From Tridacna crocea (taxonomy: Eukaryota > Mollusca > Bivalvia > Cardiida > Cardiidae): DNA of 64,000 nt. Below are positions 1 to 64,000 of the stretch, piece by piece. The notes under the pieces are model-generated. The model was not told where the DNA came from. It made no database searches and worked only from the letters and a program-made list of their open reading frames with translations. Where the stretch lies: assembly GCA_943736015.1 (NCBI GenBank), contig OX031059.1, positions 49,797,159 to 49,861,158 of the forward strand, read 5' to 3'. The first letter of the stretch is position 1, and every line of letters begins with the position of its first letter. Both the position numbers and the translations under genes were made by a program.

Positions 1-146
1 TTTAGACACATTTGAAAGCATTTTGCTGATTACTTTTTTCACAACAAAACATTTCTTGTGCCACAATGCATTTTACATGGAATACTAAATTCATATTGTT
101 TATGCTTGAAATTTGTTCCCTGGTGCATCTGGATGAATCCTTTCAG

Positions 147-320
147 CCCTTTACCAGATGACAAAATTTTAGACATTTAGACCAAATTGTAAGCATTTTG
201 CAGTCGACAAATTAAAAGTGGGTAAAATTGGAATCAATGTATTTGATTGGAAAGAAAACATAGTTGGAAAAGGTGCGTTTCCATTGGGTTGTTAAAAGTC
301 TTTGATTTGTTGGTAAAGGG
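147..320 (-). mobile_element. THE, decayed
   Basis: Starts CCCTTTACCAGATGACAAAA and ends TTGGTAAAGGG; the palindrome is largely lost (one arm, AGTTGGAAAAGG, survives). Confidence 0.6.
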
Positions 321-504
321 CAGGTGCTTCTTGATTATTTTTTTCTCATAATATTTTTCATCCATTTTGGATATATTTTTTTTAATATGAAGTTTTTAAA
401 AAAATTTTTTTATTTTATACAAGTATCATGGTAGGGTTAGTGGTAATATTTTGATGTTTGCTTTTCATTTGTCACTATAAAAATCTTCCCTTATCGTCAT
501 TCTA

Positions 505-868
505 AATGGCCATAACTGTTGATGTGCCATAAAACAACAGTCATTCAAGCAAACGCAGGCAAATCGATTATGCTTTGTGAATAGGTGGTTTGATACATCT
601 CAGAGCTCAAGCTAGAGGGAGTGACTGATTTTAAAATTAGAACTATTAATAATTTTCCACTAAATATTAATAATTTTCCACTAAACCCTATGCTATGGGT
701 ACTCATTAGAATCTTCTGAAGACAATTCTAATGAGTACCACAACAGAGAAATAGTGGATTTAAAATACCATTACTCCCTCTTACCTGATCCTGTTTTACC
801 AAGGCAGTTACGAACAGTTTTACGTAACTATAGTATAGTAGCATTGTGTGATGAAGGAACTAGGCCCA
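505..868. mobile_element. Foldback element remnant, interrupted by a second MITE
   Basis: Pieces matching the 55.2-kb foldback element (CCATAAAACAACA; AAGGCAGTTACGAACAG; ACTATAGTATAGTAGCA) lie on both sides of the MITE at 601-793, suggesting a nested insertion. Confidence 0.4.
601..793 (+). mobile_element. CAGAGCTC-end MITE, copy 1
   Basis: Ends CAGAGCTCAAG...AGGGAGT and ACTCCCTCTTACCTG are inverted. The core is an inverted pair around CTCATTAGAATC. Contains an internal direct duplication TATTAATAATTTTCCACTAA (x2, about 636-680). Confidence 0.6.
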
Positions 869-1391
869 TTTCCTTTAAGAGGAATAAAGAAATATTTTAA
901 AAGCAAGGACTGCTGTCCAAAAGAAACAAATATGTATTTTGTTATTGCAATATGACTGAAATGCTGTTGAAAACAATATAAAACAACATTCAAGCAAAGA
1001 TTGGTTTACATGTTACAAAGGTCATTCGGGTTATCATGAAGCCAGTGCATATTTTTGTCCCATGTTTTACCAATGTTATCAGTGTCATTCTTGCTTGTCA
1101 GAAGTCAACCAGAAATCTGAATTATGTATTCTATCTTGGTTGATCTTGTGACATTGTCGTTTTGTAACAAAGACTGATTAAAACGCTGTATGTGTTATCT
1201 GTGTGTAATTGTGGTTTACTCAGTCTAGTATTTATTTACTATGCTAAGTTTTTTCAGCACAAAATATGTATTTATCTATTTTGACCTTGACCTGTCATGG
1301 TAGTTTACTACCATGACAGAAATTGTTCCATGTAATCTTGAGGCTGCTCAAAAATTGTTAGTCATTATATTGCACCAGCCTTGAGAAACAA

Positions 1392-1514
1392 GGCTTAAAA
1401 ATTGGAAACATTGTGAATAAAGATGAAAAAGCTATCAATCAGCATTTTCTCCTTTTCCATAATGTTTTCTTTCTTCAATAGAATCTCTATTTAAAAAATA
1501 TTTTTAATTGTCAT
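1392..1514 (+). mobile_element. THE, partial
   Basis: Weak hairpin (AAACATTGTGAATAAAG...CATAATGTTTTC) plus part of the R arm; terminal repeats missing. A further R-end scrap (CCTTTACCTGGTGACAAAAT) follows to about 1550. Confidence 0.55.
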
Positions 1515-1558
1515 CAGTAAATGCTTTAATCCTTTACCTGGTGACAAAATCCCATGTT

Positions 1559-1784
1559 TTAATCCATTACCACATAATCCCTACTTTTGACAACCCTGAG
1601 AAAGAAGCCTTTAGAACATTGTAGAAAAAGGAGAAAATGCTAGTAACCAGCATTTTCTCCTTTTCCCACAATATTTTCTACCCTTTACAAAAAAAAAATC
1701 AAATTTTCAGTCACTTTTATATTGTCGTCTGCAAATGCTTTTGATTTGGACAAGCCTAAAATAATGTTGTTTGGTAATGAGTAA
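1559..1784 (+). mobile_element. THE, subfamily B, near full length
   Basis: TTAATCCATTACCACATAAT...GGTAATGAGTAA; palindrome centre GTAACC; R arm GTCGTCTGCAAATGC intact. Confidence 0.85.
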
Positions 1785-1786
1785 AT

Positions 1787-1865
1787 GACTCTGAGGAAGA
1801 AGCCTTTTGTAAATAGTAATGGTAACTAGTTTTTTCCCACAATGTTTTCTACCCTATCAAAGACA
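1787..1865 (+). mobile_element. THE fragment
   Basis: Inner L arm (CTGAGGAAGAAGCC), a damaged hairpin and TTTTCTACCC directly after the previous copy. Confidence 0.5.
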
Positions 1866-1885
1866 TTATTATAGCCTCTGTTTCA

Positions 1886-2114
1886 TTAACCCATTACCAC
1901 ACAGCAAAATTTTAGACCTATCCAAATTGAAAGCATTTGCAGACGACAAAATAAAGGTGACTGAAAAATAGAAATTTGTTCTGGGAAGGGTAGAAAACAC
2001 TGTGGGAAAAGGAGAAAATGCTGGTTACCAGCATTTTCTCCTTTTCCGACAGTGTTTTCAAAAGGCGTGTTTCTCAGGGGCGCCAAAAGTAGGGATTGTG
2101 TGGTAATGGGTTAA
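1886..2114 (-). mobile_element. THE, subfamily B, full length
   Basis: TTAA to TTAA; stem CACTGTGGG pairs with CCGACAGTG (one mismatch). First member of a three-element chain sharing boundary TTAA sites. Confidence 0.9.
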
Positions 2115-2344
2115 CTTATTACCAAACAGACCAGACTTTTTAGCAACCCTTAAAAAGAAGCCTATAGTAAAATTGTAGGACAAGGAGAAACTGCTGATAA
2201 CCAGTATGTCCTCCTTATCCCACAGTATTTTCATACCCTATCAAAGTCAGAAATGATCATAATATGACCAAGATTTAATTTGTTGTATGCAGAAGCTTTG
2301 AACTATGGTCCAGTCCAAACTTTCATTGTTCGGAAAGGAGTAAA
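2111..2344 (+). mobile_element. THE, diverged
   Basis: Shares its first TTAA with the end of the previous element; hairpin arms eroded; ends GGAGTAAA, which also starts the next element. Confidence 0.75.
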
Positions 2345-2567
2345 CCCTTTAGCAATCCCTGGTTTTTACCACCCAGAGATAGAAGCCTTTTGAAAACATT
2401 GTGGGAAAAGGAGAAAATGCTGGTAACCAGCATTTTCTCCTTTTTCCCCCACATTGTTTCTACCCTGCAGGAAACAAATTTCTCTTTTGGAGTTACGTTT
2501 ATTTTGTCGTCTGCAAGTGCTTTCAATTTGGACAAGTCTAATTTTTTGTTGTTTGGTAAAGAATTAA
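2341..2567 (+). mobile_element. THE, subfamily D, near full length
   Basis: CCCTGGTTTTTACCACCC L arm, intact hairpin, R arm with GTCGTCTGCAAGTGC, ends TTTGGTAAAGAATTAA. Confidence 0.85.
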
Positions 2568-2646
2568 GCCCTTTGTGGTATGATATGTCTTCTGTAAGTG
2601 CTTACAATTTGTACCAGTCTAAAATTTTGTAGTTTAGTAAAAGTTC
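2564..2646 (+). mobile_element. THE, R-end fragment
   Basis: Only the R terminal part (TCTTCTGTAAGTGC...CCAGTCTAAAATTTTG) after the shared TTAA; hairpin and L arm deleted. Confidence 0.6.
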
Positions 2647-2870
2647 AAATGAGTAAGAAGAATGGGTACAGCCTACTGTTTTCTAATTTCACAATCTTTC
2701 CTCAAGCTGTCGGCTGCATAGGAGACAAGATTGTGAGATCAAGAGATTTCTCGTTTTAGATAAACTTTGTTTAGATACCAAAGCGGTTAAATAACTCCAA
2801 ACCAAAGACAGAAAAGAAAAATATTTACCCTGACCTCATGGTTTAGTGTGAAATGTGGGAATAGATTTAA

Positions 2871-3085
2871 TTAACTCTTTTACCAAACAATGGAATTTTA
2901 GACTGGTCCAAATTGAAAGCACCTGCAGACTACAAAATAAACATAACTCAGAAATTCCAATTTGTTTCAAGCAGGGTAGAAAACATTGTTGGAAAAGGAG
3001 AAAATGCTGGTTACCAGCATTTTCTCCTTTCCCCACAATGTTTTCAAAAGGCTTCTATCTCAGGGATTGTTTGGTATAGGGTTAA
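2871..3085 (-). mobile_element. THE, subfamily D, full length
   Basis: Starts TTAACTCTTTTACCAAACAA, contains AGCACCTGCAGACTAC, hairpin core GGTTACC, ends at a TTAA shared with the next copy. Confidence 0.85.
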
Positions 3086-3299
3086 CTCTTTTACCAAACG
3101 ACCTAATTTTAGACTGAGTCCAAATTGGAAGAATTTGCAGATGACAAAAATAATGTGATAAGAAATTGAAATTTGTTTTACGAAGGGTAGAAAACGTTGC
3201 CGGAAAAGTTACCAGCATTTTCTCCTTTTCCCATAATATTTTCAGACAGCCTCTTCATCAGGGTCGTAAAAACCCAGGATTGTTTGGTTAAGGGGTTAA
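3082..3299 (-). mobile_element. THE, diverged, chained to previous
   Basis: Begins at the shared TTAA; left hairpin arm partly deleted; L end GATTGTTTGGTTAAGGGG then TTAA. Confidence 0.8.
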
Positions 3300-3661
3300 C
3301 TCAGAGTGCAAATGAAGACAGACATTTTCTTGAGACTCAGCCTATAGCTCTTGAAAATATTTTGACATAATTATACAAAATTATATGAAACAAGTAAATT
3401 TTCGGGTCCTAGTCAAATGGACATAGTTCAAACTTGTCATAAAGTAGAAGTTTTAACTGTGTGATTGGCTGAATAGGAATGCCCGAGCCCAATCAGATAT
3501 CTAGTTTTAGAATTAAAAAAAAAAAATATTAAGTAGTAATTATTTTATGAAGAAAAATAACAAAGTCAAAGATTGAGTGGACTCATTTTGTAGAAAAGTC
3601 GCCAAACTTTTTTATGTGAAATGGAAAACATCTTTGACAAAGGAGCAGTTTGTTGGTTTAC
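3300..3661. other. Unassigned sequence
   Basis: AT-rich, with an A run near 3520. No gene, THE or recognisable repeat seen. Confidence 0.5.
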
Positions 3662-3716
3662 TTCAAAAACCTCGTAACTACAGCTTGTAACAAGCTGTAG
3701 TTACGAGGTTTTTGAA
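3662..3716. repeat. Perfect 55-nt palindrome
   Basis: Two 27-nt arms (TTCAAAAACCTCGTAACTAC continuing AGCTTGT, and its exact complement) around a single A at 3689. Not part of a THE and not seen elsewhere in the window. Confidence 0.9.
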
Positions 3717-3897
3717 TTAAACTGATGAATTGCTTGTTACGAGAAAATGCTGCTTTTTTCAGGATGCTTGGAGAATCTGTTTCCAGCATTATTATAAAAA
3801 TCTTTAACATTCTATTGTAATGTCTATTGTAAAGGTGAAAATAGGTGTTTGTTCTTTGTCCAGAGGACAAAATAATTGACTTACCCAAATCAAAGCA

Positions 3898-4120
3898 TTT
3901 TTAGACCGACAGAATTTTAGACTGATCCAAATCAAAAGCATTTGCAGACAACAAAATAAATGTGACTGAAAAAAATAAACTTAGGTTGGGAAGGGTAGAA
4001 AACATTGTGGGAAAAGGAGAAAATACTGGTTACCAGCATTTTCTCCTTTTCCCACTTTGTTTTCAAAAGGCTTCTTTCACAGGGTCGTTAAAATCCAGGA
4101 TTGTGCGGTAATGGGGTAAA
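3898..4120 (-). mobile_element. THE, subfamily A, lacking the R terminal repeat
   Basis: R arm from GACAGAATTTTAGACTG, intact hairpin (one arm CCCACTTTG), L end ATTGTGCGGTAATGGGGTAA. Confidence 0.8.
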
Positions 4121-4136
4121 TAATGGAACTCCTCTT

Positions 4137-4430
4137 TGAAAGTGTATTAAAAAACATTGTGGGAAAAGGAAGAAAATGCTATTTAGCAGCATTTTCTCTG
4201 GCCAGCTACCAGCATTTTCCCTTTGACAATATGAATCATTCTCTTCTGAAGCCTATGGTGTGGGTACTTATTAAAATTGTCTCAATGAGATGATTCTAAT
4301 GAGTACACACAACATAGGGTTACAAGGAGAAATAATGGATTTAGAAAACTATCACTCCCTCATATCTGGAGCTCTGAGCCCCTTCATTGAGGGTTGGTAA
4401 AGCATGGGATTGTGTGGTAAAAAGTTTATG
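4137..4430 (-). mobile_element. THE interrupted by the CAGAGCTC MITE
   Basis: Hairpin part at about 4148-4230 and L end (GGGATTGTGTGGTAAAAAG) at about 4381-4428 are separated by the MITE at 4240-4376. Confidence 0.6.
4240..4376 (+). mobile_element. CAGAGCTC-end MITE, copy 2, left-truncated
   Basis: Core CCTATGGTGTGGGTACT / AATGAGTACACAC inverted pair; right end CTCCCTCATATCTGGAGCTC then TG. Inserted inside a THE. Confidence 0.6.
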
Positions 4431-4443
4431 AAAGGTTTAGTTA

Positions 4444-4645
4444 TTAACAATTTTACCCCAAACGACAAAATTTATACTGATCCAAATTGAAATATTTGCA
4501 GACGACAAATTTAACAGACTCAAAAATTGAAATTTGTTTTGGGAAGGGTAGGAAATATTGTGGACAAAGGAGAAAATGCTGGCTACCAGCATTTTTCTAA
4601 AGGCTTCTTTCTCAGAGTCTTGAAAGCCCGGGATTGTTTGGTTAA
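4444..4645 (-). mobile_element. THE, subfamily A, right hairpin arm shortened
   Basis: TTAACAATTTTACCCCAAAC start; GAGAAAATGCTGGCTACCAG then a deletion to AAAGGCTTC; ends at a TTAA shared with the next copy. Confidence 0.75.
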
Positions 4646-4857
4646 CCCTTTCCCAAATGAAAAATTTTAGACTCTTCCAAACTCTCAGAGTTTGCAAATT
4701 TAATGAAAATGGCAGAAAGTTCTCCACATGGGTAGAAAACACTGTGGGAAAAGGAGAAATTGCTCGTTACGAGCAATTTCTCCTTTTCCCACAGTGTTTT
4801 CAAAAGCCTTGTACTGCAGACATGTAAAAACAAGGGCTTGCTTGGGAAAGGGTTTAG
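4642..4857 (-). mobile_element. THE, subfamily C, near full length
   Basis: TTAACCCTTTCCCAAATG start; stem CACTGTGGG/CCCACAGTG; core AAATTGCTCGTTACGAGCAA; ends TTGGGAAAGGGTTTA. Confidence 0.85.
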
Positions 4858-4936
4858 AGTTAAAACATAAAAAGCCCTACAAAAATCTTTCTATTTGAAT
4901 ACACTAGAATAATGGCCATACTCTTCGTCTGAGTGT

Positions 4937-5112
4937 ATTAGACTGGCCCATAATGGGAGCATTTGCAGCAACAAAATAATTATGGCAGTCAAATGAAGGG
5001 TAGAAAACTGTGGAAGAAACATGCTGGTTCCTAGCTTACTGTTCTTGTCAAACAATATTTTCAATCATCTTCCTCGTCAGAGTTCTATTGAAAGGAGATT
5101 GTTTGCAAAAGT
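4937..5112 (-). mobile_element. THE, strongly decayed
   Basis: Recognisable pieces only: AGACTGGCCCATAATGGGAG, GAAGGGTAGAAAACTG, CTCGTCAGAGT. Confidence 0.5.
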
Positions 5113-5333
5113 TCAGCACTTTGCCAACAAAACTCTGGACTTTGCGAAATTGAAAGCATTATTGCAGATGTTAAAATAAGATGTAACTCAAAAATCCTAA
5201 CTAGAGATGGAAAAGGTAGAGAACATCATGGAAAAAGGAGAAAATGCTTGTTGCCAGCTTTTTTTCCTTTTCCTGCAATGTTTTCAAAAGCTGTGTCTTG
5301 GTCATTGAAAATAAGATTGTTTTGTTAAAGTCT
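5113..5333 (-). mobile_element. THE, strongly decayed
   Basis: GAAATTGAAAGCATTATTGC, GGAGAAAATGCTTGTTGCCA and TGCAATGTTTTCAAAAGC in the expected order. Confidence 0.6.
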
Positions 5334-6909
5334 TATCACATTTTTACAACATTGCTTCTTTTATTTGGTCTGAAAGAAAAAGAGAATGAACTAAAATTTG
5401 GCAATTGTTTTGTGTGGCGGAATGAATTATCACCATGCTGAATTATCACCAAGAATTCTTTGTATTTTATCTCCTCTCTCGACACAGTGAGATGGAAACT
5501 GTTGTGAGAAAATTTGATTTTTAAGGTGGTTCCTTTATTCCGATAACCTGGGCTGACCTGACCATGTGCTGACTTCTCTGTCAGGTACAAAACGTTTGTT
5601 TGATCCTATATCAAACAGTCGTCTTTATAGTCTGAAGAAGGGTCTTGAAGGTGGGTATTTAGATTTTTCACATCTTACCAAATTAAAATATATATCACTG
5701 AAATTTATATGAAAAAACAAAACAAATCATCAATAATTAACAATCATAAAATTACAAAAAATATTTTTTTTTGATGGTATTCCCTTAAAAGGCTATGTAG
5801 CCTCTTAAGGTTTTTTTTTTATAGATTTGGTGCCAAAAATTTAAAAAAAGTATCGTGGGAATGTTAAGTGACTGGCACATGACTAATGGCGCTTGAATTC
5901 CATAACATAACAAACATGTACCTATTTACCATATGTCTTTTTGGGGCACTATGTTTGAAGCTTCATATGTGTATTTCAGGTATATAAATAAGCGAGTTGC
6001 TCATGTAAAAAAATAGATTGTGTTTCCTGTTGGTGTTACCTGGGAATCTCTAATTTCTCTAGTTGGATGGTTTTCGACTACTAGGGTTATAAGAAAGAAT
6101 ATTATAAGGCTTTTGGAGTATAAAGATGATTTTTGTGGTATTTGTCGAAGACAATACCACTATGAGTTCAAAATTGAATTTCGAAAGACCATCTATCGTA
6201 TTTTGTGCAAAGCCAAAGGAAATAAACCCAGTTAAACTAAATTTTTCTCAGAAAAATGAGTTTTTCTGTCGCACTCAGATATATTTTTAGAAATGGCATG
6301 TTAAAATACACTTGGTGAGGCCACCGATCGTGAAAATAATAATTTTTGGTGGAAAATATCTGCACTCACTCATAGATTTCTATTGGCCCAAAGATATAAA
6401 ATTCGTCTACTGATCGTTTGGTCCTGGACTTTTTTGTTCCAAAACCAGTTTGTCCCACGGTTTGTTAATCCGATGATTGGGCGCTACTCTATTTAATTCA
6501 GCATGATTATGTATAGATCGAGATGATTGTAATATTGGGAATTAAATGTTAAGAACCAAGGATATTTCAAAATCATAGTTTTCAGGTACGAACTTAATTT
6601 TGTTCAATATATTTACGCAGTTTCTCTCTCTATCCATCATGCATACTACTGTCAAGGGAAGTTACTTTTGGCTTCTCATGATCGAATGGAGACCACTAAT
6701 AGGCAAACAATTCTAATTTTGTCACAAGATCTCCCTTCAGCCAAAAAGGTATCCATTTGCTTAGTAGGTTGACTTTCAAGCAAATATTTACATAATAGTT
6801 CTCTTTTTCTTTCAAATTGTTAAGTCCACACAATGGTTTCCTTGACAAATACCACTTCAGTGTTCTCAACGCTTTGATTTTGTACTTTTTATAAAATTTT
6901 TGTCCTTTG
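5334..6909. other. Unassigned AT-rich stretch
   Basis: No exon with supporting splice sites and no THE. Small hairpin CCTTAAAAGGCTA/TAGCCTCTTAAGG at about 5786-5813. The 71-codon ORF near 6020 has no recognisable content. Confidence 0.5.
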
Positions 6910-7007
6910 ATCTGAAGGGCCACTTTTAAAAACATTGTGGGTAAAGGAGAAAATATTGGTAACCAGCATTTTCTTCCCTTTTCCATTGTGTTTTCCTTAA
7001 GTCCACC
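6910..7007. mobile_element. THE hairpin fragment
   Basis: AAAAACATTGTGGGTAAAGG...CCCTTTTCCATTGTGTTTTC; arms flanked by eroded sequence. Confidence 0.55.
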
Positions 7008-7186
7008 CAAGTGCCAAAGTTTAGAATGGTCCAATTTGAAAGATTTTTAATGACGATAAATTTGGCTCCAATGTTAAGGTTTATCTTTAAAAGGAGAAAA
7101 TGCTGTTTACCAGAATTTCTCCTTTTCCCACAATGTTTTCAAAAGTTTTCTCCTTTGGACCATTGAAAATCTGGACTGTTGGTTAA
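7008..7186 (-). mobile_element. THE, decayed
   Basis: CCAAAGTTTAGAATGGTCCA start; palindrome left arm truncated; L end ATCTGGACTGTTGGTTAA. Confidence 0.6.
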
Positions 7187-7283
7187 TTGCATAATCCCAT
7201 CATTAAATTTTTGAGCCGGATTTCTTTTGTTATCTGTGTAACTATGCTAGCTATGTCGGTAAGTCTGAATTTTGTTTTCCAGT

Positions 7284-7511
7284 ATAACCCTTTACCACAC
7301 AATGACAACTTTCGACAACCCTGAGGTAGAAGCCTTTTGAAAACATTGTAGGAAAGGAGAAAATGCTGGTAACCAGCATTTTCTCCTTTTCCCACAGTGT
7401 TTTCAACCCTTTCCAGAACAAATTTCTATTTATCAGTCACCTTTTTTTTGTCGTCTGCAAATGCTTTCAATTTGGACCAGTCCAAAACTTTCTCATGTGG
7501 TAATGAGTTAA
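7284..7511 (+). mobile_element. THE, subfamily A, near full length; first of a four-element chain
   Basis: TATAACCCTTTACCACACAA...CATGTGGTAATGAGTTAA; perfect core GGTAACC. Confidence 0.9.
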
Positions 7512-7698
7512 AGACTCCCACATTTGAAAGCAATGTGGGAGGAGTAGAAAATACTGGTTACCAGAGTTTTCTCCCTTTCCCACAATGTTTTCTACCCTTT
7601 CAAAAGCAAATTTCGTCATTTGAAACAGAAGTAATGTGTTGTCTACATTGCCTTGAAATTTGAGAAGTTTAAGAAATAGTTGTCTGGTAAAAGCTTAA
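7508..7698 (+). mobile_element. THE, L end deleted; second in chain
   Basis: Begins at the shared TTAA, L arm reduced to ACTCCCACATTTGAAAGC; core reads GGTTACC although the element is in + orientation (centre flip). Confidence 0.7.
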
Positions 7699-7915
7699 CC
7701 CTATACCAAATAATTCTGGTAATACCTGGGAAAGAAGGCATTTGTAAGCATTTTGATAAAAATTGAAAATGTTGATGACCAGCGTTTTGCGTTTTCCCCA
7801 CAATGCTTCACCCTTCCCAAAAGAATGTTCCATGTTTTAGTCGCATTCATTTCATCATCTGCAAAAGCTTTCAATTTGAACAAGTCTAAAAATTGTGTCC
7901 TATGGTAAGAGTTAA
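7695..7915 (+). mobile_element. THE, diverged; third in chain
   Basis: TTAACCCTATACCAAATAAT start, eroded hairpin, R arm TTCATCATCTGCAAAAGC, ends at a TTAA shared with the next copy. Confidence 0.8.
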
Positions 7916-8138
7916 CTCAACCAAACGACAAAATTTTAGACTTGCCCAAATTGAAAGCTTTTGCAGACGACGAATTGAATGTGACTTAAATGATGAAATT
8001 TGTCCATGAAAGGGTAGAAAACATTGTTAGAAAAGGAGAAAATGCAGGTTAACAGCATTTTCTCCTTTTCTAATCTTACTTTCAATAGGCCTCTACTTCA
8101 GGGTCGTCAAAAGTGGGGATTGTGTGGGAAAGAGTTAA
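7912..8138 (-). mobile_element. THE, full length; fourth in chain
   Basis: TTAACTCAACCAAACGACAA...GATTGTGTGGGAAAGAGTTA then A. R arm variant ATGTGACTTAAATGATGAAA. Confidence 0.85.
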
Positions 8139-8504
8139 AAGAACACGCTGGTGGGCAGGATTTGTAAATAATGGCAGCCGGTTTACCGTTTTTGTCTCTT
8201 TTCAATGCTGAAGTGGGTTTTTATGTCAATGATCAGCGCTGGAGCGACAAACACAGGGAAAAATGGAGTGTTTAATGCTCGCTAGATGTGCAAATAATGA
8301 CTTGATCCGTTCAGTCAATATCTACAGAAAAGATGGGATGAACTTAAAAGATAAACAGAAGCTCATCCTTATAAGGACATCAGACAATGCCTTACCTTTA
8401 GCGAGCTTGTTGGCACTATTAGGTGACTGAGCGCTTTACTACTGGCAACAAGTAGACGACAATGAAAAGGTACTCAGGTACTGTGATGATTATCTGAAAA
8501 AGTA
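8139..8504. other. Unassigned sequence
   Basis: Less AT-rich than the surroundings, no repeats seen, no open frame with splice support. Confidence 0.45.
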
Positions 8505-8626
8505 GAAGATATTGAGGGAAAAGAAGAATATTCTGGTCTCCAGCATCTTTTCCTTTTTTTTACCCCCACAAGTTTGTCCTAAGATTTGTTCCACAGGGTC
8601 ATGAAAATATAGAATCATTTGTTTAA
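8505..8626 (-). mobile_element. THE, half element
   Basis: Hairpin with T-rich insertion and L arm; chained by TTAA at 8623 to the next copy. Confidence 0.6.
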
Positions 8627-8849
8627 CTCTTTACCAAACGACATTTTTTGACTGGTCCAAATTGAAAGCATTTGCAGACAAAGAAATAAATGTGACTCAA
8701 AAATTGAAATTTGATTTTGGAAGAGTAGAAAACATTGTGGGAAAAGGAGAAAATGCTGGTTACCAGCATTTTTTGCTTTTCCTACAATGTTTTCAAAAGC
8801 CTTCTTTCTAAGGGTCATTAAAAGTCAAGATTGTGTGGTAAAGAGTTAA
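8623..8849 (-). mobile_element. THE, subfamily A, full length
   Basis: TTAACTCTTTACCAAACGAC start, core GGTTACC, ends ATTGTGTGGTAAAGAGTTAA. Confidence 0.9.
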
Positions 8850-8872
8850 GGACAAAGGTTTGATGCCAAGTT

Positions 8873-9100
8873 TTAACCCATTACCACACGAGAAAAAATC
8901 AGACTGGTCCAAATTGAAAGCATTTGCAGACGACAAAATAAAGGTGACCCAAAAATTAAAATTTGTTCTGCGAAGGGTAGAAAACACTGTGGGAAAAGGA
9001 GAAAATGCTGGTAACCAGCATTTTCTCCTTTTCCCACAGTGTTTTCAAAAGGCGTCTTTCTCAGGGGCGTCAAAAGTAGGGATTGTGTGGTAATGGGTAA
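8873..9100 (-). mobile_element. THE, subfamily B, full length
   Basis: TTAACCCATTACCACACGAG start; stem CACTGTGGG/CCCACAGTG perfect; core GGTAACC is flipped for a minus copy; ends TGTGTGGTAATGGGTAA. Confidence 0.9.
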
Positions 9101-9102
9101 GG

Positions 9103-9228
9103 CCATTAGGAAGAAGGTTTTTTGAAATAATGTGCGCAAAGGAGAAAATGCTGATATCCATTTGAATTGTTTCCTGCAGATGCTTTAAATTTTGAACGGT
9201 GTAAAAATCTGGTTGTTTTGTAAAATGA
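9103..9228 (+). mobile_element. THE, decayed partial
   Basis: AGGAAGAAGGTTTTTTGAAA, one hairpin arm, then R-arm remains (TTTCCTGCAGATGCTTTAAA). Confidence 0.45.
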
Positions 9229-9284
9229 AAATCCCAGCTTGCCAGGCTTTTTTAAATATCACAAGCAATTTCGTAGAAATGATA

Positions 9285-9518
9285 TCACCTGCCGACCACG
9301 TAACTTAAAATCAGTCCCAGTCGGCCATTTGCATAGAATAAAAAAAAAAGTGCTGTGGCAGAATTGGTTATAGTGCATGTTATATAAAGGTTCAGGAAAT
9401 TCCGTCCAATGTATTGCATATATTCATGGGGATGGGCATACTGATAGATGGATGGATGGACAGAAGGACGGACAAGGGTAAAACTATGCCCCTCCGCCTT
9501 TGAAAGGGGATAATGATC
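9285..9518. repeat. Possible tail of a bivalve interspersed repeat
   Basis: GATGGATGGATGGACAGAAG followed by GACAAGGGTAAAACTATGCC and CCTCCGCCTTTGAAAGGGG, a pattern familiar from mollusc non-coding repeats (from memory). Boundaries unclear. Confidence 0.4.
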
Positions 9519-9606
9519 CACATTGTCTCTTTTTCCTGTAACAGTGATTTCAAAAGCCTTTTTTCTTACGGTTCATCAATACATGGAATTACCTCATAAA
9601 GGACTG
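9519..9606 (-). mobile_element. THE, L-half fragment
   Basis: TTTCCTGTAACAGTGATTTC, AAAAGCC, then a weak L end. Confidence 0.45.
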
Positions 9607-9838
9607 AACTGTCATGTAAAAGAGTAAACTTATATCAAAGACAAATCTTTGAAAGGATACACCTGGTTATGTTTATAAAAAATACTGGTTTCCATGACAA
9701 TAAACAAATCTGTATTTGCACAATTTGGTTAGCTTCTGGTTGTAGTATGTAATCTGTTTTGCCTTTTGTCAATGTTTGGTTTAGATCAGGCCGTTTCCTT
9801 TTGAGTACCTCTTCAGTATTGGGACTCTGATTAATAAA
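9607..9838. other. Unassigned sequence
   Basis: Nothing recognised. Confidence 0.4.
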
Positions 9839-10041
9839 TTAATGCTTTACCACACAAACCTGAGTTTTAATGACCTTGTGAAAGAAGCCGTTGAAAACGT
9901 TGTGGGAAAAGGAGAAGATGCTGGTTTTCTGTAGTTCCCAAAACAAATTCCAATTATTGAATCACAGTATGTTTTGTAAACTGGAAATGCTCTCTATTTG
10001 GACCGGTCATAAATTTTGTCACATGGTAATGCATTAGTTAA
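9839..10041 (+). mobile_element. THE with right hairpin arm deleted
   Basis: TTAATGCTTTACCACACAAA, left stem AAAACGTTGTGGG, then direct jump to TTCCCAAAACAAATTCC; ends GGTAATGCATTAGTTAA. Confidence 0.75.
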
Positions 10042-10555
10042 CGATCTAATGAGGCAAGTTTGAGGCAGACAACTTTGAAAACTGCCTTGTAGAACATAAT
10101 TGAAAATGAGTGAAGAATCCATGGATTAATTTGATACTTCCAAACATAATGTGTTCGAAAAGAAATTGCTGGTTACAAATTCTAATTCTTTTATCACAAA
10201 ACTTATGTAGACTTTCCTACATGAAAAAGGAAATGTTAATGTAGAAAATGAAAATTACATGATGTAGAGTGGGGAATGGTCTCTGCTACTCCTGTGTTTC
10301 TGACTGATTGATTGATTGAACAGTGTTTTAGCTTCTTTCAATACTATATCAGTGATGCAGAGTCTAAAAAATCACTGGTTTGCTCTTCCTTACTAGTAAA
10401 AATTTGGTGAGAGCAAGTGGTTTATTCTTCTTTGTCTAACTGTAGGGCAAGTGCAAAATGGCGGGAGGACAAGCAAGAATTTTGAAACTTTTTGTACCCT
10501 GTGATGGCATGGCGGCAGCTCACATATTTGTCTTTCTTGGATTTAATCAGTACTA
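10042..10555. other. Unassigned sequence
   Basis: Contains TGATTGATTGATTG (about 10301) only; no gene or THE seen. Confidence 0.4.
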
Positions 10556-10975
10556 GGCTAGGGCTCTGAAGTTTCCTGCTAAAGGACACCCCCATGAAAA
10601 GCCCATTAGATCCAGTGAGACTCAAACCTGGGGCCTCCAGATTATGAGTCCTACACTTTACCACTGAGCCATGGGCCTCCAGATTATGAGTCCTACACTT
10701 TACCACTGCGCCATGGGTCTCCAGATTAGGAGCCCTACACTTTACCACTGAGCCATGGGCCTCCAGATTAGGAGCCCTACACTTTACCACTGAGCCATGG
10801 GCCTCCAGATTAGGAGCCCTACACTTTACCACTGTGCCATGGGCCTCCATATTAGGAGCCCTACACTTTACCACTGAGCCAGGGGCCTCCAGATTAGGAG
10901 CCCTACACTTTACCACTGAGCCATGGGCCTCCAGATTAGGAGTCCTACACTTTACCACTGAGCCATGCAGAATCC
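10556..10975 (-). mobile_element. tRNA-derived SINE with its A-box region amplified
   Basis: On the minus strand: GGCTCAGTGGTAAAGTG (A box), then CCCAGGTTTGAGTCTCACTG (B box) at about 10611-10632. The stretch from the A box to just before the B box is present eight times. Body continues to about 10556. Confidence 0.65.
10631..10966 (-). repeat. Eight tandem 42-bp units (Pol III A-box repeat)
   Basis: CTTTACCACTG recurs at about 10655, 10698, 10740, 10782, 10824, 10866, 10908 and 10950. Because 42 is a multiple of three, the minus strand stays open and yields a false 178-codon ORF with a 14-residue repeat (SVVKCRAPNLEAHG). Confidence 0.9.
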
Positions 10976-10978
10976 ATC

Positions 10979-11204
10979 TGAACTCTTTACCGCAAACAAA
11001 ATGTTTGACTGATCCAAATTAAAAGCACTTCCAGATGACAACATAAAAGTAACTCGAAAATAGAAATTTGTTTCCAGTATGGTAGAAAACTGTGGGAAAA
11101 GGAAAAAATGCTGGTTACCAGCATTTTCTCCTTTTCTCACAATGTTTTCAAAAGGCATCTTTCTCAGAGTCGTTAAAAGTCGGGATTGTGTGGTAAAGAG
11201 TTAA
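10979..11204 (-). mobile_element. THE, subfamily A, near full length
   Basis: GAACTCTTTACCGCAAAC start; R arm AGCACTTCCAGATGAC; core GGTTACC; ends GATTGTGTGGTAAAGAGTTA then A. Immediately follows the SINE tandem. Confidence 0.85.
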
Positions 11205-11574
11205 GCTTCTGAACTTACATTTGTTCATGAAAATCCTTGAGGCACTCACAGGGTTGTAAATATGAATTGTTCCCCCAAGATAAAATACTCTGACTTGTCA
11301 GAAAGAATTTTTTAGCATGGCTGTTCTATTGCTTAGACAAAAACAAAATAATTTGGGTTGCAGTGTTGTCAGGGATAAACAGGGAATAGGGTGTGGGTGT
11401 TCTACAATCAGCTGATTTATGAAGCACTGATAGAGTATAGTACTTGAAAATTTACTTGTGAATACTTGCTGGTTATAATTAATGACTTTTTTGTTGTACT
11501 GATTGGTAAAAAAACCAACAAAATAGCCTTGGGTATGGTCTAGAATTTTCTGAATCGTATGATCGTGGTAACTT
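11205..11574. other. Unassigned sequence
   Basis: Nothing recognised; a THE R-end scrap (CTGCTAAAACTTTTAATTCG) follows at about 11582. Confidence 0.4.
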
Positions 11575-11611
11575 TTTTTGTCTGCTAAAACTTTTAATTC
11601 GGACAGTTCTA

Positions 11612-11840
11612 AGGTTTACCAGACGACAAAATCTCAAACCTTTGAACTTGCTAAAATTGACAGCAATTCCAGAAAACTAATTAACTTTAACTGAAATGAT
11701 GAGATTTTGTCTGTAATGGATAAAAAAACATTATGGGAAAAGGAGAAAATTCTGGTAACCAGCAATTCCTCCATCTCCCACAATGTTTCACCTGGCCTGT
11801 TTCTTAGTGCTTGTAGAGCTGAGATGGTATGGTAAAGGAA
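11612..11840 (-). mobile_element. THE, diverged
   Basis: GGTTTACCAGACGACAAAAT start; core GGTAACC flipped for a minus copy; ends TATGGTAAAGG. Confidence 0.7.
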
Positions 11841-12216
11841 AGAGAGGGATTCGTTGTCTTTTCCTGCAACTCTAGGATAGGCATGAAAGAATGAGTTGGT
11901 TGGCTTCTTTCTGCTGTAAAGGTTTATAGATTTTATAGTTAATGAATTATAACTACATAAGGGAGATAATTGGCAAAGGTTATCCCCCTTTTGCTGAGAA
12001 CGGCAGGCTTTGTATTCAGCCTCTATGATTTAACCGCTAGAAATTACACAATTTACCGCAGGAAAATACCTTAGATTAATCAATTAAGTCACAAACTTGT
12101 TGGATGATGTAGTTTCGAAGTGTCAAAGTTCCTTGGAAATCCCATAATGCCAATGGTAATTTCCCATCATGCTTCTCTAGTCAACAGAGTTTGTGTTTTA
12201 TCCCCTGCCATCATGA
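11841..12216. other. Unassigned sequence
   Basis: Nothing recognised. Confidence 0.4.
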
Positions 12217-12433
12217 TAAATCCTCTAACACACAATGCTAAATTCTGACCCTGGATAAAAGGCTTTTTATGAACATTGTGAAAAAAAAAACATGAAAAGG
12301 CTGGTAACCAGTATTTCAGCCTTTTCCACAATGTGTTTATTTTTCCAAAAACAATGTTCGATATTTGAGTCATGTTTTTTTTTGTCATCTGCAAATTTTT
12401 TATCTTTAAAATTGTGTCAGTTGGTAAAGATTG
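12217..12433 (+). mobile_element. THE, diverged
   Basis: CTCTAACACACAATGCTAAA L end; A-rich insertion in the left stem; R end GTGTCAGTTGGTAAAGATTG. Confidence 0.65.
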
Positions 12434-12446
12434 AGGCTTCAGCAGT

Positions 12447-12587
12447 GGAAAACTTTTAATAATATTTAATGAAATGCTCGAGCTTGGCTTTGATAGGGTA
12501 GAAAATATTGTGGGAAAGGGGAAAAAATGCTAGTTACTTTTCTAAAGGCTCCAACATTAGAACTCGGGATTGCACGGTAAAGGATGG
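12447..12587 (-). mobile_element. THE, partial
   Basis: GATAGGGTAGAAAATATTGT with left stem; right stem deleted at GCTAGTTAC; L end GATTGCACGGTAAAGGAT. Confidence 0.6.
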
Positions 12588-12814
12588 AACTCATTACCAA
12601 ACGACAATATTTTAGGCTTGTCCAAATCGAAAGTATTTGTAGACAACAAAATAAAAGTGACTGAAAATTTGAAATTTATATCGTGAACAATAGAAAACAT
12701 TGTGGGAAAAGGAGAAAATGCTGGTTACCAGCTTTTTCTTCTTTTCCCACAATGTTTTCTAAAAGCTTCTTTTTCATGGTTGTCAATAGTAGGGATTGTG
12801 TGATAAAGGATTAA
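12588..12814 (-). mobile_element. THE, near full length
   Basis: AACTCATTACCAAACGACAA, TTAGGCTTGTCCAAATCGAA variant of the R arm (shared with copies at 33104, 51033 and 62985); ends TGTGATAAAGGATTAA. Confidence 0.85.
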
Positions 12815-13089
12815 TGAATACTGAAGTGTTAGAGGCACAGTTTTCTCTCCCAGGGTGTTGTGTATATTTAATTATGTATAATGGGACCAACATAGGGGAT
12901 GATTAAAGATGCACAACTCAACCAGCATGGGGGCACCCCGGCAAACCACATGTCAATATTTTCATAAGATTGGTGCAGAATTTGTTAGCTTCCACCTTTT
13001 TGTGAGGAATGAAAGAGCTCGTTAGCAAGTTGTTTGTCACCTATTGCAGACAGGTCTTTGTGTCCAGTATGAGATTTTGCCACGCTGTT
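12815..13089. other. Unassigned sequence
   Basis: Nothing recognised. Confidence 0.4.
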
Positions 13090-13205
13090 TTTGTACAAAA
13101 TATAGCCTTATCCAAATTGAAAGCATTTGCAGACAACAAACTGAATAATTATGTCCCGTATGATTTAATTTGACCAGAAAATGGTAAAATACATTGTCTA
13201 AAACT
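13090..13205 (-). mobile_element. THE, R-arm fragment
   Basis: CCTTATCCAAATTGAAAGCA and TTTGCAGACAACAAACTG; stops before the hairpin. Confidence 0.55.
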
Positions 13206-13249
13206 TTTTTTTACTAAGAACAAAATTTAAAACTTTTCTTAATTCAATT

Positions 13250-13495
13250 TGCTGGCCAGGGTTGATCAGTGGTTAGCATATCTGACTTGGACCTGGTGGT
13301 TACGAGTTCAATCCCTTTTTTTGCACCTCACCTCAGATGAGTGTGAGAAAAGTAGCCAGGAACTTAGTAAGACTTGGTATGAAACTTTCGTCAGCACTGA
13401 TGAGCCAGGAAATTTATATGGAGGTGTACTAGCCTGTGGTTCGGTTGATTGTGACCTTAGCTTTTAAAATAGGGCTAAACTTAAATACAAACCAA
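13250..13495 (+). mobile_element. tRNA-derived SINE (variant of the 62216 type)
   Basis: A-box-like GATCAGTGGTTAGCATA, B box GTTACGAGTTCAATCCC, body GTGAGAAAAGTAGCCAGGAA, tail AACCAAAC. A 72-codon ORF starting just inside it is a by-product. Confidence 0.6.
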
Positions 13496-13496
13496 A

Positions 13497-13668
13497 CTCT
13501 GTTCAAAGCATTTGCAGAAGAGAAAATTAAATGTGGTTCAAATCATGGAATTTATCTATGAAAGGACTGAAAACATTGTGTGAAAGGATTAATGCTGGTT
13601 ACCTTATTTTCAAATGTGTTCTCCTGAAGAGATCAGTAAATCGCGAAAGTTTTTTGGTAAAGAATTAA
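13497..13668 (-). mobile_element. THE, truncated at the R end
   Basis: Starts inside the R arm (CAAAGCATTTGCAGAAGAG); right stem deleted; ends at TTAA shared with the next copy. Confidence 0.65.
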
Positions 13669-13886
13669 CCCTTTACCACACAGTCCCGAGTTTTAATGAC
13701 CCTGAGGAATAGGCCTATCGAAAATAATGTGGGAAAAGGAGAAAATGCTAGTAACCAGCATTTTCTCCTTTTCACACAATGCTTTCAAAATTTAAATTCC
13801 GTCATTTGTGCTATACAAATTTTGTCTTCTGTTAATGCTTTCAATTTGGATCAGTCCAAAATGTTGTCTTTTGGAAAAGAATTTAA
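13665..13886 (+). mobile_element. THE, subfamily A, near full length
   Basis: TTAACCCTTTACCACACAGT start; stem AATAATGTGGG/CACACAATG; ends TTTTGGAAAAGAATTTAA. Confidence 0.85.
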
Positions 13887-14176
13887 GTGAGAGAATTGAA
13901 AGCACAAAGAAACTTGCACTAACACCAGACTCACGGCTGAAGTATGCAGAAAACAAAATGGTTGCTATATCTTGGTTTCGTTTATTGTTATCACCAATAA
14001 ACAGACATTACACTGTAAGGCTGTACGTTCTATTTTGCCACAACAATAGTTAAATCTTTCTTGCATCAGCATTTTTAAAATTCTTGGCCATTTGGAAAAT
14101 ATCAAGAAAATTTCTGAAATAGGAATGTAGGTGGCACATGAACTTTGGTAACCCAAAACATTAAATCATCAACATT
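13887..14176. other. Unassigned sequence
   Basis: Nothing recognised. Confidence 0.4.
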
Positions 14177-14365
14177 TTAACTCTTTACCACAGAATAACA
14201 ACTATCAACAATCCTGACAATGAAAGCTTTTAGAAACATTGGGGGTAAAAGGAGAACATGATGGTAAATAGCATTTTATCCTTTCCCACAATGTTTTCTA
14301 GCCTTCCAAAATCAAATTTCAGTTTTTGAGTTACAGGAACTTTTTCATCTTGGAATACTTCTAAC
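14177..14365 (+). mobile_element. THE, R end lost
   Basis: TTAACTCTTTACCACAGAAT start; hairpin with several mismatches; R arm stops near TTTTTCATCTTGGAATAC. Confidence 0.65.
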
Positions 14366-14586
14366 CATACATTATTCCCCTGCTTTACAACCCAGAGGAA
14401 GACACATTCTGAAAAGATTCTGGGAAAAAGAGAAAACGCTGCTAACCAGCATTTTCTTCTTTTCGCACTATGTTTTCTACTCATCTAAAGTCAAGTTTTA
14501 ATTTTGGAGACATGTTTATTTTTTTCATCTGCAAATGCTTTCAATTTGGACAAGTCAAAAATTCTGTTGTTTGTTAAAGAGCTTAC
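14366..14586 (+). mobile_element. THE, diverged
   Basis: CCCCTGCTTTACAACCC start, hairpin core GCTAACCAGC, R end GTTGTTTGTTAAAGAGCTTA. Confidence 0.7.
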
Positions 14587-14800
14587 TCTTTACCAGACAA
14601 CAAAACTGCAGCTTTGTCTAAATTGAATGATTTGCGTACGTCCATTTGAAGGTAAATGATGCAATTTTCATTTTATAGGGTAGAAAACACAGTGGAAAGA
14701 GGAGAAAATGCTGGTTCTGAGCATTTTCTCTTAGTGCAATGTTTTCGCGAGCCCTCTTTCCCTGGGTGTTAAAATTTGGCATTGTATGGTACAGGCTTAA
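14582..14800 (-). mobile_element. THE, diverged, chained to previous
   Basis: ACTCTTTACCAGACAACAAA, AACACAGTGGAAAGAGGAG stem, ends ATTGTATGGTACAGGCTTAA. Confidence 0.7.
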
Positions 14801-14856
14801 TCTTATGTTGAAAGAATGATAGTCGTTTAATTTTGGCTCATTGGATGGGGACTTTT

Positions 14857-15320
14857 GACAACTTTGAAGGAATGAGGAAAAACAATACATATCTTTTTAC
14901 CACAATTTTTTCTGCCTTTGCGCAGACAAATCGCATTATTTTGTACCACATATCATGGCATCACATACCACTACTACTAAGGATAAACTATAATTTTGTC
15001 CCATGAAAATATAATGCTGTTCTAACCTTATGATTCTTTGTATTGCTGCCCAAGATTTACTAATCACAAAAAAATGTTGCAAACTGATAGTTTTTCAATT
15101 GGAACAAATTAAGTCACAGAAAAAAATTTTGGTCTGTCTTTCTTTGTTATCCAACTAATTTTCTTCAATTTTTGAAACGTTCATGTCTTACCAAAACGTG
15201 TATCATACATCATCAAGTACTCTGCGAAAAATAGCCCTGGCTCTGAAATACATCAGATGTTTTTATTTTGCCAGGCTTTTTCAGGATTTAGATGGTGGTG
15301 TGACAAAAAGTATCTGCTGC
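14857..15320. other. Mostly unassigned; possible THE scrap
   Basis: GACTTTTGACAACTTTGAAG (about 14851) resembles an L arm; the rest has no recognisable feature. Confidence 0.35.
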
Positions 15321-15475
15321 TTAGCCATTTACCAAACAATCCAGGTTTTCACCACCCATAGGAAGAAGCCTATTGAAAACAAGTCTGTGAACAAATTTTT
15401 ATTTTTGAGTCTGATTGTCATCTGCATTTCAATGCTTTCAATACTGACCAGTTTAATTTCCTGTCGTCAATTTTT
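15321..15475 (+). mobile_element. THE with the whole hairpin deleted
   Basis: TTAGCCATTTACCAAACAAT, L arm to CTATTGAAAAC, then directly R arm (AACAAATTTTTATTTTTGAG, ATTGTCATCTGCA). Confidence 0.65.
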
Positions 15476-15511
15476 TATTTTTTTTTATGCCCATGAAACT
15501 GGTTAAGAATG

Positions 15512-15775
15512 TTTTTCTTGACAATATCTTTGACAAGTGTGAAATCAGGTCATGTTGGGTAAAAATATGGGTCTTTGGGCAAAATCTTAGAAAACCCTCA
15601 TCGGCACTCTTAAAGTCACATTTTCAGCCCAATACCCAAGAAATTTAGTCAGAACGTTTGTCTTGATGGTATATAGGAGAAATTTGAAATTGTGTACTTT
15701 AGAATCATAGATGACTTTACTCAGGTGAGCACTGTAGGGCCAGTGGCCATCTTATTTAGTCTTGCACAAAGTCAA
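15512..15775 (+). repeat. Interspersed repeat shared with 38225-38740
   Basis: Shared phrases: GAATGTTTTTCTTGACA...TATCT, CAAATCTTAGAAAACCCTC, CACATTTTCAG, ATCATAGATGACTTTACTCA. Typical of bivalve tandem or interspersed repeats (memory). Confidence 0.55.
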
Positions 15776-15854
15776 TATCCATGTCCTCTTTCAGGGGTCA
15801 TTTATCATTCTGTTTGATAATTTTGTAAACTTTTGTTTCTTTTTTTTTTTTCAG

Positions 15855-15922
15855 GCCAAAAAACAGAAGTTAGAGGATATTAAAGAAGCGGGGTTAGAAA
15901 CTGTCAATCATAACCATTCTGG
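15855..15922 (+). CDS. eya: Probable eya exon (N-terminal coding exon, 22 codons + 2 nt)
   Basis: Internal coding exon after a long T tract and TCAG, ending GG|GTAAGA. Only the frame starting GCC AAA AAA is open: residues AKKQKLEDIKEAG followed by LETVNHNHS, then a split glycine codon. Entry phase 0, exit phase 2. The KKQK start resembles the PVKKAKMQ segment near the N terminus of vertebrate EYA3. No ATG is present, so the initiator exon lies further upstream, perhaps outside the window. A THE copy begins about 49 bp downstream of the donor. The EYA family are transcriptional coactivators of Six/So proteins and also protein phosphatases; this part would belong to the poorly conserved transactivation region. 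Exon structure is clear; the family name is an inference from the whole eight-exon chain. Confidence 0.6.
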
Positions 15923-15971
15923 GTAAGAATCTCTCGGTGTTTGTATTTTAGAGTATCAATAACTCTGAGCC

Positions 15972-16211
15972 TGAACTATTTACCGCACAGTCCCAACACA
16001 GTCCAAACTTTTAACGATCCTGAGAGAAAGCCTTATGAAAACCTTGTTGGAAAAGGAGAAAATGCTGGTAGCCAGCATTTTCTCCTTTTCCAACAAGGTT
16101 TTCTACCCTCCCCGATACAAATGTCAATTTTCAGGTCATGTTTACTTTCTTATCTGCAAATGCTTTCAATTTGGATGAGTCTAAAATTTTGTCCTGTGGT
16201 AAAGAGTTTAA
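15972..16211 (+). mobile_element. THE with a doubly changed stem
   Basis: Stem AACCTTGTTGG pairs perfectly with CCAACAAGGTT, two changes from the usual CATTGTGGG mirrored in both arms. L arm carries a short insertion (CAACACAGTCC). Confidence 0.85.
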
Positions 16212-16226
16212 CATGATTTGTCTTGT

Positions 16227-16455
16227 TTAACCCATTACCACACAATCCCTACTTTTGACGCCCCTGAGAAAGAAGCCTTTAGAAAACATTGTGGGAAAGG
16301 GAGAAAATGCTGGTAACCAGCATTTTCTCCTTTTCCCACAGTGTTTTCTACCCTTCCCCCACTAAATTTTAATCTTTCAGTCACCTTTATTTTGTCATCT
16401 GCAAATGCTTCCAACTTGGACCAGTCTAAAATTTTCTCATGTGGTAAAGAGTTAA
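16227..16455 (+). mobile_element. THE, subfamily B, full length; chain of three
   Basis: TTAACCCATTACCACACAAT...CATGTGGTAAAGAGTTAA, the last TTAA shared with the next element. Confidence 0.92.
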
Positions 16456-16678
16456 CTCTTTATCACACAATCCCAACTTTTAACAACCCTGAGAAAGAAA
16501 CCTTTTGAAAACATTGTGTGAAAACGAGAAAATGTTGGTAACCAGCATTTTCTCCTTTTTCCCACATTTTCTACTCTTCTCATAGCAAATCTTAACTTCT
16601 CAGTCAAATTTATTTTGTCACCTGCAAATGCTTTCAATTTTAACCACTCCAAAAATTTGCCGTTTGGTTAAGAGTTAA
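16452..16678 (+). mobile_element. THE, subfamily A, full length; second in chain
   Basis: TTAACTCTTTATCACACAAT start; stem imperfect (CATTGTGTG/CCCACATTT); ends GGTTAAGAGTTAA. Confidence 0.9.
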
Positions 16679-16902
16679 CCCATTACCACACAATCCCTCC
16701 TTTTGACGACCCTGAGAAAGACGCCTTTAGAAAACATTGTGGGAAAAGGAGAAAATGCTGGTAACCAGCATTTTCTCCTTTTCCCACAATGTCTTCTACC
16801 CTTCGCAAAACAAATTTAAATTTTCAGTCACTTTTATTTTGTCGTCTGCAAATGCTTTCAATTTGGACAGACCTAAAATTCTGTCGTTTGGTAAAGAGTT
16901 AA
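16675..16902 (+). mobile_element. THE, subfamily B, full length; third in chain
   Basis: Perfect palindrome (GGTAACC centre); ends GTCGTTTGGTAAAGAGTTAA. Confidence 0.92.
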
Positions 16903-17198
16903 AACCATTTGGCTCAGAATTGTAATGTTAGGTATGTATGGTTCCTATATGCACTTATTAGGCATTGGAGTGTTTTTGGGCCATCATGGCTCTCTTGCGT
17001 AACTATTTCCAAAACTTAAATGCAGCAAGGGCATGAAAAGTCTTATTGTGTGCTTTTATTGTTGAAACATGTGTGAATTTGGTAAACAACTTCTCTCAAA
17101 GAGAAGAAGGGAAAATTATCATGACAAAAGAATGTTGCTTTCATTGACAATTGACCACATTCCAACACCCTGTTGTTTTGCACAGATAAATGTCTTTT
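16903..17198. other. Unassigned sequence
   Basis: Nothing recognised. Confidence 0.4.
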
Positions 17199-17415
17199 TT
17201 CAACTCTTTACCACATGATTCTGATCTTAACAGCCTTGGGAAAGAAGCCCTTTGAAAACATTGTGGTAAAAGGAAAAAATGCTGGTAACCAGCATCTTCT
17301 CCTTTACCCAAATTTTTTTCTATGACTGACAAATTTTATATTTTGAGTTACATTGAATTTATTGTCTGCAAATGCTATGAATTTAGTCAAAGCTGAAATT
17401 TCATCGTCTGGGATG
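17199..17415 (+). mobile_element. THE, diverged
   Basis: CAACTCTTTACCACATGATT start; hairpin CATTGTGGT.../ACCCAAATTT; R end TTTCATCGTCTGGGATGTCA. Confidence 0.7.
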
Positions 17416-17579
17416 TCATGAGTCTCTGGGTGTCTGTGCTGTGAAAATATTGGTGTAAAAGCTGTTGTTCTTTTACCTTACGACCTTCTGAACAGAATTT
17501 TTGGCAGACATTTGGAGCAACATTTCCTGATGTTAGAATAATCATCCTTACTGGACCCTGAGCCATACAAGCACAAGTT

Positions 17580-18032
17580 TTAACTTATTACCAGACGACA
17601 AAATTTAACTCATTACCACACAAGAAAATTTTGGACTGGTCCAAATTGAAAGCATTTGCAGACGACAAAATAAAGGTGACTGAAAATAGATTTTTTTTCT
17701 GGGAAGGGTAGAAAACACTGTTGGAAAAGGAGAAAATGCTGGTTACCAGCATTTTCTCCTTTTCCAACAGTGTTTTCAAAAGGCTTCTTTCTCAGGGGCG
17801 TCAAAAGTAGGGATTGAGTGGTAATGGGTTAAGACTTGTCCAAATTGAAAGCATTTGCTGACGATGAAATAAAAGTGACTGAAAAATTGAAATTTGTTTT
17901 GTGAAGGGTAGAAAACATTGTGGGAAAAGGAGAAAATTATGATTACCAGCATTTTCTCATTTTCCCACAATGTTTTCTTAAGGATTCTTTCTCAGGGGCG
18001 TCAAAAGTAGGGATTGTGTGGTAATGGGTTAA
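17580..18032 (-). mobile_element. Outer THE, split by a complete inner THE
   Basis: R terminus TTAACTTATTACCAGACGAC ends at 17608; the same element resumes after 17832 with GACTTGTCCAAATTGAAAGC and runs to GTAATGGGTTAA. Removing the inner copy and one TTAA restores an uninterrupted R arm. Confidence 0.9.
17605..17832 (-). mobile_element. Inner THE, subfamily B, full length
   Basis: TTAA on both sides (17605-17608 and 17829-17832) is the target-site duplication. Stem CACTGTTGG/CCAACAGTG is perfectly paired. Confidence 0.93.
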
Positions 18033-18195
18033 TGGACCTAAGGAAGAAGGCTTGTGAAAAAATTGTAGGTACAGTATAGGAGAAACTGCTGGTAACAAGC
18101 ATTTATTCCTCTTCTGACAGTTTTCATCCCTGTCACAGAGATCTGCCATTATTTGGACAACATTAATTTTGTTTTCTCTACATGCAAACAGGTTG
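18029..18195 (+). mobile_element. THE, variant with eroded stem
   Basis: GGAAGAAGGCTTGTGAAAAA, AGTATAGGAGAAACTGCTGG, TCATCCCTGTCACAGAGATC; the same variant occurs at 28684. Confidence 0.6.
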
Positions 18196-18327
18196 GACAT
18201 ATTAGAAATAAAGAGGCAAAACTTCATATCAATCTTTAGAAAGGTAGAAAGCATTGTGGGCAAAGCAAAAAATGGTGGTTAGTTTGAGATATGGATGCAT
18301 GTAACTTAGGAAAAGTGAACATGAATT

Positions 18328-18584
18328 TAACTTTTACCAAACAATCTTGAGTTTTAATCACCTTGGAGAAGAAGGCTCATAGAGTCATTGCGAGAGAGTG
18401 AAAATCTGCTTGTAACCATTATTTACTTCTTTTCTTACATGTTTTTTTGCTTTGTGTCTCATTTTTCTTACATGTTTTTTTGCTTTGTGTCTCATGCTTG
18501 GAGACAGTTCCTATCATTTGTGCAAGATTTACTTTGAAGTCTGCAAAAATGAATTACAGTTTCCAATTTGGGCAAATTTAAAAA
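18328..18584 (+). mobile_element. THE, decayed, with internal 33-bp duplication
   Basis: ACTTTTACCAAACAATCTTG L end; unit TTCTTACATGTTTTTTTGCT... repeated at about 18432 and 18465; weak R arm. Confidence 0.55.
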
Positions 18585-18811
18585 TCAACCCTTTCCCAAA
18601 CAAGCCCTGGTTTTTACGTGTCTGGAGTAAAAGTCTTTTGAAAACACTGTGGGAAAAGGAGAAATTGCTGGTAACAAGCAATTTCTCCTTTTCCCACAGT
18701 GTTTTCTACCCTGCTTGAGAACTTTCTGGCATTTTCTCCATATCTAAAATTAACGTCTGCAAACTCTTTTGGTTTGGAAGAGTTCAAAATTTGTCGTTTG
18801 GGAAAGGTTAA
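18585..18811 (+). mobile_element. THE, subfamily C, near full length
   Basis: CCCTTTCCCAAACAAGCCC; stem CACTGTGGG/CCCACAGTG; core GCTGGTAACAAGC (unpaired relative to other C copies); ends at TTAA shared with the next copy. Confidence 0.88.
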
Positions 18812-19034
18812 CCCATTACCACACAATCCCTACTTTTGACACCCCCGAGAAAGAAGCCTTTAGAAAACTGTGGGAAAAGGAGAAAATGCTGGTAACCAGC
18901 ATTTTCTCCTTTTCCCACAACGTTTTCTACCCTTCACAAAACAAGTTTCCAATTTTCAGTCACTTTTACTTTGTCGTCTGCAAATGCTTTCAATTTAGAC
19001 AAGTCTAAAATTTTGTCGTGTGGTAATGAGTTAA
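18808..19034 (+). mobile_element. THE, subfamily B, full length
   Basis: TTAACCCATTACCACACAAT...GTCGTGTGGTAATGAGTTAA; small deletion in the left stem (AAAACTGTGGG). Confidence 0.92.
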
Positions 19035-19687
19035 GTGTGTGGGAAAATAGATTGATGAATATAATTATATAAAAGCATTGTGGTGAAAATTGTTTTGTGC
19101 TTTTTCTCTTTTTTGCTACAAAAGTTGTATCCAGTGAGATTTCTTTTTTAGAAAAAAGCAAACTCCAAGCAGGAGGCAAACACTGGCAGTTCTAACAGTA
19201 CACTTGTTACAGAATAGATGGGTGCTAATTGGGTAGAATCATGAAGCATTCTTTGACAATAATGATTCCTTATCTGCTTTCCCCAGCTGGTGAAAAGTCT
19301 GTAATTGGCTCATAATAATGGAGTAACTAGCGTTTAATTTGGGTTTTAATTTTATGAGGCTCCCCAAGGAGGTAGATGCTGTTTGATCCTTTACTGAGAG
19401 ATCTGTGGATGTATGTGATCGGATTGGACTCTGGAATATTCACTCAAACCTTCGTTGTTGGTATCCCCATGAATTGGCTAGAAGAAACTATATATTCACA
19501 AGAACAAATATGAGTTTAATGAAAGCTTTCTAATTGTAAATGACTTTCAATTTTGACAATTCTAAAATTTTTCCAATTCTATAAAGTTAACTCCCCTTAA
19601 AGTTAGGTTATCTATAGCTTTACTTCGAATCATGAATATTTATCAACTTCTGATAAGTGCATTACCTCCATACCAAACAAAATTGTT
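19035..19687. other. Mostly unassigned; one THE R-end scrap
   Basis: TGACTTTCAATTTTGACAAT...AGTTAA (about 19540-19593) looks like an R terminus; no other feature. Confidence 0.4.
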
Positions 19688-19830
19688 ACCAGACCACAAT
19701 TCAAATTTTACCCAACAGAAGATTCCTGTATGTGAAATGTTTACCAGTATTTTTTCCTTTTCCTAGTTTTCAAAAGACTTTTGTAGGATTATTAAACTTG
19801 GGATTTTTTGGTGAAAGGTTATTCATAAGC
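19688..19830 (-). mobile_element. THE, decayed
   Basis: TTACCAGACCACAATTCAAA, CCTAGTTTTCAAAAGACTTT, TTGGGATTTTTTGGTGAAAG. Confidence 0.5.
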
Positions 19831-19902
19831 TAATACTGGAACCCAATAATTATGCCCCTTTTCAACGAAGTGGGATATATTGCTTTGCTAATGTCTGTCT
19901 GT

Positions 19903-20530
19903 AGACCTTACGTTGTCTAGATGATAACTAGACACAGAATTGACCTAGGTTCTACAAATTTGGCACAGACATTTTTCTCAGAATGTAGATAATCCCTGAT
20001 GAATTCCAGGTAAATCAGTCAAAGGTCAAGGTCACAGTGGTCGTGAACATGGTGATATAAACCAAACCTTGTCAGGATGATAACTAGACACAGAATTGAC
20101 CTAGGTTTGTCAAATTTGGCACAGACATGCTTCTTGGAGTGTAGATGATCCCTACTGATTTTGAGGTCAATCAGTCAAATGTCAAGGTCACAATGGTTGC
20201 TAAGATGTTGATATATAGACCAAACCTTGTCTGGATGATAACTAGACACAGAATTGACCTGGGTTTGTCAAATTTGGCAGACACTTGTCTTGGAGTGAAG
20301 ATGATCACAATTGATTTTGAGATCAATCGGTCAAATGTCAAGGTCACAGTAACTATCGACATGTTGATATATAGATCAAACCTTGTCTGGATGATAACTA
20401 GACACAGAAATCACCTATGTTCTTCAAATTTGGCACACACATTTGTCTCTGAGTGTAAATGAACCCTATTGATTTTGATGGTAATTGGTCAAAGGTCAAG
20501 GTCACAGTGACTGTCAACATTTTGATTTTT
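19903..20530 (+). repeat. Four tandem units of about 157 bp
   Basis: GATGATAACTAGACACAGAA recurs at about 19919, 20076, 20233 and 20389; each unit ends AAGGTCAAGGTCACAGTGA-like then ACATGTTGATATATA. Overlapping ORFs on both strands here are repeat artefacts. Confidence 0.9.
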
Positions 20531-21020
20531 TTTTTTCAATCAGCACTGATGTTTGCAAAACATAAATTTTGAACAGGTAGATACCAGTATATGTCAAGAA
20601 GTGTACTCTTGCAAAGAGGACAAAGTTTGGTATGGAAATTATGTTCTCTACTAGTGGTGGTTTATTTCTTTAACTTGTTGATCATTTTAGATTACCGTAA
20701 TCTCTAATTAAGCTTTTTGACATTCCTTTGGCATTAGGGAAAAGCATATTATGCTAAAAGTGATACATCAACAAAAGTCAAAGAACTATATGGCCAATCG
20801 GCCAAAATAACGTTTTTTGGACAAAAATGGTCCTACCATCACATGCTGCACGAAAAGTTCTAACTGAAAATCTAAAGACAAAACTCATGTCAGGTCAAAG
20901 AGCATTGAGTTCTATTTCTAGATTGAAATTGTCGTATTTATTTAGTGCTTTAGGGGTTAAAAACATTTTAGTTTTCTCACAATACAGCTGCATTTTCACA
21001 ATACAGCCTACCTTCTCATG
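20531..21020. other. Unassigned sequence
   Basis: CACAATACAGC occurs twice near 20979; otherwise nothing recognised. Confidence 0.4.
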
Positions 21021-21209
21021 CAGAGCTCCATATAAGAGGGAGTGATGATATTATAAATTTTTTATTTCTCTTCCAAACCCTATGTTGTAGGTACTCAGAA
21101 TCGTTTCGATGAGACGATTCTAATGAGTACCCATAACATGGGGTTTAGTGCAGGATAATTAATATTTCAATTTTTGAAATCAAAATCACTTCCGCTATCT
21201 GGAGCTCTG
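21021..21209 (+). mobile_element. CAGAGCTC-end MITE, copy 3, complete
   Basis: CAGAGCTCCATATAAGAGGG and its inverse (TATCTGGAGCTCTG) bound a 189-bp element with an inner inverted pair around ATCGTTTCGATGAGACGAT. Confidence 0.8.
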
Positions 21210-21449
21210 CTTATGTCTAATATTCTTGAATGCTTTCTTTAAGTTAAGATAGACTGGTTTTGAAGCTGAGAAAACACATATTCTCTAATGCACTAACACA
21301 AGGATGTAGAAATGTGTTCTCAAAGAAAAATGCAAATGTGGGTGATTCACTAATGTTTCCATGGAAAGACCCTGGACCTCTTAAGACAGTTTTTCCTGGG
21401 CTGACTTCCTGTTTCACCATTTACTGTATGGAAACTTTTTCCTGATCTA
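21210..21449. other. Unassigned sequence
   Basis: Nothing recognised. Confidence 0.4.
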
Positions 21450-21634
21450 ACATATTTACCCAAAGGTCCTGTTTTTATGTCCGTTAGGAAAAGAGAAATG
21501 CTGGTGGTAGCAGTTTTTCATCAGGATCTTCCTCAGTATACAGACACATATCCCATCACGTATAATTGTCACATTCAACTTTTCATCTGTGGATGCAAGT
21601 CTGCAAATTTTGACTTGCGAAGAGTTAATCCTTT
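21450..21634 (+). mobile_element. THE, strongly decayed
   Basis: ATTTACCCAAAGGTCCTG, AGAGAAATGCTGGTGGTAGC, GCGAAGAGTTAATC. Confidence 0.45.
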
Positions 21635-21845
21635 CCAAACAATCTCAAGTTTAATCAAACCTAAAGAAAAAAAGACTTTTAAAAAACATGGTGGAAATAG
21701 GAGAAAATGATGGTAACTGAAATTTTCTTCCATTCCTGCAATTTTTTCTTCCTCCACTAAGACAATTTTCAATTTTAGAATCGCATGAAATTTGATTGTC
21801 ATGTATAGATACTTCCAAGATGTACAAGTCTGCAAACTAGGTTAT
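21628..21845 (+). mobile_element. THE, decayed
   Basis: TTAATCCTTTCCAAACAATC start, GAGAAAATGATGGTAACTG, weak R arm to TGTACAAGTCTGC. Confidence 0.6.
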
Positions 21846-21850
21846 GTGTT

Positions 21851-22079
21851 TTTACCCATTACCAAACAACAATATTTTGAACTGGTCCAAATTGAAAGCA
21901 TTTGCAGACGACAAAATAAAAGTGACTGAAAATTTGAATTTTGTTTTCTGAAGGGTAGAAAACATTGTGGGAAAAGGAGAAAATGCTAGTTACCAGCATT
22001 TTCTCCTTTTCCCACAATGTTTTCTAAAGGCTTCTTTCTCAGGGGCGTCAAAAATAGGGATTGTGTGGTAATGGGTTAA
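21851..22079 (-). mobile_element. THE, subfamily B, near full length
   Basis: TTTACCCATTACCAAACAAC start; perfect stem CATTGTGGG/CCCACAATG with AGTTACC; ends ATTGTGTGGTAATGGGTTAA. Confidence 0.9.
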
Positions 22080-23228
22080 AGCTTTGCCAGGCAACTAAAT
22101 TCTACACTCTCTCGATTCCACAGATTTTTGCATGTTTTTTCATGATGGGACTTCTATTTAAAGGCTAGGAGACTTTATGGGAAGAGAACACCTCAAGCAT
22201 TGAGCTTACAATGCAGAACCTTTGAGAATTAGCAAGAACAATCATCTCATTTATGAAAAATAAATATGAATGGTATTTGAGGATTAATGAGCTTACTTTC
22301 TCATGACATTAATTCATTTGTTAGCCATATAGTAGCCAAAGTTGACAATGAGATTTGGTATTGCCCATTAAATTACACAGTAGGGAAAGGGTTAATCATT
22401 TGGATGGTCTCTGACCTTTTTGTGGATTTTGGTGAAAATGTTATCATTTTAGGCAGAGGAAAAATCATTGGCACTTCCTGTGCACTGTAGGAGAAAACAA
22501 TAAATACAAATGGATGATGGCCATTGTATAATTCTGAGTATTTCCCAAGCGCGGCCCTCCATTAGTCTAATTTGTTCTTATTGGAACAATAGGTTTACGC
22601 TACAGCTAAGAGGAATTTTATGGGATTCAATAATTAGAGGGAGCTTATAAACGGTGTCTGAGTTATTGACATTGACTTCATTCCCGAGACATCACTTTAC
22701 TCATATACTCATTTGGGATGTTACTGTCTTTTTTCCATTACCATATTAAAGATCTGTAAGAATTAAACATTGGACGACTGTAAACTTACTCTGAAGGATT
22801 CAAGACAGTGAAATATTATTTAAACAAATATCAGGATCTCCTTGAACTATAAATGATGTCTGCTTATGGAGTAGAACATTATAGTTTAGATTGTAAAGAG
22901 TTCAAATTGTCCTTTGGCATGCCATGTCATTGTTGAAAAAGCAAAACGGATGTCCTGGTCCCCAGTTATATTTCCAGCTGATGCAGTTATCTGCCTGAAT
23001 GAGTTTGAAAAGGCAAAAAATCATGGGGTTCTTTTATTTGAACCAGGAAAAAACCAGCTCATAAAATGTTCTTTGCCTAAGATGAACCATCATGTTTCAC
23101 ACTAAAACAGTTTTCCAAGGCTGTAAAGAAAGAGTTGAGGTTTTGCACTGGAATTCAGTTGTTGTTGAAGTAAAATAAAGGTACATGTATACAATCATTA
23201 ATTCTAATACTGTGCCATTTCACTTGTG
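22080..23228. other. Unassigned, THE-free stretch
   Basis: No THE for about 1.1 kb, unusual here. Segment 22540-22700 is non-repetitive and of more even composition. A 63-codon ORF at 22914 has no recognisable content. Confidence 0.4.
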
Positions 23229-23298
23229 TTGTCACAATGTTTTCAGAAGGCTCCGTCCGCAGAGTTGTCAAAATTCTGTATTATTTGGTAAACAGTTC
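23229..23298 (-). mobile_element. THE, L-half fragment
   Basis: TCACAATGTTTTCAGAAGGC to TTATTTGGTAAACAG. Confidence 0.55.
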
Positions 23299-23473
23299 TT
23301 TACCATACAATCCTGATTTTTAATGACTTTGAAGAAGAAGCCTTTTGAAAATATTGAAAACACAATATTTTCTACTGGTTCAAAGACATGTTCCACTATT
23401 TGACCCACCTTTTTATTGTCTTGTAAAAGGCTTTCACTGGACATTAGTCTACAAATTATTCTCATATGGTTAA
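23296..23473 (+). mobile_element. THE, hairpin mostly deleted
   Basis: CTTTACCATACAATCCTGAT start, only AATATTGAAAACACAATATT left of the stem, R arm with ATTGTCTTGTAAAAGGC, ends at a TTAA shared with the next copy. Confidence 0.7.
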
Positions 23474-23698
23474 CTCTTTATCAAACGACAAAAAATTGAA
23501 TGGGCCAGAATTGAACACACTTGAAGACAACAAAATAAAAGTAACTCAAAATTTGAAAATTGTTTTGTGAAGGGTAGAAAACATTGTGGGAAAAAGAGAA
23601 AATGCTGGATACCAGCATTTTCTCCATTTCCCACAATGTTCTCAAAAGGCCTCTTTCTCAGGGTCATTAAAAGTCGGGATTGTGTGGTAAAGACTTAA
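23470..23698 (-). mobile_element. THE, subfamily A, full length
   Basis: TTAACTCTTTATCAAACGAC start; stem CATTGTGGG/CCCACAATG, core GGATACC; ends ATTGTGTGGTAAAGACTTAA. Confidence 0.9.
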
Positions 23699-23823
23699 AG
23701 AAGCCTGCAAATGGAGTTTGATGAGACAAACAAGCACTTTTTGTCAGGGATCATAGACCAGAGAAAGAGCCTTTCATAACCATTGGATATAAACCCTTTT
23801 AGCAAAAAAGGGCCTCTGTGGAA

Positions 23824-23879
23824 GGTATAAATTAAGATCAGACTGCACAGAATGTGCAGTCTTATATTCAATTTACATG
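23824..23879. repeat. GATCAGACTGCAC palindrome element
   Basis: AAGATCAGACTGCACAG / AATGTGCAGTCTTAT inverted arms. Confidence 0.6.
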
Positions 23880-24205
23880 GTCCACATTATTAGTCTAGCC
23901 CAGAAAGCAAAAATCTTTCTATGTTACAGTAGATTCTATTTTCAGCTGTTGAAAGCAATTGGATCTATAATTATGTTTGGTGGTGAAAGAGTTGAATCCA
24001 TGGGTTCTGCTTATTGTTTTTGCTCAGTTCAGTGGATAATTTTAGAGAGAAGAATGGTGGAGCATGGAAAATACATTGTTTGTTAAAACTATAAAGAATT
24101 CTTTAACACCTGAACTGCTATATGTTTTTACTGAAGCATACATTTTTAAGCTGTATGAAAGAACTTACAGTCCTTATGAAGATTTGTTGGTATTAATGCA
24201 TGTCA
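23880..24205. other. Unassigned sequence before the satellite
   Basis: Open on the + strand but with no recognisable protein content or splice support. Confidence 0.35.
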
Positions 24206-25340
24206 AATTTTGCTCAAATTATGCTCTTATTTCCATCACCAATGCTTACATTGGGCTCTCAGTTCCACTACGGATGCTCACATTGTGCTCTCATTTGCAC
24301 AAATACTCACACTGCTCTCATTTACACCACCAATGCTCAAATTATGCTCTTATTTCCATCACCAATGCTCACATTGGGCTCTCATTTCCACTCCTGATGT
24401 TCACATTGTACTCTGATTTGAACCAATACTCATACTGGGCTTTCATTTTCACCAACAATGCTCACATTCTGCTATCCCTCTGCTCACACTACTATTATTT
24501 ATACCACAAATGCTCACATTTTGCTCTAATTTACACAACCAATGCTCACATTGTGCTCTCATTTCCATTACCAGTGCTCACATGGTGCACTCTGGCATTT
24601 ATACAACCAATGCTTACATTTTGCTCTCATTTGCACAACCAATGCTTACATTGTGCTCTCATTTGCACAACCAATGCTTACATTGTGCTCTCATTTACAC
24701 AACCAATGCTTACATTGTGCCAATGCTTACATTGTGCTTTCATTTCTATCACCAATGCTCACATTGTACTCCTATTTCACCTTCGATGCTCACATTGTGC
24801 TCCTATTTACACCACCAATACTCACATGGTACTCTCATTTACACCACCAATGCTCACATGGTACTCTCATTTACATCGGAAGTGCAAACTTTTGGTTTCA
24901 TTTACATCTCCAATGCTCAGACTTTGATCTAACTTGCATTACAAATGCTGTGATTGAGCTCTCATGTGTGCTATCAACCCTGCAATGCTCACATGGTGCT
25001 ATTATTTACATGACAAATGCTTACACTGTGCTTTCATTTACACCACATGTGCTCACATTGTGCTCCCATTTCCATCACTTATCTTCACATTGTTCTCTAA
25101 TTTATTTACACCAGCAATGCTCACATTGTGCTCTCTTTCCATCCCTAATGCTCACATTGTGCTCTCATTCCTATCACCAGTTCTCACATTGTGGTTTCAT
25201 TTACTGCACTGATACTCACATGGCGCTCTAATTTATACCACCAGTGCTTACATGTGCTCTTATTTCAACCAACTTCAAGTTTTACTTTAATCTACATTAG
25301 CACTTGCTCTTACTCTTTACCAATGCTCACACTGTGCTCA
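24206..25340 (+). repeat. 32-bp satellite array
   Basis: Degenerate unit AACCAATGCTCACATTGTGC then TCTCATTTACAC, period 32 (clear between 24628 and 24720). As 32 is not a multiple of three and the unit lacks stops in all frames, several overlapping long ORFs (up to 287 codons) appear; these are not genes. Confidence 0.92.
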
Positions 25341-25484
25341 ATTCATTTTCAGCATCTTGACTAAAGTTTTGCTCACATTTACATCATTTCAATTAACACA
25401 CACTGTGCTTACAATTATACAACCAACACTGATTTTTGCTGTAATTCATGTAAGGCAGGACTTAATTTTGCTCATATTGTGATT

Positions 25485-25625
25485 ATCGGTGTAAATGAGA
25501 GCACAATGTGTGCATTTGTGGTGTAAATTAGAGAGCAGTTTAAACATTGGTAGTTTAGTAAGAGCACAATATAAGCATTGGTAGTTTGAATAAGAGCACA
25601 ATGTAAGCATTAGTGATGGAAATGG
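25485..25625 (-). repeat. Inverted block of the same satellite
   Basis: GTGTAAATGAGAGCACAATG, AAGAGCACAATATAAGCATT and AAGAGCACAATGTAAGCATT are reverse-complement units about 150 bp after the main array. Confidence 0.85.
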
Positions 25626-25654
25626 AAAAGCAAAACCAAAGTAAGTTCAAATGG

Positions 25655-25873
25655 CTTATCTCTTTACCAGATGACAAAATTTTAGCTTTCTCTAACTTGA
25701 CAGCATTTGCTGACAGCAGTTTCATTGTTGCTCAGATGATGTAATGTTTCTATATGATAGGGTAGAAAACAATGTTGGAAAAGGAGAAATGCTGGTTACC
25801 ACCATTTTCTCCTGTTCCTACAATGTTTTCAAAAGGCATCTTTCCCAAGGTTGGCATTGCATGGTAAAGAGTT
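25655..25873 (-). mobile_element. THE, near full length
   Basis: TCTCTTTACCAGATGACAAA start; R arm variant CAGATGATGTAATGTTTCTA; stem AACAATGTTGG/CCTACAATG; ends TGGTAAAGAGTTCA. Confidence 0.8.
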
Positions 25874-26059
25874 CAGTGTCTGTCTGTATTGTCAAATCTA
25901 CATTATGGTTGGTGATATTTATGGGCATTATCTACTTCATAATTCCATTGTTTTCACTTTTCTCTTTTACTGACATTCAATAGCAAAATATCTAGGTCAA
26001 TGACAAGACAAAATTAAGGGACACATTATGCAAAATGATCCTATGTTTATAGTACTCTG

Positions 26060-26120
26060 AGTAAGAGAGTGAAAACACAGTTGGAAGAGGAGAAAAAGCT
26101 GGAAACAAACAACTTCTCCT
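26060..26120 (-). mobile_element. THE hairpin scrap
   Basis: GTGAAAACACAGTTGGAAGA, GGAGAAAAAGCTGGAAAC only. Confidence 0.4.
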
Positions 26121-27316
26121 TGAAACATATTTGTGGGAGGTTTTAATTTCTTCTTTTGAAGAAAAGCAGCTTCAAAGATTAATCTCATAATGGTAGACAA
26201 ATTATGAAATCTGCAATTTCTTTACTAACTGGAAAACTCAAAAGATTTTGTAAAAAGTTACCTTGTTCGTTTTTTTTTTGTGTCATCATTTGCTAGGGTT
26301 TTGCGATGATTAAAACTTGTCTTCATGTAAATAACAAATTGCATTTTGTTGTGATTTTATGCTACCTAAAATGAGAGTATACACGCATGAATGAAGGAAA
26401 ATAACTGATTCTGATTTCTTTGACCCTCAAAGACAGTGGGGTGAAAACATGCATGAAAATTTCGTGATAAAATCTACTATGATTTTGGAGAAAGATTGTG
26501 TATCATTGCGTGTATAATTGTTCCGAATCAGTGACTGGGTTTATTCCGACTTACACCCTTAGACCATTGACCTGATCTTTATATACCATAGTAAATGGTA
26601 TAGATCAAAGATCAGACTACACAAATAATGCAATGTGTGTTCTGATGTAAGGTTCTTTCTTTCTAAAATTATGCGAGATATTCCCTAAACAAATAACCAA
26701 CATTGAAACTTTTGACATTTTCAGAAAAATCTTCATTTCATTCAATTAACAACCTAAGGATAAACCCACACCAAACTTGTAGAGAACATTTTCAAACCAA
26801 GTTAAATGTTGAAATACCAGGCATATATTATGTGGTGGACATAGTTAATTTTGTTTTTTGTAAAAACAGGTTTTTAATTCAGCCCTCTGCAGTGTGAAAA
26901 GGGATGGAGTTTATATTTCGTGATTTAGTTTCATTTTTTGTGATTTAACTTTGAATAAATTTTGGATGGTGACACTTTTCAGATGAGGTAGGATGCGTTT
27001 ACATTTTGTTTTTTCCATGGCAATATTATTTGGATAATTACAGATCAAATGTTAGACCATGAAGTTCCAAAGAAATGCATTCTTACCTGAAATTTACCTA
27101 AGATTTCACAAGCTTAACTCCTGTATGTCCAGAGATTCTAAAAGGTTTGGGTGGGGGGAGAGCTACAACCATTGTTGAAATTGTCAAGTATAAGACTTTT
27201 TTTTTTGTACTACATGAAAGTGGCATTTCATTTAGTTTGCAATCTGGATGCATACTGTGTTGTACAAAGCTTCATAACAATAATAAAGAATTTCTTTCTC
27301 TTCTTTTTTTTTTCAG
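26121..27316. other. Intronic sequence, largely unassigned
   Basis: Only a GATCAGAC palindrome remnant (26599-26650). A long pyrimidine tract precedes the exon at 27317. Confidence 0.4.
26599..26650. repeat. GATCAGACTGCAC palindrome element, diverged
   Basis: ATAGATCAAAGATCAGACTA / GTGTGTTCTGATG arms. Confidence 0.45.
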
Positions 27317-27438
27317 AGTTTTAGATTCCCAACCCAACTCTCGGAGCCCAGTGACCTCAAGTGACCTTACATCAAGTGATAGTTCATCTAGTCTACAACC
27401 TATTTCTGAAAGAATAACAACCAATGGCATTGCTGAAG
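27317..27438 (+). CDS. eya: Probable eya exon, Ser-rich (40 codons)
   Basis: Acceptor is a strong pyrimidine tract plus CAG; donor is G|GTAAGC. Entry phase 2 takes one A to complete GGA with the previous exon; exit phase 1. Encodes VLDSQPNSRSPVTSSDLTSS, then a run of serines and QPISERITTNGIAE. Ser/Thr/Pro richness without folded-domain features fits an EYA transactivation segment; vertebrate EYA1 and EYA4 have a comparable SPxSR...SGSS stretch near the N terminus. Preceded by an 11.4-kb intron and followed 46 bp downstream by a THE copy. Alternative: another low-complexity transcription regulator. Confidence 0.6.
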
Positions 27439-27484
27439 GTAAGCTCTTTTTTCACTCTCGTAAAGTACAAGTTACTTTAGCCCT

Positions 27485-27785
27485 TTAACCTATCACCACA
27501 CAATCCTAAGTTTTAATGACCCTGCAAGAGCAGTCTTTGGGAAACATTGTTGGAAAAGGAGAAAATGTAAGCTACCATCATTTTCTCCCTTTATCACAAT
27601 GTTTTTTTACCGCATAGATAAAAACTATTTATTTGAATATGGTAACCAGCATTTTCTCCTTTTCCCACAAGGTTTTCTACCCTTCCCGAAACAAATTTCA
27701 ATTTATTGAGTCACCATAATTTTGTTGTCTGCAAATGCTTTCAATTTGGACTAGTCTAAAACTATTTTTGTTTGGTAAAGAGCTG
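27485..27785 (+). mobile_element. THE with an extra half hairpin
   Basis: TTAACCTATCACCACACAAT L end; first hairpin 27546-27606; then a second right arm (GGTAACCAGCATTTTCTCC, CCCACAAGG) at about 27640-27680 before the R arm. Looks like two copies merged. Confidence 0.75.
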
Positions 27786-28313
27786 GAAGCCTAAAAAGTT
27801 TACTTTTTGGATCAGGAGAAATGTCGAATGTTTTGTTAGTTTGGCCAGAACATGTAACAAAGTAACTGACAGATTGGATATAAGATGAGACTGCGTGTTC
27901 TGTGCAGTCTGATCTTAATCTACACTGTCTTCCAAAAGAACTTGTGTCAATTCTAGTTGTTTTTGAGTTAAAAATACATAATTCATGATGAATTTCTTTT
28001 TCAAAAGATTTGAGCATCTGAAGGGTTGTACCACAGGCAGAGAAATATTTTATTTGTGATCAGGCAAAATTTTTGTGAATGACTCAAATTTGACATTGAA
28101 ATTCAAATTAAATTTTTACAGACTTATTTGATGTTGGAGTCGCCTATAGGTTTTTTGCCCTCTTTAGTTCTTTTCTAATCAAATCAAAGAAAATAGTTTT
28201 GTCAAGTGACATACTTCAGCATTGATCAGCCCCGAGGCTCTGTTTCTCTTGTCAAATATGTACAGTTCACCCTTCTCTGACTCCCTACTTTGTCTTGGAT
28301 TTACATTCTGTGC
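27786..28313. other. Intronic, one small palindrome
   Basis: GATCAGACTGCAC palindrome at 27873-27928; otherwise nothing recognised. Confidence 0.4.
27873..27928. repeat. GATCAGACTGCAC palindrome element
   Basis: ATAAGATGAGACTGCGTG / GTGCAGTCTGATCTTAATCT then ACACTG. Confidence 0.55.
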
Positions 28314-28539
28314 TTAACCCTTTCTCAAACGACAAATTTTAGACTCTTCCAAACTGAAAGATTTTGCAGACAACAATTTTAAATTTGATGAAAATGGTAG
28401 AAAGTTCTCCCAAAGGGTAGAAAACACTGTGGGAGAAGGAGAAATTGCTTGTTATGAGCAATTTCTCCTTTTCCCACAATGTTTTCAAAAGACTTGTACT
28501 GCAGACATGCAAACCAAGGCTTGTTTGGGAAAGGGTTAA
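28314..28539 (-). mobile_element. THE, subfamily C, full length
   Basis: TTAACCCTTTCTCAAACGAC; core AAATTGCTTGTTATGAGCAA; ends GCTTGTTTGGGAAAGGGTTA then A. Confidence 0.9.
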
Positions 28540-28683
28540 GGATGGAACCGATTCATGCTCTGAATTCTAGGGATTCCATGGCTTGCCATCTGATTGCTGA
28601 TTGCTTGAGACTAAATTCACAGCCAATGATATGACAAGTCTGTGAATTAAGAAGTTCAGTTTATAATATCATCAGTGAATATT

Positions 28684-28790
28684 GGTCCCTAGTATAGGAG
28701 AAACTGCGGTAACCAGCATTTATTCCTCTTCTGACAGAGTTTTCATCCCTGTCACAGAGATCTGCCATTATTTGGACAACATACATCTAT
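28684..28790 (+). mobile_element. THE fragment, same variant as 18029
   Basis: AGTATAGGAGAAACTGCGGT, TTCCTCTTCTGACAG, TCACAGAGATCTGCCATTAT. Confidence 0.55.
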
Positions 28791-28874
28791 AAGACTAAAA
28801 GAATATATGATCTCGCCCTAGAACAAACTTTGTTAAATCTTCACTAGACTATGTAATATTAGGCTAGTTTACTG

Positions 28875-29010
28875 AAAGCTTTTGCAAAAAGTGAATCATT
28901 TTTGGCTTGGGTGATTGAGTTTGTAAATTTAAGGCTAGAAAATAATTTTGGAAAAGGAGAAAATGATGGATATTTGATTTTTTTTTTTCCTTTTACCTTA
29001 AAAAGTCGTT
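28875..29010 (-). mobile_element. THE, decayed
   Basis: AAAGCTTTTGCAAAAAGTG R arm, TTTTGGAAAAGGAGAAAATG left stem; right part eroded. Confidence 0.45.
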
Positions 29011-29162
29011 TAACCCATGCAACAAAATTCATTCTCTTCCAAACTTAAAGCACTTGCATACAACAAATTTGATTTATATCAAAGAACAACTTCTGTCTTT
29101 GAAATGGTAGAAAGTGTTTTGGGAAAAGGAGAAAATGCTACTTACCAGGTTTTAATGTTTAA
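29009..29162 (-). mobile_element. THE, R half only
   Basis: AACAAAATTCATTCTCTTCC (C-like R end), GGGAAAAGGAGAAAATGC, then cut at the core; next element starts at TTAA 29159. Confidence 0.6.
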
Positions 29163-29359
29163 CTCCTTACCAAACGAGAAAATTTTAGACTGGTCCAAAT
29201 AGAAAGCATTAATTTGCAGACGACAAAGTAAAGGTGGCTGAAAAATTAGAATTTGGTGTGGGAAGGGTAGAAAACACTGTGAGGAAAAGGAGAAAATGCT
29301 GGCTACCAAAAGGCTTTTTTCTTAGGGTCTTTAAAAGTCAGGATTGTGTGTTAGAGTTG
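29159..29359 (-). mobile_element. THE, right hairpin arm deleted
   Basis: TTAACTCCTTACCAAACGAG start; CACTGTGAGG left stem, then GCTACC joined directly to AAAAGGC; ends GATTGTGTGTTAGAGTTG. Confidence 0.75.
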
Positions 29360-29376
29360 AATGGCATGTACTTGGT

Positions 29377-29434
29377 CTATAGCAAATTGATTTCAATTTG
29401 GACCTGTTTAAAATTTTGTCGCTTGGTACAGGGT
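29377..29434 (+). mobile_element. THE, R-end fragment
   Basis: TTCAATTTGGACCTGTTTAA, AATTTTGTCGCTTGGTACAG. Confidence 0.5.
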
Positions 29435-29603
29435 CAACAATAATTGATTAATTGTATAGACCTGTTATGACAAAAAGAGCAATCATTTCCTACTGATACC
29501 AGTGAGTCATAGAAATACTTTATATTATCAGTAATTAATCAGACTTATTCAGAATGTTGATTTTGTCCCTGTTTCCAGTATTTGTATTGTATAGAGATAT
29601 TCC

Positions 29604-29781
29604 TTAACCTTTTACCACACAATGCTGACTTTTGACAACCCTGAGAGAGAAGCATTTTAAAAACTTAGTGGGAGAAGAAGAAAATGCTAGTAACCAGCAT
29701 TTTCTCCTTTTCCCACAATGTTTTCAAAAAACCTTCTTTTTCAGGGTCGCTAAAAGTTGTGATTGTGTGTGAAAGGGTTAA
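29604..29781. mobile_element. L-L rearranged THE (two L arms)
   Basis: TTAACCTTTTACCACACAAT and CCTGAGAGAGAAGC on the left; after the hairpin comes the inverse L arm again (CCTTCTTTTTCAGGGTCGCT, GATTGTGTGTGAAAGGGTTA). No R arm. Confidence 0.85.
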
Positions 29782-30028
29782 AGAGGGTTCCTTTTTCAGG
29801 GTAGTTAAAAGTAGAAATTGTTGGTAAAGGGTTGACTGAAGCCTTGTACATGGCAACACAGTGTGCTTTTGGAGACAGTGTAGGTGGTAACCAGCATTTT
29901 CTCCTTTTCCCACAATGTTTTCTACCCTATGGGAAACAAATTTCAATTTTTGAGTTGCGTTTAGTTTGTCGTCTGTAAGTGTTTTCAACTTGGACCAGTC
30001 TAAAATTTTGTCATTTGGTAAAGAGTTA
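29782..30028 (+). mobile_element. THE with abnormal left half
   Basis: Inverted L-end scrap (TTTTTCAGGGTAGTTAAAAG) to about 29830, then filler, then right stem and full R arm from GGTAACCAGC to GGTAAAGAGTTAA. Confidence 0.7.
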
Positions 30029-30057
30029 AAACAAAATTCTCTTGGTGAAGATGCTGG

Positions 30058-30200
30058 TATGTCTAAAATGATAGGCGTTTTGCTATGAAATTATAACGCA
30101 GAAAACATTGTGGTATCCACATTTTCTCTTCCCACTAAGTTTTTGATAGCTGTCTCTCACTGGGTCTTTAACACATGGAATTGTTTGTGAAAGGCTTCAG
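30058..30200 (-). mobile_element. THE, decayed
   Basis: GCAGAAAACATTGTGGTATC, CCCACTAAGTTTTTGATAGC, L end weak. Confidence 0.5.
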
Positions 30201-30217
30201 GTATCGTCTCTTTCATA

Positions 30218-30297
30218 GATTCAGATAAGAGGGAGTATTGATATTATAGATTCATTATTTCTCTGCAAAACCCTATGTTGTGGGTACTCATTAGAAT
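30218..30297 (+). mobile_element. CAGAGCTC-end MITE, copy 4, half
   Basis: AGATAAGAGGGAGTATTGAT ... CTATGTTGTGGGTACTCATT, broken exactly where a THE L arm begins. Confidence 0.6.
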
Positions 30298-30491
30298 AGC
30301 CATCCTGAGAAAGAAACCTATAGAAAACATTGTGGGAAAAAGGAGAAAATGCTGGTAACCACCATTTCCTACTTTTCCCACAATATTTGCCACCCTATTA
30401 AAGTCAGAAATCCTCATATTACCAAAATTTAATTTGTTGTCTGTAGATGCCTTGAACTTGGTTCAGTCCAAAAATTTATCATTTGGTTTAA
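30298..30491 (+). mobile_element. THE, L terminus lost
   Basis: CCATCCTGAGAAAGAAACC start; stem CATTGTGGG; R arm GTTGTCTGTAGATGCC; ends TTTGGTTTAA shared with the next copy. Confidence 0.75.
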
Positions 30492-30655
30492 CTCTCTCCC
30501 ACACAGCCCACTTTTTATGAGCCTAATGGAGATAAAGTTTGAAAACATCGTGGGAGCAGGTGAAAGTTATAGTAGTCAGCATCTCCTTTCCCCACTTATT
30601 TTCAACCCTTTATAGAGATCAATCCAAATAGTTGAGGCACATTTTATTTGATGTT
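30488..30655 (+). mobile_element. THE, R terminus replaced by SINE
   Basis: TTAACTCTCTCCCACACAGC start; hairpin eroded; R arm merges into SINE sequence at about 30656. Confidence 0.65.
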
Positions 30656-30657
30656 TG

Positions 30658-30818
30658 CCTCTCACCTCTGCTGAAGCATGTGAGAAAAGTAGTCGGTGGC
30701 TTTAGAAAGAAAGTTGTGTTAGCACTGGTATGAGAAAGCCAGGAAACACATGAGCGTCACCGACCGCCATGATATGACCATAGCTGTTAAAGAGACATTA
30801 AAACCAATACAACCAATT
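30658..30818 (+). mobile_element. SINE, 5'-truncated, type of 62216
   Basis: GCCTCTCACCTCTGCTGAAG, GTGAGAAAAGTAGTCGGTGG, CCGCCATGATATGACCATAG, AACCAATACAACCAATT tail. Confidence 0.8.
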
Positions 30819-30948
30819 ATTTGATGTGTGCAATAAGCACAATGAAATTTGGCTAGTCTGCAGTTGATATAGTTTGAAAATATAATTATGGAAGTGAAAA
30901 AATTTATCATAATTGGTTAAATTGTATAACAAACATTTTGTTGTTTGG

Positions 30949-31128
30949 TTAACTCTGAGAAAGGTTTTGAAAACATTGTATGAAAAGGAGAGAATGCTGG
31001 TAACCAGCATTTTCTCCTTTTCCCACAATGTTTTCTACCCCTCAAATATCAAGATACATATATTTTGTTGTCTGCAAATGCTTTCAGTTTCGACTAGTCC
31101 AAAATTTTATCGTTTGGTGAAGAGTTAA
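30949..31128 (+). mobile_element. THE, L arm deleted
   Basis: TTAACTCTGAGAAAGG start; stem CATTGTATG/CCCACAATG; ends ATCGTTTGGTGAAGAGTTAA. Confidence 0.8.
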
Positions 31129-31546
31129 GAGTAAAGAGAATTGGTTGAACCAAAGCGCAGGTTACATGCTTAAAAAGAAAATCAAATATAAATGAGTCTA
31201 ACAGCTCATGAATGATTTATAATGATAGACCCATGGTGGTCGACCAGGGAAAAAATGTTGTCACAAGTTGGGGACGAGAAGAATTTGTAATGAATTGGAA
31301 ACACAGGGGGACCCATTGTCGAAAAAAAATCAAATGTGTTGAAAAAAAAATATTTGTCACTTGTAATGGCCAGTTGGGGAAAGTTAGCGTTCAAGTGAGC
31401 AATGGGATAGGAAAAGATTCCTAAGACTGACTCTTTCCAACTTTTAGCTTTGTCCGATATCTACAACAATAAGATTAAGTAATTGCTCCTTTTTCTGAAA
31501 TATCTTCCATTGTCATTCATTAGAGGCACTTTTCTCTCATATCTTT
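31129..31546. other. Unassigned intronic sequence
   Basis: Nothing recognised; ORFs on both strands near 31210-31424 lack any recognisable content. Confidence 0.4.
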
Positions 31547-31748
31547 TTAACTTTTTACCACACAATCCCGACTTTCAACTGCCCTGAGAAAGAAAGCCTT
31601 TGAAAACATTGTGGGAAAACTAGAAAATGCTGGTAACCAGCATTTTTTCCTTTTCCCACAAAATTTTCCACCAAGATTTTAATTTTTATCAACTTTTAAA
31701 TCATACTTGTGTTATTCTGTGTGATGTCTTTAATGTTTATTAGTTTAA
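31547..31748 (+). mobile_element. THE, subfamily A, R arm shortened
   Basis: TTAACTTTTTACCACACAAT start; GGTAACC core; R arm eroded, ends at a TTAA shared with the next copy. Confidence 0.8.
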
Positions 31749-31971
31749 CTCTTTATCAAATGACAAAATTTTGGACTAGTCTGATTTGAAAGCTTTTGCA
31801 TATGACAAATTAAATGTAAATCAAAAATTGAAATGACTTGGGAAGGGTAGAAAACATTGTGGGAAAAAGAGAAAATGCTGGTTACCAGCATTCTCTCCTT
31901 TTCCCACAATATGTTCAAAGGGCTTCTTCAACATGGTCGTTAAAAGTCGGGATTGTGTGGTAAAGGGTTAA
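31745..31971 (-). mobile_element. THE, subfamily A, full length
   Basis: TTAACTCTTTATCAAATGAC start, core GGTTACC, ends ATTGTGTGGTAAAGGGTTAA. Confidence 0.9.
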
Positions 31972-32778
31972 ACATCACTGATAAATTGTATATAAACTCT
32001 CCTAGTAAAATTTTGAAATTTTGGTCTGAAAGAGAAATCATGATTTTCACCCCATGACCACTTGAGGAAAAGAATACCCCCAAAGATGAATAATGAAAGC
32101 TAATTTGTTTGGTTGTGTCAGACTGGTTAGCAGCCATGTTGGCCTGTAGAGGTGACATTAATAGATAGGTAGAAACCCAGTCAGGACCCTAGTGGGCTGT
32201 ATGGAGACATCAATTTGTTAACCCTTTTCCATGAGATTTCCATCCGTCATCATTGCTGTCATTGATTCTCTGATTTGAATAAGAAAATGTTTATGACCAA
32301 AATGGCAAAATTATTCTATTCATGCAGTGCCTTTCTCTTGTGCTTTTGTTATAGATCTAGTAACTCTTAGAATTTTCAACACAATTTTACTGTTAAACTT
32401 GCAATAAAAGAATGCAAAAAAAGATGTATTTATGTACTTTGTATTTTCTGAACTTGTGAAAAATTCAGGATTTGCTCACTTTTATTTTTGAAGAAGCACT
32501 ACCAAAGCTATTTGTAGGTAGGAATGGAAGCGCTGCAATGTATACTGTTATTTCAGTTATACCAGGTTAAACATCTTATGTCAAAGATTATTAAATATTG
32601 AATAAAAGACATTGTGCTCATATAAACACATATTTATTGTTATTTTACCGGTTACCCAAAGATATAATCTTTTGGAGGAGATAACATCTATAATTTTATG
32701 CAATGACTTTACCATTTTCTATTCTCCTGTCTCCTCATGTCTCATTACCTTCTGATACAAATTGGCAGCAGATTCTAT
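31972..32778. other. Unassigned intronic sequence
   Basis: TE-free for about 0.8 kb; no exon signals recognised. Confidence 0.4.
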
Positions 32779-32977
32779 TACCATTTTACCAGACATCTAA
32801 AGTTTAGACTTGTCCAAATAGAGATCATTTGCAGACATAAAATTAATTGAAGTTCAAATGTGAAATGTGTCTTGAAAGAGTGGAAAACAGTGTGGGAAGG
32901 GGAGGAGAAAATACTGTTTACCACCATTTTATCCATTTTCCGAAGTGCTTTTAAAAGCCTTCTTCCTCAGGTTTCCT
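32779..32977 (-). mobile_element. THE, diverged
   Basis: CATTTTACCAGACATCTAAA start; stem CAGTGTGGG with GGGGAGG insertion; L arm ends CCTCAGGTTTCC. Confidence 0.65.
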
Positions 32978-33107
32978 AACTCATTACCAGACGACAAAAT
33001 ATTCCAACTTAAAAGCATCAGCAGACGATAAAATTAAAGTAACTGAAAAATTGAAATTTGTTTTGGGAAGGGTAGCAAACATTGTCCTTTTCCCATAATG
33101 GTTTTAA
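32976..33107 (-). mobile_element. THE, R half with hairpin and L arm collapsed
   Basis: TAACTCATTACCAGACGACA; AGGGTAGCAAACATTGTCC joined to TTTTCCCATAATGGTTTTAA. Confidence 0.75.
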
Positions 33108-33257
33108 CTCATTACCAAACAACAATATTTTAGGCTTGTCCAAATCGAAAGCATTTGCAGACGACAAAATTAAAGAGACTGAAAATTAAAAATATATTTT
33201 TTGAACAGTAGAAAACATTGTGGGAGAAGGAGGAAATGATGGTTACCACGTCGCCGT
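33104..33257 (-). mobile_element. THE truncated at the palindrome centre
   Basis: TTAACTCATTACCAAACAAC start, left stem CATTGTGGGAGAAGGAGG, cut just after GGTTACCAC. Confidence 0.75.
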
Positions 33258-34111
33258 GCAGCATTTATTTTGTTAATTCTTTCTGGACGGCAAACATTAT
33301 GTTTTGGCGACATGATCAGTATATTATGAAAGTGTATATTGATATCTTCCCTCTAGATAATTAATCAGTTCTGAACTGAAAATGGCACATGTACCACCAA
33401 AAAGTCTGTTGAATCTCCACCTTTGTCAAGAGAGATTGCAAGCTGCTCGCCAAAGGCAGAGAAATGTAATAGCAGCTGCTGCTGTTTACAATTAGGAGCA
33501 TGCTGGGTGAGGCCAAAACGTGGCTACAGAGGTGTGTCATCCTTGGACAGAATGACACGCCGATGTAGCTAGGCGGACTGCGGCACAAGGTCGGAAAGAT
33601 GTCCGTCCAGTATTGTCTGATCGCCACCCAATGATTATGCAGTGGCTGCCATGTGCCTTTCTGAACTGAAAACTGCATGCACAGCATTTCCAAATAAACT
33701 GCAGTCCAATTTCCGTTTGAATTGAGACTGCTTTAAAATCGTACGGTGCTCGGATGATGTCTCAGATCTTTGAATCGGCAAAGTTGGAAGAAATCATCTG
33801 GCACCCGGCATTAGGCTTAGCAAAATGGTGCCCAGGTGATTATGTTACAAAAATATTATGAAACATTTTTGGAAAGGGAAAGAAAAGGCTTGCTATATAT
33901 AATTTCTGCTCTAGTCATAATATTTAAAGAGTTCATTGCCAGGTCCATCAAAATGTATCCATATAATGAAGGCACAGTTTACAGTTGAATGTGGTAAATA
34001 TATCACACCTTGGTGTCAAGCGCTTGTTATCTGTTTCATCTGTATATGTAATGACTTTTTCTTACAAACCTACCAAAGGAAAGCCTTTAAATATTCAATT
34101 GCAAGTATATC
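33258..34111. other. Unassigned, locally GC-richer segment
   Basis: About 33330-33830 is more GC-rich than its surroundings and repeat-free; a 110-codon minus ORF (33361-33693) has no recognisable family. Could be an old element or a conserved non-coding block. Confidence 0.4.
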
Positions 34112-34222
34112 CCTTTATCCTGGACCAAACAATCCCTTCTTTTAATTGTCCTGTTGAAGAAGTCATATGATAACATTGTGGGGAAAGAAAAAGAGCTTGT
34201 AATTGGTATTTTCTGCCTGTTG
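34112..34222 (+). mobile_element. THE, decayed L half
   Basis: CTGGACCAAACAATCCCTTC, TAACATTGTGGGGAAAG. Confidence 0.5.
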
Positions 34223-34258
34223 AAAGGAGATTTTGGAGGAAATATACCTCCTTCACAA

Positions 34259-34315
34259 ACAGTGTAGATTCATGACCAGACTACACTTTCTGTGTAGCCT
34301 AATCTTGATCAGTGT
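34259..34315. repeat. GATCAGACTGCAC palindrome element, diverged
   Basis: AGTGTAGATTCATGACCAGA / CCTAATCTTGATCAGTG arms. Confidence 0.5.
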
Positions 34316-34357
34316 TTTCTGGAAAAGGTCAGTGAGTTGTTCTTTGCAGTTTAAGGT

Positions 34358-34588
34358 TTAACTCTTTTACAAAACGACAAAATTGTAGGCTGGCCAGTAC
34401 TGAAAGCATTTGCACAGATGACAAAATAAATGTGATTGAAAAAATTAAGACTTGGTTTAGAAATGGTAGAAAACTGGGGGAAAAGGGGAAATTACTGGTT
34501 ACCAGGGTTTTCTCCTTTTCCAACAATGTTTTCAAAAGGCTTCTTTCTCAGGGTAGTCAAAAGTCGGGATTGTGTGGTAATGGATTAA
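34358..34588 (-). mobile_element. THE, near full length
   Basis: TTAACTCTTTTACAAAACGA start; stem imperfect (AACTGGGGGAAAAGG / CCAACAATG); ends ATTGTGTGGTAATGGATTAA. Confidence 0.85.
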
Positions 34589-34627
34589 GAACTGGAGTTT
34601 TCCGGAGACTTAAATAAATATGTTGAT

Positions 34628-34695
34628 GTAGTTCTATCTTATGACTTTTCAAAGGCTCCAAGTAGTTCTATCTTATGACTTTTCAAAGGCTCCAA
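34628..34695 (+). repeat. Direct duplication of 34 bp
   Basis: GTAGTTCTATCTTATGACTT... ending GGCTCCAA occurs twice back to back. Confidence 0.95.
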
Positions 34696-34710
34696 CAGAC
34701 CAATATGAAT

Positions 34711-34938
34711 TTAACCCATTACCACACAATCCCTACTTTTAACGCCCCTGAGAAAAAAGCCTATAGAAAACATTGTGGGAAAAGGAGAAAATGCTGGTAC
34801 CCAGCATTTTCTCCTTTTCCCACAATGTTTTCTACCCTACACAAAACAAATTTCAAATTTTCTGTCACTTTTATTTTGTCGTCTGCAAATGCTTTCAATT
34901 TGAACCAGTCTAAAATATTGTCGTTTGGTAATGAGTTA
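34711..34938 (+). mobile_element. THE, subfamily B, near full length
   Basis: TTAACCCATTACCACACAAT start; perfect stem with GGTACCC core; ends GTCGTTTGGTAATGAGTTAG. Confidence 0.9.
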
Positions 34939-35084
34939 GAACATCTTTGTTGTGTTACTTATGGGCATCAGCAAACCTTATAAATGTGTGGAAAGGGTAT
35001 GGCAATTAAAATATTTTTTGACTAGAAGATATTCAGTTTGCTTCCTTATGCTATGATACTACCAATAACATTGTTATTTACAGT

Positions 35085-35285
35085 GTGATGCAAAGTTTTT
35101 ATGACTCTGAAAAGTTGGCCTTGGAAACATTTGTGAGAAGAAAATGCCTACAACTGGTATTTCCTCCTGTTCTGACAATAGTTTCTTCTTTCTTTCAAAG
35201 ATACTTTCCATGAGCCAGATTTGTCATGTGCAGTTGCTTTGATATGAACAAATTTAAAATTTTGTGATCTGGTAAAGAGATGAGT
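35085..35285 (+). mobile_element. THE, decayed
   Basis: TTTTATGACTCTGAAAAG, AAACATTTGTGAGAAG, R end TTGTGATCTGGTAAAGAGAT. Confidence 0.6.
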
Positions 35286-35290
35286 CCATT

Positions 35291-35515
35291 GAACTGTATA
35301 CCACAGAATCCCGACATATAACGACTCCTGACAAAAATGCATTTTGAAAACATTGTAGGAAAAGGAGAAAATGCTGGTAACCAGCATTTTCTCCTTTTCC
35401 CACAATGCTTTCTTCCCCATCCAAAACAAAATTGTTTCAGTTACATTTAAGTTGTCGTCTGCAAATCCTTTCAATTTGAACCAGTCTATAACTTTTTCAT
35501 TTGGTAAAGAGTTAA
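35291..35515 (+). mobile_element. THE, subfamily A, near full length
   Basis: ACTGTATACCACAGAATCCC start; stem CATTGTAGG/CCCACAATG; ends at a TTAA shared with the next copy. Confidence 0.88.
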
Positions 35516-35742
35516 CCCATTACAAAACAACAATATTTTTAGACTGGTCCAAATTGAAACCATTTGCAGACGATAAAATAAAAGTGACTGAAAATTTGAA
35601 ACTTGTTTTGTGAAGGGTAGAAAACATTGTGGGAAAAGGAGAAAATGCTGGTTACCAGCATTTTCTCCTTTTCCCACATTATTTTTCAAAAGGCTTCTTT
35701 CTCAGGGGCGTCAAAAGTAGGGATTGTGTGGTAATGGGTTAA
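35512..35742 (-). mobile_element. THE, subfamily B, full length
   Basis: TTAACCCATTACAAAACAAC start, GGTTACC core, ends ATTGTGTGGTAATGGGTTAA. Confidence 0.92.
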
Positions 35743-36040
35743 AGGAGATGCATGGAACCGGGTTAATCCATTCAGAGATTGATGAGTGCATCAAGAGACG
35801 CTACATTTACAAAAGATTTTCGCAGATGAACAATTGAAAAATGGACAGCGTTCACCAATTATGCTGTCATCCTTTTATTATGTCCATGTTCAAGCATAGT
35901 CCATGAATAATGGGGTAAAAAATTTTGAAATTCCCATGTCGGTGTGGGATGATGAATGCACGGACTTGGGACATGTGGGCGTGGCTGTAACCCTGTACCC
36001 CATATGGGCTTTTTCTGGTTCATGTAGGGATACTGTTTGA
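35743..36040. other. Unassigned intronic sequence
   Basis: Nothing recognised. Confidence 0.4.
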
Positions 36041-36269
36041 TTAACCCATTACCACACAATCCCTACTTTTGACGCCCCCAAGAAAGAAGCCTTTTGAAAA
36101 CACTGTAGGAAAAGGAGAAAATGCTGGTAACCAGCATTTTCTCCTTTTCCCACAGTGTTTTCTACCCTTCCCAGAGCAAATTTCAATTTTTCAGTCACGT
36201 TTATTTTGTCGTCTGCAAATGCTTTCAATTTAGACCAGTCTAAATTTTTCTGGTGTGGTAAAGAGTTAA
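36041..36269 (+). mobile_element. THE, subfamily B, full length
   Basis: TTAACCCATTACCACACAAT start; stem CACTGTAGG/CCCACAGTG; ends GGTGTGGTAAAGAGTTAA. Confidence 0.92.
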
Positions 36270-36321
36270 GGAATATCTCCTATAATTAATTACTGTATCA
36301 CTGTGTCTGACTGGTCTTTCT

Positions 36322-36646
36322 AATCCTTTTACTAAAGACAAGATTCTAGACCAGTCTTAACCCATTACCACACAATCCCGACTTTTGACGACCCTAGGAT
36401 AGAAGGCTTTAGAAAACTTTGTGGGAAAAGGAGAAAATGCTGGCAACCAGCATTTTCTCCTTTTCCCACAATGTTTTCTACCCTTCACAAAACAAATTTC
36501 AAATTTTCAGTCACTTATATTTTGTCGTCTGCAAATGCTTTCGATTTGGACAAACCTAAAATTTTGTCGTTTGGTAATGAGTTAACTGTTGAAGCATTTG
36601 CAGGCAAAACTTTGAATGTGGCTCACTCAAATTTTGGGAATGTCCT
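36322..36646 (-). mobile_element. Outer THE (R half) split by a complete inner THE
   Basis: CTTTTACTAAAGACAAGATT, AGACCAGTC before the insert; GTTGAAGCATTTGCAGGCAA, GAATGTGGCTCACTC after it. Confidence 0.75.
36357..36585 (+). mobile_element. Inner THE, subfamily B, full length
   Basis: TTAA on both sides; TTAACCCATTACCACACAAT...TTTGGTAATGAGTTAA; GGCAACC core. Confidence 0.92.
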
Positions 36647-36932
36647 TATCTCTTTACTCGACAAGAAAATTTTAGACTTGTCCAAATTGAAAGCATTTGC
36701 AGAAAACAAAATTGATGTGACTGAAATACTGATGTTTGCTTTGAGAAAGAAGCCTTTTGAAAACACTGTGGGAAAAGGAGAAAATGCTGGTAACCAGCAT
36801 TTTCTCCTTTTCCCACAATGTTTTCTACCCGTCACAAAACAAATTTCAGATTTTCAGTCACTTTTATTTTGTCGTCTGCAATTCCTTTCAATTTTGACAA
36901 ACCTAAAATTTTGACATTTGGTAATGAGTTAA
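36647..36932. mobile_element. R-R rearranged THE (two R arms)
   Basis: Left: inverted R arm (CTTTACTCGACAAGAAAATT, GCATTTGCAGAAAAC) switching at GCTTTGAGAAAGAAGCC to the inner L arm; hairpin; right: normal R arm to TTTGGTAATGAGTTAA. About 286 bp instead of 228. Confidence 0.85.
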
Positions 36933-36935
36933 AAA

Positions 36936-37628
36936 AGTTTTGAAAGTATTACGAAAAGAGTAAGAAATGAGGGTTACTTACATTTTCTCCTTTTTATTAT
37001 ACGCCAAAAGGGTAGCATTATGTTATGACCCAGGTGATCCGTCCGTCAGCCAATTCTTGTATGCTCAACTCCTCTTACAGTTTTCATTGGAATAAGTTCA
37101 AACTTACCGCAATGAATCTCTACAATGTGTAGTTGTGCGTGTGACTTTCAGAATTTGGATATCTGCAGGTGTTCTAGATTTTCAACCATTTCAGTGAAAA
37201 TCCCCTTTTGGCATAAAATGTGCTGCTTTGCAAAGATCTTGTTTCAACAACAACCTATTCACTACAGCCACATTTGCAAATGCTTTGAAACCAAAAAAGT
37301 CTGAAATGTACTCATCTTGTATAGAGTTAATGAAGGGATAAGGGTGGCTAAGATTCTTCCTTTATTTCTTTATTGCTTTCGTTTTAAAAAAAATGTATCC
37401 TCCCAAAATATTTTCAGATCAGAAATGTTGATAAAACAGACACATTTATCAGAAAATCTGCTCCTTGTGTTAATCTCTATATTGATATGCATATTTTTTT
37501 TCAGCTTTTCAGACATCATCCAAATTTTTCCCACTCCGAATGGTTGTGCACTAGATTAGAAAATTAATATTTTACATGCAGAATTTTTTTGTTTGTTTAT
37601 GTGAGAGTAAGTTATTGGAATAACAAAA
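36936..37628. other. Intronic; hairpin scrap and mollusc-type repeat pieces
   Basis: TTTTGAAAGTATTACGAAAA...ACATTTTCTCC (36936-36996) is a THE scrap; GGTGATCCGTCCGTCAGCCA (about 37033) resembles mollusc interspersed repeats; a THE R-end scrap lies at about 37265-37330. Confidence 0.4.
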
Positions 37629-37816
37629 GATTTTAGCCATGTCCATCCTATAAGTGGTTGCAGACAACAACTAGAATATGCTCAGAATAATGAGATGTGA
37701 CTTTGATAGGATAGGAAACATTGTGGAAAAGGGAGAAAATGCTAGTAACCAGTACTTTCTTCTTTTCCAGTGAGGCTTTTAGAAGCTCTCTCACCCAGGG
37801 CCATCAGAAAAAAGGG
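37629..37816 (-). mobile_element. THE, decayed
   Basis: GATTTTAGCCATGTCCATCC, AGGAAACATTGTGGAAAAGG, CTCTCACCCAGGGCCATCAG. A second hairpin remnant follows to about 37885. Confidence 0.6.
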
Positions 37817-37894
37817 CTTTTTAAGCATTGAGGAAGTAGGAGAAAATAATAGAAATCAGCATTGTCTCCTTTTACTACAGTGTTTCTGATTTTT

Positions 37895-38072
37895 TACTCA
37901 ATGTTGCTCAATGTAACTCAAATGATGATTTCTGCCTGTAATAGGGTGGAAAACTGTAGCGCAAAAGGAAAAAAAAAAGTTACTACTAGACTTTCTCCTT
38001 TGCTCACAATATTTTCAAAAACTATCTATTTCAGGGTTGCTAAATCACAGGACTGTGTGACTAAGGGTTTAA
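37895..38072 (-). mobile_element. THE, R terminus lost, ends 27 bp before an exon
   Basis: TCAATGTTGCTCAATG, TAACTCAAATGATGATTTCT, GCTCACAATATTTTCAAAAA, TTTCAGGGTTGCTAAATCAC. Confidence 0.6.
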
Positions 38073-38099
38073 CTGACTTATTATTGTTGTGTTTTTCAG

Positions 38100-38189
38100 G
38101 GGACATCCCCGGATTGGTCAGTTCAGGTGCAACTGTCCTTAATGCTGGTGAGCCTTGGGTAATGTCCGGAGTGACTGGCCCTCTTACAG
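38100..38189 (+). CDS. eya: Probable eya exon (29 codons, symmetric phase 1-1)
   Basis: Acceptor TGTTTTTCAG, donor CAG|GTAAGC. Two entry bases GG complete a glycine codon with the preceding exon. Encodes DIPGLVSSGATVLNAGEPWV followed by MSGVTGPLT and a split glycine. At 90 nt, with phase 1 at both ends, it could be skipped without a frameshift. A decayed THE ends 27 bp before the exon, so the acceptor region abuts a transposon. No motif of its own; assigned to the gene through phase continuity with its neighbours. Confidence 0.58.
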
Positions 38190-38224
38190 GTAAGCTGAAA
38201 CTGCCATGTGAAATTTTAGCTCAG

Positions 38225-38740
38225 CTGAGCATGACGGTGCTCAAGATGAGCATTTGTGATCATGCATCCTGGGGCACTAGGACAAGTTTCAGAAAAACCT
38301 TTTGTGCACTCTAAAGGCTATATTCTCAGTCTGGTGCCCATGAAGCTTGGTAAAGAATGTTTGTAGGTCAGAAAAGAATGTTTGTCTTGATAGTATCTGT
38401 GACAAGTTTGATATAGGGTCACACCAGGTCAGTGGGACAAATCTTAATAAAACCTTTTGGTACTCTAAATGCCACATTTTCAGTCACATAGTTAGTTGGT
38501 TAGAATGATGGTATTCATGGTATCTCAACAAGTTTGATATTGAGTCATGTAGAGTCAAAAAGTAGGTTACTGGGATAAATCTTAGACATACTTTATTTAC
38601 TCTCTAGATGTCTTGTTTTCAGTAAGATAATCATAGAGATTAGTCAAATAACCCATTGTTTTACATTGTCACAGCCAGGATCTTGTCATCATTATCAATC
38701 CTAGATGACTTTTCTGAGGCAAGCACTTTTTGGCCAAAAA
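38225..38740 (+). repeat. Degenerate tandem repeat, same family as 15512
   Basis: Repeated GAATGTTTGT...GATAGTATCTGTGACAAGTTTGATAT-type phrases, ACAAATCTTAATAAAACC, CACATTTTCAGTCA; about 170-bp spacing by eye. Confidence 0.6.
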
Positions 38741-38789
38741 CCAACTTGTGCATGAGTCAATTTAGGACAGCATAGCCCTAAAAGTGCAT

Positions 38790-39053
38790 TTAGAACAGGG
38801 ATTTGCTTGTTCGAATCCCAAGCTTTGCCAATTTCTTTACGAAGACTGATGATAGTCATTCTGACAGGACTCATTCCTCTCTCTCAGATGGTCATTGTTT
38901 TGATGATTGCTATGTTGGAAAGCAGTCAGAGACTTGGGAAGATTATAGTGCATAGCATCAGTTACAGAAACATCAGGAAAGCATGGATAGGTACACTGGC
39001 CACTGCGATGTAACTAATGTTGAAAACAACATTACACACCATACAATCATTCA
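38790..39053 (+). mobile_element. tRNA-derived SINE, second type
   Basis: B box CTTGTTCGAATCCC, body TGATGATAGTCATT...GGAAAGCAGTC, tail AATGTTGAAAACAACATTAC ... CATACAATCATTC. Related to 43455. Confidence 0.6.
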
Positions 39054-39076
39054 GTCAAGTACCATAGACAGAGTCC

Positions 39077-39305
39077 TTAACTCTTTACTAAACAACAAAA
39101 TTTTAGACTGGTCGAAATTGAAAGCACCTGCAGACGACAAAATAAAAGTGACTGAAAAGTTGAAATTTGTTTTGGGAAGGGTAGAAAACATTGTGGAAAA
39201 AGGAGAAAATGCTGGTTACCAGCATTTTCTCCTTTTCCCACAATTTTTTCTAAAGGCTTCTATCTTGGGGTTGTAAAAACCAGGGATTGTGTTGGAAAAA
39301 GTTAA
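39077..39305 (-). mobile_element. THE, full length
   Basis: TTAACTCTTTACTAAACAAC start; AGCACCTGCAGACGAC; GGTTACC core; L arm D-like (AAAACCAGGGATTGTG); ends TTGGAAAAAGTTAA. Confidence 0.9.
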
Positions 39306-39308
39306 TAC

Positions 39309-40574
39309 TTGTGCGTGTTGACAGCATTTGAACTTATTATAGTTGACAAAATAAATGTTACTCTTTGGATTGGATATTTCTTTGAAAGAATATGAAACAT
39401 TGTAACTGCTGTAAAGTATGGGGTTTGACAAATGAGCATCAAATGCAAGTTAATTAGCAATTTCTTCCTTTGTGCAAATGCTTTGTTGTCATTAACAAGA
39501 AATACACCAAAATGTTGCTGTGCAAAATATTATTTATTGAAATTTAATTTTGAGACAGTAAGAAATAATAGAAAGTACAGTTTGTCTCATTCGTCATCTG
39601 AAATAAAAAAAAAAATCTATCTGCCTTTTAGCTATTATTTTCACAATATTTTCATGAAGTTGATTATGTTTCACCATATAAGATTTGTCTTTTTTTTTTA
39701 TTTCATAAATTTCCTGCAGATCACAGAAAATGGTTACGATGTGATAAAAGGAAGATAGGTCATTACGGATATTCATTTGAGATATTGCAATATAGGTTAT
39801 AAATATGCAATTAACATCAAAACTTGATATGATTTATAGTAAGGCCTTAAAACACATCTTTATGACTGTATCATCAATTGACCAATCAATGACTTCCGTC
39901 TGCTTCCAGATATTTTTTTGACTTGTCTTAGATTTTAACACGTCCTCTGAAAGGAGACAAATTGTTACCGTGGAGACTCATGAAAAGAAAATAAATCGGC
40001 AACATGTCATCGGTGCCAGGCAATCACGACTCTACAGCTATCAGAGCACAGGGAACCACAATTGTGTTAGGATGGAGAAAATGAATTAATTCCCACAATC
40101 CAACTCACTAGGGGAGCCCTGGCTGTCAATTAAGAGTTTCAACAAACTAAAAGGAAACTCATTTAATGGCAAAAAATGTGCTCAAAGCATTTAAGGGTTT
40201 TTAGAGATATTGCGAAAAAACAATTATGTTATTTGTTCTGGTTGTCTTAGTAACACTATTTTTTTCTTTCATTGAGTAAAATATATCTTTCCTGTATTAA
40301 CAATTGGTGATTTATTTTTAAGAATTCTTCCTTAAAGTTCACTTCATTTCCAGTTATGTGTTTTCATGAAAACATATTAACAACCCTTCGGCTAATAAAT
40401 AAAGGAGAAATTTGACTGTGTTTCGTAAGCGTTGAAAACATTTAGACTGAAGTTCTAAATGACAAAAACTTACAGAAATGGATTAGAAAAAAAATCTGAC
40501 TTTTCAACTTGAGTTGTGCCCTAAAGAGGCTGGGAGTTTACACTATGCCACATCTAAAACCTCTTTGGATTTAT
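39309..40574. other. Intronic, mostly THE-free
   Basis: A very decayed THE may occupy 39309-39405. The rest is unassigned; 39890-40150 is non-repetitive and less AT-rich and could be a conserved non-coding block. Confidence 0.4.
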
Positions 40575-40763
40575 TTTTTGAACCTGAGAAGAGAAACTTT
40601 TTTGATACAATGTGGGAAAAGGAGAAATGCTGGAAACCAGGATTGTCTCCTTTTCCCACATCCTTTTCTATCCTTCCCAGGATAAATTCTAATTTTATAT
40701 TTGCATTTGTCATTGGAAATGCTTTCAATTCTGGTCTAGATATTTATCATTTTGTAAAAAGTT
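40575..40763 (+). mobile_element. THE, L terminus lost
   Basis: TGAACCTGAGAAGAGAAAC, stem ACAATGTGGG/CCCACATC, R arm to TTTTGTAAAAAGTTGA. A further decayed copy may follow to about 40918. Confidence 0.65.
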
Positions 40764-40972
40764 GAAAATATTGTTAAAAATTTCTTTCTCTCCTGCATAC
40801 TACTATTTTCTCCTTTTCCAGTGATGTTGTTCCTTTTCATCCTATTAAAGGTAAACTTATCACTTGAACCACAGTTATTTTCCTGGCAGCAAATCCAGCA
40901 ATTTTGGTCAACTTGAAAAATTATTTCATACCAAATTTCTAATTGAGTGATTGTTGATTGACAGTATGGTAT

Positions 40973-41204
40973 TTAACCCTTTACCAGACAAGCAAATTTT
41001 AGACTGGTCCAAATTGAGAGCACTAGCTTGCAGATGACAAAATAAACGTAGCTCCAAAATTGAAATTTGTTTCCAGCAGGGTAGAAAACTTTGTGGGAAA
41101 AGGAGAAAATGCTGGTTACCAGCATTTTCTCCTTTTCCCACAATGTTTTCAAAAGGGTAATATCTCAAATTCGTAAAAACCACGGATTGTTTGGGAAAGG
41201 TTAA
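40973..41204 (-). mobile_element. THE, subfamily D, full length
   Basis: TTAACCCTTTACCAGACAAG start; CGTAGCTCCAAAATTG; TTCCAGCAGGGTAG; core GGTTACC; ends GATTGTTTGGGAAAGGTTAA. Confidence 0.9.
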
Positions 41205-41334
41205 TGCCATTATTGATATTATTTGAGTTATATTTAGGCTGCCAGTGCTTCTATCTAAGCTTATTGAATTTTTCGTACTCTGCACAATTCTTTTTCTAAA
41301 GCTAATGGCTGCTTTCCAACATAATCATCATCAT

Positions 41335-41563
41335 TAGACCTTTTACTACATGGTGAAATATTAGACCTGTCTGAATTGAAAGCATTTGCAGATAATAGTT
41401 TCAATGTGGCTCTTATGAAATCATTTTTCTTTGAAAGGGTAGAAAATATTGAGGGAAAAGGAGAAAATGTTGGTAACCAGCATTTTCTCCTTTTCCCACA
41501 ATCTTTTTAAAGTCCTTCTCTTTCAGGGTCATTTAAAGTAGTCATTATGTGGTAAAGGGTTAA
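41335..41563 (-). mobile_element. THE, diverged
   Basis: CCTTTTACTACATGGTGAAA start; R arm TTCAATGTGGCTCTTATGAA; core GGTAACC flipped for a minus copy; ends ATTATGTGGTAAAGGGTTAA. Confidence 0.8.
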
Positions 41564-41609
41564 TGGTCGACAGTGAGAGAGGGATGAAACTTGTTGCAAT
41601 GACCATCAT

Positions 41610-41700
41610 CTATTCTCGTAGAGAAATTGGCAAAGCCAGGGATTTGAATCAACAACCCTCTGTTCTCAAATGGTGTATGTTACCAACTGAGCTACCAGGG
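41610..41700 (-). mobile_element. tRNA-derived SINE head
   Basis: Minus strand reads CCTGGTAGCTCAGTTGGTAA (A box) and GTTGATTCAAATCCCTGG (B box). Too diverged for a functional tRNA. Confidence 0.6.
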
Positions 41701-41769
41701 CTTTGCATTTCTATCTTAGTTCCTGTTCCACTCAAAGGAAAAAGCCACATCATTTAGATCTTATTATAT

Positions 41770-41935
41770 CCCTGCAAAACATATTATGTTTTCGAGGGTA
41801 TATTGGAATCAGCCTGTCTGTCCTTGTGTCCGTCTTTCCGTCTGTGTATCTGTCTAGGTGTCAGTTCATGTGTCCGTCTGTGTACAAAATCTTGTCAAGG
41901 CACTGGCGGGGGTATAAGGTCACATCCAGTGACAG
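41770..41935 (+). repeat. Mollusc-type interspersed repeat fragment
   Basis: CCTGTCTGTCCTTGTGTCCG then further TCTGTC/GTCCGTCTGTGT runs and CAAAATCTTGTCAAGGCACT. Confidence 0.4.
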
Positions 41936-41944
41936 CTCTAGTTT

Positions 41945-42050
41945 TAACAACTCTAAAGGAACAGAAATTTGAAAATTTAGTGGGAATAGGAGGGAAATGC
42001 TAGTAACACAATATTCTCCCTTTCCATATATGGTTTTTGAAACTTTTACT
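41945..42050 (+). mobile_element. THE hairpin fragment
   Basis: TTTAGTGGGAATAGGAGG...TCCCTTTCCATATATGGTTT with GCTAGTAACAC. Confidence 0.5.
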
Positions 42051-42068
42051 ATAACTACTACAATTATT

Positions 42069-42289
42069 GACCCCTTTACCACATAATCTGAACTTTTTAC
42101 GACCCATATAAGAAAACCTTTTGAAAACATTCTGGGAAAAGGAGAAAATGCTGGCTACCAGCATTTTCTCCTTTTTCCACAATGTTTTTATTACACTTCT
42201 GGAAACAAATTTCAATTTTTTAGTAATGTTTATTTTTTTGTCTGCAAGGGCTTTCAATTCTTAAGTTTTGTCATTTGGTAAAGAGTTAA
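42069..42289 (+). mobile_element. THE, subfamily A, near full length
   Basis: GACCCCTTTACCACATAATC start; stem CATTCTGGG/CCACAATG; ends CATTTGGTAAAGAGTTAA shared with the next copy. Confidence 0.85.
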
Positions 42290-42514
42290 TCATTAATCAG
42301 AAAAGCCTATGTTTAAAAACTTTAAAGGAGACTGGTTTTGAAAACAGTATTGGAAAAGGAGAAAATGCAAGTAATCAGCATTTTCCTTTTTATCCATTAC
42401 CTTTTAATTTTTTGTCACAGACTTATTTCATCAGTCGAGTCAAATTGAATTTGTGATCTGCAAGTGCTTTCAGTTTAGATTGGTCGAAAAAGTTGTTGTC
42501 TGGTAAAGAGTTAA
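42286..42514 (+). mobile_element. THE, diverged
   Basis: L arm altered (AAAAGCCTATGTTTAAAAAC); stem AGTATTGGAAAAGG; R arm ATCTGCAAGTGC; ends TCTGGTAAAGAGTTAA. Confidence 0.8.
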
Positions 42515-42830
42515 ATCCGAGCTCACTGGCTGTTTTGGCCCCTGAAAAGAATTTTTCAGAAGAATAGATGAACATTGCATACTTGAGTTAATTCATTGTA
42601 TTTTTCTCTATAAATTTGTGTTTATACATACCCAGTCATGCCAAGCCATTTTATGGCGAAGTTTTATGTCTACTTAATTTAGAAATTCACACAAAATTAA
42701 TGGGGCGTTATTTTAAAGTCATTTTTATGTAGCGATATTTCAATAGTTATCGGGGATTATCACCATTGTGTTTAAAATAACCCTTTCCCAACTTTTGCAA
42801 GTGCTGTAGTGATAGCCTCAATTGTATAGC
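42515..42830. other. Unassigned intronic sequence
   Basis: Possible C-type L-end scrap TAACCCTTTCCCAACTTTTG (about 42779); otherwise nothing. Confidence 0.4.
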
Positions 42831-43058
42831 TATCCCTGTACCAAACAATCCCTGGTTTTTACAACTCTGAGAAAAAATACTTTTGAAAACATTGTGGGAA
42901 AAGGAGAAAATGCTGGTAACCAGCATTTTCTCCTTTTTCCCATAATGTTTTCTACCCTGCTGGAAACAGATTTCAATTTTTGAGTTACTTTTATTTTGTT
43001 GTCTGCAAGTGCTTTCAACTTGGACCAGTCTAAAATTTTACTGTTTGGTAAAGGAATA
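42831..43058 (+). mobile_element. THE, subfamily D, near full length
   Basis: ATCCCTGTACCAAACAATCC, CTGGTTTTTACAACTCTGAG; near-perfect hairpin; R arm CTGCAAGTGC; ends ACTGTTTGGTAAAGGAATAG. Confidence 0.88.
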
Positions 43059-43140
43059 GAGATCATTTAATTCATATTTTAGGTTGATTTTCTTCCTCTT
43101 TTCACCAAAAATATGCGGACCAAATTACCTCTTGGAGCTT

Positions 43141-43349
43141 TTATTCTTTACCAAAGGATGAAATTTTGGACTGGACGAAATTGATTTGCAGATGATGAAT
43201 AAAATGTTAGCTGAAATGATGATTTCTGTTTTTGGTAGGGTAGAAAACATTGTGGGAAAAGAGGAAGAGTTTCTGCTTTTACCTCAATACTTTCTAAAGC
43301 CTTCCTTTTTATGGCCCATAAAATCAGGATTGTGTGGTAGAGGGTGAAT
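43141..43349 (-). mobile_element. THE, hairpin shortened
   Basis: ATTCTTTACCAAAGGATG start; TTAGCTGAAATGATGATTTC; left stem CATTGTGGGAAAAG joined to AGGAAGAG; ends GATTGTGTGGTAGAGGGTGA. Confidence 0.75.
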
Positions 43350-43454
43350 TCCATATTTTTTTAAAAAGGGAAAAAAAAGTTAAAAAATATAATAAAACCA
43401 TGAGTGTTGCTCTGTTTAAAAATTTATCTTCGTATTTTTTTTTGAAAGTAGCCG

Positions 43455-43795
43455 AACCCTAGTAGCTAAGTTTGGTTGCATTCAATACTTGAGAACAGGG
43501 GGTGCTGGTTTGGTCCCGGGCTGGACAAAATTCTTTCCAAGGATTGATGATAGTCATTGCACCATACATTCCTCTCTCACCGCAGACCATTCTTTCAATT
43601 AAGATTATGTGGGAAAGCAGCCAGTGGCTTCATAAGAATATTGTGCATAGTGCTGGTTAGCGCGCCCTTTCCCAAACGACAAATTTTGGACGACAATGCA
43701 ACGACAAATTTTGCATTGTCCACTAAACTGTAACAGAAACAATGTTGAAAACCGCATTATCGTAACACCTTACAATCAATCAACTGTTTTCTTAA
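43455..43795 (+). mobile_element. SINE, second type, with a small insertion
   Basis: Head CCCTAGTAGCTAAGTTTGGT, B-box-like TGGTTTGGTCCCGG, body GATTGATGATAGTCATTGCA, tail AATGTTGAAAACCGCATTAT. A C-type THE scrap (CCCTTTCCCAAACGACAAAT) and a GACAATGCAA/TTGCATTGTC hairpin interrupt it at about 43663-43722. Confidence 0.6.
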
Positions 43796-44003
43796 TAGGT
43801 TAAATTCTAATGATATGAAGGGCCATCAGACAAAAACTGTGGCTAACCAATGTTTTTTCATAGCAAACATGAACAGAATAGAATTACTAAGAATGCTACT
43901 GGGTGTTGTGAATGCAGGAGGAAGCAACTACAGCCTCACTGTGGTTTCAGGATGCAGGCCAATAGTAACTTTTACTACTTGGTACAAAAATATGTAACAA
44001 ACT

Positions 44004-44326
44004 GCTTGGTATAATCCAGTGTGAAGATCCAATAAACTCCCTTTTTCCCAGGGTTTAACCCATTACCACGCAATCCCTACTCTTGACCCCCCTGGGAAAG
44101 AAGCATTTAGAAAATATTGTGGGATTAGGAGAAAATGCTGGTAACCAGCATTTTCTCCTTTTCTCACAATGTTTTCTACCCTTCACAAAACAAATTTCAA
44201 ATATTCAGTCACTTTTATTTTGTCTTCTGCAAATGCTTTCAATCTGGACCAGTCTAAAATATTGTCGTTTGGTACTTGGATAATCCAGTATGAAGATCCA
44301 ATAAACTCTCTTTTCCCAGGGTTTAA
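44004..44326 (+). repeat. THE flanked by a duplicated ~50-bp host segment
   Basis: TTGG(TA)TAATCCAGTGTGAAG...CCCAGGGTTTAA before and TTGGATAATCCAGTATGAAG...CCCAGGGTTTAA after the element at 44055-44275. Confidence 0.9.
44055..44275 (+). mobile_element. THE, subfamily B, R terminus missing
   Basis: TTAACCCATTACCACGCAAT start; stem ATATTGTGGGATTAGG; ends abruptly at TCGTTTGGTAC inside the duplicated flank. Confidence 0.88.
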
Positions 44327-46608
44327 TTGTATGGTGCTTTCAGTTGTAAGGATGTACCACATTCCAGGAGATAGGACCCATTGTAAACAATTCTCTTGTC
44401 ATGATGGAGAAGATTGCAGACAAATTGCCCTCTTAGATCTGTGAAATTTATCAATATTTTATCATGAAAATGAGATATATTTTGTGTGTTATCATCTCAT
44501 GGAAACAAAGCATTCTAATCCCTCCCTCCCATGATTCAAGAATGTTGTCAGATCTCTAAAGATGGCAGCCATTAAAGTGGAAGAAGCTCTTCAAAATGAA
44601 ATAACAAAAAGTACCCTATTCAAGACTGGACTTGTTCACATGCAAAAAATATCATATCTTTAGGAGCTTGATTTATTGGTGCACATTTCTTTGAACCATT
44701 CTCCTCAAGAATTCAAGTGTTTTCCACTTGACTTGAATAGATTGTTCAAGAGCTATCAACAAGATTTGTGACACTTGAAAGTGAAAGATGCTTCCAACAG
44801 GTTTTTAGTGCTAGGTTAAAGTTTCCTTGCATCTCCTGTAATTACTTTGAACCTGTTGCATCCTGTGAAAAATTGACATAATTTTCTTTTATCTGTAAAA
44901 AAAATTCTTGAAATGGCAAGTGGCCATTACTTTGCAAGTGTTTTTTTTTTTCAAATTATTTTCATTTAAGTTAATCTTTTTTTTGGAAACATGTTTTAGA
45001 CATAAAAAGCCTGGTTGGCATTCTGTTTATGGCTCCACACTGTCTTATTTTGTTTTTGTATTTTTTTAAACTGCTGGAAACTGTCTTTTTCATTTTTTGG
45101 GTCCACAAAAGGAAGCTTTTTGGTCCTCTTGACTTCCACCAAATTGTGCTCTATTCTTTTACAATCAAAGCACTGAAAGTAGTGACAGACTTGCAAAAGT
45201 GAAACAAACAGCCTTGGTCAAGATAAGACATGGTTATTCCATACAAAATTAAAAAAAAAAGCAGAATGGTCCAATCTGGTTATTCAGTCCGCTTTAGACC
45301 AATTTGGATATTGAGTAAGATCCTCCTAGGCCCAGTCCAATCTGACTGTTAGGTTTTATTTGGTTCTACCTTACTTTAACTTATTTACCACATCAGGAAA
45401 TACCACTGAAAAATTCTGTTTGTAGATCTTTACTTGAAAATATCAAATAAAGATCATATCGAGGTTATGATATGGCATTTTGATACTTTCTGGGAAACCT
45501 TTCTATGCTTTTTGTCTTTGTTATCTGTTGGACAACTAGTTTCTTGACAAGACCTATAACACCTGCAAAAAAACAAGACCTACAACACCTGCAAAAATAT
45601 GAAAATGAAAAAGTTGGATAGGGATAAGTAAAGAAGAGACTGATGTGCAAGGGTTACTGCCTTTATTTACATAATAAGCAAATATCTTGTACATGTACCT
45701 TATCAATATAATTGTTCAGTCTATTGACTAAATAAGTAGACATCATTCCAGTTGTAGTGTCAGATTGAGATTTTGTAATACATTTCAACTTTGTCACATT
45801 AAACAGAATTATGATTTTTAACACAATGAATAAGTTTCTTAAGAATCTTTCTGACAACTGATAACTTATATTTACGTGCCAAGATGGCTGGAAACATGTA
45901 GAAATATCTTAACAAAGAATTCATCTTTTTCAAAAAATACTGATTTTTTTTCATTTTTGTGATATTTTTTAAGTAATTTTTTTTTGCAGTGTTTGTCATT
46001 ACATAAAAAGTTTAATATACATTAAATGGTCTTCATTTACCACAGGGCATGACAAGCTGCTGGCTTCTTCATTGGGGTCTAAGTTCCATGTCTACTACTT
46101 TAGGTGGTTTTTTCAATCCTATCTAGTCACATAATGGCCTAATCATTAACAAAAAAAATAAGTGGCTCAATTCTTTTGAAATTGTTTGGGTTCAATCACA
46201 TTTTGGTGTACCATGAAATATTTTTTTAATTTTTCTGCAAATGTTTGTAAATTTGGAGAACAAAATCATTGTATTGAAGCACTGTTGAGAAATAAATCTT
46301 TTTCTTGGCTATCTAAAAGAGCCTGTCTCTTCATTTGTTCACAGAAGAGGATCACCGTGCAAAGAATGAAGCCTTTTCAATTATTACAGAAAGCTTAACA
46401 TCAATTTCGATATGTTAATATCCCTCAGCAATGATGAATTACTGTTAATTCATCATACATCATAAAGGTGATTTCAAAAGCTCAATTAGAATTGTGTCTA
46501 TTTTGATCATTTCCTACATACACACTAATAAAAGATGGTATTCATCCTCAACTGGCAAATAGTTGATAAAAGGCCTTTGAAGACTTCTATGATTTATGGA
46601 TGAACATG
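44327..46608. other. Long THE-free intronic stretch
   Basis: About 2.3 kb, AT-rich, no exon signal recognised. A short direct duplication AAGACCTA(T/C)AACACCTGC lies at about 45548-45594. Confidence 0.45.
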
Positions 46609-46790
46609 TTACCTTTTACAGACAACTTTTTCCATCTTTGACCATTTTTGAAAACATTGTGGGAAAAGGAGAAGTTGATCATTATGAACAATTCTCATTT
46701 TCTCATAAGATTTTCTAATACAGATTCGTGGTTGCTGTTCCAATTTCATAAGAATACTTTCCAATTTGTCTGCTAAAATTTGTGTTAGAG
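46609..46790 (+). mobile_element. THE, decayed, C-like core
   Basis: TTTTGAAAACATTGTGGGAA, GTTGATCATTATGAACAATT, weak R arm TTTGTCTGCTAAAATTTGTG. Confidence 0.55.
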
Positions 46791-47036
46791 TGTGATGAGT
46801 ATGAAGCAAGGGATGATGGGAATGTTATTTTGTCTTTTGACAGTCTCATTAAATACTGGATGAGCTGATATCTTATGTTTGAAAGGGAATTGTGAACTGG
46901 TTGTTGATGAAATAAAAGAAAATTTTCAGCATTTTCATCTTTATCTAGCAGCCATCAGAATAGAACCAAATAGAAAAGAAATGAATAGAAATTAAGATAA
47001 AAAGACTTTGTTAATTGGTTTTTACTTCAACTTACC

Positions 47037-47253
47037 TTAACTCCTTACCATACTAGAAAATTTTAGACCAGTCCAATTTCAAAGCATTTGCAGACGATTA
47101 ATAAATGTGACTGAAAATTTACTATTTGGTTCGGGAAGGGTAGACATTTTAGGATTAAGAGAAAATGCTGGTCACCAGCATTTGCTCACAATGTTTTCAA
47201 AAGCCTTTTTTCTCAGGGTCGTTGAAAGTCGAGAGTGTGTAGTAAAGAGTTAA
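47037..47253 (-). mobile_element. THE, subfamily A, stem shortened
   Basis: TTAACTCCTTACCATACTAG start; right stem reduced to TTTGCTCACAATG; ends TGTGTAGTAAAGAGTTAA. Confidence 0.85.
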
Positions 47254-47780
47254 ATTTATTATATGGAACTTTTACCTTACTTTATCCTCTGACCTCATGA
47301 GCAAGTAAAAATGTTGAGATGTTTGTAAACTTTATACCACATGACACAATTTTAGATTTCTGGAGTATCATAATATATGTAAAATGAGAAAACAGCCAGA
47401 TTGAATAACAATTTTTTATTATCAACCTATTATTTGCATTTAGATTTAATTCTTCATTGTCACAAGATTGATTTGATAGTTTATATACTATTATGATGGC
47501 CAGACTGAAAATTTCTTGCATTTAAATAATGGATTTTAAATGGTAATAAAAATTTTTCTAGGTAGCGTTAGGGCTGCATTATCTCTTTTCCATTTGTGTA
47601 TTTTAGCTATAAACTTCCTTCTTTCAATATTGTTTTGCAAATTTTTAGATGTTTTATGTTGGAAAAAAAATAAGATATATAAAAACTGGGGTGGGGGGGG
47701 GGGGATGTTGAAGACATGATGCAGTTTTTCTCTGTGCAGGAGTTTCGTATGCCAGAAATGTTGATGGTAGACCTGAGTGG
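47254..47780. other. Unassigned intronic sequence
   Basis: G homopolymer run near 47691-47703; a THE R-end scrap (TTATACCACATGACACAATT) near 47333. Confidence 0.4.
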
Positions 47781-48257
47781 ATTAATTCTTTACCAAATGA
47801 CAAAACAAAATCATCAACTGATCCAAATTGAAAGCATTTGCAGACAACATTTTAACTTTTTACTGTGCAATCCCGACTTTTAACGACCCTGAGATAGAAG
47901 CCTTTTGAAAATATTGTGGGAAAAGGAGAAAATGCTGGTAACCAGCATTCTCTCCTTTTCCCACCATGTTTTCTAACCTGATGGAAAAAAAAATTAATTT
48001 TTGAGTTATGTTTATTTCATCGTCTGCAAATGTGTTCAATTTGGAACAGTCTAAAATTTTGTCATTTGGTAAAGAGTTAAATATATGCATAGCTGAAAGA
48101 TGGGCACTTGCCTATGAAATATAGAAAACCTTGTGGGAAAAGGAGAAAATACTCCTAACCAATCTGTTTATCAGCATTTTCTCCTCTTCCAACAAGGTTT
48201 TGAAAAGATTATTTTCTACAGAATAGTTAAAACTTTGGTTTGTGTGGTAAAGAGTCA
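47781..48257 (-). mobile_element. Outer THE, split by a complete inner THE
   Basis: ATTCTTTACCAAATGACAAA to GCATTTGCAGACAACATT, then resumes at 48081 with AGCTGAAAGATGGGCACTTG, AAAACCTTGTGGG hairpin, and L end TTTGTGTGGTAAAGAGTCAA (last 16 bp duplicated). Confidence 0.75.
47852..48080 (+). mobile_element. Inner THE, subfamily A, full length
   Basis: TTAACTTTTTACTGTGCAAT...TCATTTGGTAAAGAGTTAA with TTAA on both sides. Confidence 0.9.
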
Positions 48258-48483
48258 ATACGGTAAAGAGTCAATACGAATAATACAAATATTACGGTCA
48301 TGTTTTTATAATTAAGATGGGTTTGCATTACCTCCGAAAGTAGTATAGAACGAAGAAAATTCTACAAAATGACAATTTATATGCCAAGATAGATTCGTTG
48401 CTTATACTGTTGTAGTATATTGAAACAGCAGCTGCTCTTTCCTATTGTTCTCAACCTATGTTATATAAACATTATATTTTCAG

Positions 48484-48579
48484 TGATTACAATAAAACCC
48501 AGTTTTGGTGACACCTCTCTAACCGGTTCCCCTCTTTCACCAGGGGAGGTTATTACCATACCCATTGATTTTCTCACAG
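48484..48579 (+). CDS. eya: Probable eya exon (31 codons, symmetric phase 1-1)
   Basis: Acceptor ATATTTTCAG, donor ACAG|GTACTC. Two entry bases TG complete GTG (Val) with the previous exon. Encodes ITIKPSFGDTSLTGSPLSPG, then EVITIPIDFLT and a split Gly. An internal GAG|GTTATT could look like a donor, but it would leave the next exon in a frame with a stop; the GTACTC donor keeps the chain open. At 96 nt it is symmetric and skippable. A 5'-truncated tRNA-derived SINE starts almost at the donor. The weakest exon of the set because the donor is not strongly consensus. Confidence 0.5.
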
Positions 48580-48589
48580 GTACTCTGCA

Positions 48590-48808
48590 TGTCTATGTGG
48601 TGGTTGTGAGTTCAATACCCGGTTTAGGCGAACTTTATTTTGGCTGATTTTTCGCCTCTCTGATGCATGCAAGATAAGAAGTCAGTGACTTGGAAATAAG
48701 TTGTGTCAAGACTGGTGTGAGGAAGCCAGGAAACATGCATAGGTGCACTGACAGCCGTGATATGACCTAAGCTGTTAAAACAGTGTTAAAACACCAATAC
48801 AATCAATC
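48590..48808 (+). mobile_element. SINE, type of 62216, 5'-truncated, abutting an exon
   Basis: B box GGTGGTTGTGAGTTCAATAC, TAGGCGAACTTTATTTTGGC, GGAAGCCAGGAAACATGCAT, tail AACACCAATACAATCAATC. Begins about 10 bp after the donor at 48580. Confidence 0.8.
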
Positions 48809-48844
48809 TGCATGTTTATGACAACATAAACAGTACATGGAATT

Positions 48845-49073
48845 TTAACTCTTTACCAAACGACAAAAATATATACTGGTCCAAATTGGAAGCATTTGCA
48901 GACGACAACATAAATTTGACTGAAAAATTGAAATTTGGTTTGAGAAGGGTAGAAAGCATTGTTGGAAAAGGAGAAAATGCTGGTTAACAGCATTTTCTCC
49001 TTTTCCAACAATGTTTTCAAAAGGCTGCTTTTTCAGGGTCGTTGAAAGTCGTGATTGTGTGGTAAAGAGTTAA
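48845..49073 (-). mobile_element. THE, subfamily A, full length
   Basis: Stem CATTGTTGG/CCAACAATG (paired change); ends ATTGTGTGGTAAAGAGTTAA shared with the next copy. Confidence 0.93.
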
Positions 49074-49298
49074 CCCATTACCACTCAATCCCTACTTTTG
49101 ACGCCCCTGAGAAAGAAGCCTTTTGAAAACACTGTTGGAAAAGGAGAAAATGCTGGTAACCAGCATTTTCTCCTTTTCCAACAGTGTTTTCTACCCTTCC
49201 CGGAACAAATTTCAATTTTTCAGTCACTTTTAATTTGTCGTCTGCAAATGCTTTCAATTTGGACCAGTCAAAAATTTTCTCGTGTGGTAATGAGTTAA
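49070..49298 (+). mobile_element. THE, subfamily B, full length
   Basis: Stem CACTGTTGG/CCAACAGTG fully paired, GGTAACC core; ends CTCGTGTGGTAATGAGTTAA. Confidence 0.94.
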
Positions 49299-49383
49299 GT
49301 AATTGTTATGCATGGCATGAGTTACATAGATATGTCATAACATCCAGAGCAACACAAACTCTCCTTTGTACATTGAGGGTTCT

Positions 49384-49607
49384 TTATGTTACCAAACAAT
49401 CCTTTTTACAATCCCGATGGAGATGGCTATGCAAATGATGGTTGAAAAGAAGAAAATGCTGGTAATTAGCATTTTTTTCCTTTTCCTGCTATGTTTTCTG
49501 TACTTTCACAGCTAACTTTACATGTTTGAGTCGCATTTAGTTTGCATAATATTGTGCTTTCAATTTCAGAAAGTCTGGAGTTTTGTCATCTTGAAGGGAT
49601 TCAGGTC
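49384..49607 (+). mobile_element. THE, diverged
   Basis: TTATGTTACCAAACAATCCT start; left stem eroded; core GCTGGTAATTAGC; R end weak (GGAGTTTTGTCATCTTGAAG). Confidence 0.65.
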
Positions 49608-49651
49608 TAGGCTTGTAGTGGGCAAATTAGGCAGATTTTACAGTCATTGAT

Positions 49652-49692
49652 GTGAGATCAGACTCCACATAAAATAAATTGTGGTCTAAGAA
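49652..49692. repeat. GATCAGACTGCAC palindrome element, diverged
   Basis: GAGATCAGACTCCACA / TTGTGGTCTAAG arms; a half copy (GTGCAGTCTGATCTTAAAGT) lies at about 50080. Confidence 0.4.
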
Positions 49693-49767
49693 CTTCTCTG
49701 TCAAACATACAGGATAATCAAACCTTCAGATGATAAAGTTCATAACTATGCTATTTGTATAGCAGAT

Positions 49768-49994
49768 TTAGCTCTTTACCAAACAACAAAATTTTAGTTT
49801 TGTCCAAATTGAAAACATTTGCAGACAACAAAATAAATGTGAATCAAAAATTGAAATTTGCTCTGAGAAGACTAGAAAAAATTGTGGAAAAATGAGAAAA
49901 TGCTGGTTACCAGCATTTTCTCATTTTCCCGCAATGTTTTCTAAAGGCTTTTTCCTCAGGTAGTGAAAACCAGTGATTGTTTGATAAAGGATTC
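49768..49994 (-). mobile_element. THE, near full length
   Basis: TTAGCTCTTTACCAAACAAC start; stem ATTGTGGAAAAATGAG/CTCATTTTCCCGCAATG; ends GATTGTTTGATAAAGGATTC. Confidence 0.88.
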
Positions 49995-50068
49995 ACTAGA
50001 TGATAAAATTTTAGACTTGCCAAAACTAAAGCATTTTGGAAATGACAAATGTGACCCAAATAATTGGA
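49991..50068 (-). mobile_element. THE, R-end fragment
   Basis: TTCACTAGATGATAAAATTT, TAGACTTGCCAAAACTAAAG. Confidence 0.5.
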
Positions 50069-50519
50069 AGGAGGCTTCTGTGCAGTCTGATCTTAAAGTG
50101 TGTCCTGAAAAAATCCTTGTTTTCACCCATTGCACTAAAAGTGTGAACTAAAAAAAAGTTATTTCACATCAGCACACAAGTCTCACCAAATGTTACACCT
50201 TTTGGTCTCATATTCCTGTCAGAGAAGCGAACAAATGTTCAATGGAAAAATTGATTTTCCTGTACGAACAATGCACAAGTACGCTGCAAAATAGCCCTGT
50301 TTTGTCTTGATTCTCTGAAGTTTGCTTGAAACAGTGACCGGATAAATTACGTCATTTCTTTGTTTAATATTGATTTAATATTTTTTTCTGATTGTTTTAG
50401 GTTTTTGCACTTTATTCTGAATTAATTTGTGAAGAATGTTGGAACAAATTATGCAAAAGCTTGAAGTTTCTGGAATTAATATTACCTATCTGACTTTCCC
50501 TGTCAATAAGCTAACCATT

Positions 50520-50640
50520 ATTGCAGGGTAGAAAAAATTGTATCAAAATCAGACTGTCTACCCTGGCTGTTGTAAATATTGTGAGAAGAAGAAAGTGCTG
50601 GCTACCAGCACTTTCAACATTCCAATTTCGTTTTTTGTCC
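50520..50640. mobile_element. THE hairpin scrap
   Basis: GCAGGGTAGAAAAAATTGTA; AAAGTGCTGGCTACCAGCAC then TTT is the core palindrome with a changed flank. Confidence 0.45.
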
Positions 50641-50723
50641 TTTCAGAATTAAAACAAAGTATTTGACCTATATAATTATGTAATCTGCAGTTGCTGAAAA
50701 TTGGACAATTCTTAAATCTTGTT

Positions 50724-50851
50724 GTCTTTTCCCACAATGTTTTCAACCCTGTTAAAAACAAAGTTCAATTTTTTAGTTACATTTATTTTGTCATCTGTAA
50801 GTGCTTTCAATTTGGATTAGACTTGAATTTTGTCGTTTTGGAAAGGGTTAA
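50724..50851 (+). mobile_element. THE, right half only
   Basis: TTTTCCCACAATGTTTTCAA, R arm CATCTGTAAGTGC, ends GTCGTTTTGGAAAGGGTTAA. An additional R-end scrap follows at about 50880-50930. Confidence 0.7.
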
Positions 50852-51032
50852 AGTTTTAACAGGTCAAAAATTAATTAATATTTGTGCAAATTGGGAAGAT
50901 TTGTCTAAATTATTGTTTGGAAAAGAGTAAATATTTAAAAAAATGCATTGCATGTTCTTTTTTTCATTTTGCGTATTTCATTACTGCTTGTTTTATGTGC
51001 TATTTTCAATCTACCCCATCGTTACTTGATGG

Positions 51033-51262
51033 TTTAGCCCATTACTAAATGACAAAATTTTAGGTTTGTCCAAATCGAAAGCATTTGTAGATGACGAAAT
51101 ACAAGTGACTGAAAATTTGAAATTTGTTTTGTGAAGGGTAAAAAACATTGTGGAAAAAGGAGAAAATGCTGGTTACCAGCATTTTCTCCTTTTCCCACAA
51201 TGTTTTCTGAAGGCTTCTTCCTCAGGGTCGTCAAAAGGAGGCATTGTGTGGTAATGGGTTAA
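51033..51262 (-). mobile_element. THE, subfamily B, near full length
   Basis: TTAGCCCATTACTAAATGAC start, TTTAGGTTTGTCCAAATCGA, core GGTTACC; ends ATTGTGTGGTAATGGGTTAA. Confidence 0.9.
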
Positions 51263-51553
51263 TTGATAAGGATGAAAATATTACAGAAAAGCATGTATTA
51301 GGCCATTTTAGTCATAATGTCAAACAGAAATTTGATTATGAAGACCTATGATCAAGTAGCATGATCAGTTAGGTGAGCATTGTAAGAGAAGCAGGAACTG
51401 TTCATTCTTGATACCAGCCATGTTTTGTTTTCTCACAATTTATTTCAGATATTCTTAACCGCAGGGCATAAAATGCTGAATTTTTATAGTAATGGTTTTG
51501 TTGCTTGAAATTGAAGGGAAAGATAATTATGTAAATGAACTAAGTTTTACGTA
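51263..51553. other. Unassigned intronic sequence
   Basis: Nothing recognised. Confidence 0.4.
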
Positions 51554-51840
51554 CCTCAGTTTACCAAAAATTGAAATTTTGGACCTACCTGATTCGAAAG
51601 CATTTGCAGATGACAAATAGGGTTAGGCTCAAAGGATGGCATTTACCTCTGGGAAAGAAGCCTTCTGAAAACATTGTGAGAAAAGGAGAAAATGCTGGTA
51701 ACCAGCATTTTCTGCTTTTCCCACAATGTTTTCTCTCTTGTCAAAGATAAATTGCACCATTTGAGCCACATTAAAATTGTCATCTGTTGATGCTTTCAGT
51801 TTGAACGAATGCAAAATTTTGTCTTGTGTTAAAGAGATAA
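51554..51840. mobile_element. R-R rearranged THE (two R arms)
   Basis: Left inverted R arm (AGTTTACCAAAAATTGAAAT, GCATTTGCAGATGAC), switch at CCTCTGGGAAAGAAGCC, hairpin, right R arm (GTCATCTGTTGATGC) to TGTGTTAAAGAGATAA. Same architecture as 36647. Confidence 0.8.
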
Positions 51841-52287
51841 TGCATGAGAAAATGCTGTTTTTTTACACAGAGTTTTTTCTACAAGGGATTGCTAGGTAGA
51901 ACGGTTATCAGCCTAGCCATGGAAAATGTTTCCAAAGATTTGTCCTCTTCAAAAGCTGTTGGGTACAACAAACTAGTTGTTTTGTCACAATGACTTGACA
52001 AATTAGTTGATCTTGTAATCTGTATAATGATCCGGACTTTCATCCTGGTAACTGATACCAAAAACATGTTGTAATCTACAAAACTCTATAAAACTAGTAC
52101 AAATCTGTACACGGGTACTATTTCTGTATTCCAGATTAGTTTTCAAGCATTTGTTTGAAAAGTTTTAATGTAACACTTGTTCCATGGAAACGCGATAGGT
52201 ATGGTTGTGAAATTCAGAACTTAGAGGTGACATCCAGAACAAGTCATGATTTTTGTAGCAGATTTTTTTATAACCTATTCAAAGCAG
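51841..52287. other. Unassigned intronic sequence
   Basis: Only a hairpin-like scrap (GAGAAAATGCTG) at the start. Confidence 0.4.
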
Positions 52288-52513
52288 TTAACCCTTTCCC
52301 AAATGACAAATTTTGGACTCTTCCAAACCAAAAGAGTTTGCAGACGACAATTTTAGATGTGGAAAAAATGACAAAGTTCTCAAAAAGGGTAGAAAACACT
52401 GTGGGAAAAGGAGAAATTGCTCGTTATGAGCAATTTCTCATTTTCCCACAGTGTTTTCAAAAGACTTTTACTGCATACCTGTAAAAACCAGGGCTTGTTT
52501 GGAAAAGACTTAA
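52288..52513 (-). mobile_element. THE, subfamily C, full length
   Basis: TTAACCCTTTCCCAAATGAC start; CACTGTGGG/CCCACAGTG; GCTCGTTATGAGC core; ends GGGCTTGTTTGGAAAAGACT then TAA, shared with the next copy. Confidence 0.92.
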
Positions 52514-52732
52514 CCCTTAACCTCTTAATCCCAAGTTTTAATGACCATGAGAAAGAAGGCTTTTGGACAAAATTATCGGAAAAAAGGGATAACGGTGAAA
52601 ACCAGCAATTTCTCCATTTCTCACAACATTTTCTACCTTACCACATAAAATTTTAGTTTTTGTGGTCAGATTTATTTTGTTGACTGAAAATGCTTTGTAC
52701 TTGGATCAGTTTAAAATTTTGTCGTTTTGCCT
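52510..52732 (+). mobile_element. THE, diverged
   Basis: TTAACCCTTAACCTCTTAAT start; stem eroded (GATAACGGTGAAAACCAGC); R end AATTTTGTCGTTTTGCC. Confidence 0.75.
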
Positions 52733-52841
52733 AGTTTACAGGTGTAAAAGGGAATATTTGTAAACAGATAAACACAATATTTTGTTGTTTATTATGTAAA
52801 GATGCCACTTTAGCTCTTTAACCATATGTATAATGAAACCA

Positions 52842-53070
52842 TTAACCCATTACCACACAATCCCTACTTTTGACGCCCCTGAGAAAGAAACCTTTTGAAA
52901 ACACTATGGGAAAAGGAGAAAATGCTAGTAACCAGCATTTTCTCCTTTTCCCACAGTGTTTTCTACCCTTCCAAGTAAAAGCTTCTATTTTTAAGTCACC
53001 TTTATTTTGTCGTCTGCAAATGCTTTCAATTTGGACCAGTCTAAAATTTTCTCGTGTGGTAAAGAGTTAA
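52842..53070 (+). mobile_element. THE, subfamily B, full length
   Basis: TTAACCCATTACCACACAAT...CTCGTGTGGTAAAGAGTTAA. TTAACCATATGTATAA occurs both 25 bp before and at the right boundary. Confidence 0.93.
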
Positions 53071-53088
53071 CCATATGTATAACCTCAA

Positions 53089-53213
53089 CAAGGTAGAAAA
53101 CATTGAGGGAAACAGAGAAAATACTTTTTACCTGGATTTCCTGCTTGCTTCAGAATGTTTTCGAACTACCGTTCTTCAATGCTGTCAGAAAATACAATAA
53201 TTTGATAAAGGGT
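53089..53213 (-). mobile_element. THE, partial
   Basis: GGTAGAAAACATTGAGGGAA, ACTTTTTACCTGG, weak L end TTTGATAAAGGGTT. Confidence 0.6.
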
Positions 53214-53249
53214 TGGGGGCTTTTGACAGCTTAAGTTGCCTTTATAATA

Positions 53250-53294
53250 AGTGTAGATTAAGATCAGACTGCACTGGGCATGCTATCTGATCTC
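53250..53294. repeat. GATCAGACTGCAC palindrome element, diverged
   Basis: GTGTAGATTAAGATCAGACT then GCACTGGGCATGCTATCTGA. Confidence 0.5.
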
Positions 53295-53329
53295 TCTTCT
53301 TTTTGCTGAGACGTTCTTGAGTAGAAAAA

Positions 53330-53540
53330 CTCTTAAATGTTTTAGAATAGTCCAAATTGAAAGTCTTTGCAGACCACAAAATAAATGCTTCTCAAATTTG
53401 AAATTTTATTTGGAAAATGTGGAAAACATACTGGAAAAAAGAGAAATTGCTGGTTACTAGCATTTTATCCATTTCCCACAATGTTTTCAAAAGATTTCTT
53501 TCTCAGAGTCGTAAAATTTTGGGTTTTTGTGTTTTAGCGT
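53330..53540 (-). mobile_element. THE, ends eroded
   Basis: AATAGTCCAAATTGAAAGTC, GCAGACCACAAAATAAATGC, stem CATACTGGAAAAAAG/CCCACAATG. Confidence 0.7.
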
Positions 53541-53721
53541 ATAGGCTTAAATCGCAATCATTTGGACCCAGTTTCTTTATTACAAATGTCTGGGCACGCT
53601 GAGGGCTTAAGATAAAGTTTTCAAGTAAATGTAAACCTGGAATACAGGAATAATCATAATCAAGATTTAATATAAAACCAGGCACCTCAGGTAATTTTCT
53701 TCAATATCAAATATATTTCAG

Positions 53722-53785
53722 GTGACCCAAACAAAACATTGGCAGATTTACAGAATCCAAATTTTATTGCAAATTTTTTGAATAG
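53722..53785 (+). CDS. eya: Probable eya exon (20 codons)
   Basis: Acceptor ATATATTTCAG, donor AG|GTAAGT (excellent). Entry phase 1, exit phase 2. Encodes DPNKTLADLQNPNFIANFLN with split glycine and serine codons at its ends. The other two frames contain stops or break phase with neighbours. Followed by the shortest intron but for none other in the set (963 bp), which itself holds three THE parts. Confidence 0.58.
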
Positions 53786-54047
53786 GTAAGTGAAGCAAGA
53801 CATATTTCTAACATTACCTCATCTCCTCCACACACAAAATTTACAATATTTCTAGTTCATGCTTTTGTTCACAGACCAATACTTATAATTGGTGCTTTTG
53901 TCCACAGGTCACAAGTAGTGAGACTGCTTACCCTGAAATTTAAAATTTAACAAGATAACACCCATTTCCAAAGATGTTTCAGTACAGCTGTATATTTTGG
54001 AGAGATAGTCTGGTCAAATCAGTTGTTTAGTTACAATATTGATGTCT

Positions 54048-54272
54048 TTAACCCTTTACCAAGCAATGACGACTTTTGACTACCCTGTGGAAGACGCCTT
54101 TTGAAGACATTGTGAGAAACGAAGAAAATGCTGGCAACAAGCATTTTCTCCTTTTTCCACAAAGATTTTTACCCTATCAAAGTAAAATTTCACCATTGGA
54201 GCTACTATGAAATTTTCTTCTGCAAATGTTTTCGATTTGGATAGGTCTTAATGTTACCCTTTAGAAATGGGA
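54048..54272 (+). mobile_element. THE, near full length, in the 963-bp intron
   Basis: TTAACCCTTTACCAAGCAAT start; stem imperfect; R arm CTTCTGCAAATG; R TIR eroded. Confidence 0.8.
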
Positions 54273-54391
54273 TAATGACTAACTGGAAATGCTTACATAT
54301 TTCATTTATACAGGCTAATGGTTTATGGCCTTTGTCCCACAGCACTCTGAACTGAACTATTTTTATGTAGCGTTTATAAAATGCTTAATTT

Positions 54392-54537
54392 TTCTTAATC
54401 ACACAATCCAGAGTTTTATAGACCCTAAAGTAGACAGCTTTTGAAAACATTGTGGGAAAAGGAGAAAATGCTTGTTACCTTTCAAGGACAAGTGCCACAT
54501 TCACCATTATTGTCTTTTAATGCCTCCAATACAGACC
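54392..54537 (+). mobile_element. THE, joined tail-to-tail with the next copy
   Basis: TCTTAATCACACAATCCAGA L end; left stem CATTGTGGG, right stem deleted; R arm TTGTCTTTTAATGCC to ACAGACC, where it meets the inverted R arm of the next copy. Confidence 0.65.
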
Positions 54538-54727
54538 GGTCCAAATCGAAAGCATTTGCAGGCTACAAAAAAGTGACTGAGAATTTGAAATTCGGTTTGT
54601 GAAGAGTAGAAAACATTGTGGGAAAAGGAGAAAATGGTTACCAGCATTTTCTCCTTTTCCCACAATGTTTTCTAAAGGCTTCATTCTCAGGGTCGTCAAA
54701 AGTAGGGATTGTGTGGTAATAGGTTAA
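54538..54727 (-). mobile_element. THE, R terminus missing, 21 bp before an exon
   Basis: GGTCCAAATCGAAAGCATTT start; left stem CATTGTGGG, core shortened; ends TTGTGTGGTAATAGGTTAA. Confidence 0.85.
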
Positions 54728-54748
54728 AGCCTGCCTTAAACATTTCAG

Positions 54749-55002
54749 TTCACGTGCTGTAGCCTACCCACACATAGTACAAGTGCCAGTCAGTGAAAAC
54801 TCAACTGGGACCACCAACGAAACTTCCTCAGAAAGTGGGTCGTCACCCTCGGCGACCGCAACTACAGCAACCAGTGATACAGATACTGCAACCAGCACAA
54901 TCACCACAATGCAGGCGTACAGTCCAAATCCGACGGCATCCTTTGGATTTTACAACACACCGTCAGCTGCTGGCTACATACAGCCATATGCAAACACAGA
55001 CA
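54749..55002 (+). CDS. eya: Probable eya exon, largest (84 codons): YPHI...VPVSEN, Ser/Thr-rich linker, Tyr-rich end
   Basis: Acceptor AACATTTCAG, donor ACA|GTGAGT. Begins SRAVAYPHIVQVPVSENSTG, continues as a Ser/Thr/Ala-rich stretch (SSPSATATTATSDTDTATS) and ends TMQAYSPNPTASFGFYNTPS, AAGYIQPYANTD. The start matches the family signature around YPHIL/YAHILSVPVSE in vertebrate EYAs, followed by tyrosine-rich repeats (AYxxYPQPGQ-type); this is the strongest evidence for EYA. A decayed THE ends 21 bp before the acceptor, so part of the branch-point region is transposon-adjacent. Apparent short ORFs here starting at GTG or ATG are internal to the exon, not separate genes. Confidence 0.65.
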
Positions 55003-55227
55003 GTGAGTGTTTTGCTTTGACCTTGACATAATATTTTTCATTTTATTATCATCCTAACAAGTAGAATCCAAACTTACGTAAATCAAAGGGTATTGATTGA
55101 TTCCATTTTGTATTTACTTATTGTCCCCTCTGTTTGCCCACATGGCTGACGTCACCTTAAGACTGTTAGTGTTGTTTCGGGGAGGTAATGCGGATACAGG
55201 ACGAAACCCATCCTAACTTACACCTTG

Positions 55228-55605
55228 GCCCCATTTCACCAAGGTAGTTATGAACAAAATTTGCTTGAGTTTTATGTAACTGTAGTATAGTTGCATGTTG
55301 CATGTATCTGCAATGAGACACATGAAAATTGTCATGATCATTTTAGAAAACTATTGTGTTAAATCAGTTTCCTGTAAATTTCATCTTTTCATCTTATCTA
55401 GACAAAATTTCCAGAAAACTTTTGAGTTATCGCAATAGTTTTTCTAAAATTATCATGATGGTTTTCATGTGTCTCATTGCAGCGATGCACCATAAAACAA
55501 CATACATTTGTTCATTCACTCATTGCAGATTAATGCCACTATACTATAGTTACACAAAACTTATGAAAGTTTTGTTTGTAACTGCCTTAGTGAAACGGGT
55601 CCCTG
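55228..55605. mobile_element. Foldback element (long imperfect inverted repeat)
   Basis: Outer arms CCATTTCACCAAGGTAGTTA and TAACTGCCTTAGTGAAACGG; second pair ACTGTAGTATAGT/ACTATACTATAGTTAC; inner pair CAATGAGACACATGAAAAT/ATTTTCATGTGTCTCATTG-like around 55310 and 55465. Confidence 0.75.
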
Positions 55606-55639
55606 GTTCTTAAAACAGGGCCCTGGTTCTTAAACATGC

Positions 55640-55800
55640 TCAGGGTATAGTACCTTCACAAGGACCTTTGTTTAATGTCCCATCCGAAAGACAATTAGTA
55701 AGTTAGCCAGCCATGAGAATTGAACCAACTTCCTCAAGGTACCAGAAACATCAGGTTTGCGTGTTCTAAGCTCTACCAATGGAGCTTTGCAGGCTGGTCC
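55640..55800 (-). mobile_element. tRNA-derived SINE
   Basis: Minus strand AAGCTCCATTGGTAGAGCTT (A box) and GAAGTTGGTTCAATTCTCAT (B box). No intact tRNA fold expected. Confidence 0.6.
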
Positions 55801-55834
55801 CAAAGGTGTTGCATGGATTCACTCCTTTTAAAAT

Positions 55835-55925
55835 GGCCATAGCAGCCCTTTAGCAGAAAATATTTTTGGTGAGAAGCATTTTCTTCTTTTTCTATGCTTT
55901 CACAGACTAATCCAATTAGTTGTGC
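55835..55925 (+). mobile_element. THE scrap
   Basis: AGCATTTTCTTCTTTTTCTA, TGCTTTCACAGACTAATCC; a separate R-end scrap (TTTGTCATCTGCATTTTGTT) lies at 56397-56450. Confidence 0.4.
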
Positions 55926-56219
55926 TTTATTTCATGCTTTCCGGTAGGATATCGAGAAATAACAGTGAACATATTTTTCGATCTTACACTTGTACCACCA
56001 GTGAAAATACCGATTTCGAGTTATTGTTGCCTAGGTTAATTGCCCGTACCTCACAACCAGATGGAAATATGACATCATTTACCATACATTTCTTGCACTT
56101 GATGTAATAATGTAATGCCTTGCTATACTGAGGGGTACGCCAAGGGGAATAACAGAAAAGAACTATACTGGATTTTGATAAAACTCCTCCCACAAAGGGT
56201 TAAAAGCATTAAATAAATA

Positions 56220-56395
56220 GAATATTTGTTTTTTTGCGGTGAAAGATCGAAATTTATTTCATCGAGTGAACACCATCAATAAGGTGATAATTTTCACTGG
56301 TGGCTGCAGCACTCGTGAAATATTACCGATGGTGTCCCCTCGATGAAATAAATTTCAATCTTTCACTGCAAAAGACAAATATCCTCTATATATTT
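56220..56395. mobile_element. MITE with long terminal inverted repeats
   Basis: GATATTTGT...GC(G/A)GTGAAAGAT then (C/T)GAAATTTATTTCATCGAG on the left is matched inversely by CTCGATGAAATAAATTTCAA and TCTTTCACTGC on the right. No coding capacity. Confidence 0.8.
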
Positions 56396-56500
56396 AGTTT
56401 GTCATCTGCATTTTGTTGTCAGTTTGGACAAGTTTATAATTGTGTTATTAAGCACCCACTATGGTAATAATATTAAAAATGTGAGTTACAATAATAATTA

Positions 56501-56645
56501 GAGGTTATTACACGGCTGATGAGGGCCGGAGAGTGATATCGGCCCGCCACCTTGATATCTGCCCCGAGGGCTTTAGCCCGAGGGCAGATTTCGAGGTGGA
56601 GGGCCGATATCACTCTCCGGCCCTCATCAGCCGTGTAATAACCTC
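56501..56645. repeat. GC-rich near-perfect palindrome (~145 bp)
   Basis: Arms of about 63 nt (start GAGGTTATTACACGGCTGAT, end ATCAGCCGTGTAATAACCTC) differ at only about three positions; centre GGGCTTTAGCCC is also paired. Composition contrasts with the AT-rich surroundings. Confidence 0.92.
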
Positions 56646-57430
56646 GTTATTACATTCATGGATCAATTGCACGATTATTTTGGTTTTTTAGCATGTTTAA
56701 ATACTAAAAACAAAAATATCTTGTCTCCATTCGACACAACTTTTTTTCCGCGGGTAAACGTCACGTTCATGACGTCATTCATCATCACTATCGTAGAGCT
56801 GCGTATTTGCAGTATAGGACGTTTAAATAAACAGTTCTTCATGTTTGTTTATTGTTAAAAAGATGTTGCCATTATTGTTTCTCAATCTAAATATTCAATT
56901 CAGTGTGATAGGGATCAAAACAGGATAAATAGAAAGATGGTTGGTTCTTCGAATTATGAAACTTAATCAAGCTCATCCGGCTCAATAGATAAAAATCGAA
57001 GAACTACTAGCCTATAGACACTACACATTGCCTGATAAGTTTCCCAATCGAAGACAACAACTATCTATTCTCTATTTATCACGTCTTTGTTGGTTAAACG
57101 ATTCAACGTTGCCTGTAGTTTTGAAGATTTGTCCGCTGGCGATTGACGGACCGATTCCGCCATTTTTTTCAAAATGGATGTTTTGAGAACGTTTGTTTGC
57201 GAGCGAGTGTTCTGTTGCTATAGATATAGAACAAATATCTTATCAACGGGCAGGATAACAGATATCAGCCCGTTGCCCCGTCATATCTGCCCTCGCGTGA
57301 CACTGATATTACACCATTTTCGGTGGAAAATGTTACTATTATTAGTAACAGAATGTAATAAATGTAAATATTTCCAAAACTCTGGGAAGTGCTTATTGTA
57401 TGTAGGAGATGGATTGAAAGATTTTGAAAT
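56646..57430. other. Possible body of a larger element attached to the palindrome
   Basis: CAGATATCAGCCCGTTGCCC and TCATATCTGCCCTCGCGTGA (about 57260-57300) echo the palindrome arms, suggesting a ~0.9-kb non-autonomous element. Short ORFs here have no recognisable content. Confidence 0.4.
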
Positions 57431-57596
57431 ATGATTTAATTTTATAGTTTTTCCTTTAGAGGTGAAAGACACAATTTTATGTAAAATGAGGTTAAAGTGA
57501 TTTTAACTGTACAATAAAGATGGAGTGATAGTAGGAAAAAGGTAATATTACCGTCATGTCATGAGGAATTTATCACAATAAAGATTAGCCATTTTT

Positions 57597-57815
57597 TACC
57601 CCGCTACCATAGGGCATAGTCTAGACCTGTCCAAATGAAAAGTGTTTGCAGAAAAACAATATAGATGTGGCTGCAGTTACTGGATTTTTCTTTTAGAGGG
57701 TAGAAAGCATTGTGGGAAATGCAGAAAATGCTGGTAACCAGTATTTTCTACTTTTTTCACAATGTTTTCAAAAGTCCCTTTCTAGGAATAGTTTGAATTG
57801 TTTTGTAAAGGATTA
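57597..57815 (-). mobile_element. THE, diverged
   Basis: ACCCCGCTACCATAGGGCAT start; stem CATTGTGGGAAATGCAG; core GGTAACC flipped for a minus copy; ends TTGTTTTGTAAAGGATTAA. Confidence 0.75.
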
Positions 57816-57987
57816 AATCGTTACTACTAAAACAATTTTTCACAAGACGTCCTTGAACATTTTCCTGCGTTTAAATCAGAATATCCCTTGGTTTTTTATA
57901 GCACAAAGAGAAACCTATTTAGGAATTCATGATGGATTTGGTTTAGTCCACAACAGCAAAATCACAGTCTCCATCAGATTGAAATCG

Positions 57988-58205
57988 TTAACTCTTTACC
58001 AAACGACAAAATTTTAGACTGTTTCAAATTGAAAGCACTTGCAGGGGACAAAATAAATGTAACTCAACAATTGGAATTTTTTCCAGTAGGGTAGAAAACA
58101 TTGTGTGAAAAGGAGACAATGCTGGTAACCAGCATTTTTCTCCTTTTCCCACAATTTTTCAAAAGGCTTTTATAACCTTGTGGAAAAATTTGATAATTGT
58201 GATAA
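57988..58205 (-). mobile_element. THE, D-like, L end lost
   Basis: TTAACTCTTTACCAAACGAC start; AGCACTTGCAGGGGAC; core GGTAACC flipped for a minus copy; L arm eroded after CTTTTATAACC. Confidence 0.8.
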
Positions 58206-58260
58206 ACATCATTTTTCCTATTCCCGAAATGTTTTGGGAACTCAAATGTTTTACATCCAT

Positions 58261-58488
58261 TTAACCCTTTCCCAAACAAGCCCTGGTTTTTACGTGTCTG
58301 CAGTACAAGTCTTTTGAAAACACTGTGGGAAAAGAAGAAATTGCTCGTAACGAGCAATTTCTCCTTTTTCCACGGTGTTTTCTACCTATTTAGAGAACTT
58401 TCTGCCATTTTTATCAAATTTGAAATTGTTGTCTGCAAACTCTAAGAGTTTGGAAGAGTCTAAAATTTATCGTTTGGGAAAGGGTTAA
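58261..58488 (+). mobile_element. THE, subfamily C, full length
   Basis: TTAACCCTTTCCCAAACAAG...CGTTTGGGAAAGGGTTAA; perfect core AAATTGCTCGTAACGAGCAA. Confidence 0.94.
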
Positions 58489-59605
58489 AACAGTATTTCT
58501 CATGTAAGCTACATCTCAATGTTGTCTGCAGTTATTTTGAATGTGGAAAATTCTTAAGTTTTGACCTGGCATTTTTAAAACACTTAATAAAACAAGAAAT
58601 ATCATTTTTAAAAACAGATACACGGTGTAGTCAATGGGAATTTGCCTACAGGGGCCCTCATAATAATATTTTTTTTTACTAATCACAAATTTCTCTGTGT
58701 TCATTAGAAGACTAGATGAAATCCCAGCATAAGAGCAACACCGAAAAGGTATCGCCTCTCTCAGAGTTTCTAGAGAATGTTTCTTTTCTACCAGTTTTGA
58801 CCTCAAACAAAAGAGTTACAAAATACATGTGTAAAATATAGGTAATAAAATCAAAATAATGAATAAAGAATTATGATCGTATTTGAGGATGTGTCAAAAC
58901 ACTATGTCATAGGGGGATTTTTGCAGTTTCCTCACGTGACACGGTTTTACAAGTGCTTTGCTGTAATATAAAAATATGTAGGCTTTTAGTTGCGATGCAA
59001 CACTCGGTAAATTTTGAATTGGAGCACAGACCAGATAAGGTTTGGTAACAGTCCAGTAGATGTATCTCTCTATCTCTGAAACCGTAAAATAAATTGCAAG
59101 TCTTTGTCAGATATAAATCAATTTCTTCATTCAGGCTTAGGTAAATTTTTCTGAAATTTGCCTTCGGATTTAAAGCGTTGTTGATTCAAATCGGTGACAG
59201 TTATTGTTCAGGTTGATGTGAGCCGTGAGATAAAATCATTGAAGCTGGGACGGAATGATCAATCATGAAAATTGGCATCCCTTACCGTCCACCATGAAAT
59301 AGTTTTTGTTATACCCCACTTGACAATAAATTGTTAACACTTTCCTCTGCCACAAATATGGTTGTTTTTCCATTAAAACTCATATGACTTTGTTCAGAGA
59401 GAAATATAAGTATTAATATATTAAGTCTTCCGATTTGGAGTGAAGAGAATATGGGAGTTGTTGCAATGCTTTCTTGATTAACATGTAAGAAAACTTCAGT
59501 CTCAAACTTCTAGTACATCCCTGTTCAGTGCTTATTTTTGAGGTTTTTGTGAAAAAGGTAAATTTTAATATTTGTACCTACCTGTACTAGGACGCAACTC
59601 TTGTG
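58489..59605. other. THE-free intronic stretch
   Basis: No repeats recognised for 1.1 kb. Segment 59090-59290 is of even composition (for example GTGACAGTTATTGTTCAGG, GATGTGAGCCGTGAGA) and could be a conserved non-coding block. Confidence 0.4.
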
Positions 59606-59735
59606 GCTCAACGCTTTACCAGATGACTAAATTTTAAGCATGTCTATATTGAAATCGTTTGCCAGTGACAACTGAAACGCATCACAACTAAAAGATTTTT
59701 TTTTCTTTCAACCCTTTACCACACAATCCTGAGCT
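59606..59735. mobile_element. THE scraps
   Basis: R-end scrap (CGCTTTACCAGATGACTAAA) followed by a bare L terminus (ACCCTTTACCACACAATCCT at about 59711). Confidence 0.5.
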
Positions 59736-59962
59736 TTACTTTTTACTGAACAATCCCAACTTAAAACAAACCCTTGAATGAAACCTTTTGAAAACATCGT
59801 TGGAAAAGGAGAAAATGCTGGTAACTAGCATTTTCTCCCGTTTCCACAATATTTTCCATTCTTCCCAATCAAAATTTCAATTTTTCAGTCACATAAATTT
59901 TGTCATCTGCAAATACTTTTAGTTTGGACCAGTTTAAAATTTTTTCGTGTGGTAAAGAGTTG
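59736..59962 (+). mobile_element. THE, near full length
   Basis: CTTTTTACTGAACAATCCCA start; stem CATCGTTGG; GGTAACTAGC core; ends TTCGTGTGGTAAAGAGTTGA. Confidence 0.85.
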
Positions 59963-59967
59963 AACAA

Positions 59968-60120
59968 TCGAAGGAAAGAAGACTTTCGAAAACCTTGTGT
60001 CAGTAACCAGTATAGTCTCCTTTTCCGACAATATTTTCTTCTATTTCAATAAAAAAATTTAAATTTTGAGGCTCCTGTATTTTGTTGTCAACAAATGTAT
60101 ATATTTTGGACAAGTTACCC
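59968..60120 (+). mobile_element. THE, decayed
   Basis: GGAAAGAAGACTTTCGAAAA, ACCTTGTG then a deleted stem, R arm TTTTGTTGTCAACAAATG. Confidence 0.6.
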
Positions 60121-60258
60121 TTTTTTTTTTGCGTTTCTCTCTTTATTTTCAAAAGTCCTCCTCATTATGGCTACAAAAACATAGTATTTTGGGGAGGGTT
60201 AGATTCCCTATATTTTTCTTAGTAGTAATTTTTGTCTTATCCTGCTTGTATTTTGCAG

Positions 60259-60357
60259 TGAAACCTTTAAAGATGAGTCCATCGCAGTTGACCACTGCCT
60301 ACCAAGGGTACAATGCTTCTGGCTTTAACAATCAAAGTGCTGCTGGCTTCACTTATC
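60259..60357 (+). CDS. eya: Probable eya exon, MKP...Tyr/Ser-rich (32 codons)
   Basis: Acceptor TATTTTGCAG, donor C|GTAAGT. Entry TG completes ATG (Met) with the A of the previous exon. Encodes KPLKMSPSQLTTAYQGYNAS then GFNNQSAAGFTY. The MKP followed by an SPSQ segment recalls the GMKPESG...SPSQ region of EYA3; tyrosine and serine content fits the transactivation domain. A TIR-bearing element of about 0.5 kb begins 36 bp after the donor. Confidence 0.6.
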
Positions 60358-60392
60358 GTAAGTTTGTATTATGTTCCATTAGAAAAACTTAA

Positions 60393-60903
60393 CCACATAG
60401 TATCAAGGGTAACAACCTACATCATAGCATACGTCATCGGAGACATTTTAAATCCGCCATTTTCGTTTTAAAAGAAAACTTTGTCAGCTTGTACATTATT
60501 GTTATTGAAGATCTGTCCAAACAAAGCTGTGCATAATTATGGTACCGGACAACTTTCTTTGTAAGTATACATTAATATTTTGTTCATTAGTTTTGTTGAT
60601 TTTGCAATTACTTCCGCACAATTTTCGAAGCCGGTGACACATGTGCGATTTAACAATAGATGTCGTATACAATGCCATTAAGAATAATTGTGTTGAAGTG
60701 TTTAGCGCTACAACATTGTTTCATGGCATTTTCATTTCACGAATAAGACAAATATATTTACCGTCACCTGATGAAGCAGATATTCTAAGTAAATTTTAGA
60801 TACATATATCTTTTTTAAGTAATTAATCTGCACTTTGCGCACAAATTGGCGGCTATTCCGACACCTCTGCTATGACGTAGGTTGTCACCCTTGTAGTATG
60901 TGG
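60393..60903. mobile_element. TIR-bearing element in the intron after exon 60259-60357
   Basis: CCACATAGTATCAAGGGTAA, CAACCTACATCATAGCA at the left is matched by TGCTATGACGTAGGTTGTCA and CCCTTGTAGTATGTGGG at the right. About 510 bp, no coding capacity, family unknown. Confidence 0.75.
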
Positions 60904-60918
60904 GCAATTGTTGTTTTA

Positions 60919-61147
60919 TTAACCCTTTATCACACAATGAGGACTTTTGATGACCCTGAAAGAGAAGGCTTCAGAAAACATTGTAGGAAAAGGAGAAAAT
61001 GCTGGTAGCCAGCATTTTCTCCTTTTCCCACTATGTTTTCTACCCTTCCCATAGCAAATTTTAACTCTTCACTCACATTTATTTTGTTGTCTGCAAATTC
61101 TCTCAATTTGGACCAGTCCAAAAATTTGTTGTCTGGTAAAGGGTTAA
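60919..61147 (+). mobile_element. THE, subfamily A, full length
   Basis: TTAACCCTTTATCACACAAT start; stem CATTGTAGG/CCCACTATG; GGTAGCC core; ends TTGTCTGGTAAAGGGTTAA. Confidence 0.92.
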
Positions 61148-61236
61148 GATAACGCCTTGGTGCTACTCTTTATCTAAAGGTTAATTTCAGGTCAATTTAT
61201 ATGAGTAGTAATTAGAAGTAAATGCCTCAATATGTA

Positions 61237-61344
61237 TCTATACCACACCATCCTGAGTTTTAACATCCCTGAGGAAGACGGCTTCTGAAAACATTGTGAA
61301 AAAGGAGAAAACACTGGAAAATATAATAATACAGCATTTATTAA
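61237..61344 (+). mobile_element. THE, left half
   Basis: TATACCACACCATCCTGAGT, CATTGTGAAAAAGGAG; right half replaced before TTAA at 61341. Confidence 0.65.
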
Positions 61345-61557
61345 CCCTTTCCAAACAAGCCCTGGTTTTTACCTGTCTGCAATATAAGTCTTTTGAAAAC
61401 ACTGGGGGAAAAGGAGAAATTGCTCGTGACGAGCAATTTCTCCTTTTCCCACAGTGTTTTCTACCCTCTTAGAGAACTTTCAGTCATTTTCATTTAAGTT
61501 TAACATTGTCGTCTGCAATCTCTTTCAGTCTAAAATTTGTCGTTTGGGAAAGAGTTT
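61341..61557 (+). mobile_element. THE, subfamily C, near full length, upstream of an exon
   Basis: TTAACCCTTTCCAAACAAGC start; core AAATTGCTCGTGACGAGCAA; ends GTCGTTTGGGAAAGAGTTT. Leaves about 34 bp for the pyrimidine tract of the 61592 exon. Confidence 0.9.
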
Positions 61558-61591
61558 TTGGAATATTAATTTGTTATTTTTTCTGTTTCAG

Positions 61592-61647
61592 CATCTTCAT
61601 TCAATGCAGCCAGCACCACAGCAGGATCCACAGCATATTCACAACAG
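61592..61647 (+). CDS. eya: Probable eya exon ending YSQQ (18 codons)
   Basis: Acceptor TTTTTTCTGTTTCAG, donor CAG|GTATGT. Entry CA completes CCA (Pro); exit phase 0. Encodes SSFNAASTTAGSTAYSQQ. Vertebrate EYA1 and EYA4 read SQQDYPSY at the equivalent place, so the next exon, beyond the window, is predicted to start with an acidic-aromatic DYPSY-like run. The exon sits between two THEs, one ending about 34 bp upstream and one starting 11 bp downstream. Confidence 0.6.
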
Positions 61648-61658
61648 GTATGTATGTC

Positions 61659-61926
61659 TTTAACCCTGTACTGCTCAAGGCAGACTTTTAATGACCCTGG
61701 AAAAGAAGCCTTTTGAAAACATTTTAGGAAAAAAGAGAAAATACTGGTAACCAGCATTGTCTCCTTTTCCCATTAGAAATTGCAACATTTGAGCCACACT
61801 GAAATTGTCGACTGCATATGCTTGCAATTTGGGTAAGGCTAAATTTTGTTAAACTTTTGAGCCACACTTAAATTGTTGTCTGCATAATTATGCTCTCAAT
61901 TTGGACAAGGCTAAATTTTGTTGAAC
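61659..61926 (+). mobile_element. THE with duplicated R arm, starting 11 bp after an exon
   Basis: TTAACCCTGTACTGCTCAAG start; right stem shortened; R arm (TTGAGCCACACTGAAATTGT ... GGCTAAATTTTGTT) present twice (about 61790-61855 and 61857-61925). Confidence 0.8.
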
Positions 61927-62057
61927 TGGTCTTAATAATTATGTTGTCTCTAGTTCTTTGCAAGTCAAAGTGATAATATTGATTGACACATATTTCTACT
62001 GTACTGGGTAACAAATTTTAGACGAGCATTTTCAGGTGACATGTTTAATGTGGCTGA

Positions 62058-62532
62058 TTAACTCTTTACCAAACATCAAATTTATAGACTGTTCCAAATT
62101 GAAAACATTTGCAAAGGACAAAATATATGTGACTGAAGAATCGAAATTTGATATGGGAAGGGTAGAAAACTTTCTCCATTTTCCACAATGTTTTCAAAAG
62201 GCTTCTACCTCTGGGGCCCGCCCGGGTGGCTCAGTGGTGAGCGTGTCGGACTCATGACCTGGTGGTTGTGAGTTTGATACCCGGTAGAGGCGAACTTTCT
62301 TTCCGGCGTACTTTCGCCTCTCACCACTGCTAAAGCATGTGAGAAAAGTAGTCGGTAGCTTTGGAAAGAAATTAGTGTTAGTACCGGTGTGAGAAAGCCA
62401 GGAAACACATCTGCGTCACAGACCGCCATGATATGACCTTAGCTGTTAAAGTGGCGTTAAACCCCAACACAACCAACCAACCAAATCTACCTCTGGGTCG
62501 TCAAGAGTCGTGATTGTGTGGTAAAGGGTTAA
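62058..62532 (-). mobile_element. THE interrupted by a full SINE
   Basis: TTAACTCTTTACCAAACATC start, left stem lost, right arm TTTCCACAATGTTTTCAAAA; L arm cut at TCTACCTCTGGG and resumed after the SINE; ends ATTGTGTGGTAAAGGGTTAA. Confidence 0.9.
62216..62485 (+). mobile_element. Full-length tRNA-derived SINE with target-site duplication
   Basis: Head GCCCGCCCGGGTGGCTCAGT (A box GGCTCAGTGGTGAG), B box GGTTGTGAGTTTGATACC, body TTTCGCCTCTCACCACTGC, tail AACCAACCAACCAAA. Flanked by TCTACCTCTGGG at 62204-62215 and 62486-62497. Confidence 0.93.
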
Positions 62533-62547
62533 AAAAGTCAAGAGGAA

Positions 62548-62665
62548 AAAGGTAGAATTTGTCTTTGTAAAAGACATTTTTGTAACCAAATTTTTTTTCC
62601 TTTTTCCAAAATATTTCAGTAGCCTTCTTTCTATTGATGATTAAACCATGGGATGTTTTGGAAGA
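62548..62665 (-). mobile_element. THE, decayed
   Basis: AAAAAGGTAGAATTTGTC, TTTTCCAAAATATTTCAGTA, ATGGGATGTTTTGGAAGAGG. Confidence 0.5.
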
Positions 62666-62750
62666 GGTTTCTGTCTCAACATTGTTGCATGGAATAATAA
62701 AACTTAATGACCAACTTCTCCTTCTGCCACAACCTTTTCATCCTGATTAA

Positions 62751-62928
62751 TTAACCCATTACCACACAATCCCTACTTTTGACACCCCTGAGCATTTTCT
62801 CCTTTTCCGACAAAGTTTTCTACCCTTCACAAAATAAATTTCAAATTTTCAGTCACTTTTACTTTGTCGTCTGCAAGTGCTTTTGATTTGGAAAAGTAAA
62901 AAAAAATTGTTGTTTAGTAATGAGTAAA
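62751..62928 (+). mobile_element. THE, subfamily B, left stem deleted
   Basis: TTAACCCATTACCACACAAT, then CACCCCTGAG joined directly to CATTTTCTCCTTTTCCGACA; R arm GTCGTCTGCAAGTGC; ends TTAGTAATGAGTAAA. Confidence 0.88.
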
Positions 62929-62984
62929 TGTATCTATCCATATTTTAAGTTATTTTCCATATTTGACAAAATCTACTTTCATCT

Positions 62985-63211
62985 TTAACTCAATAATAAA
63001 CGACAATATTTTAGGCTTGTCCATAATTGAAAGCATTTGCAGACAACAAAATAAAAGTGACAGAAAACTTGAAATTTGTTTTGTGAAGGGTAGAAACATT
63101 GTTGGAAAAGGAGAAAATGCTGGTTACCAGCATTTTCTCCTTTCCACAATGTTTTCTAAAGGCTTCTTTCTCAGGGGCGTCAAAAGTAGGGATTGTGTGG
63201 TAAAGGGTTAA
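62985..63211 (-). mobile_element. THE, near full length
   Basis: TTAACTCAATAATAAACGAC, TTTTAGGCTTGTCCATAATT, stem CATTGTTGG/TCCACAATG, GGTTACC; ends ATTGTGTGGTAAAGGGTTAA. Confidence 0.92.
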
Positions 63212-63497
63212 TTTGCCATCAGGAGGAAATGTGGGTTAAGGATACAAAAAGATGCTTGTTTATAAAACTAAATTGACATAGCCATGGGACATTACTGTGA
63301 AATCTTTATCAAAAATTAATAAAATGAAGCCTCATTTCACGCCATGTTTTTATCGCTGATTTTAAGAATAGATCACATTCAGCAAATCTCCATAAAATCT
63401 GATGATCAGTCAATGAAACAAGCTTCAGGCAATTTAGCAGCACATGATCACTATTTAATTTTCATGGGCCTTTCACAACCATAGTTACCATTGCAGC
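63212..63497. other. Unassigned sequence
   Basis: Nothing recognised. Confidence 0.4.
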
Positions 63498-63555
63498 CAG
63501 TGTAGATCAAGATCAGACTGCACAAAATGTGCAGTCTGATCTTTGATCTACACTG
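63498..63555. repeat. GATCAGACTGCAC palindrome element, best copy
   Basis: CAGTGTAGATCAAGATCAGA, CTGCAC then AAAAT then the inverse arm to GATCTACACTG; one-base bulge only. Confidence 0.85.
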
Positions 63556-64000
63556 TCTGTTTTGCATAGATATTCTGAAACAGTATGACCATAAAATTTC
63601 AGTTATATGGGTCCTAATTATAGATTGAAAAGCCTATAGGATTTTTTCTGGGCTCTAAGGGTTAAAAATTATCAACTTTGACAAAATCCTTGGAGAGTGG
63701 AGCACTTTGGGAAGAAGAGAGTAATCGCCATAAAAAATAATCTTGATCTGTTACAATGAGAACTTTTTTTTTTCGAATCGAATGAAAAATGCCGGATGAG
63801 AGAGCCTTTTGATGGTTTAGATGGTAAATTCCAGGCATGAGTACTATCATGCTTTTGCAATGTGGGTTTAACACTGTATTTCGAACACAACCACAGCTTA
63901 CTGATTCATGCTATATGTGGGTCTCACCAAAACTAAGTTTGGGCACTGTGATGTCTTGCCCATGGACACTTGCTTATACTGGTAACCTTTGCAGCAAGCA
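63556..64000. other. Unassigned sequence to window end
   Basis: No exon or THE seen; overlapping short minus-strand ORFs at 63662-63890 have no recognisable content. Confidence 0.4.

What the first reader, a model, noticed from the sequence alone, without database searches (positions are those of the whole stretch)
4741..61450. Hairpin arms change together between copies (stem covariation)
Stem haplotypes are mirrored in both arms: CATTGTGGG/CCCACAATG (most copies), CACTGTGGG/CCCACAGTG (8990, 4741, 52402), CATTGTTGG/CCAACAATG (48958), CACTGTTGG/CCAACAGTG (17717, 49128), CCTTGTTGG/CCAACAAGG (16041), and the core AATGCTGG/CCAGCATT versus ATTGCTCG/CGAGCAAT (4760, 52417, 58335, 61425). Random mutation would break pairing on one side, as in 1990 and 2980. 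Paired changes mean either selection for a folded RNA or DNA, or a copying process (template switching, hairpin-primed repair, arm-to-arm gene conversion) that rewrites one arm from the other.
Basis: partly seen in the sequence, partly recalled or inferred. Interest (0 to 1): 0.78.

Follow-up and report, generated by a model that had tools for sequence, protein, structure and literature searches.

The report
Self-copying hairpin arms in jumping DNA
A very abundant short jumping-DNA element in a large unidentified genome carries a DNA hairpin whose two halves change together, partly because copies inherit the change and partly because one half seems to be rewritten now and then from the other, a known copying slip seen here in large numbers.

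Summary
The palindromes are real. They are the 67-bp core (33+1+33) of a 229-bp element with TTAA ends and terminal inverted repeats (MITE-like), covering 42% of the window and about 15% of a 200-kb genome sample. Arm covariation exceeds chance: 275 complementary double changes against 127 simulated in 359 copies. Two causes are mixed. (2) Complementary changes also recur. Among otherwise perfect 35-mers genome-wide, doubly changed copies were complementary in 43 of 50 listed at pair 9, 41 of 50 at pair 16, 30 of 50 at pair 5, but 18 of 50 at pair 1, in the hairpin loop (expected about 0.33-0.43). At pair 9 there are 199 mirrored doubles against 20 and 33 unmatched. Of 73 carriers whose flanks were checked, 12 form one young lineage; 61 are not closely related within their variant. 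G·U-type and A·C-type single changes are equal (463, 492): no sign of RNA-stem selection. Best reading: slow arm-to-arm rewriting of DNA, most likely hairpin-primed template switching, seen as an excess of about 1-7% of single-arm changes, on top of inheritance. Unexplained: the palindrome diverges about half as fast as its flanks.

The parts
4735..4801 (-). 67-bp palindrome, haplotype CACTGTGGG + core ATTGCTCG, arms perfect (33/33)
   Evidence: I22; DNA hairpin -38.2 kcal/mol
8980..9046 (-). 67-bp palindrome, haplotype CACTGTGGG, arms perfect
   Evidence: I23
16037..16103 (+). palindrome with CCTTGTTGG/CCAACAAGG
17711..17777 (-). palindrome with CACTGTTGG/CCAACAGTG, arms perfect
   Evidence: (I20)
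21958..22024 (-). palindrome with the common outer haplotype CATTGTGGG/CCCACAATG; one inner mismatch
   Evidence: (I15)
34766..34832 (+). palindrome with the common outer haplotype in both arms
   Evidence: (I16)
36041..36274 (+). near full-length element copy (reference copy of repeat family D2), used as first seed
48845..49071 (-). element copy, one half of a head-to-head pair; its palindrome 48952-49018 has CATTGTTGG/CCAACAATG outside and an inner mismatch
   Evidence: (I1)
49072..49298 (+). element copy, other half of the head-to-head pair; its palindrome 49125-49191 has CACTGTTGG/CCAACAGTG, arms perfect
   Evidence: (I1, I21)
52392..52458 (-). palindrome with CACTGTGGG/CCCACAGTG outside but a broken core (ATTGCTCG/TGAGCAAT)
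58316..58382 (+). palindrome with core ATTGCTCG/CGAGCAAT; outer arms carry mismatches
61395..61461 (+). palindrome with core ATTGCTCG/CGAGCAAT; outer mismatch in the left arm

Best explanation
The palindrome is the core of a 229-bp TTAA-flanked transposon-like element (a MITE) of very high copy number. SHOWN: the stem changes fall into two classes, lineage markers inherited by subfamilies, and complementary double changes that recur in copies without close relatives at stem pairs 5, 9 and 16 but not at pair 1. INFERRED: the recurrent class comes from rewriting of one arm from the other. The 67-nt strand folds into a 32-bp stem with a 3-nt loop; when a nascent or exposed strand folds back, its 3' end can be extended on the opposite arm, so that a mutation in one arm is either doubled or erased (quasi-palindrome correction by template switching). 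Near the loop there is no stem to prime on, which fits the absence of the effect at pair 1 and its weakness at pair 5. The process is slow: the complementary excess amounts to about 1% (pair 5), 5% (pair 16) and 7% (pair 9; about 5% by my own arithmetic after removal of one lineage) of the copies with a single-arm change. The paired changes that mark subfamilies could be the same events caught in copies that later multiplied.
For: Genome-wide, otherwise perfect 35-mers (173,858 copies). Pair 9: 1120+1117 single-arm, 199 mirrored doubles against about 7 by naive independence; 43 of 50 listed are complementary. Unmatched control, left pair 9 with right pair 11: 20 and 33 in the two orientations (no such control was run for the other pairs). 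Pair 16: 5078+4934 single, 691 double against 144 naive, 41 of 50 listed complementary. Pair 5: 3718+3554 single, 249 double against 76 naive, 30 of 50 complementary, a modest excess. Pair 1: 283 double, 18 of 50 complementary. Carriers: within each variant, C-G (16) and G-C (11) carriers at pair 9, 20 of 30 listed carriers at pair 5 and 10 of 41 at pair 16 have no flank distance under 0.10, as spread as random consensus copies or more. All three substitution types occur in pairs, roughly in proportion to the single changes (16:16:11 against 36:32:32 at pair 9). No wobble preference: 463 G·U-type against 492 A·C-type. Pair 1 lies in the hairpin loop. Centre base T (51) exceeds G (23) and C (21), as rare spacer flips would give (weak). 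The same process is described in yeast (PMC8604942, PMC3820800) and proposed for RNA genes (PMC8794818).
Against: Only one copy is changed in both arms at both pair 9 and pair 16; long co-copied tracts would give more, though the count of copies changed at both places in one arm was not measured. In the local set, with 12 pairs left out, no significant excess remains (65 against 59), so the effect is small and clear only at genome scale. Non-complementary doubles at pair 5 (about 100) also exceed the naive 76, so copies differ in age and naive numbers are too low. Arm rewriting without bias does not explain why arms diverge about half as fast as flanks. T-A at pair 9 is mostly one lineage (12 of 16), and in the 60 copies the nearest neighbour shares the variant in 28 against 14.6 expected. 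6 of those 60 copies were weakly oriented. Pair-1 single changes were never counted, so its expected share is taken from the other pairs. Enzymes and strand were not observed; mismatch repair in an extruded cruciform would look much the same.
Confidence: 0.7

Rival explanations
1. Lineage inheritance only: each paired state arose once in an ancestor and was multiplied by transposition; no ongoing process.
For: The main paired states need few changes on a tree built from the flanks alone: pair 26 C-G 27 carriers/7 changes, pair 3 C-G 30/8, pair 8 T-A 33/7, pair 13 T-A 18/4, pair 20 C-G 15/3, pair 4 A-T 7/2 (no shuffled-label control); pairs 3 and 8 change together in 27 of 36 carriers. T-A at pair 9 is a young lineage in 12 of 16.
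Against: Other paired states are not clade-like on the same tree: pair 22 T-A 8/7, pair 24 T-A 5/5, pair 20 A-T 9/9, pair 21 A-T 8/7 (tree noise adds to this). Carriers of the other pair-9 variants and of the fetched pair-5 and pair-16 variants have no close relatives within their variant; all three variants recur at one pair; the complementary share falls to chance at pair 1. It also leaves open why ancestral double changes were complementary.
Confidence: 0.1
2. Selection for a folded RNA stem (hairpin RNA, small-RNA precursor).
For: Perfect strong hairpin (folded as DNA); the palindrome evolves slower than its flanks. In the 174 ungapped copies, A·C-type mismatches (183) exceed G·U-type (146), which read on the other strand would be a slight G·U excess.
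Against: In the larger set the two types are equal (463 against 492, p 0.36; 361 against 387 without the 7 diagnostic pairs); many paired changes are transversions that no G·U step can reach; no Rfam match in the window; selection on each of very many dispersed copies is implausible (inference).
Confidence: 0.07
3. Selection at the level of source copies for a DNA hairpin or a palindromic protein-binding site needed for transposition.
For: Slow divergence of the palindrome; very different rates at two A-T pairs, 0.6% at pair 9 and 2.9% at pair 16 per arm, as for a site read by a protein. A DNA hairpin need not prefer G·T over A·C.
Against: By share of the commonest base the terminal repeats (0.79, 0.77), which transposition should need, are less conserved than the palindrome (0.85); but among the closest relatives the left terminal block differs by only 0.015, less than the palindrome, while the right terminal block differs by 0.21. 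Paired changes are found in scattered copies without close relatives in the sample. It may well act together with arm rewriting.
Confidence: 0.2
4. Exchange between dispersed copies (ectopic gene conversion) replaces the whole palindrome, so that both arms change at once.
For: Pair 26 T-A/C-G differs in both arms between near relatives in 5 of 34 close pairs, as a swap with another common haplotype would give; the right border of the slow region could be where homology ends.
Against: Rare variants such as pair 9 C-G have few donors, yet recur in unrelated copies.
Confidence: 0.12

Closest known systems
Quasi-palindrome correction / inverted-repeat arm homogenisation by template switching (yeast; PMC8604942 and PMC3820800, passages read)
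   Same: One arm becomes the complement of the other; recurrent and independent events; works on short inverted repeats; spacer inversion as a by-product in PMC8604942
   Different: Here inferred from dispersed copies of a transposon in a large genome; many copies allow a comparison between stem pairs, with a null at the loop pair; the events seen are single-base changes, since the test patterns ask for them
Template switching that creates and maintains RNA hairpins (PMC8794818, passages and Discussion read)
   Same: Compensatory changes explained by copying rather than by two-step selection
   Different: No RNA function is indicated here
Concerted evolution of inverted-repeat arms in Nematomorpha mitochondrial genes (PMC6649704, passages read)
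   Same: Paired substitutions keep arms complementary
   Different: There nearly all long repeats are perfect; here most old copies decay and only a small share looks rewritten
TTAA-flanked MITEs of the piggyBac superfamily (that Kolobok also uses TTAA is recalled)
   Same: Short, terminal inverted repeats, TTAA at both ends, high copy number; piggyBac transposase genes occur in this genome
   Different: A 67-bp interior palindrome that is more conserved than the rest; no transposase with matching ends was identified

Membership tests
MITE (non-autonomous TIR transposon) | Short and repeated on both strands | tested here: met
   229-bp consensus; 84 + and 68 - hits in the window
MITE (non-autonomous TIR transposon) | No coding capacity | tested here: inconclusive
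   229 bp is too short for a transposase, but several stop-free frames of 120 aa or more run across copies (for instance 36336-36914); no test for a conserved frame was made
MITE (non-autonomous TIR transposon) | Terminal inverted repeats | tested here: met
   Left end TTAACCCTTTACCAAACAA; right end reversed TTAACTCTTTACCAAACGA; 17 of 19 alike (consensus printed)
piggyBac-type MITE | TTAA target-site duplication | tested here: met
   TTAA at both ends in 109 of 233 copies with both ends aligned, 162 left, 144 right; the next commonest end 4-mer has 9
piggyBac-type MITE | Transposase of the superfamily in the genome | tested here: met
   118 matches to PF13843, many without stops, several with equal scores
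piggyBac-type MITE | A transposase element with the same terminal repeats | not tested
Quasi-palindrome template switching | Complementary double changes in excess of chance | tested here: met
Quasi-palindrome template switching | Recurrence in unrelated copies | tested here: met
   61 of 73 checked carriers have no relative under 0.10 within their variant; 12 are one lineage
Quasi-palindrome template switching | Effect absent where no stem can prime (loop) | tested here: met
   Pair 1: 18 of 50 complementary; loop in the fold. Selection for a stem would give the same at this pair
Quasi-palindrome template switching | Co-copied tracts (several bases at once) | tested here: inconclusive
   One copy changed in both arms at pairs 9 and 16, complementary at both; number of candidates unknown
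Quasi-palindrome template switching | Spacer inversion | tested here: inconclusive
   Centre T 51 against G 23, C 21; wrong orientation of a few copies not fully excluded
Structured RNA under selection | G·U intermediates tolerated over A·C | tested here: not met
   463 against 492 in 359 copies; 146 against 183 in 174 ungapped copies
Structured RNA under selection | Known RNA family | tested here: not met
   No Rfam match in the window at gathering score

The most novel reading that the evidence does not exclude
The hairpin is part of how the element multiplies: each round of amplification passes through a folded single strand whose end primes synthesis on the other arm, so that arm rewriting is coupled to transposition and the palindrome is kept alive by it. 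This would explain together the paired changes, the perfect paired states of whole subfamilies and the palindrome's slow divergence.
Probability: 0.07. Interest if true: 0.85.

Novelty: new member of a known kind. Interest (0 to 1): 0.52.

Why it matters
Compensatory changes in stems are often read as evidence of a functional RNA. Here is a very large natural set of dispersed copies, with no sign of RNA constraint in the test made, in which complementary changes recur, so covariation alone can mislead. With 173,858 otherwise perfect central palindromes in one genome, the rate of arm rewriting could be measured for each stem pair, base change and distance from the loop.

Tried and rejected
RNA-stem selection: not supported by the wobble test and no Rfam hit in the window. 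Lineage inheritance as sole cause: rejected by flanks of carriers, kept for the named haplotypes. A first estimate of expected doubles (101 observed against 97.8) used squared per-copy rates and is too high for copies with few changes; it was replaced by the simulation. In copies with at most 6 changes and the 7 pairs left out, that simulation gives 19 complementary against 8.9 and 17 non-complementary against 10.7; with 12 pairs left out 14 against 10.4. Close-pair counts gave few events (12 paired against 114 single at flank distance 0.10-0.15), many of them at pair 26, so they do not settle the matter alone. The T-A carriers at pair 9 looked scattered by place but were mostly one lineage; without the flank check the count would have been overstated. 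Rows dropped before counts: copies with under 26 of 33 letters in an arm or under 60 flank letters (447 hits to 375), and 16 overlapping duplicates (359 left). One search used 174 ungapped copies of 447; searches used the 217 copies with 150 flank letters or more. The complementary/not counts and the base counts were made by hand from the first 50 doubles or 100 singles that the tool lists (from contigs C1 to C5 at most), not from all copies. The expected shares 0.33, 0.43 and 0.40 at pairs 9, 5 and 16 follow from those base counts by my own arithmetic. The 17 single-arm carriers fetched as a control were all A-to-T changes. Lineages among the non-complementary and pair-1 doubles were not checked. 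The copy-number extrapolation rests on 20 stretches with 0 to 28 hits each and is rough. The species was not identified. Literature searches with terms for MITE plus template switching or palindrome (6, 1, 10 of 17 and 10 of 14 papers listed) showed no title or abstract on arm homogenisation in a MITE; listings only were seen, and most subscription journals are missing from that library.


Full report
What it is. The window lies at C4:49,797,159-49,861,158 of an unnamed 1.049-Gb genome with 31 contigs. The palindromes are not separate features: each is the core of an interspersed 229-bp element with TTAA ends and terminal inverted repeats, found on both strands. Profile searches cover 42% of the window and 15% of a 200-kb sample taken at two places on each of ten large contigs; the 173 hits there (0 to 28 per 10 kb) extrapolate, roughly, to 0.9 million copies. 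The palindrome is 33+1+33 nt in the consensus and folds as DNA into a 32-bp stem with a 3-nt loop at -37 kcal/mol. piggyBac transposase genes are present, many with open frames, but none was tied to this element.

The observation. The listed haplotypes are present but chosen: 14 of 18 copies with listed 9-mers in both arms match, 4 do not, and one named core is broken. Many copies have decayed arms (57 of 113 usable window copies have more than five mismatches). Still, in 359 copies, complementary doubles are 275 against 127 simulated, and non-complementary ones are not in excess.

Lineages. The excess sits mainly at pairs 3, 4, 8, 13, 20, 22 and 26. Without them it is 101 against 80.5 (1 of 300 simulations reaches it), and without five more pairs it is 65 against 59, not significant. 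On a tree from the flanks alone (357 copies, no shuffled control), the main paired states need few changes (pair 26 C-G: 7 for 27 carriers; pairs 3 and 8: 8 and 7 for 30 and 33), while pair 22 T-A (7 for 8), pair 24 T-A (5 for 5) and pair 20 A-T (9 for 9) are scattered.

Recurrence. Pattern counts over the whole genome give far more power. With pairs 1-17 otherwise exact (173,858 perfect copies), pair 9 is changed in one arm in 2237 copies and in both in 199, where naive independence predicts about 7. An unmatched control that allows for uneven ages, left pair 9 with right pair 11, gives 20 and 33. Of the first 50 doubles listed, 43 are complementary at pair 9, 41 at pair 16, 30 at pair 5 and 18 at pair 1, against 0.33-0.43 expected from the single-change spectra at pairs 5, 9 and 16 (hand counts). 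Flanks of the 43 complementary pair-9 carriers in the list were fetched: 12 of 16 T-A carriers are one young lineage, but the 16 C-G and 11 G-C carriers are at least 0.11 apart within their variant; the 20 fetched pair-5 carriers of 30 and the 10 fetched pair-16 carriers of 41 are also apart (0.13 or more). Random consensus copies are no more spread (11.9 clusters of 16). With the lineage counted once, pair 9 has 32 complementary against 7 other (p about 1e-9 against 0.34). The excess at pair 5 is modest (p about 0.01).

Mechanism. Equal numbers of G·U-type and A·C-type single changes (463, 492) speak against an RNA stem; in the smaller ungapped set A·C-type mismatches lead (183 to 146). Paired variants of all types appear roughly in proportion to the single changes at pair 9, as expected if a single change is copied to the other arm. 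The effect is nil at pair 1, small at pair 5 and larger at pairs 9 and 16, as priming on a folded end requires; pair 1 alone would also fit selection for a stem, since it is in the loop. The excess is 1.1-1.3%, 4.8-5.0% and 6.7-7.0% of single-arm copies at pairs 5, 16 and 9, so rewriting is slow and most changes stay one-sided. This is the process called quasi-palindrome correction or template switching in yeast (PMC8604942, PMC3820800, passages) and proposed for RNA genes (PMC8794818, passages and Discussion). Against it: just one copy is changed in both arms at both pairs 9 and 16, so long tracts are not indicated, and mismatch repair in a cruciform is not excluded.

What stays open. Between near relatives chosen by flanks outside the tested block, palindrome blocks differ by 0.02-0.06 where flank blocks mostly differ by 0.05-0.2 (the left terminal block by 0.015); further out the means are about half of the flanks'. 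The border is sharp on the right (0.022 to 0.101) and gradual on the left (0.051 to 0.064). Unbiased rewriting does not lower divergence, so another cause (constraint on source copies, or exchange between copies) must act as well. The filters drop copies with decayed palindromes; searching by the right flank alone, 168 of 227 hits still have at least 60 of 67 palindrome positions aligned, at median identity 0.94, so the effect is not only a matter of selection of copies.

Verdict. Real, better than chance, mostly inheritance for the named cases, with a well-supported minority of recurrent arm rewriting. The process is known; the setting and the numbers are new to me, and four searches (listings only) showed no report of it for a MITE.

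Noticed in passing
window 3644-3734; 56501-56645; 56232-56373; 55308-55482: Further inverted repeats (arms 43-64 nt, 87-95% complementary), not compared with the element; 3644-3734 folds as a DNA hairpin.
   Followed up: partly
window 24046-25231: Three overlapping stop-free frames made of one repeated unit, in a stretch with strong GC skew (-0.22), most likely a tandem repeat rather than a gene.
   Followed up: no
window 10422-11018, minus strand: 198-aa frame of repeated GSVVKCRAPNLEAH-like units.
   Followed up: no
window 48845-49298: Two copies of the element joined head to head without a gap (I1).
   Followed up: no
L029-L044 (pair-9 T-A carriers): 12 of 16 are one very young sublineage with almost identical flanks (nearest distance 0-0.03), a sign of recent amplification.
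   Followed up: partly
element columns 55-76 against 99-120: The left arm diverges more than the right arm among near relatives; no cause found.
   Followed up: no
element column 88 (palindrome centre): Centre base oriented A 259, T 51, G 23, C 21: T in excess, as rare spacer flips would give.
   Followed up: partly
palindrome pairs 9 and 16: Two A-T pairs in similar A runs differ 4.5-fold in single-arm changes (2237 against 10012), hinting at sequence-specific constraint near the centre.
   Followed up: no
window 36336-36914 and others: Stop-free frames of 120-192 aa run across copies of the element; whether any is a conserved frame was not tested.
   Followed up: no
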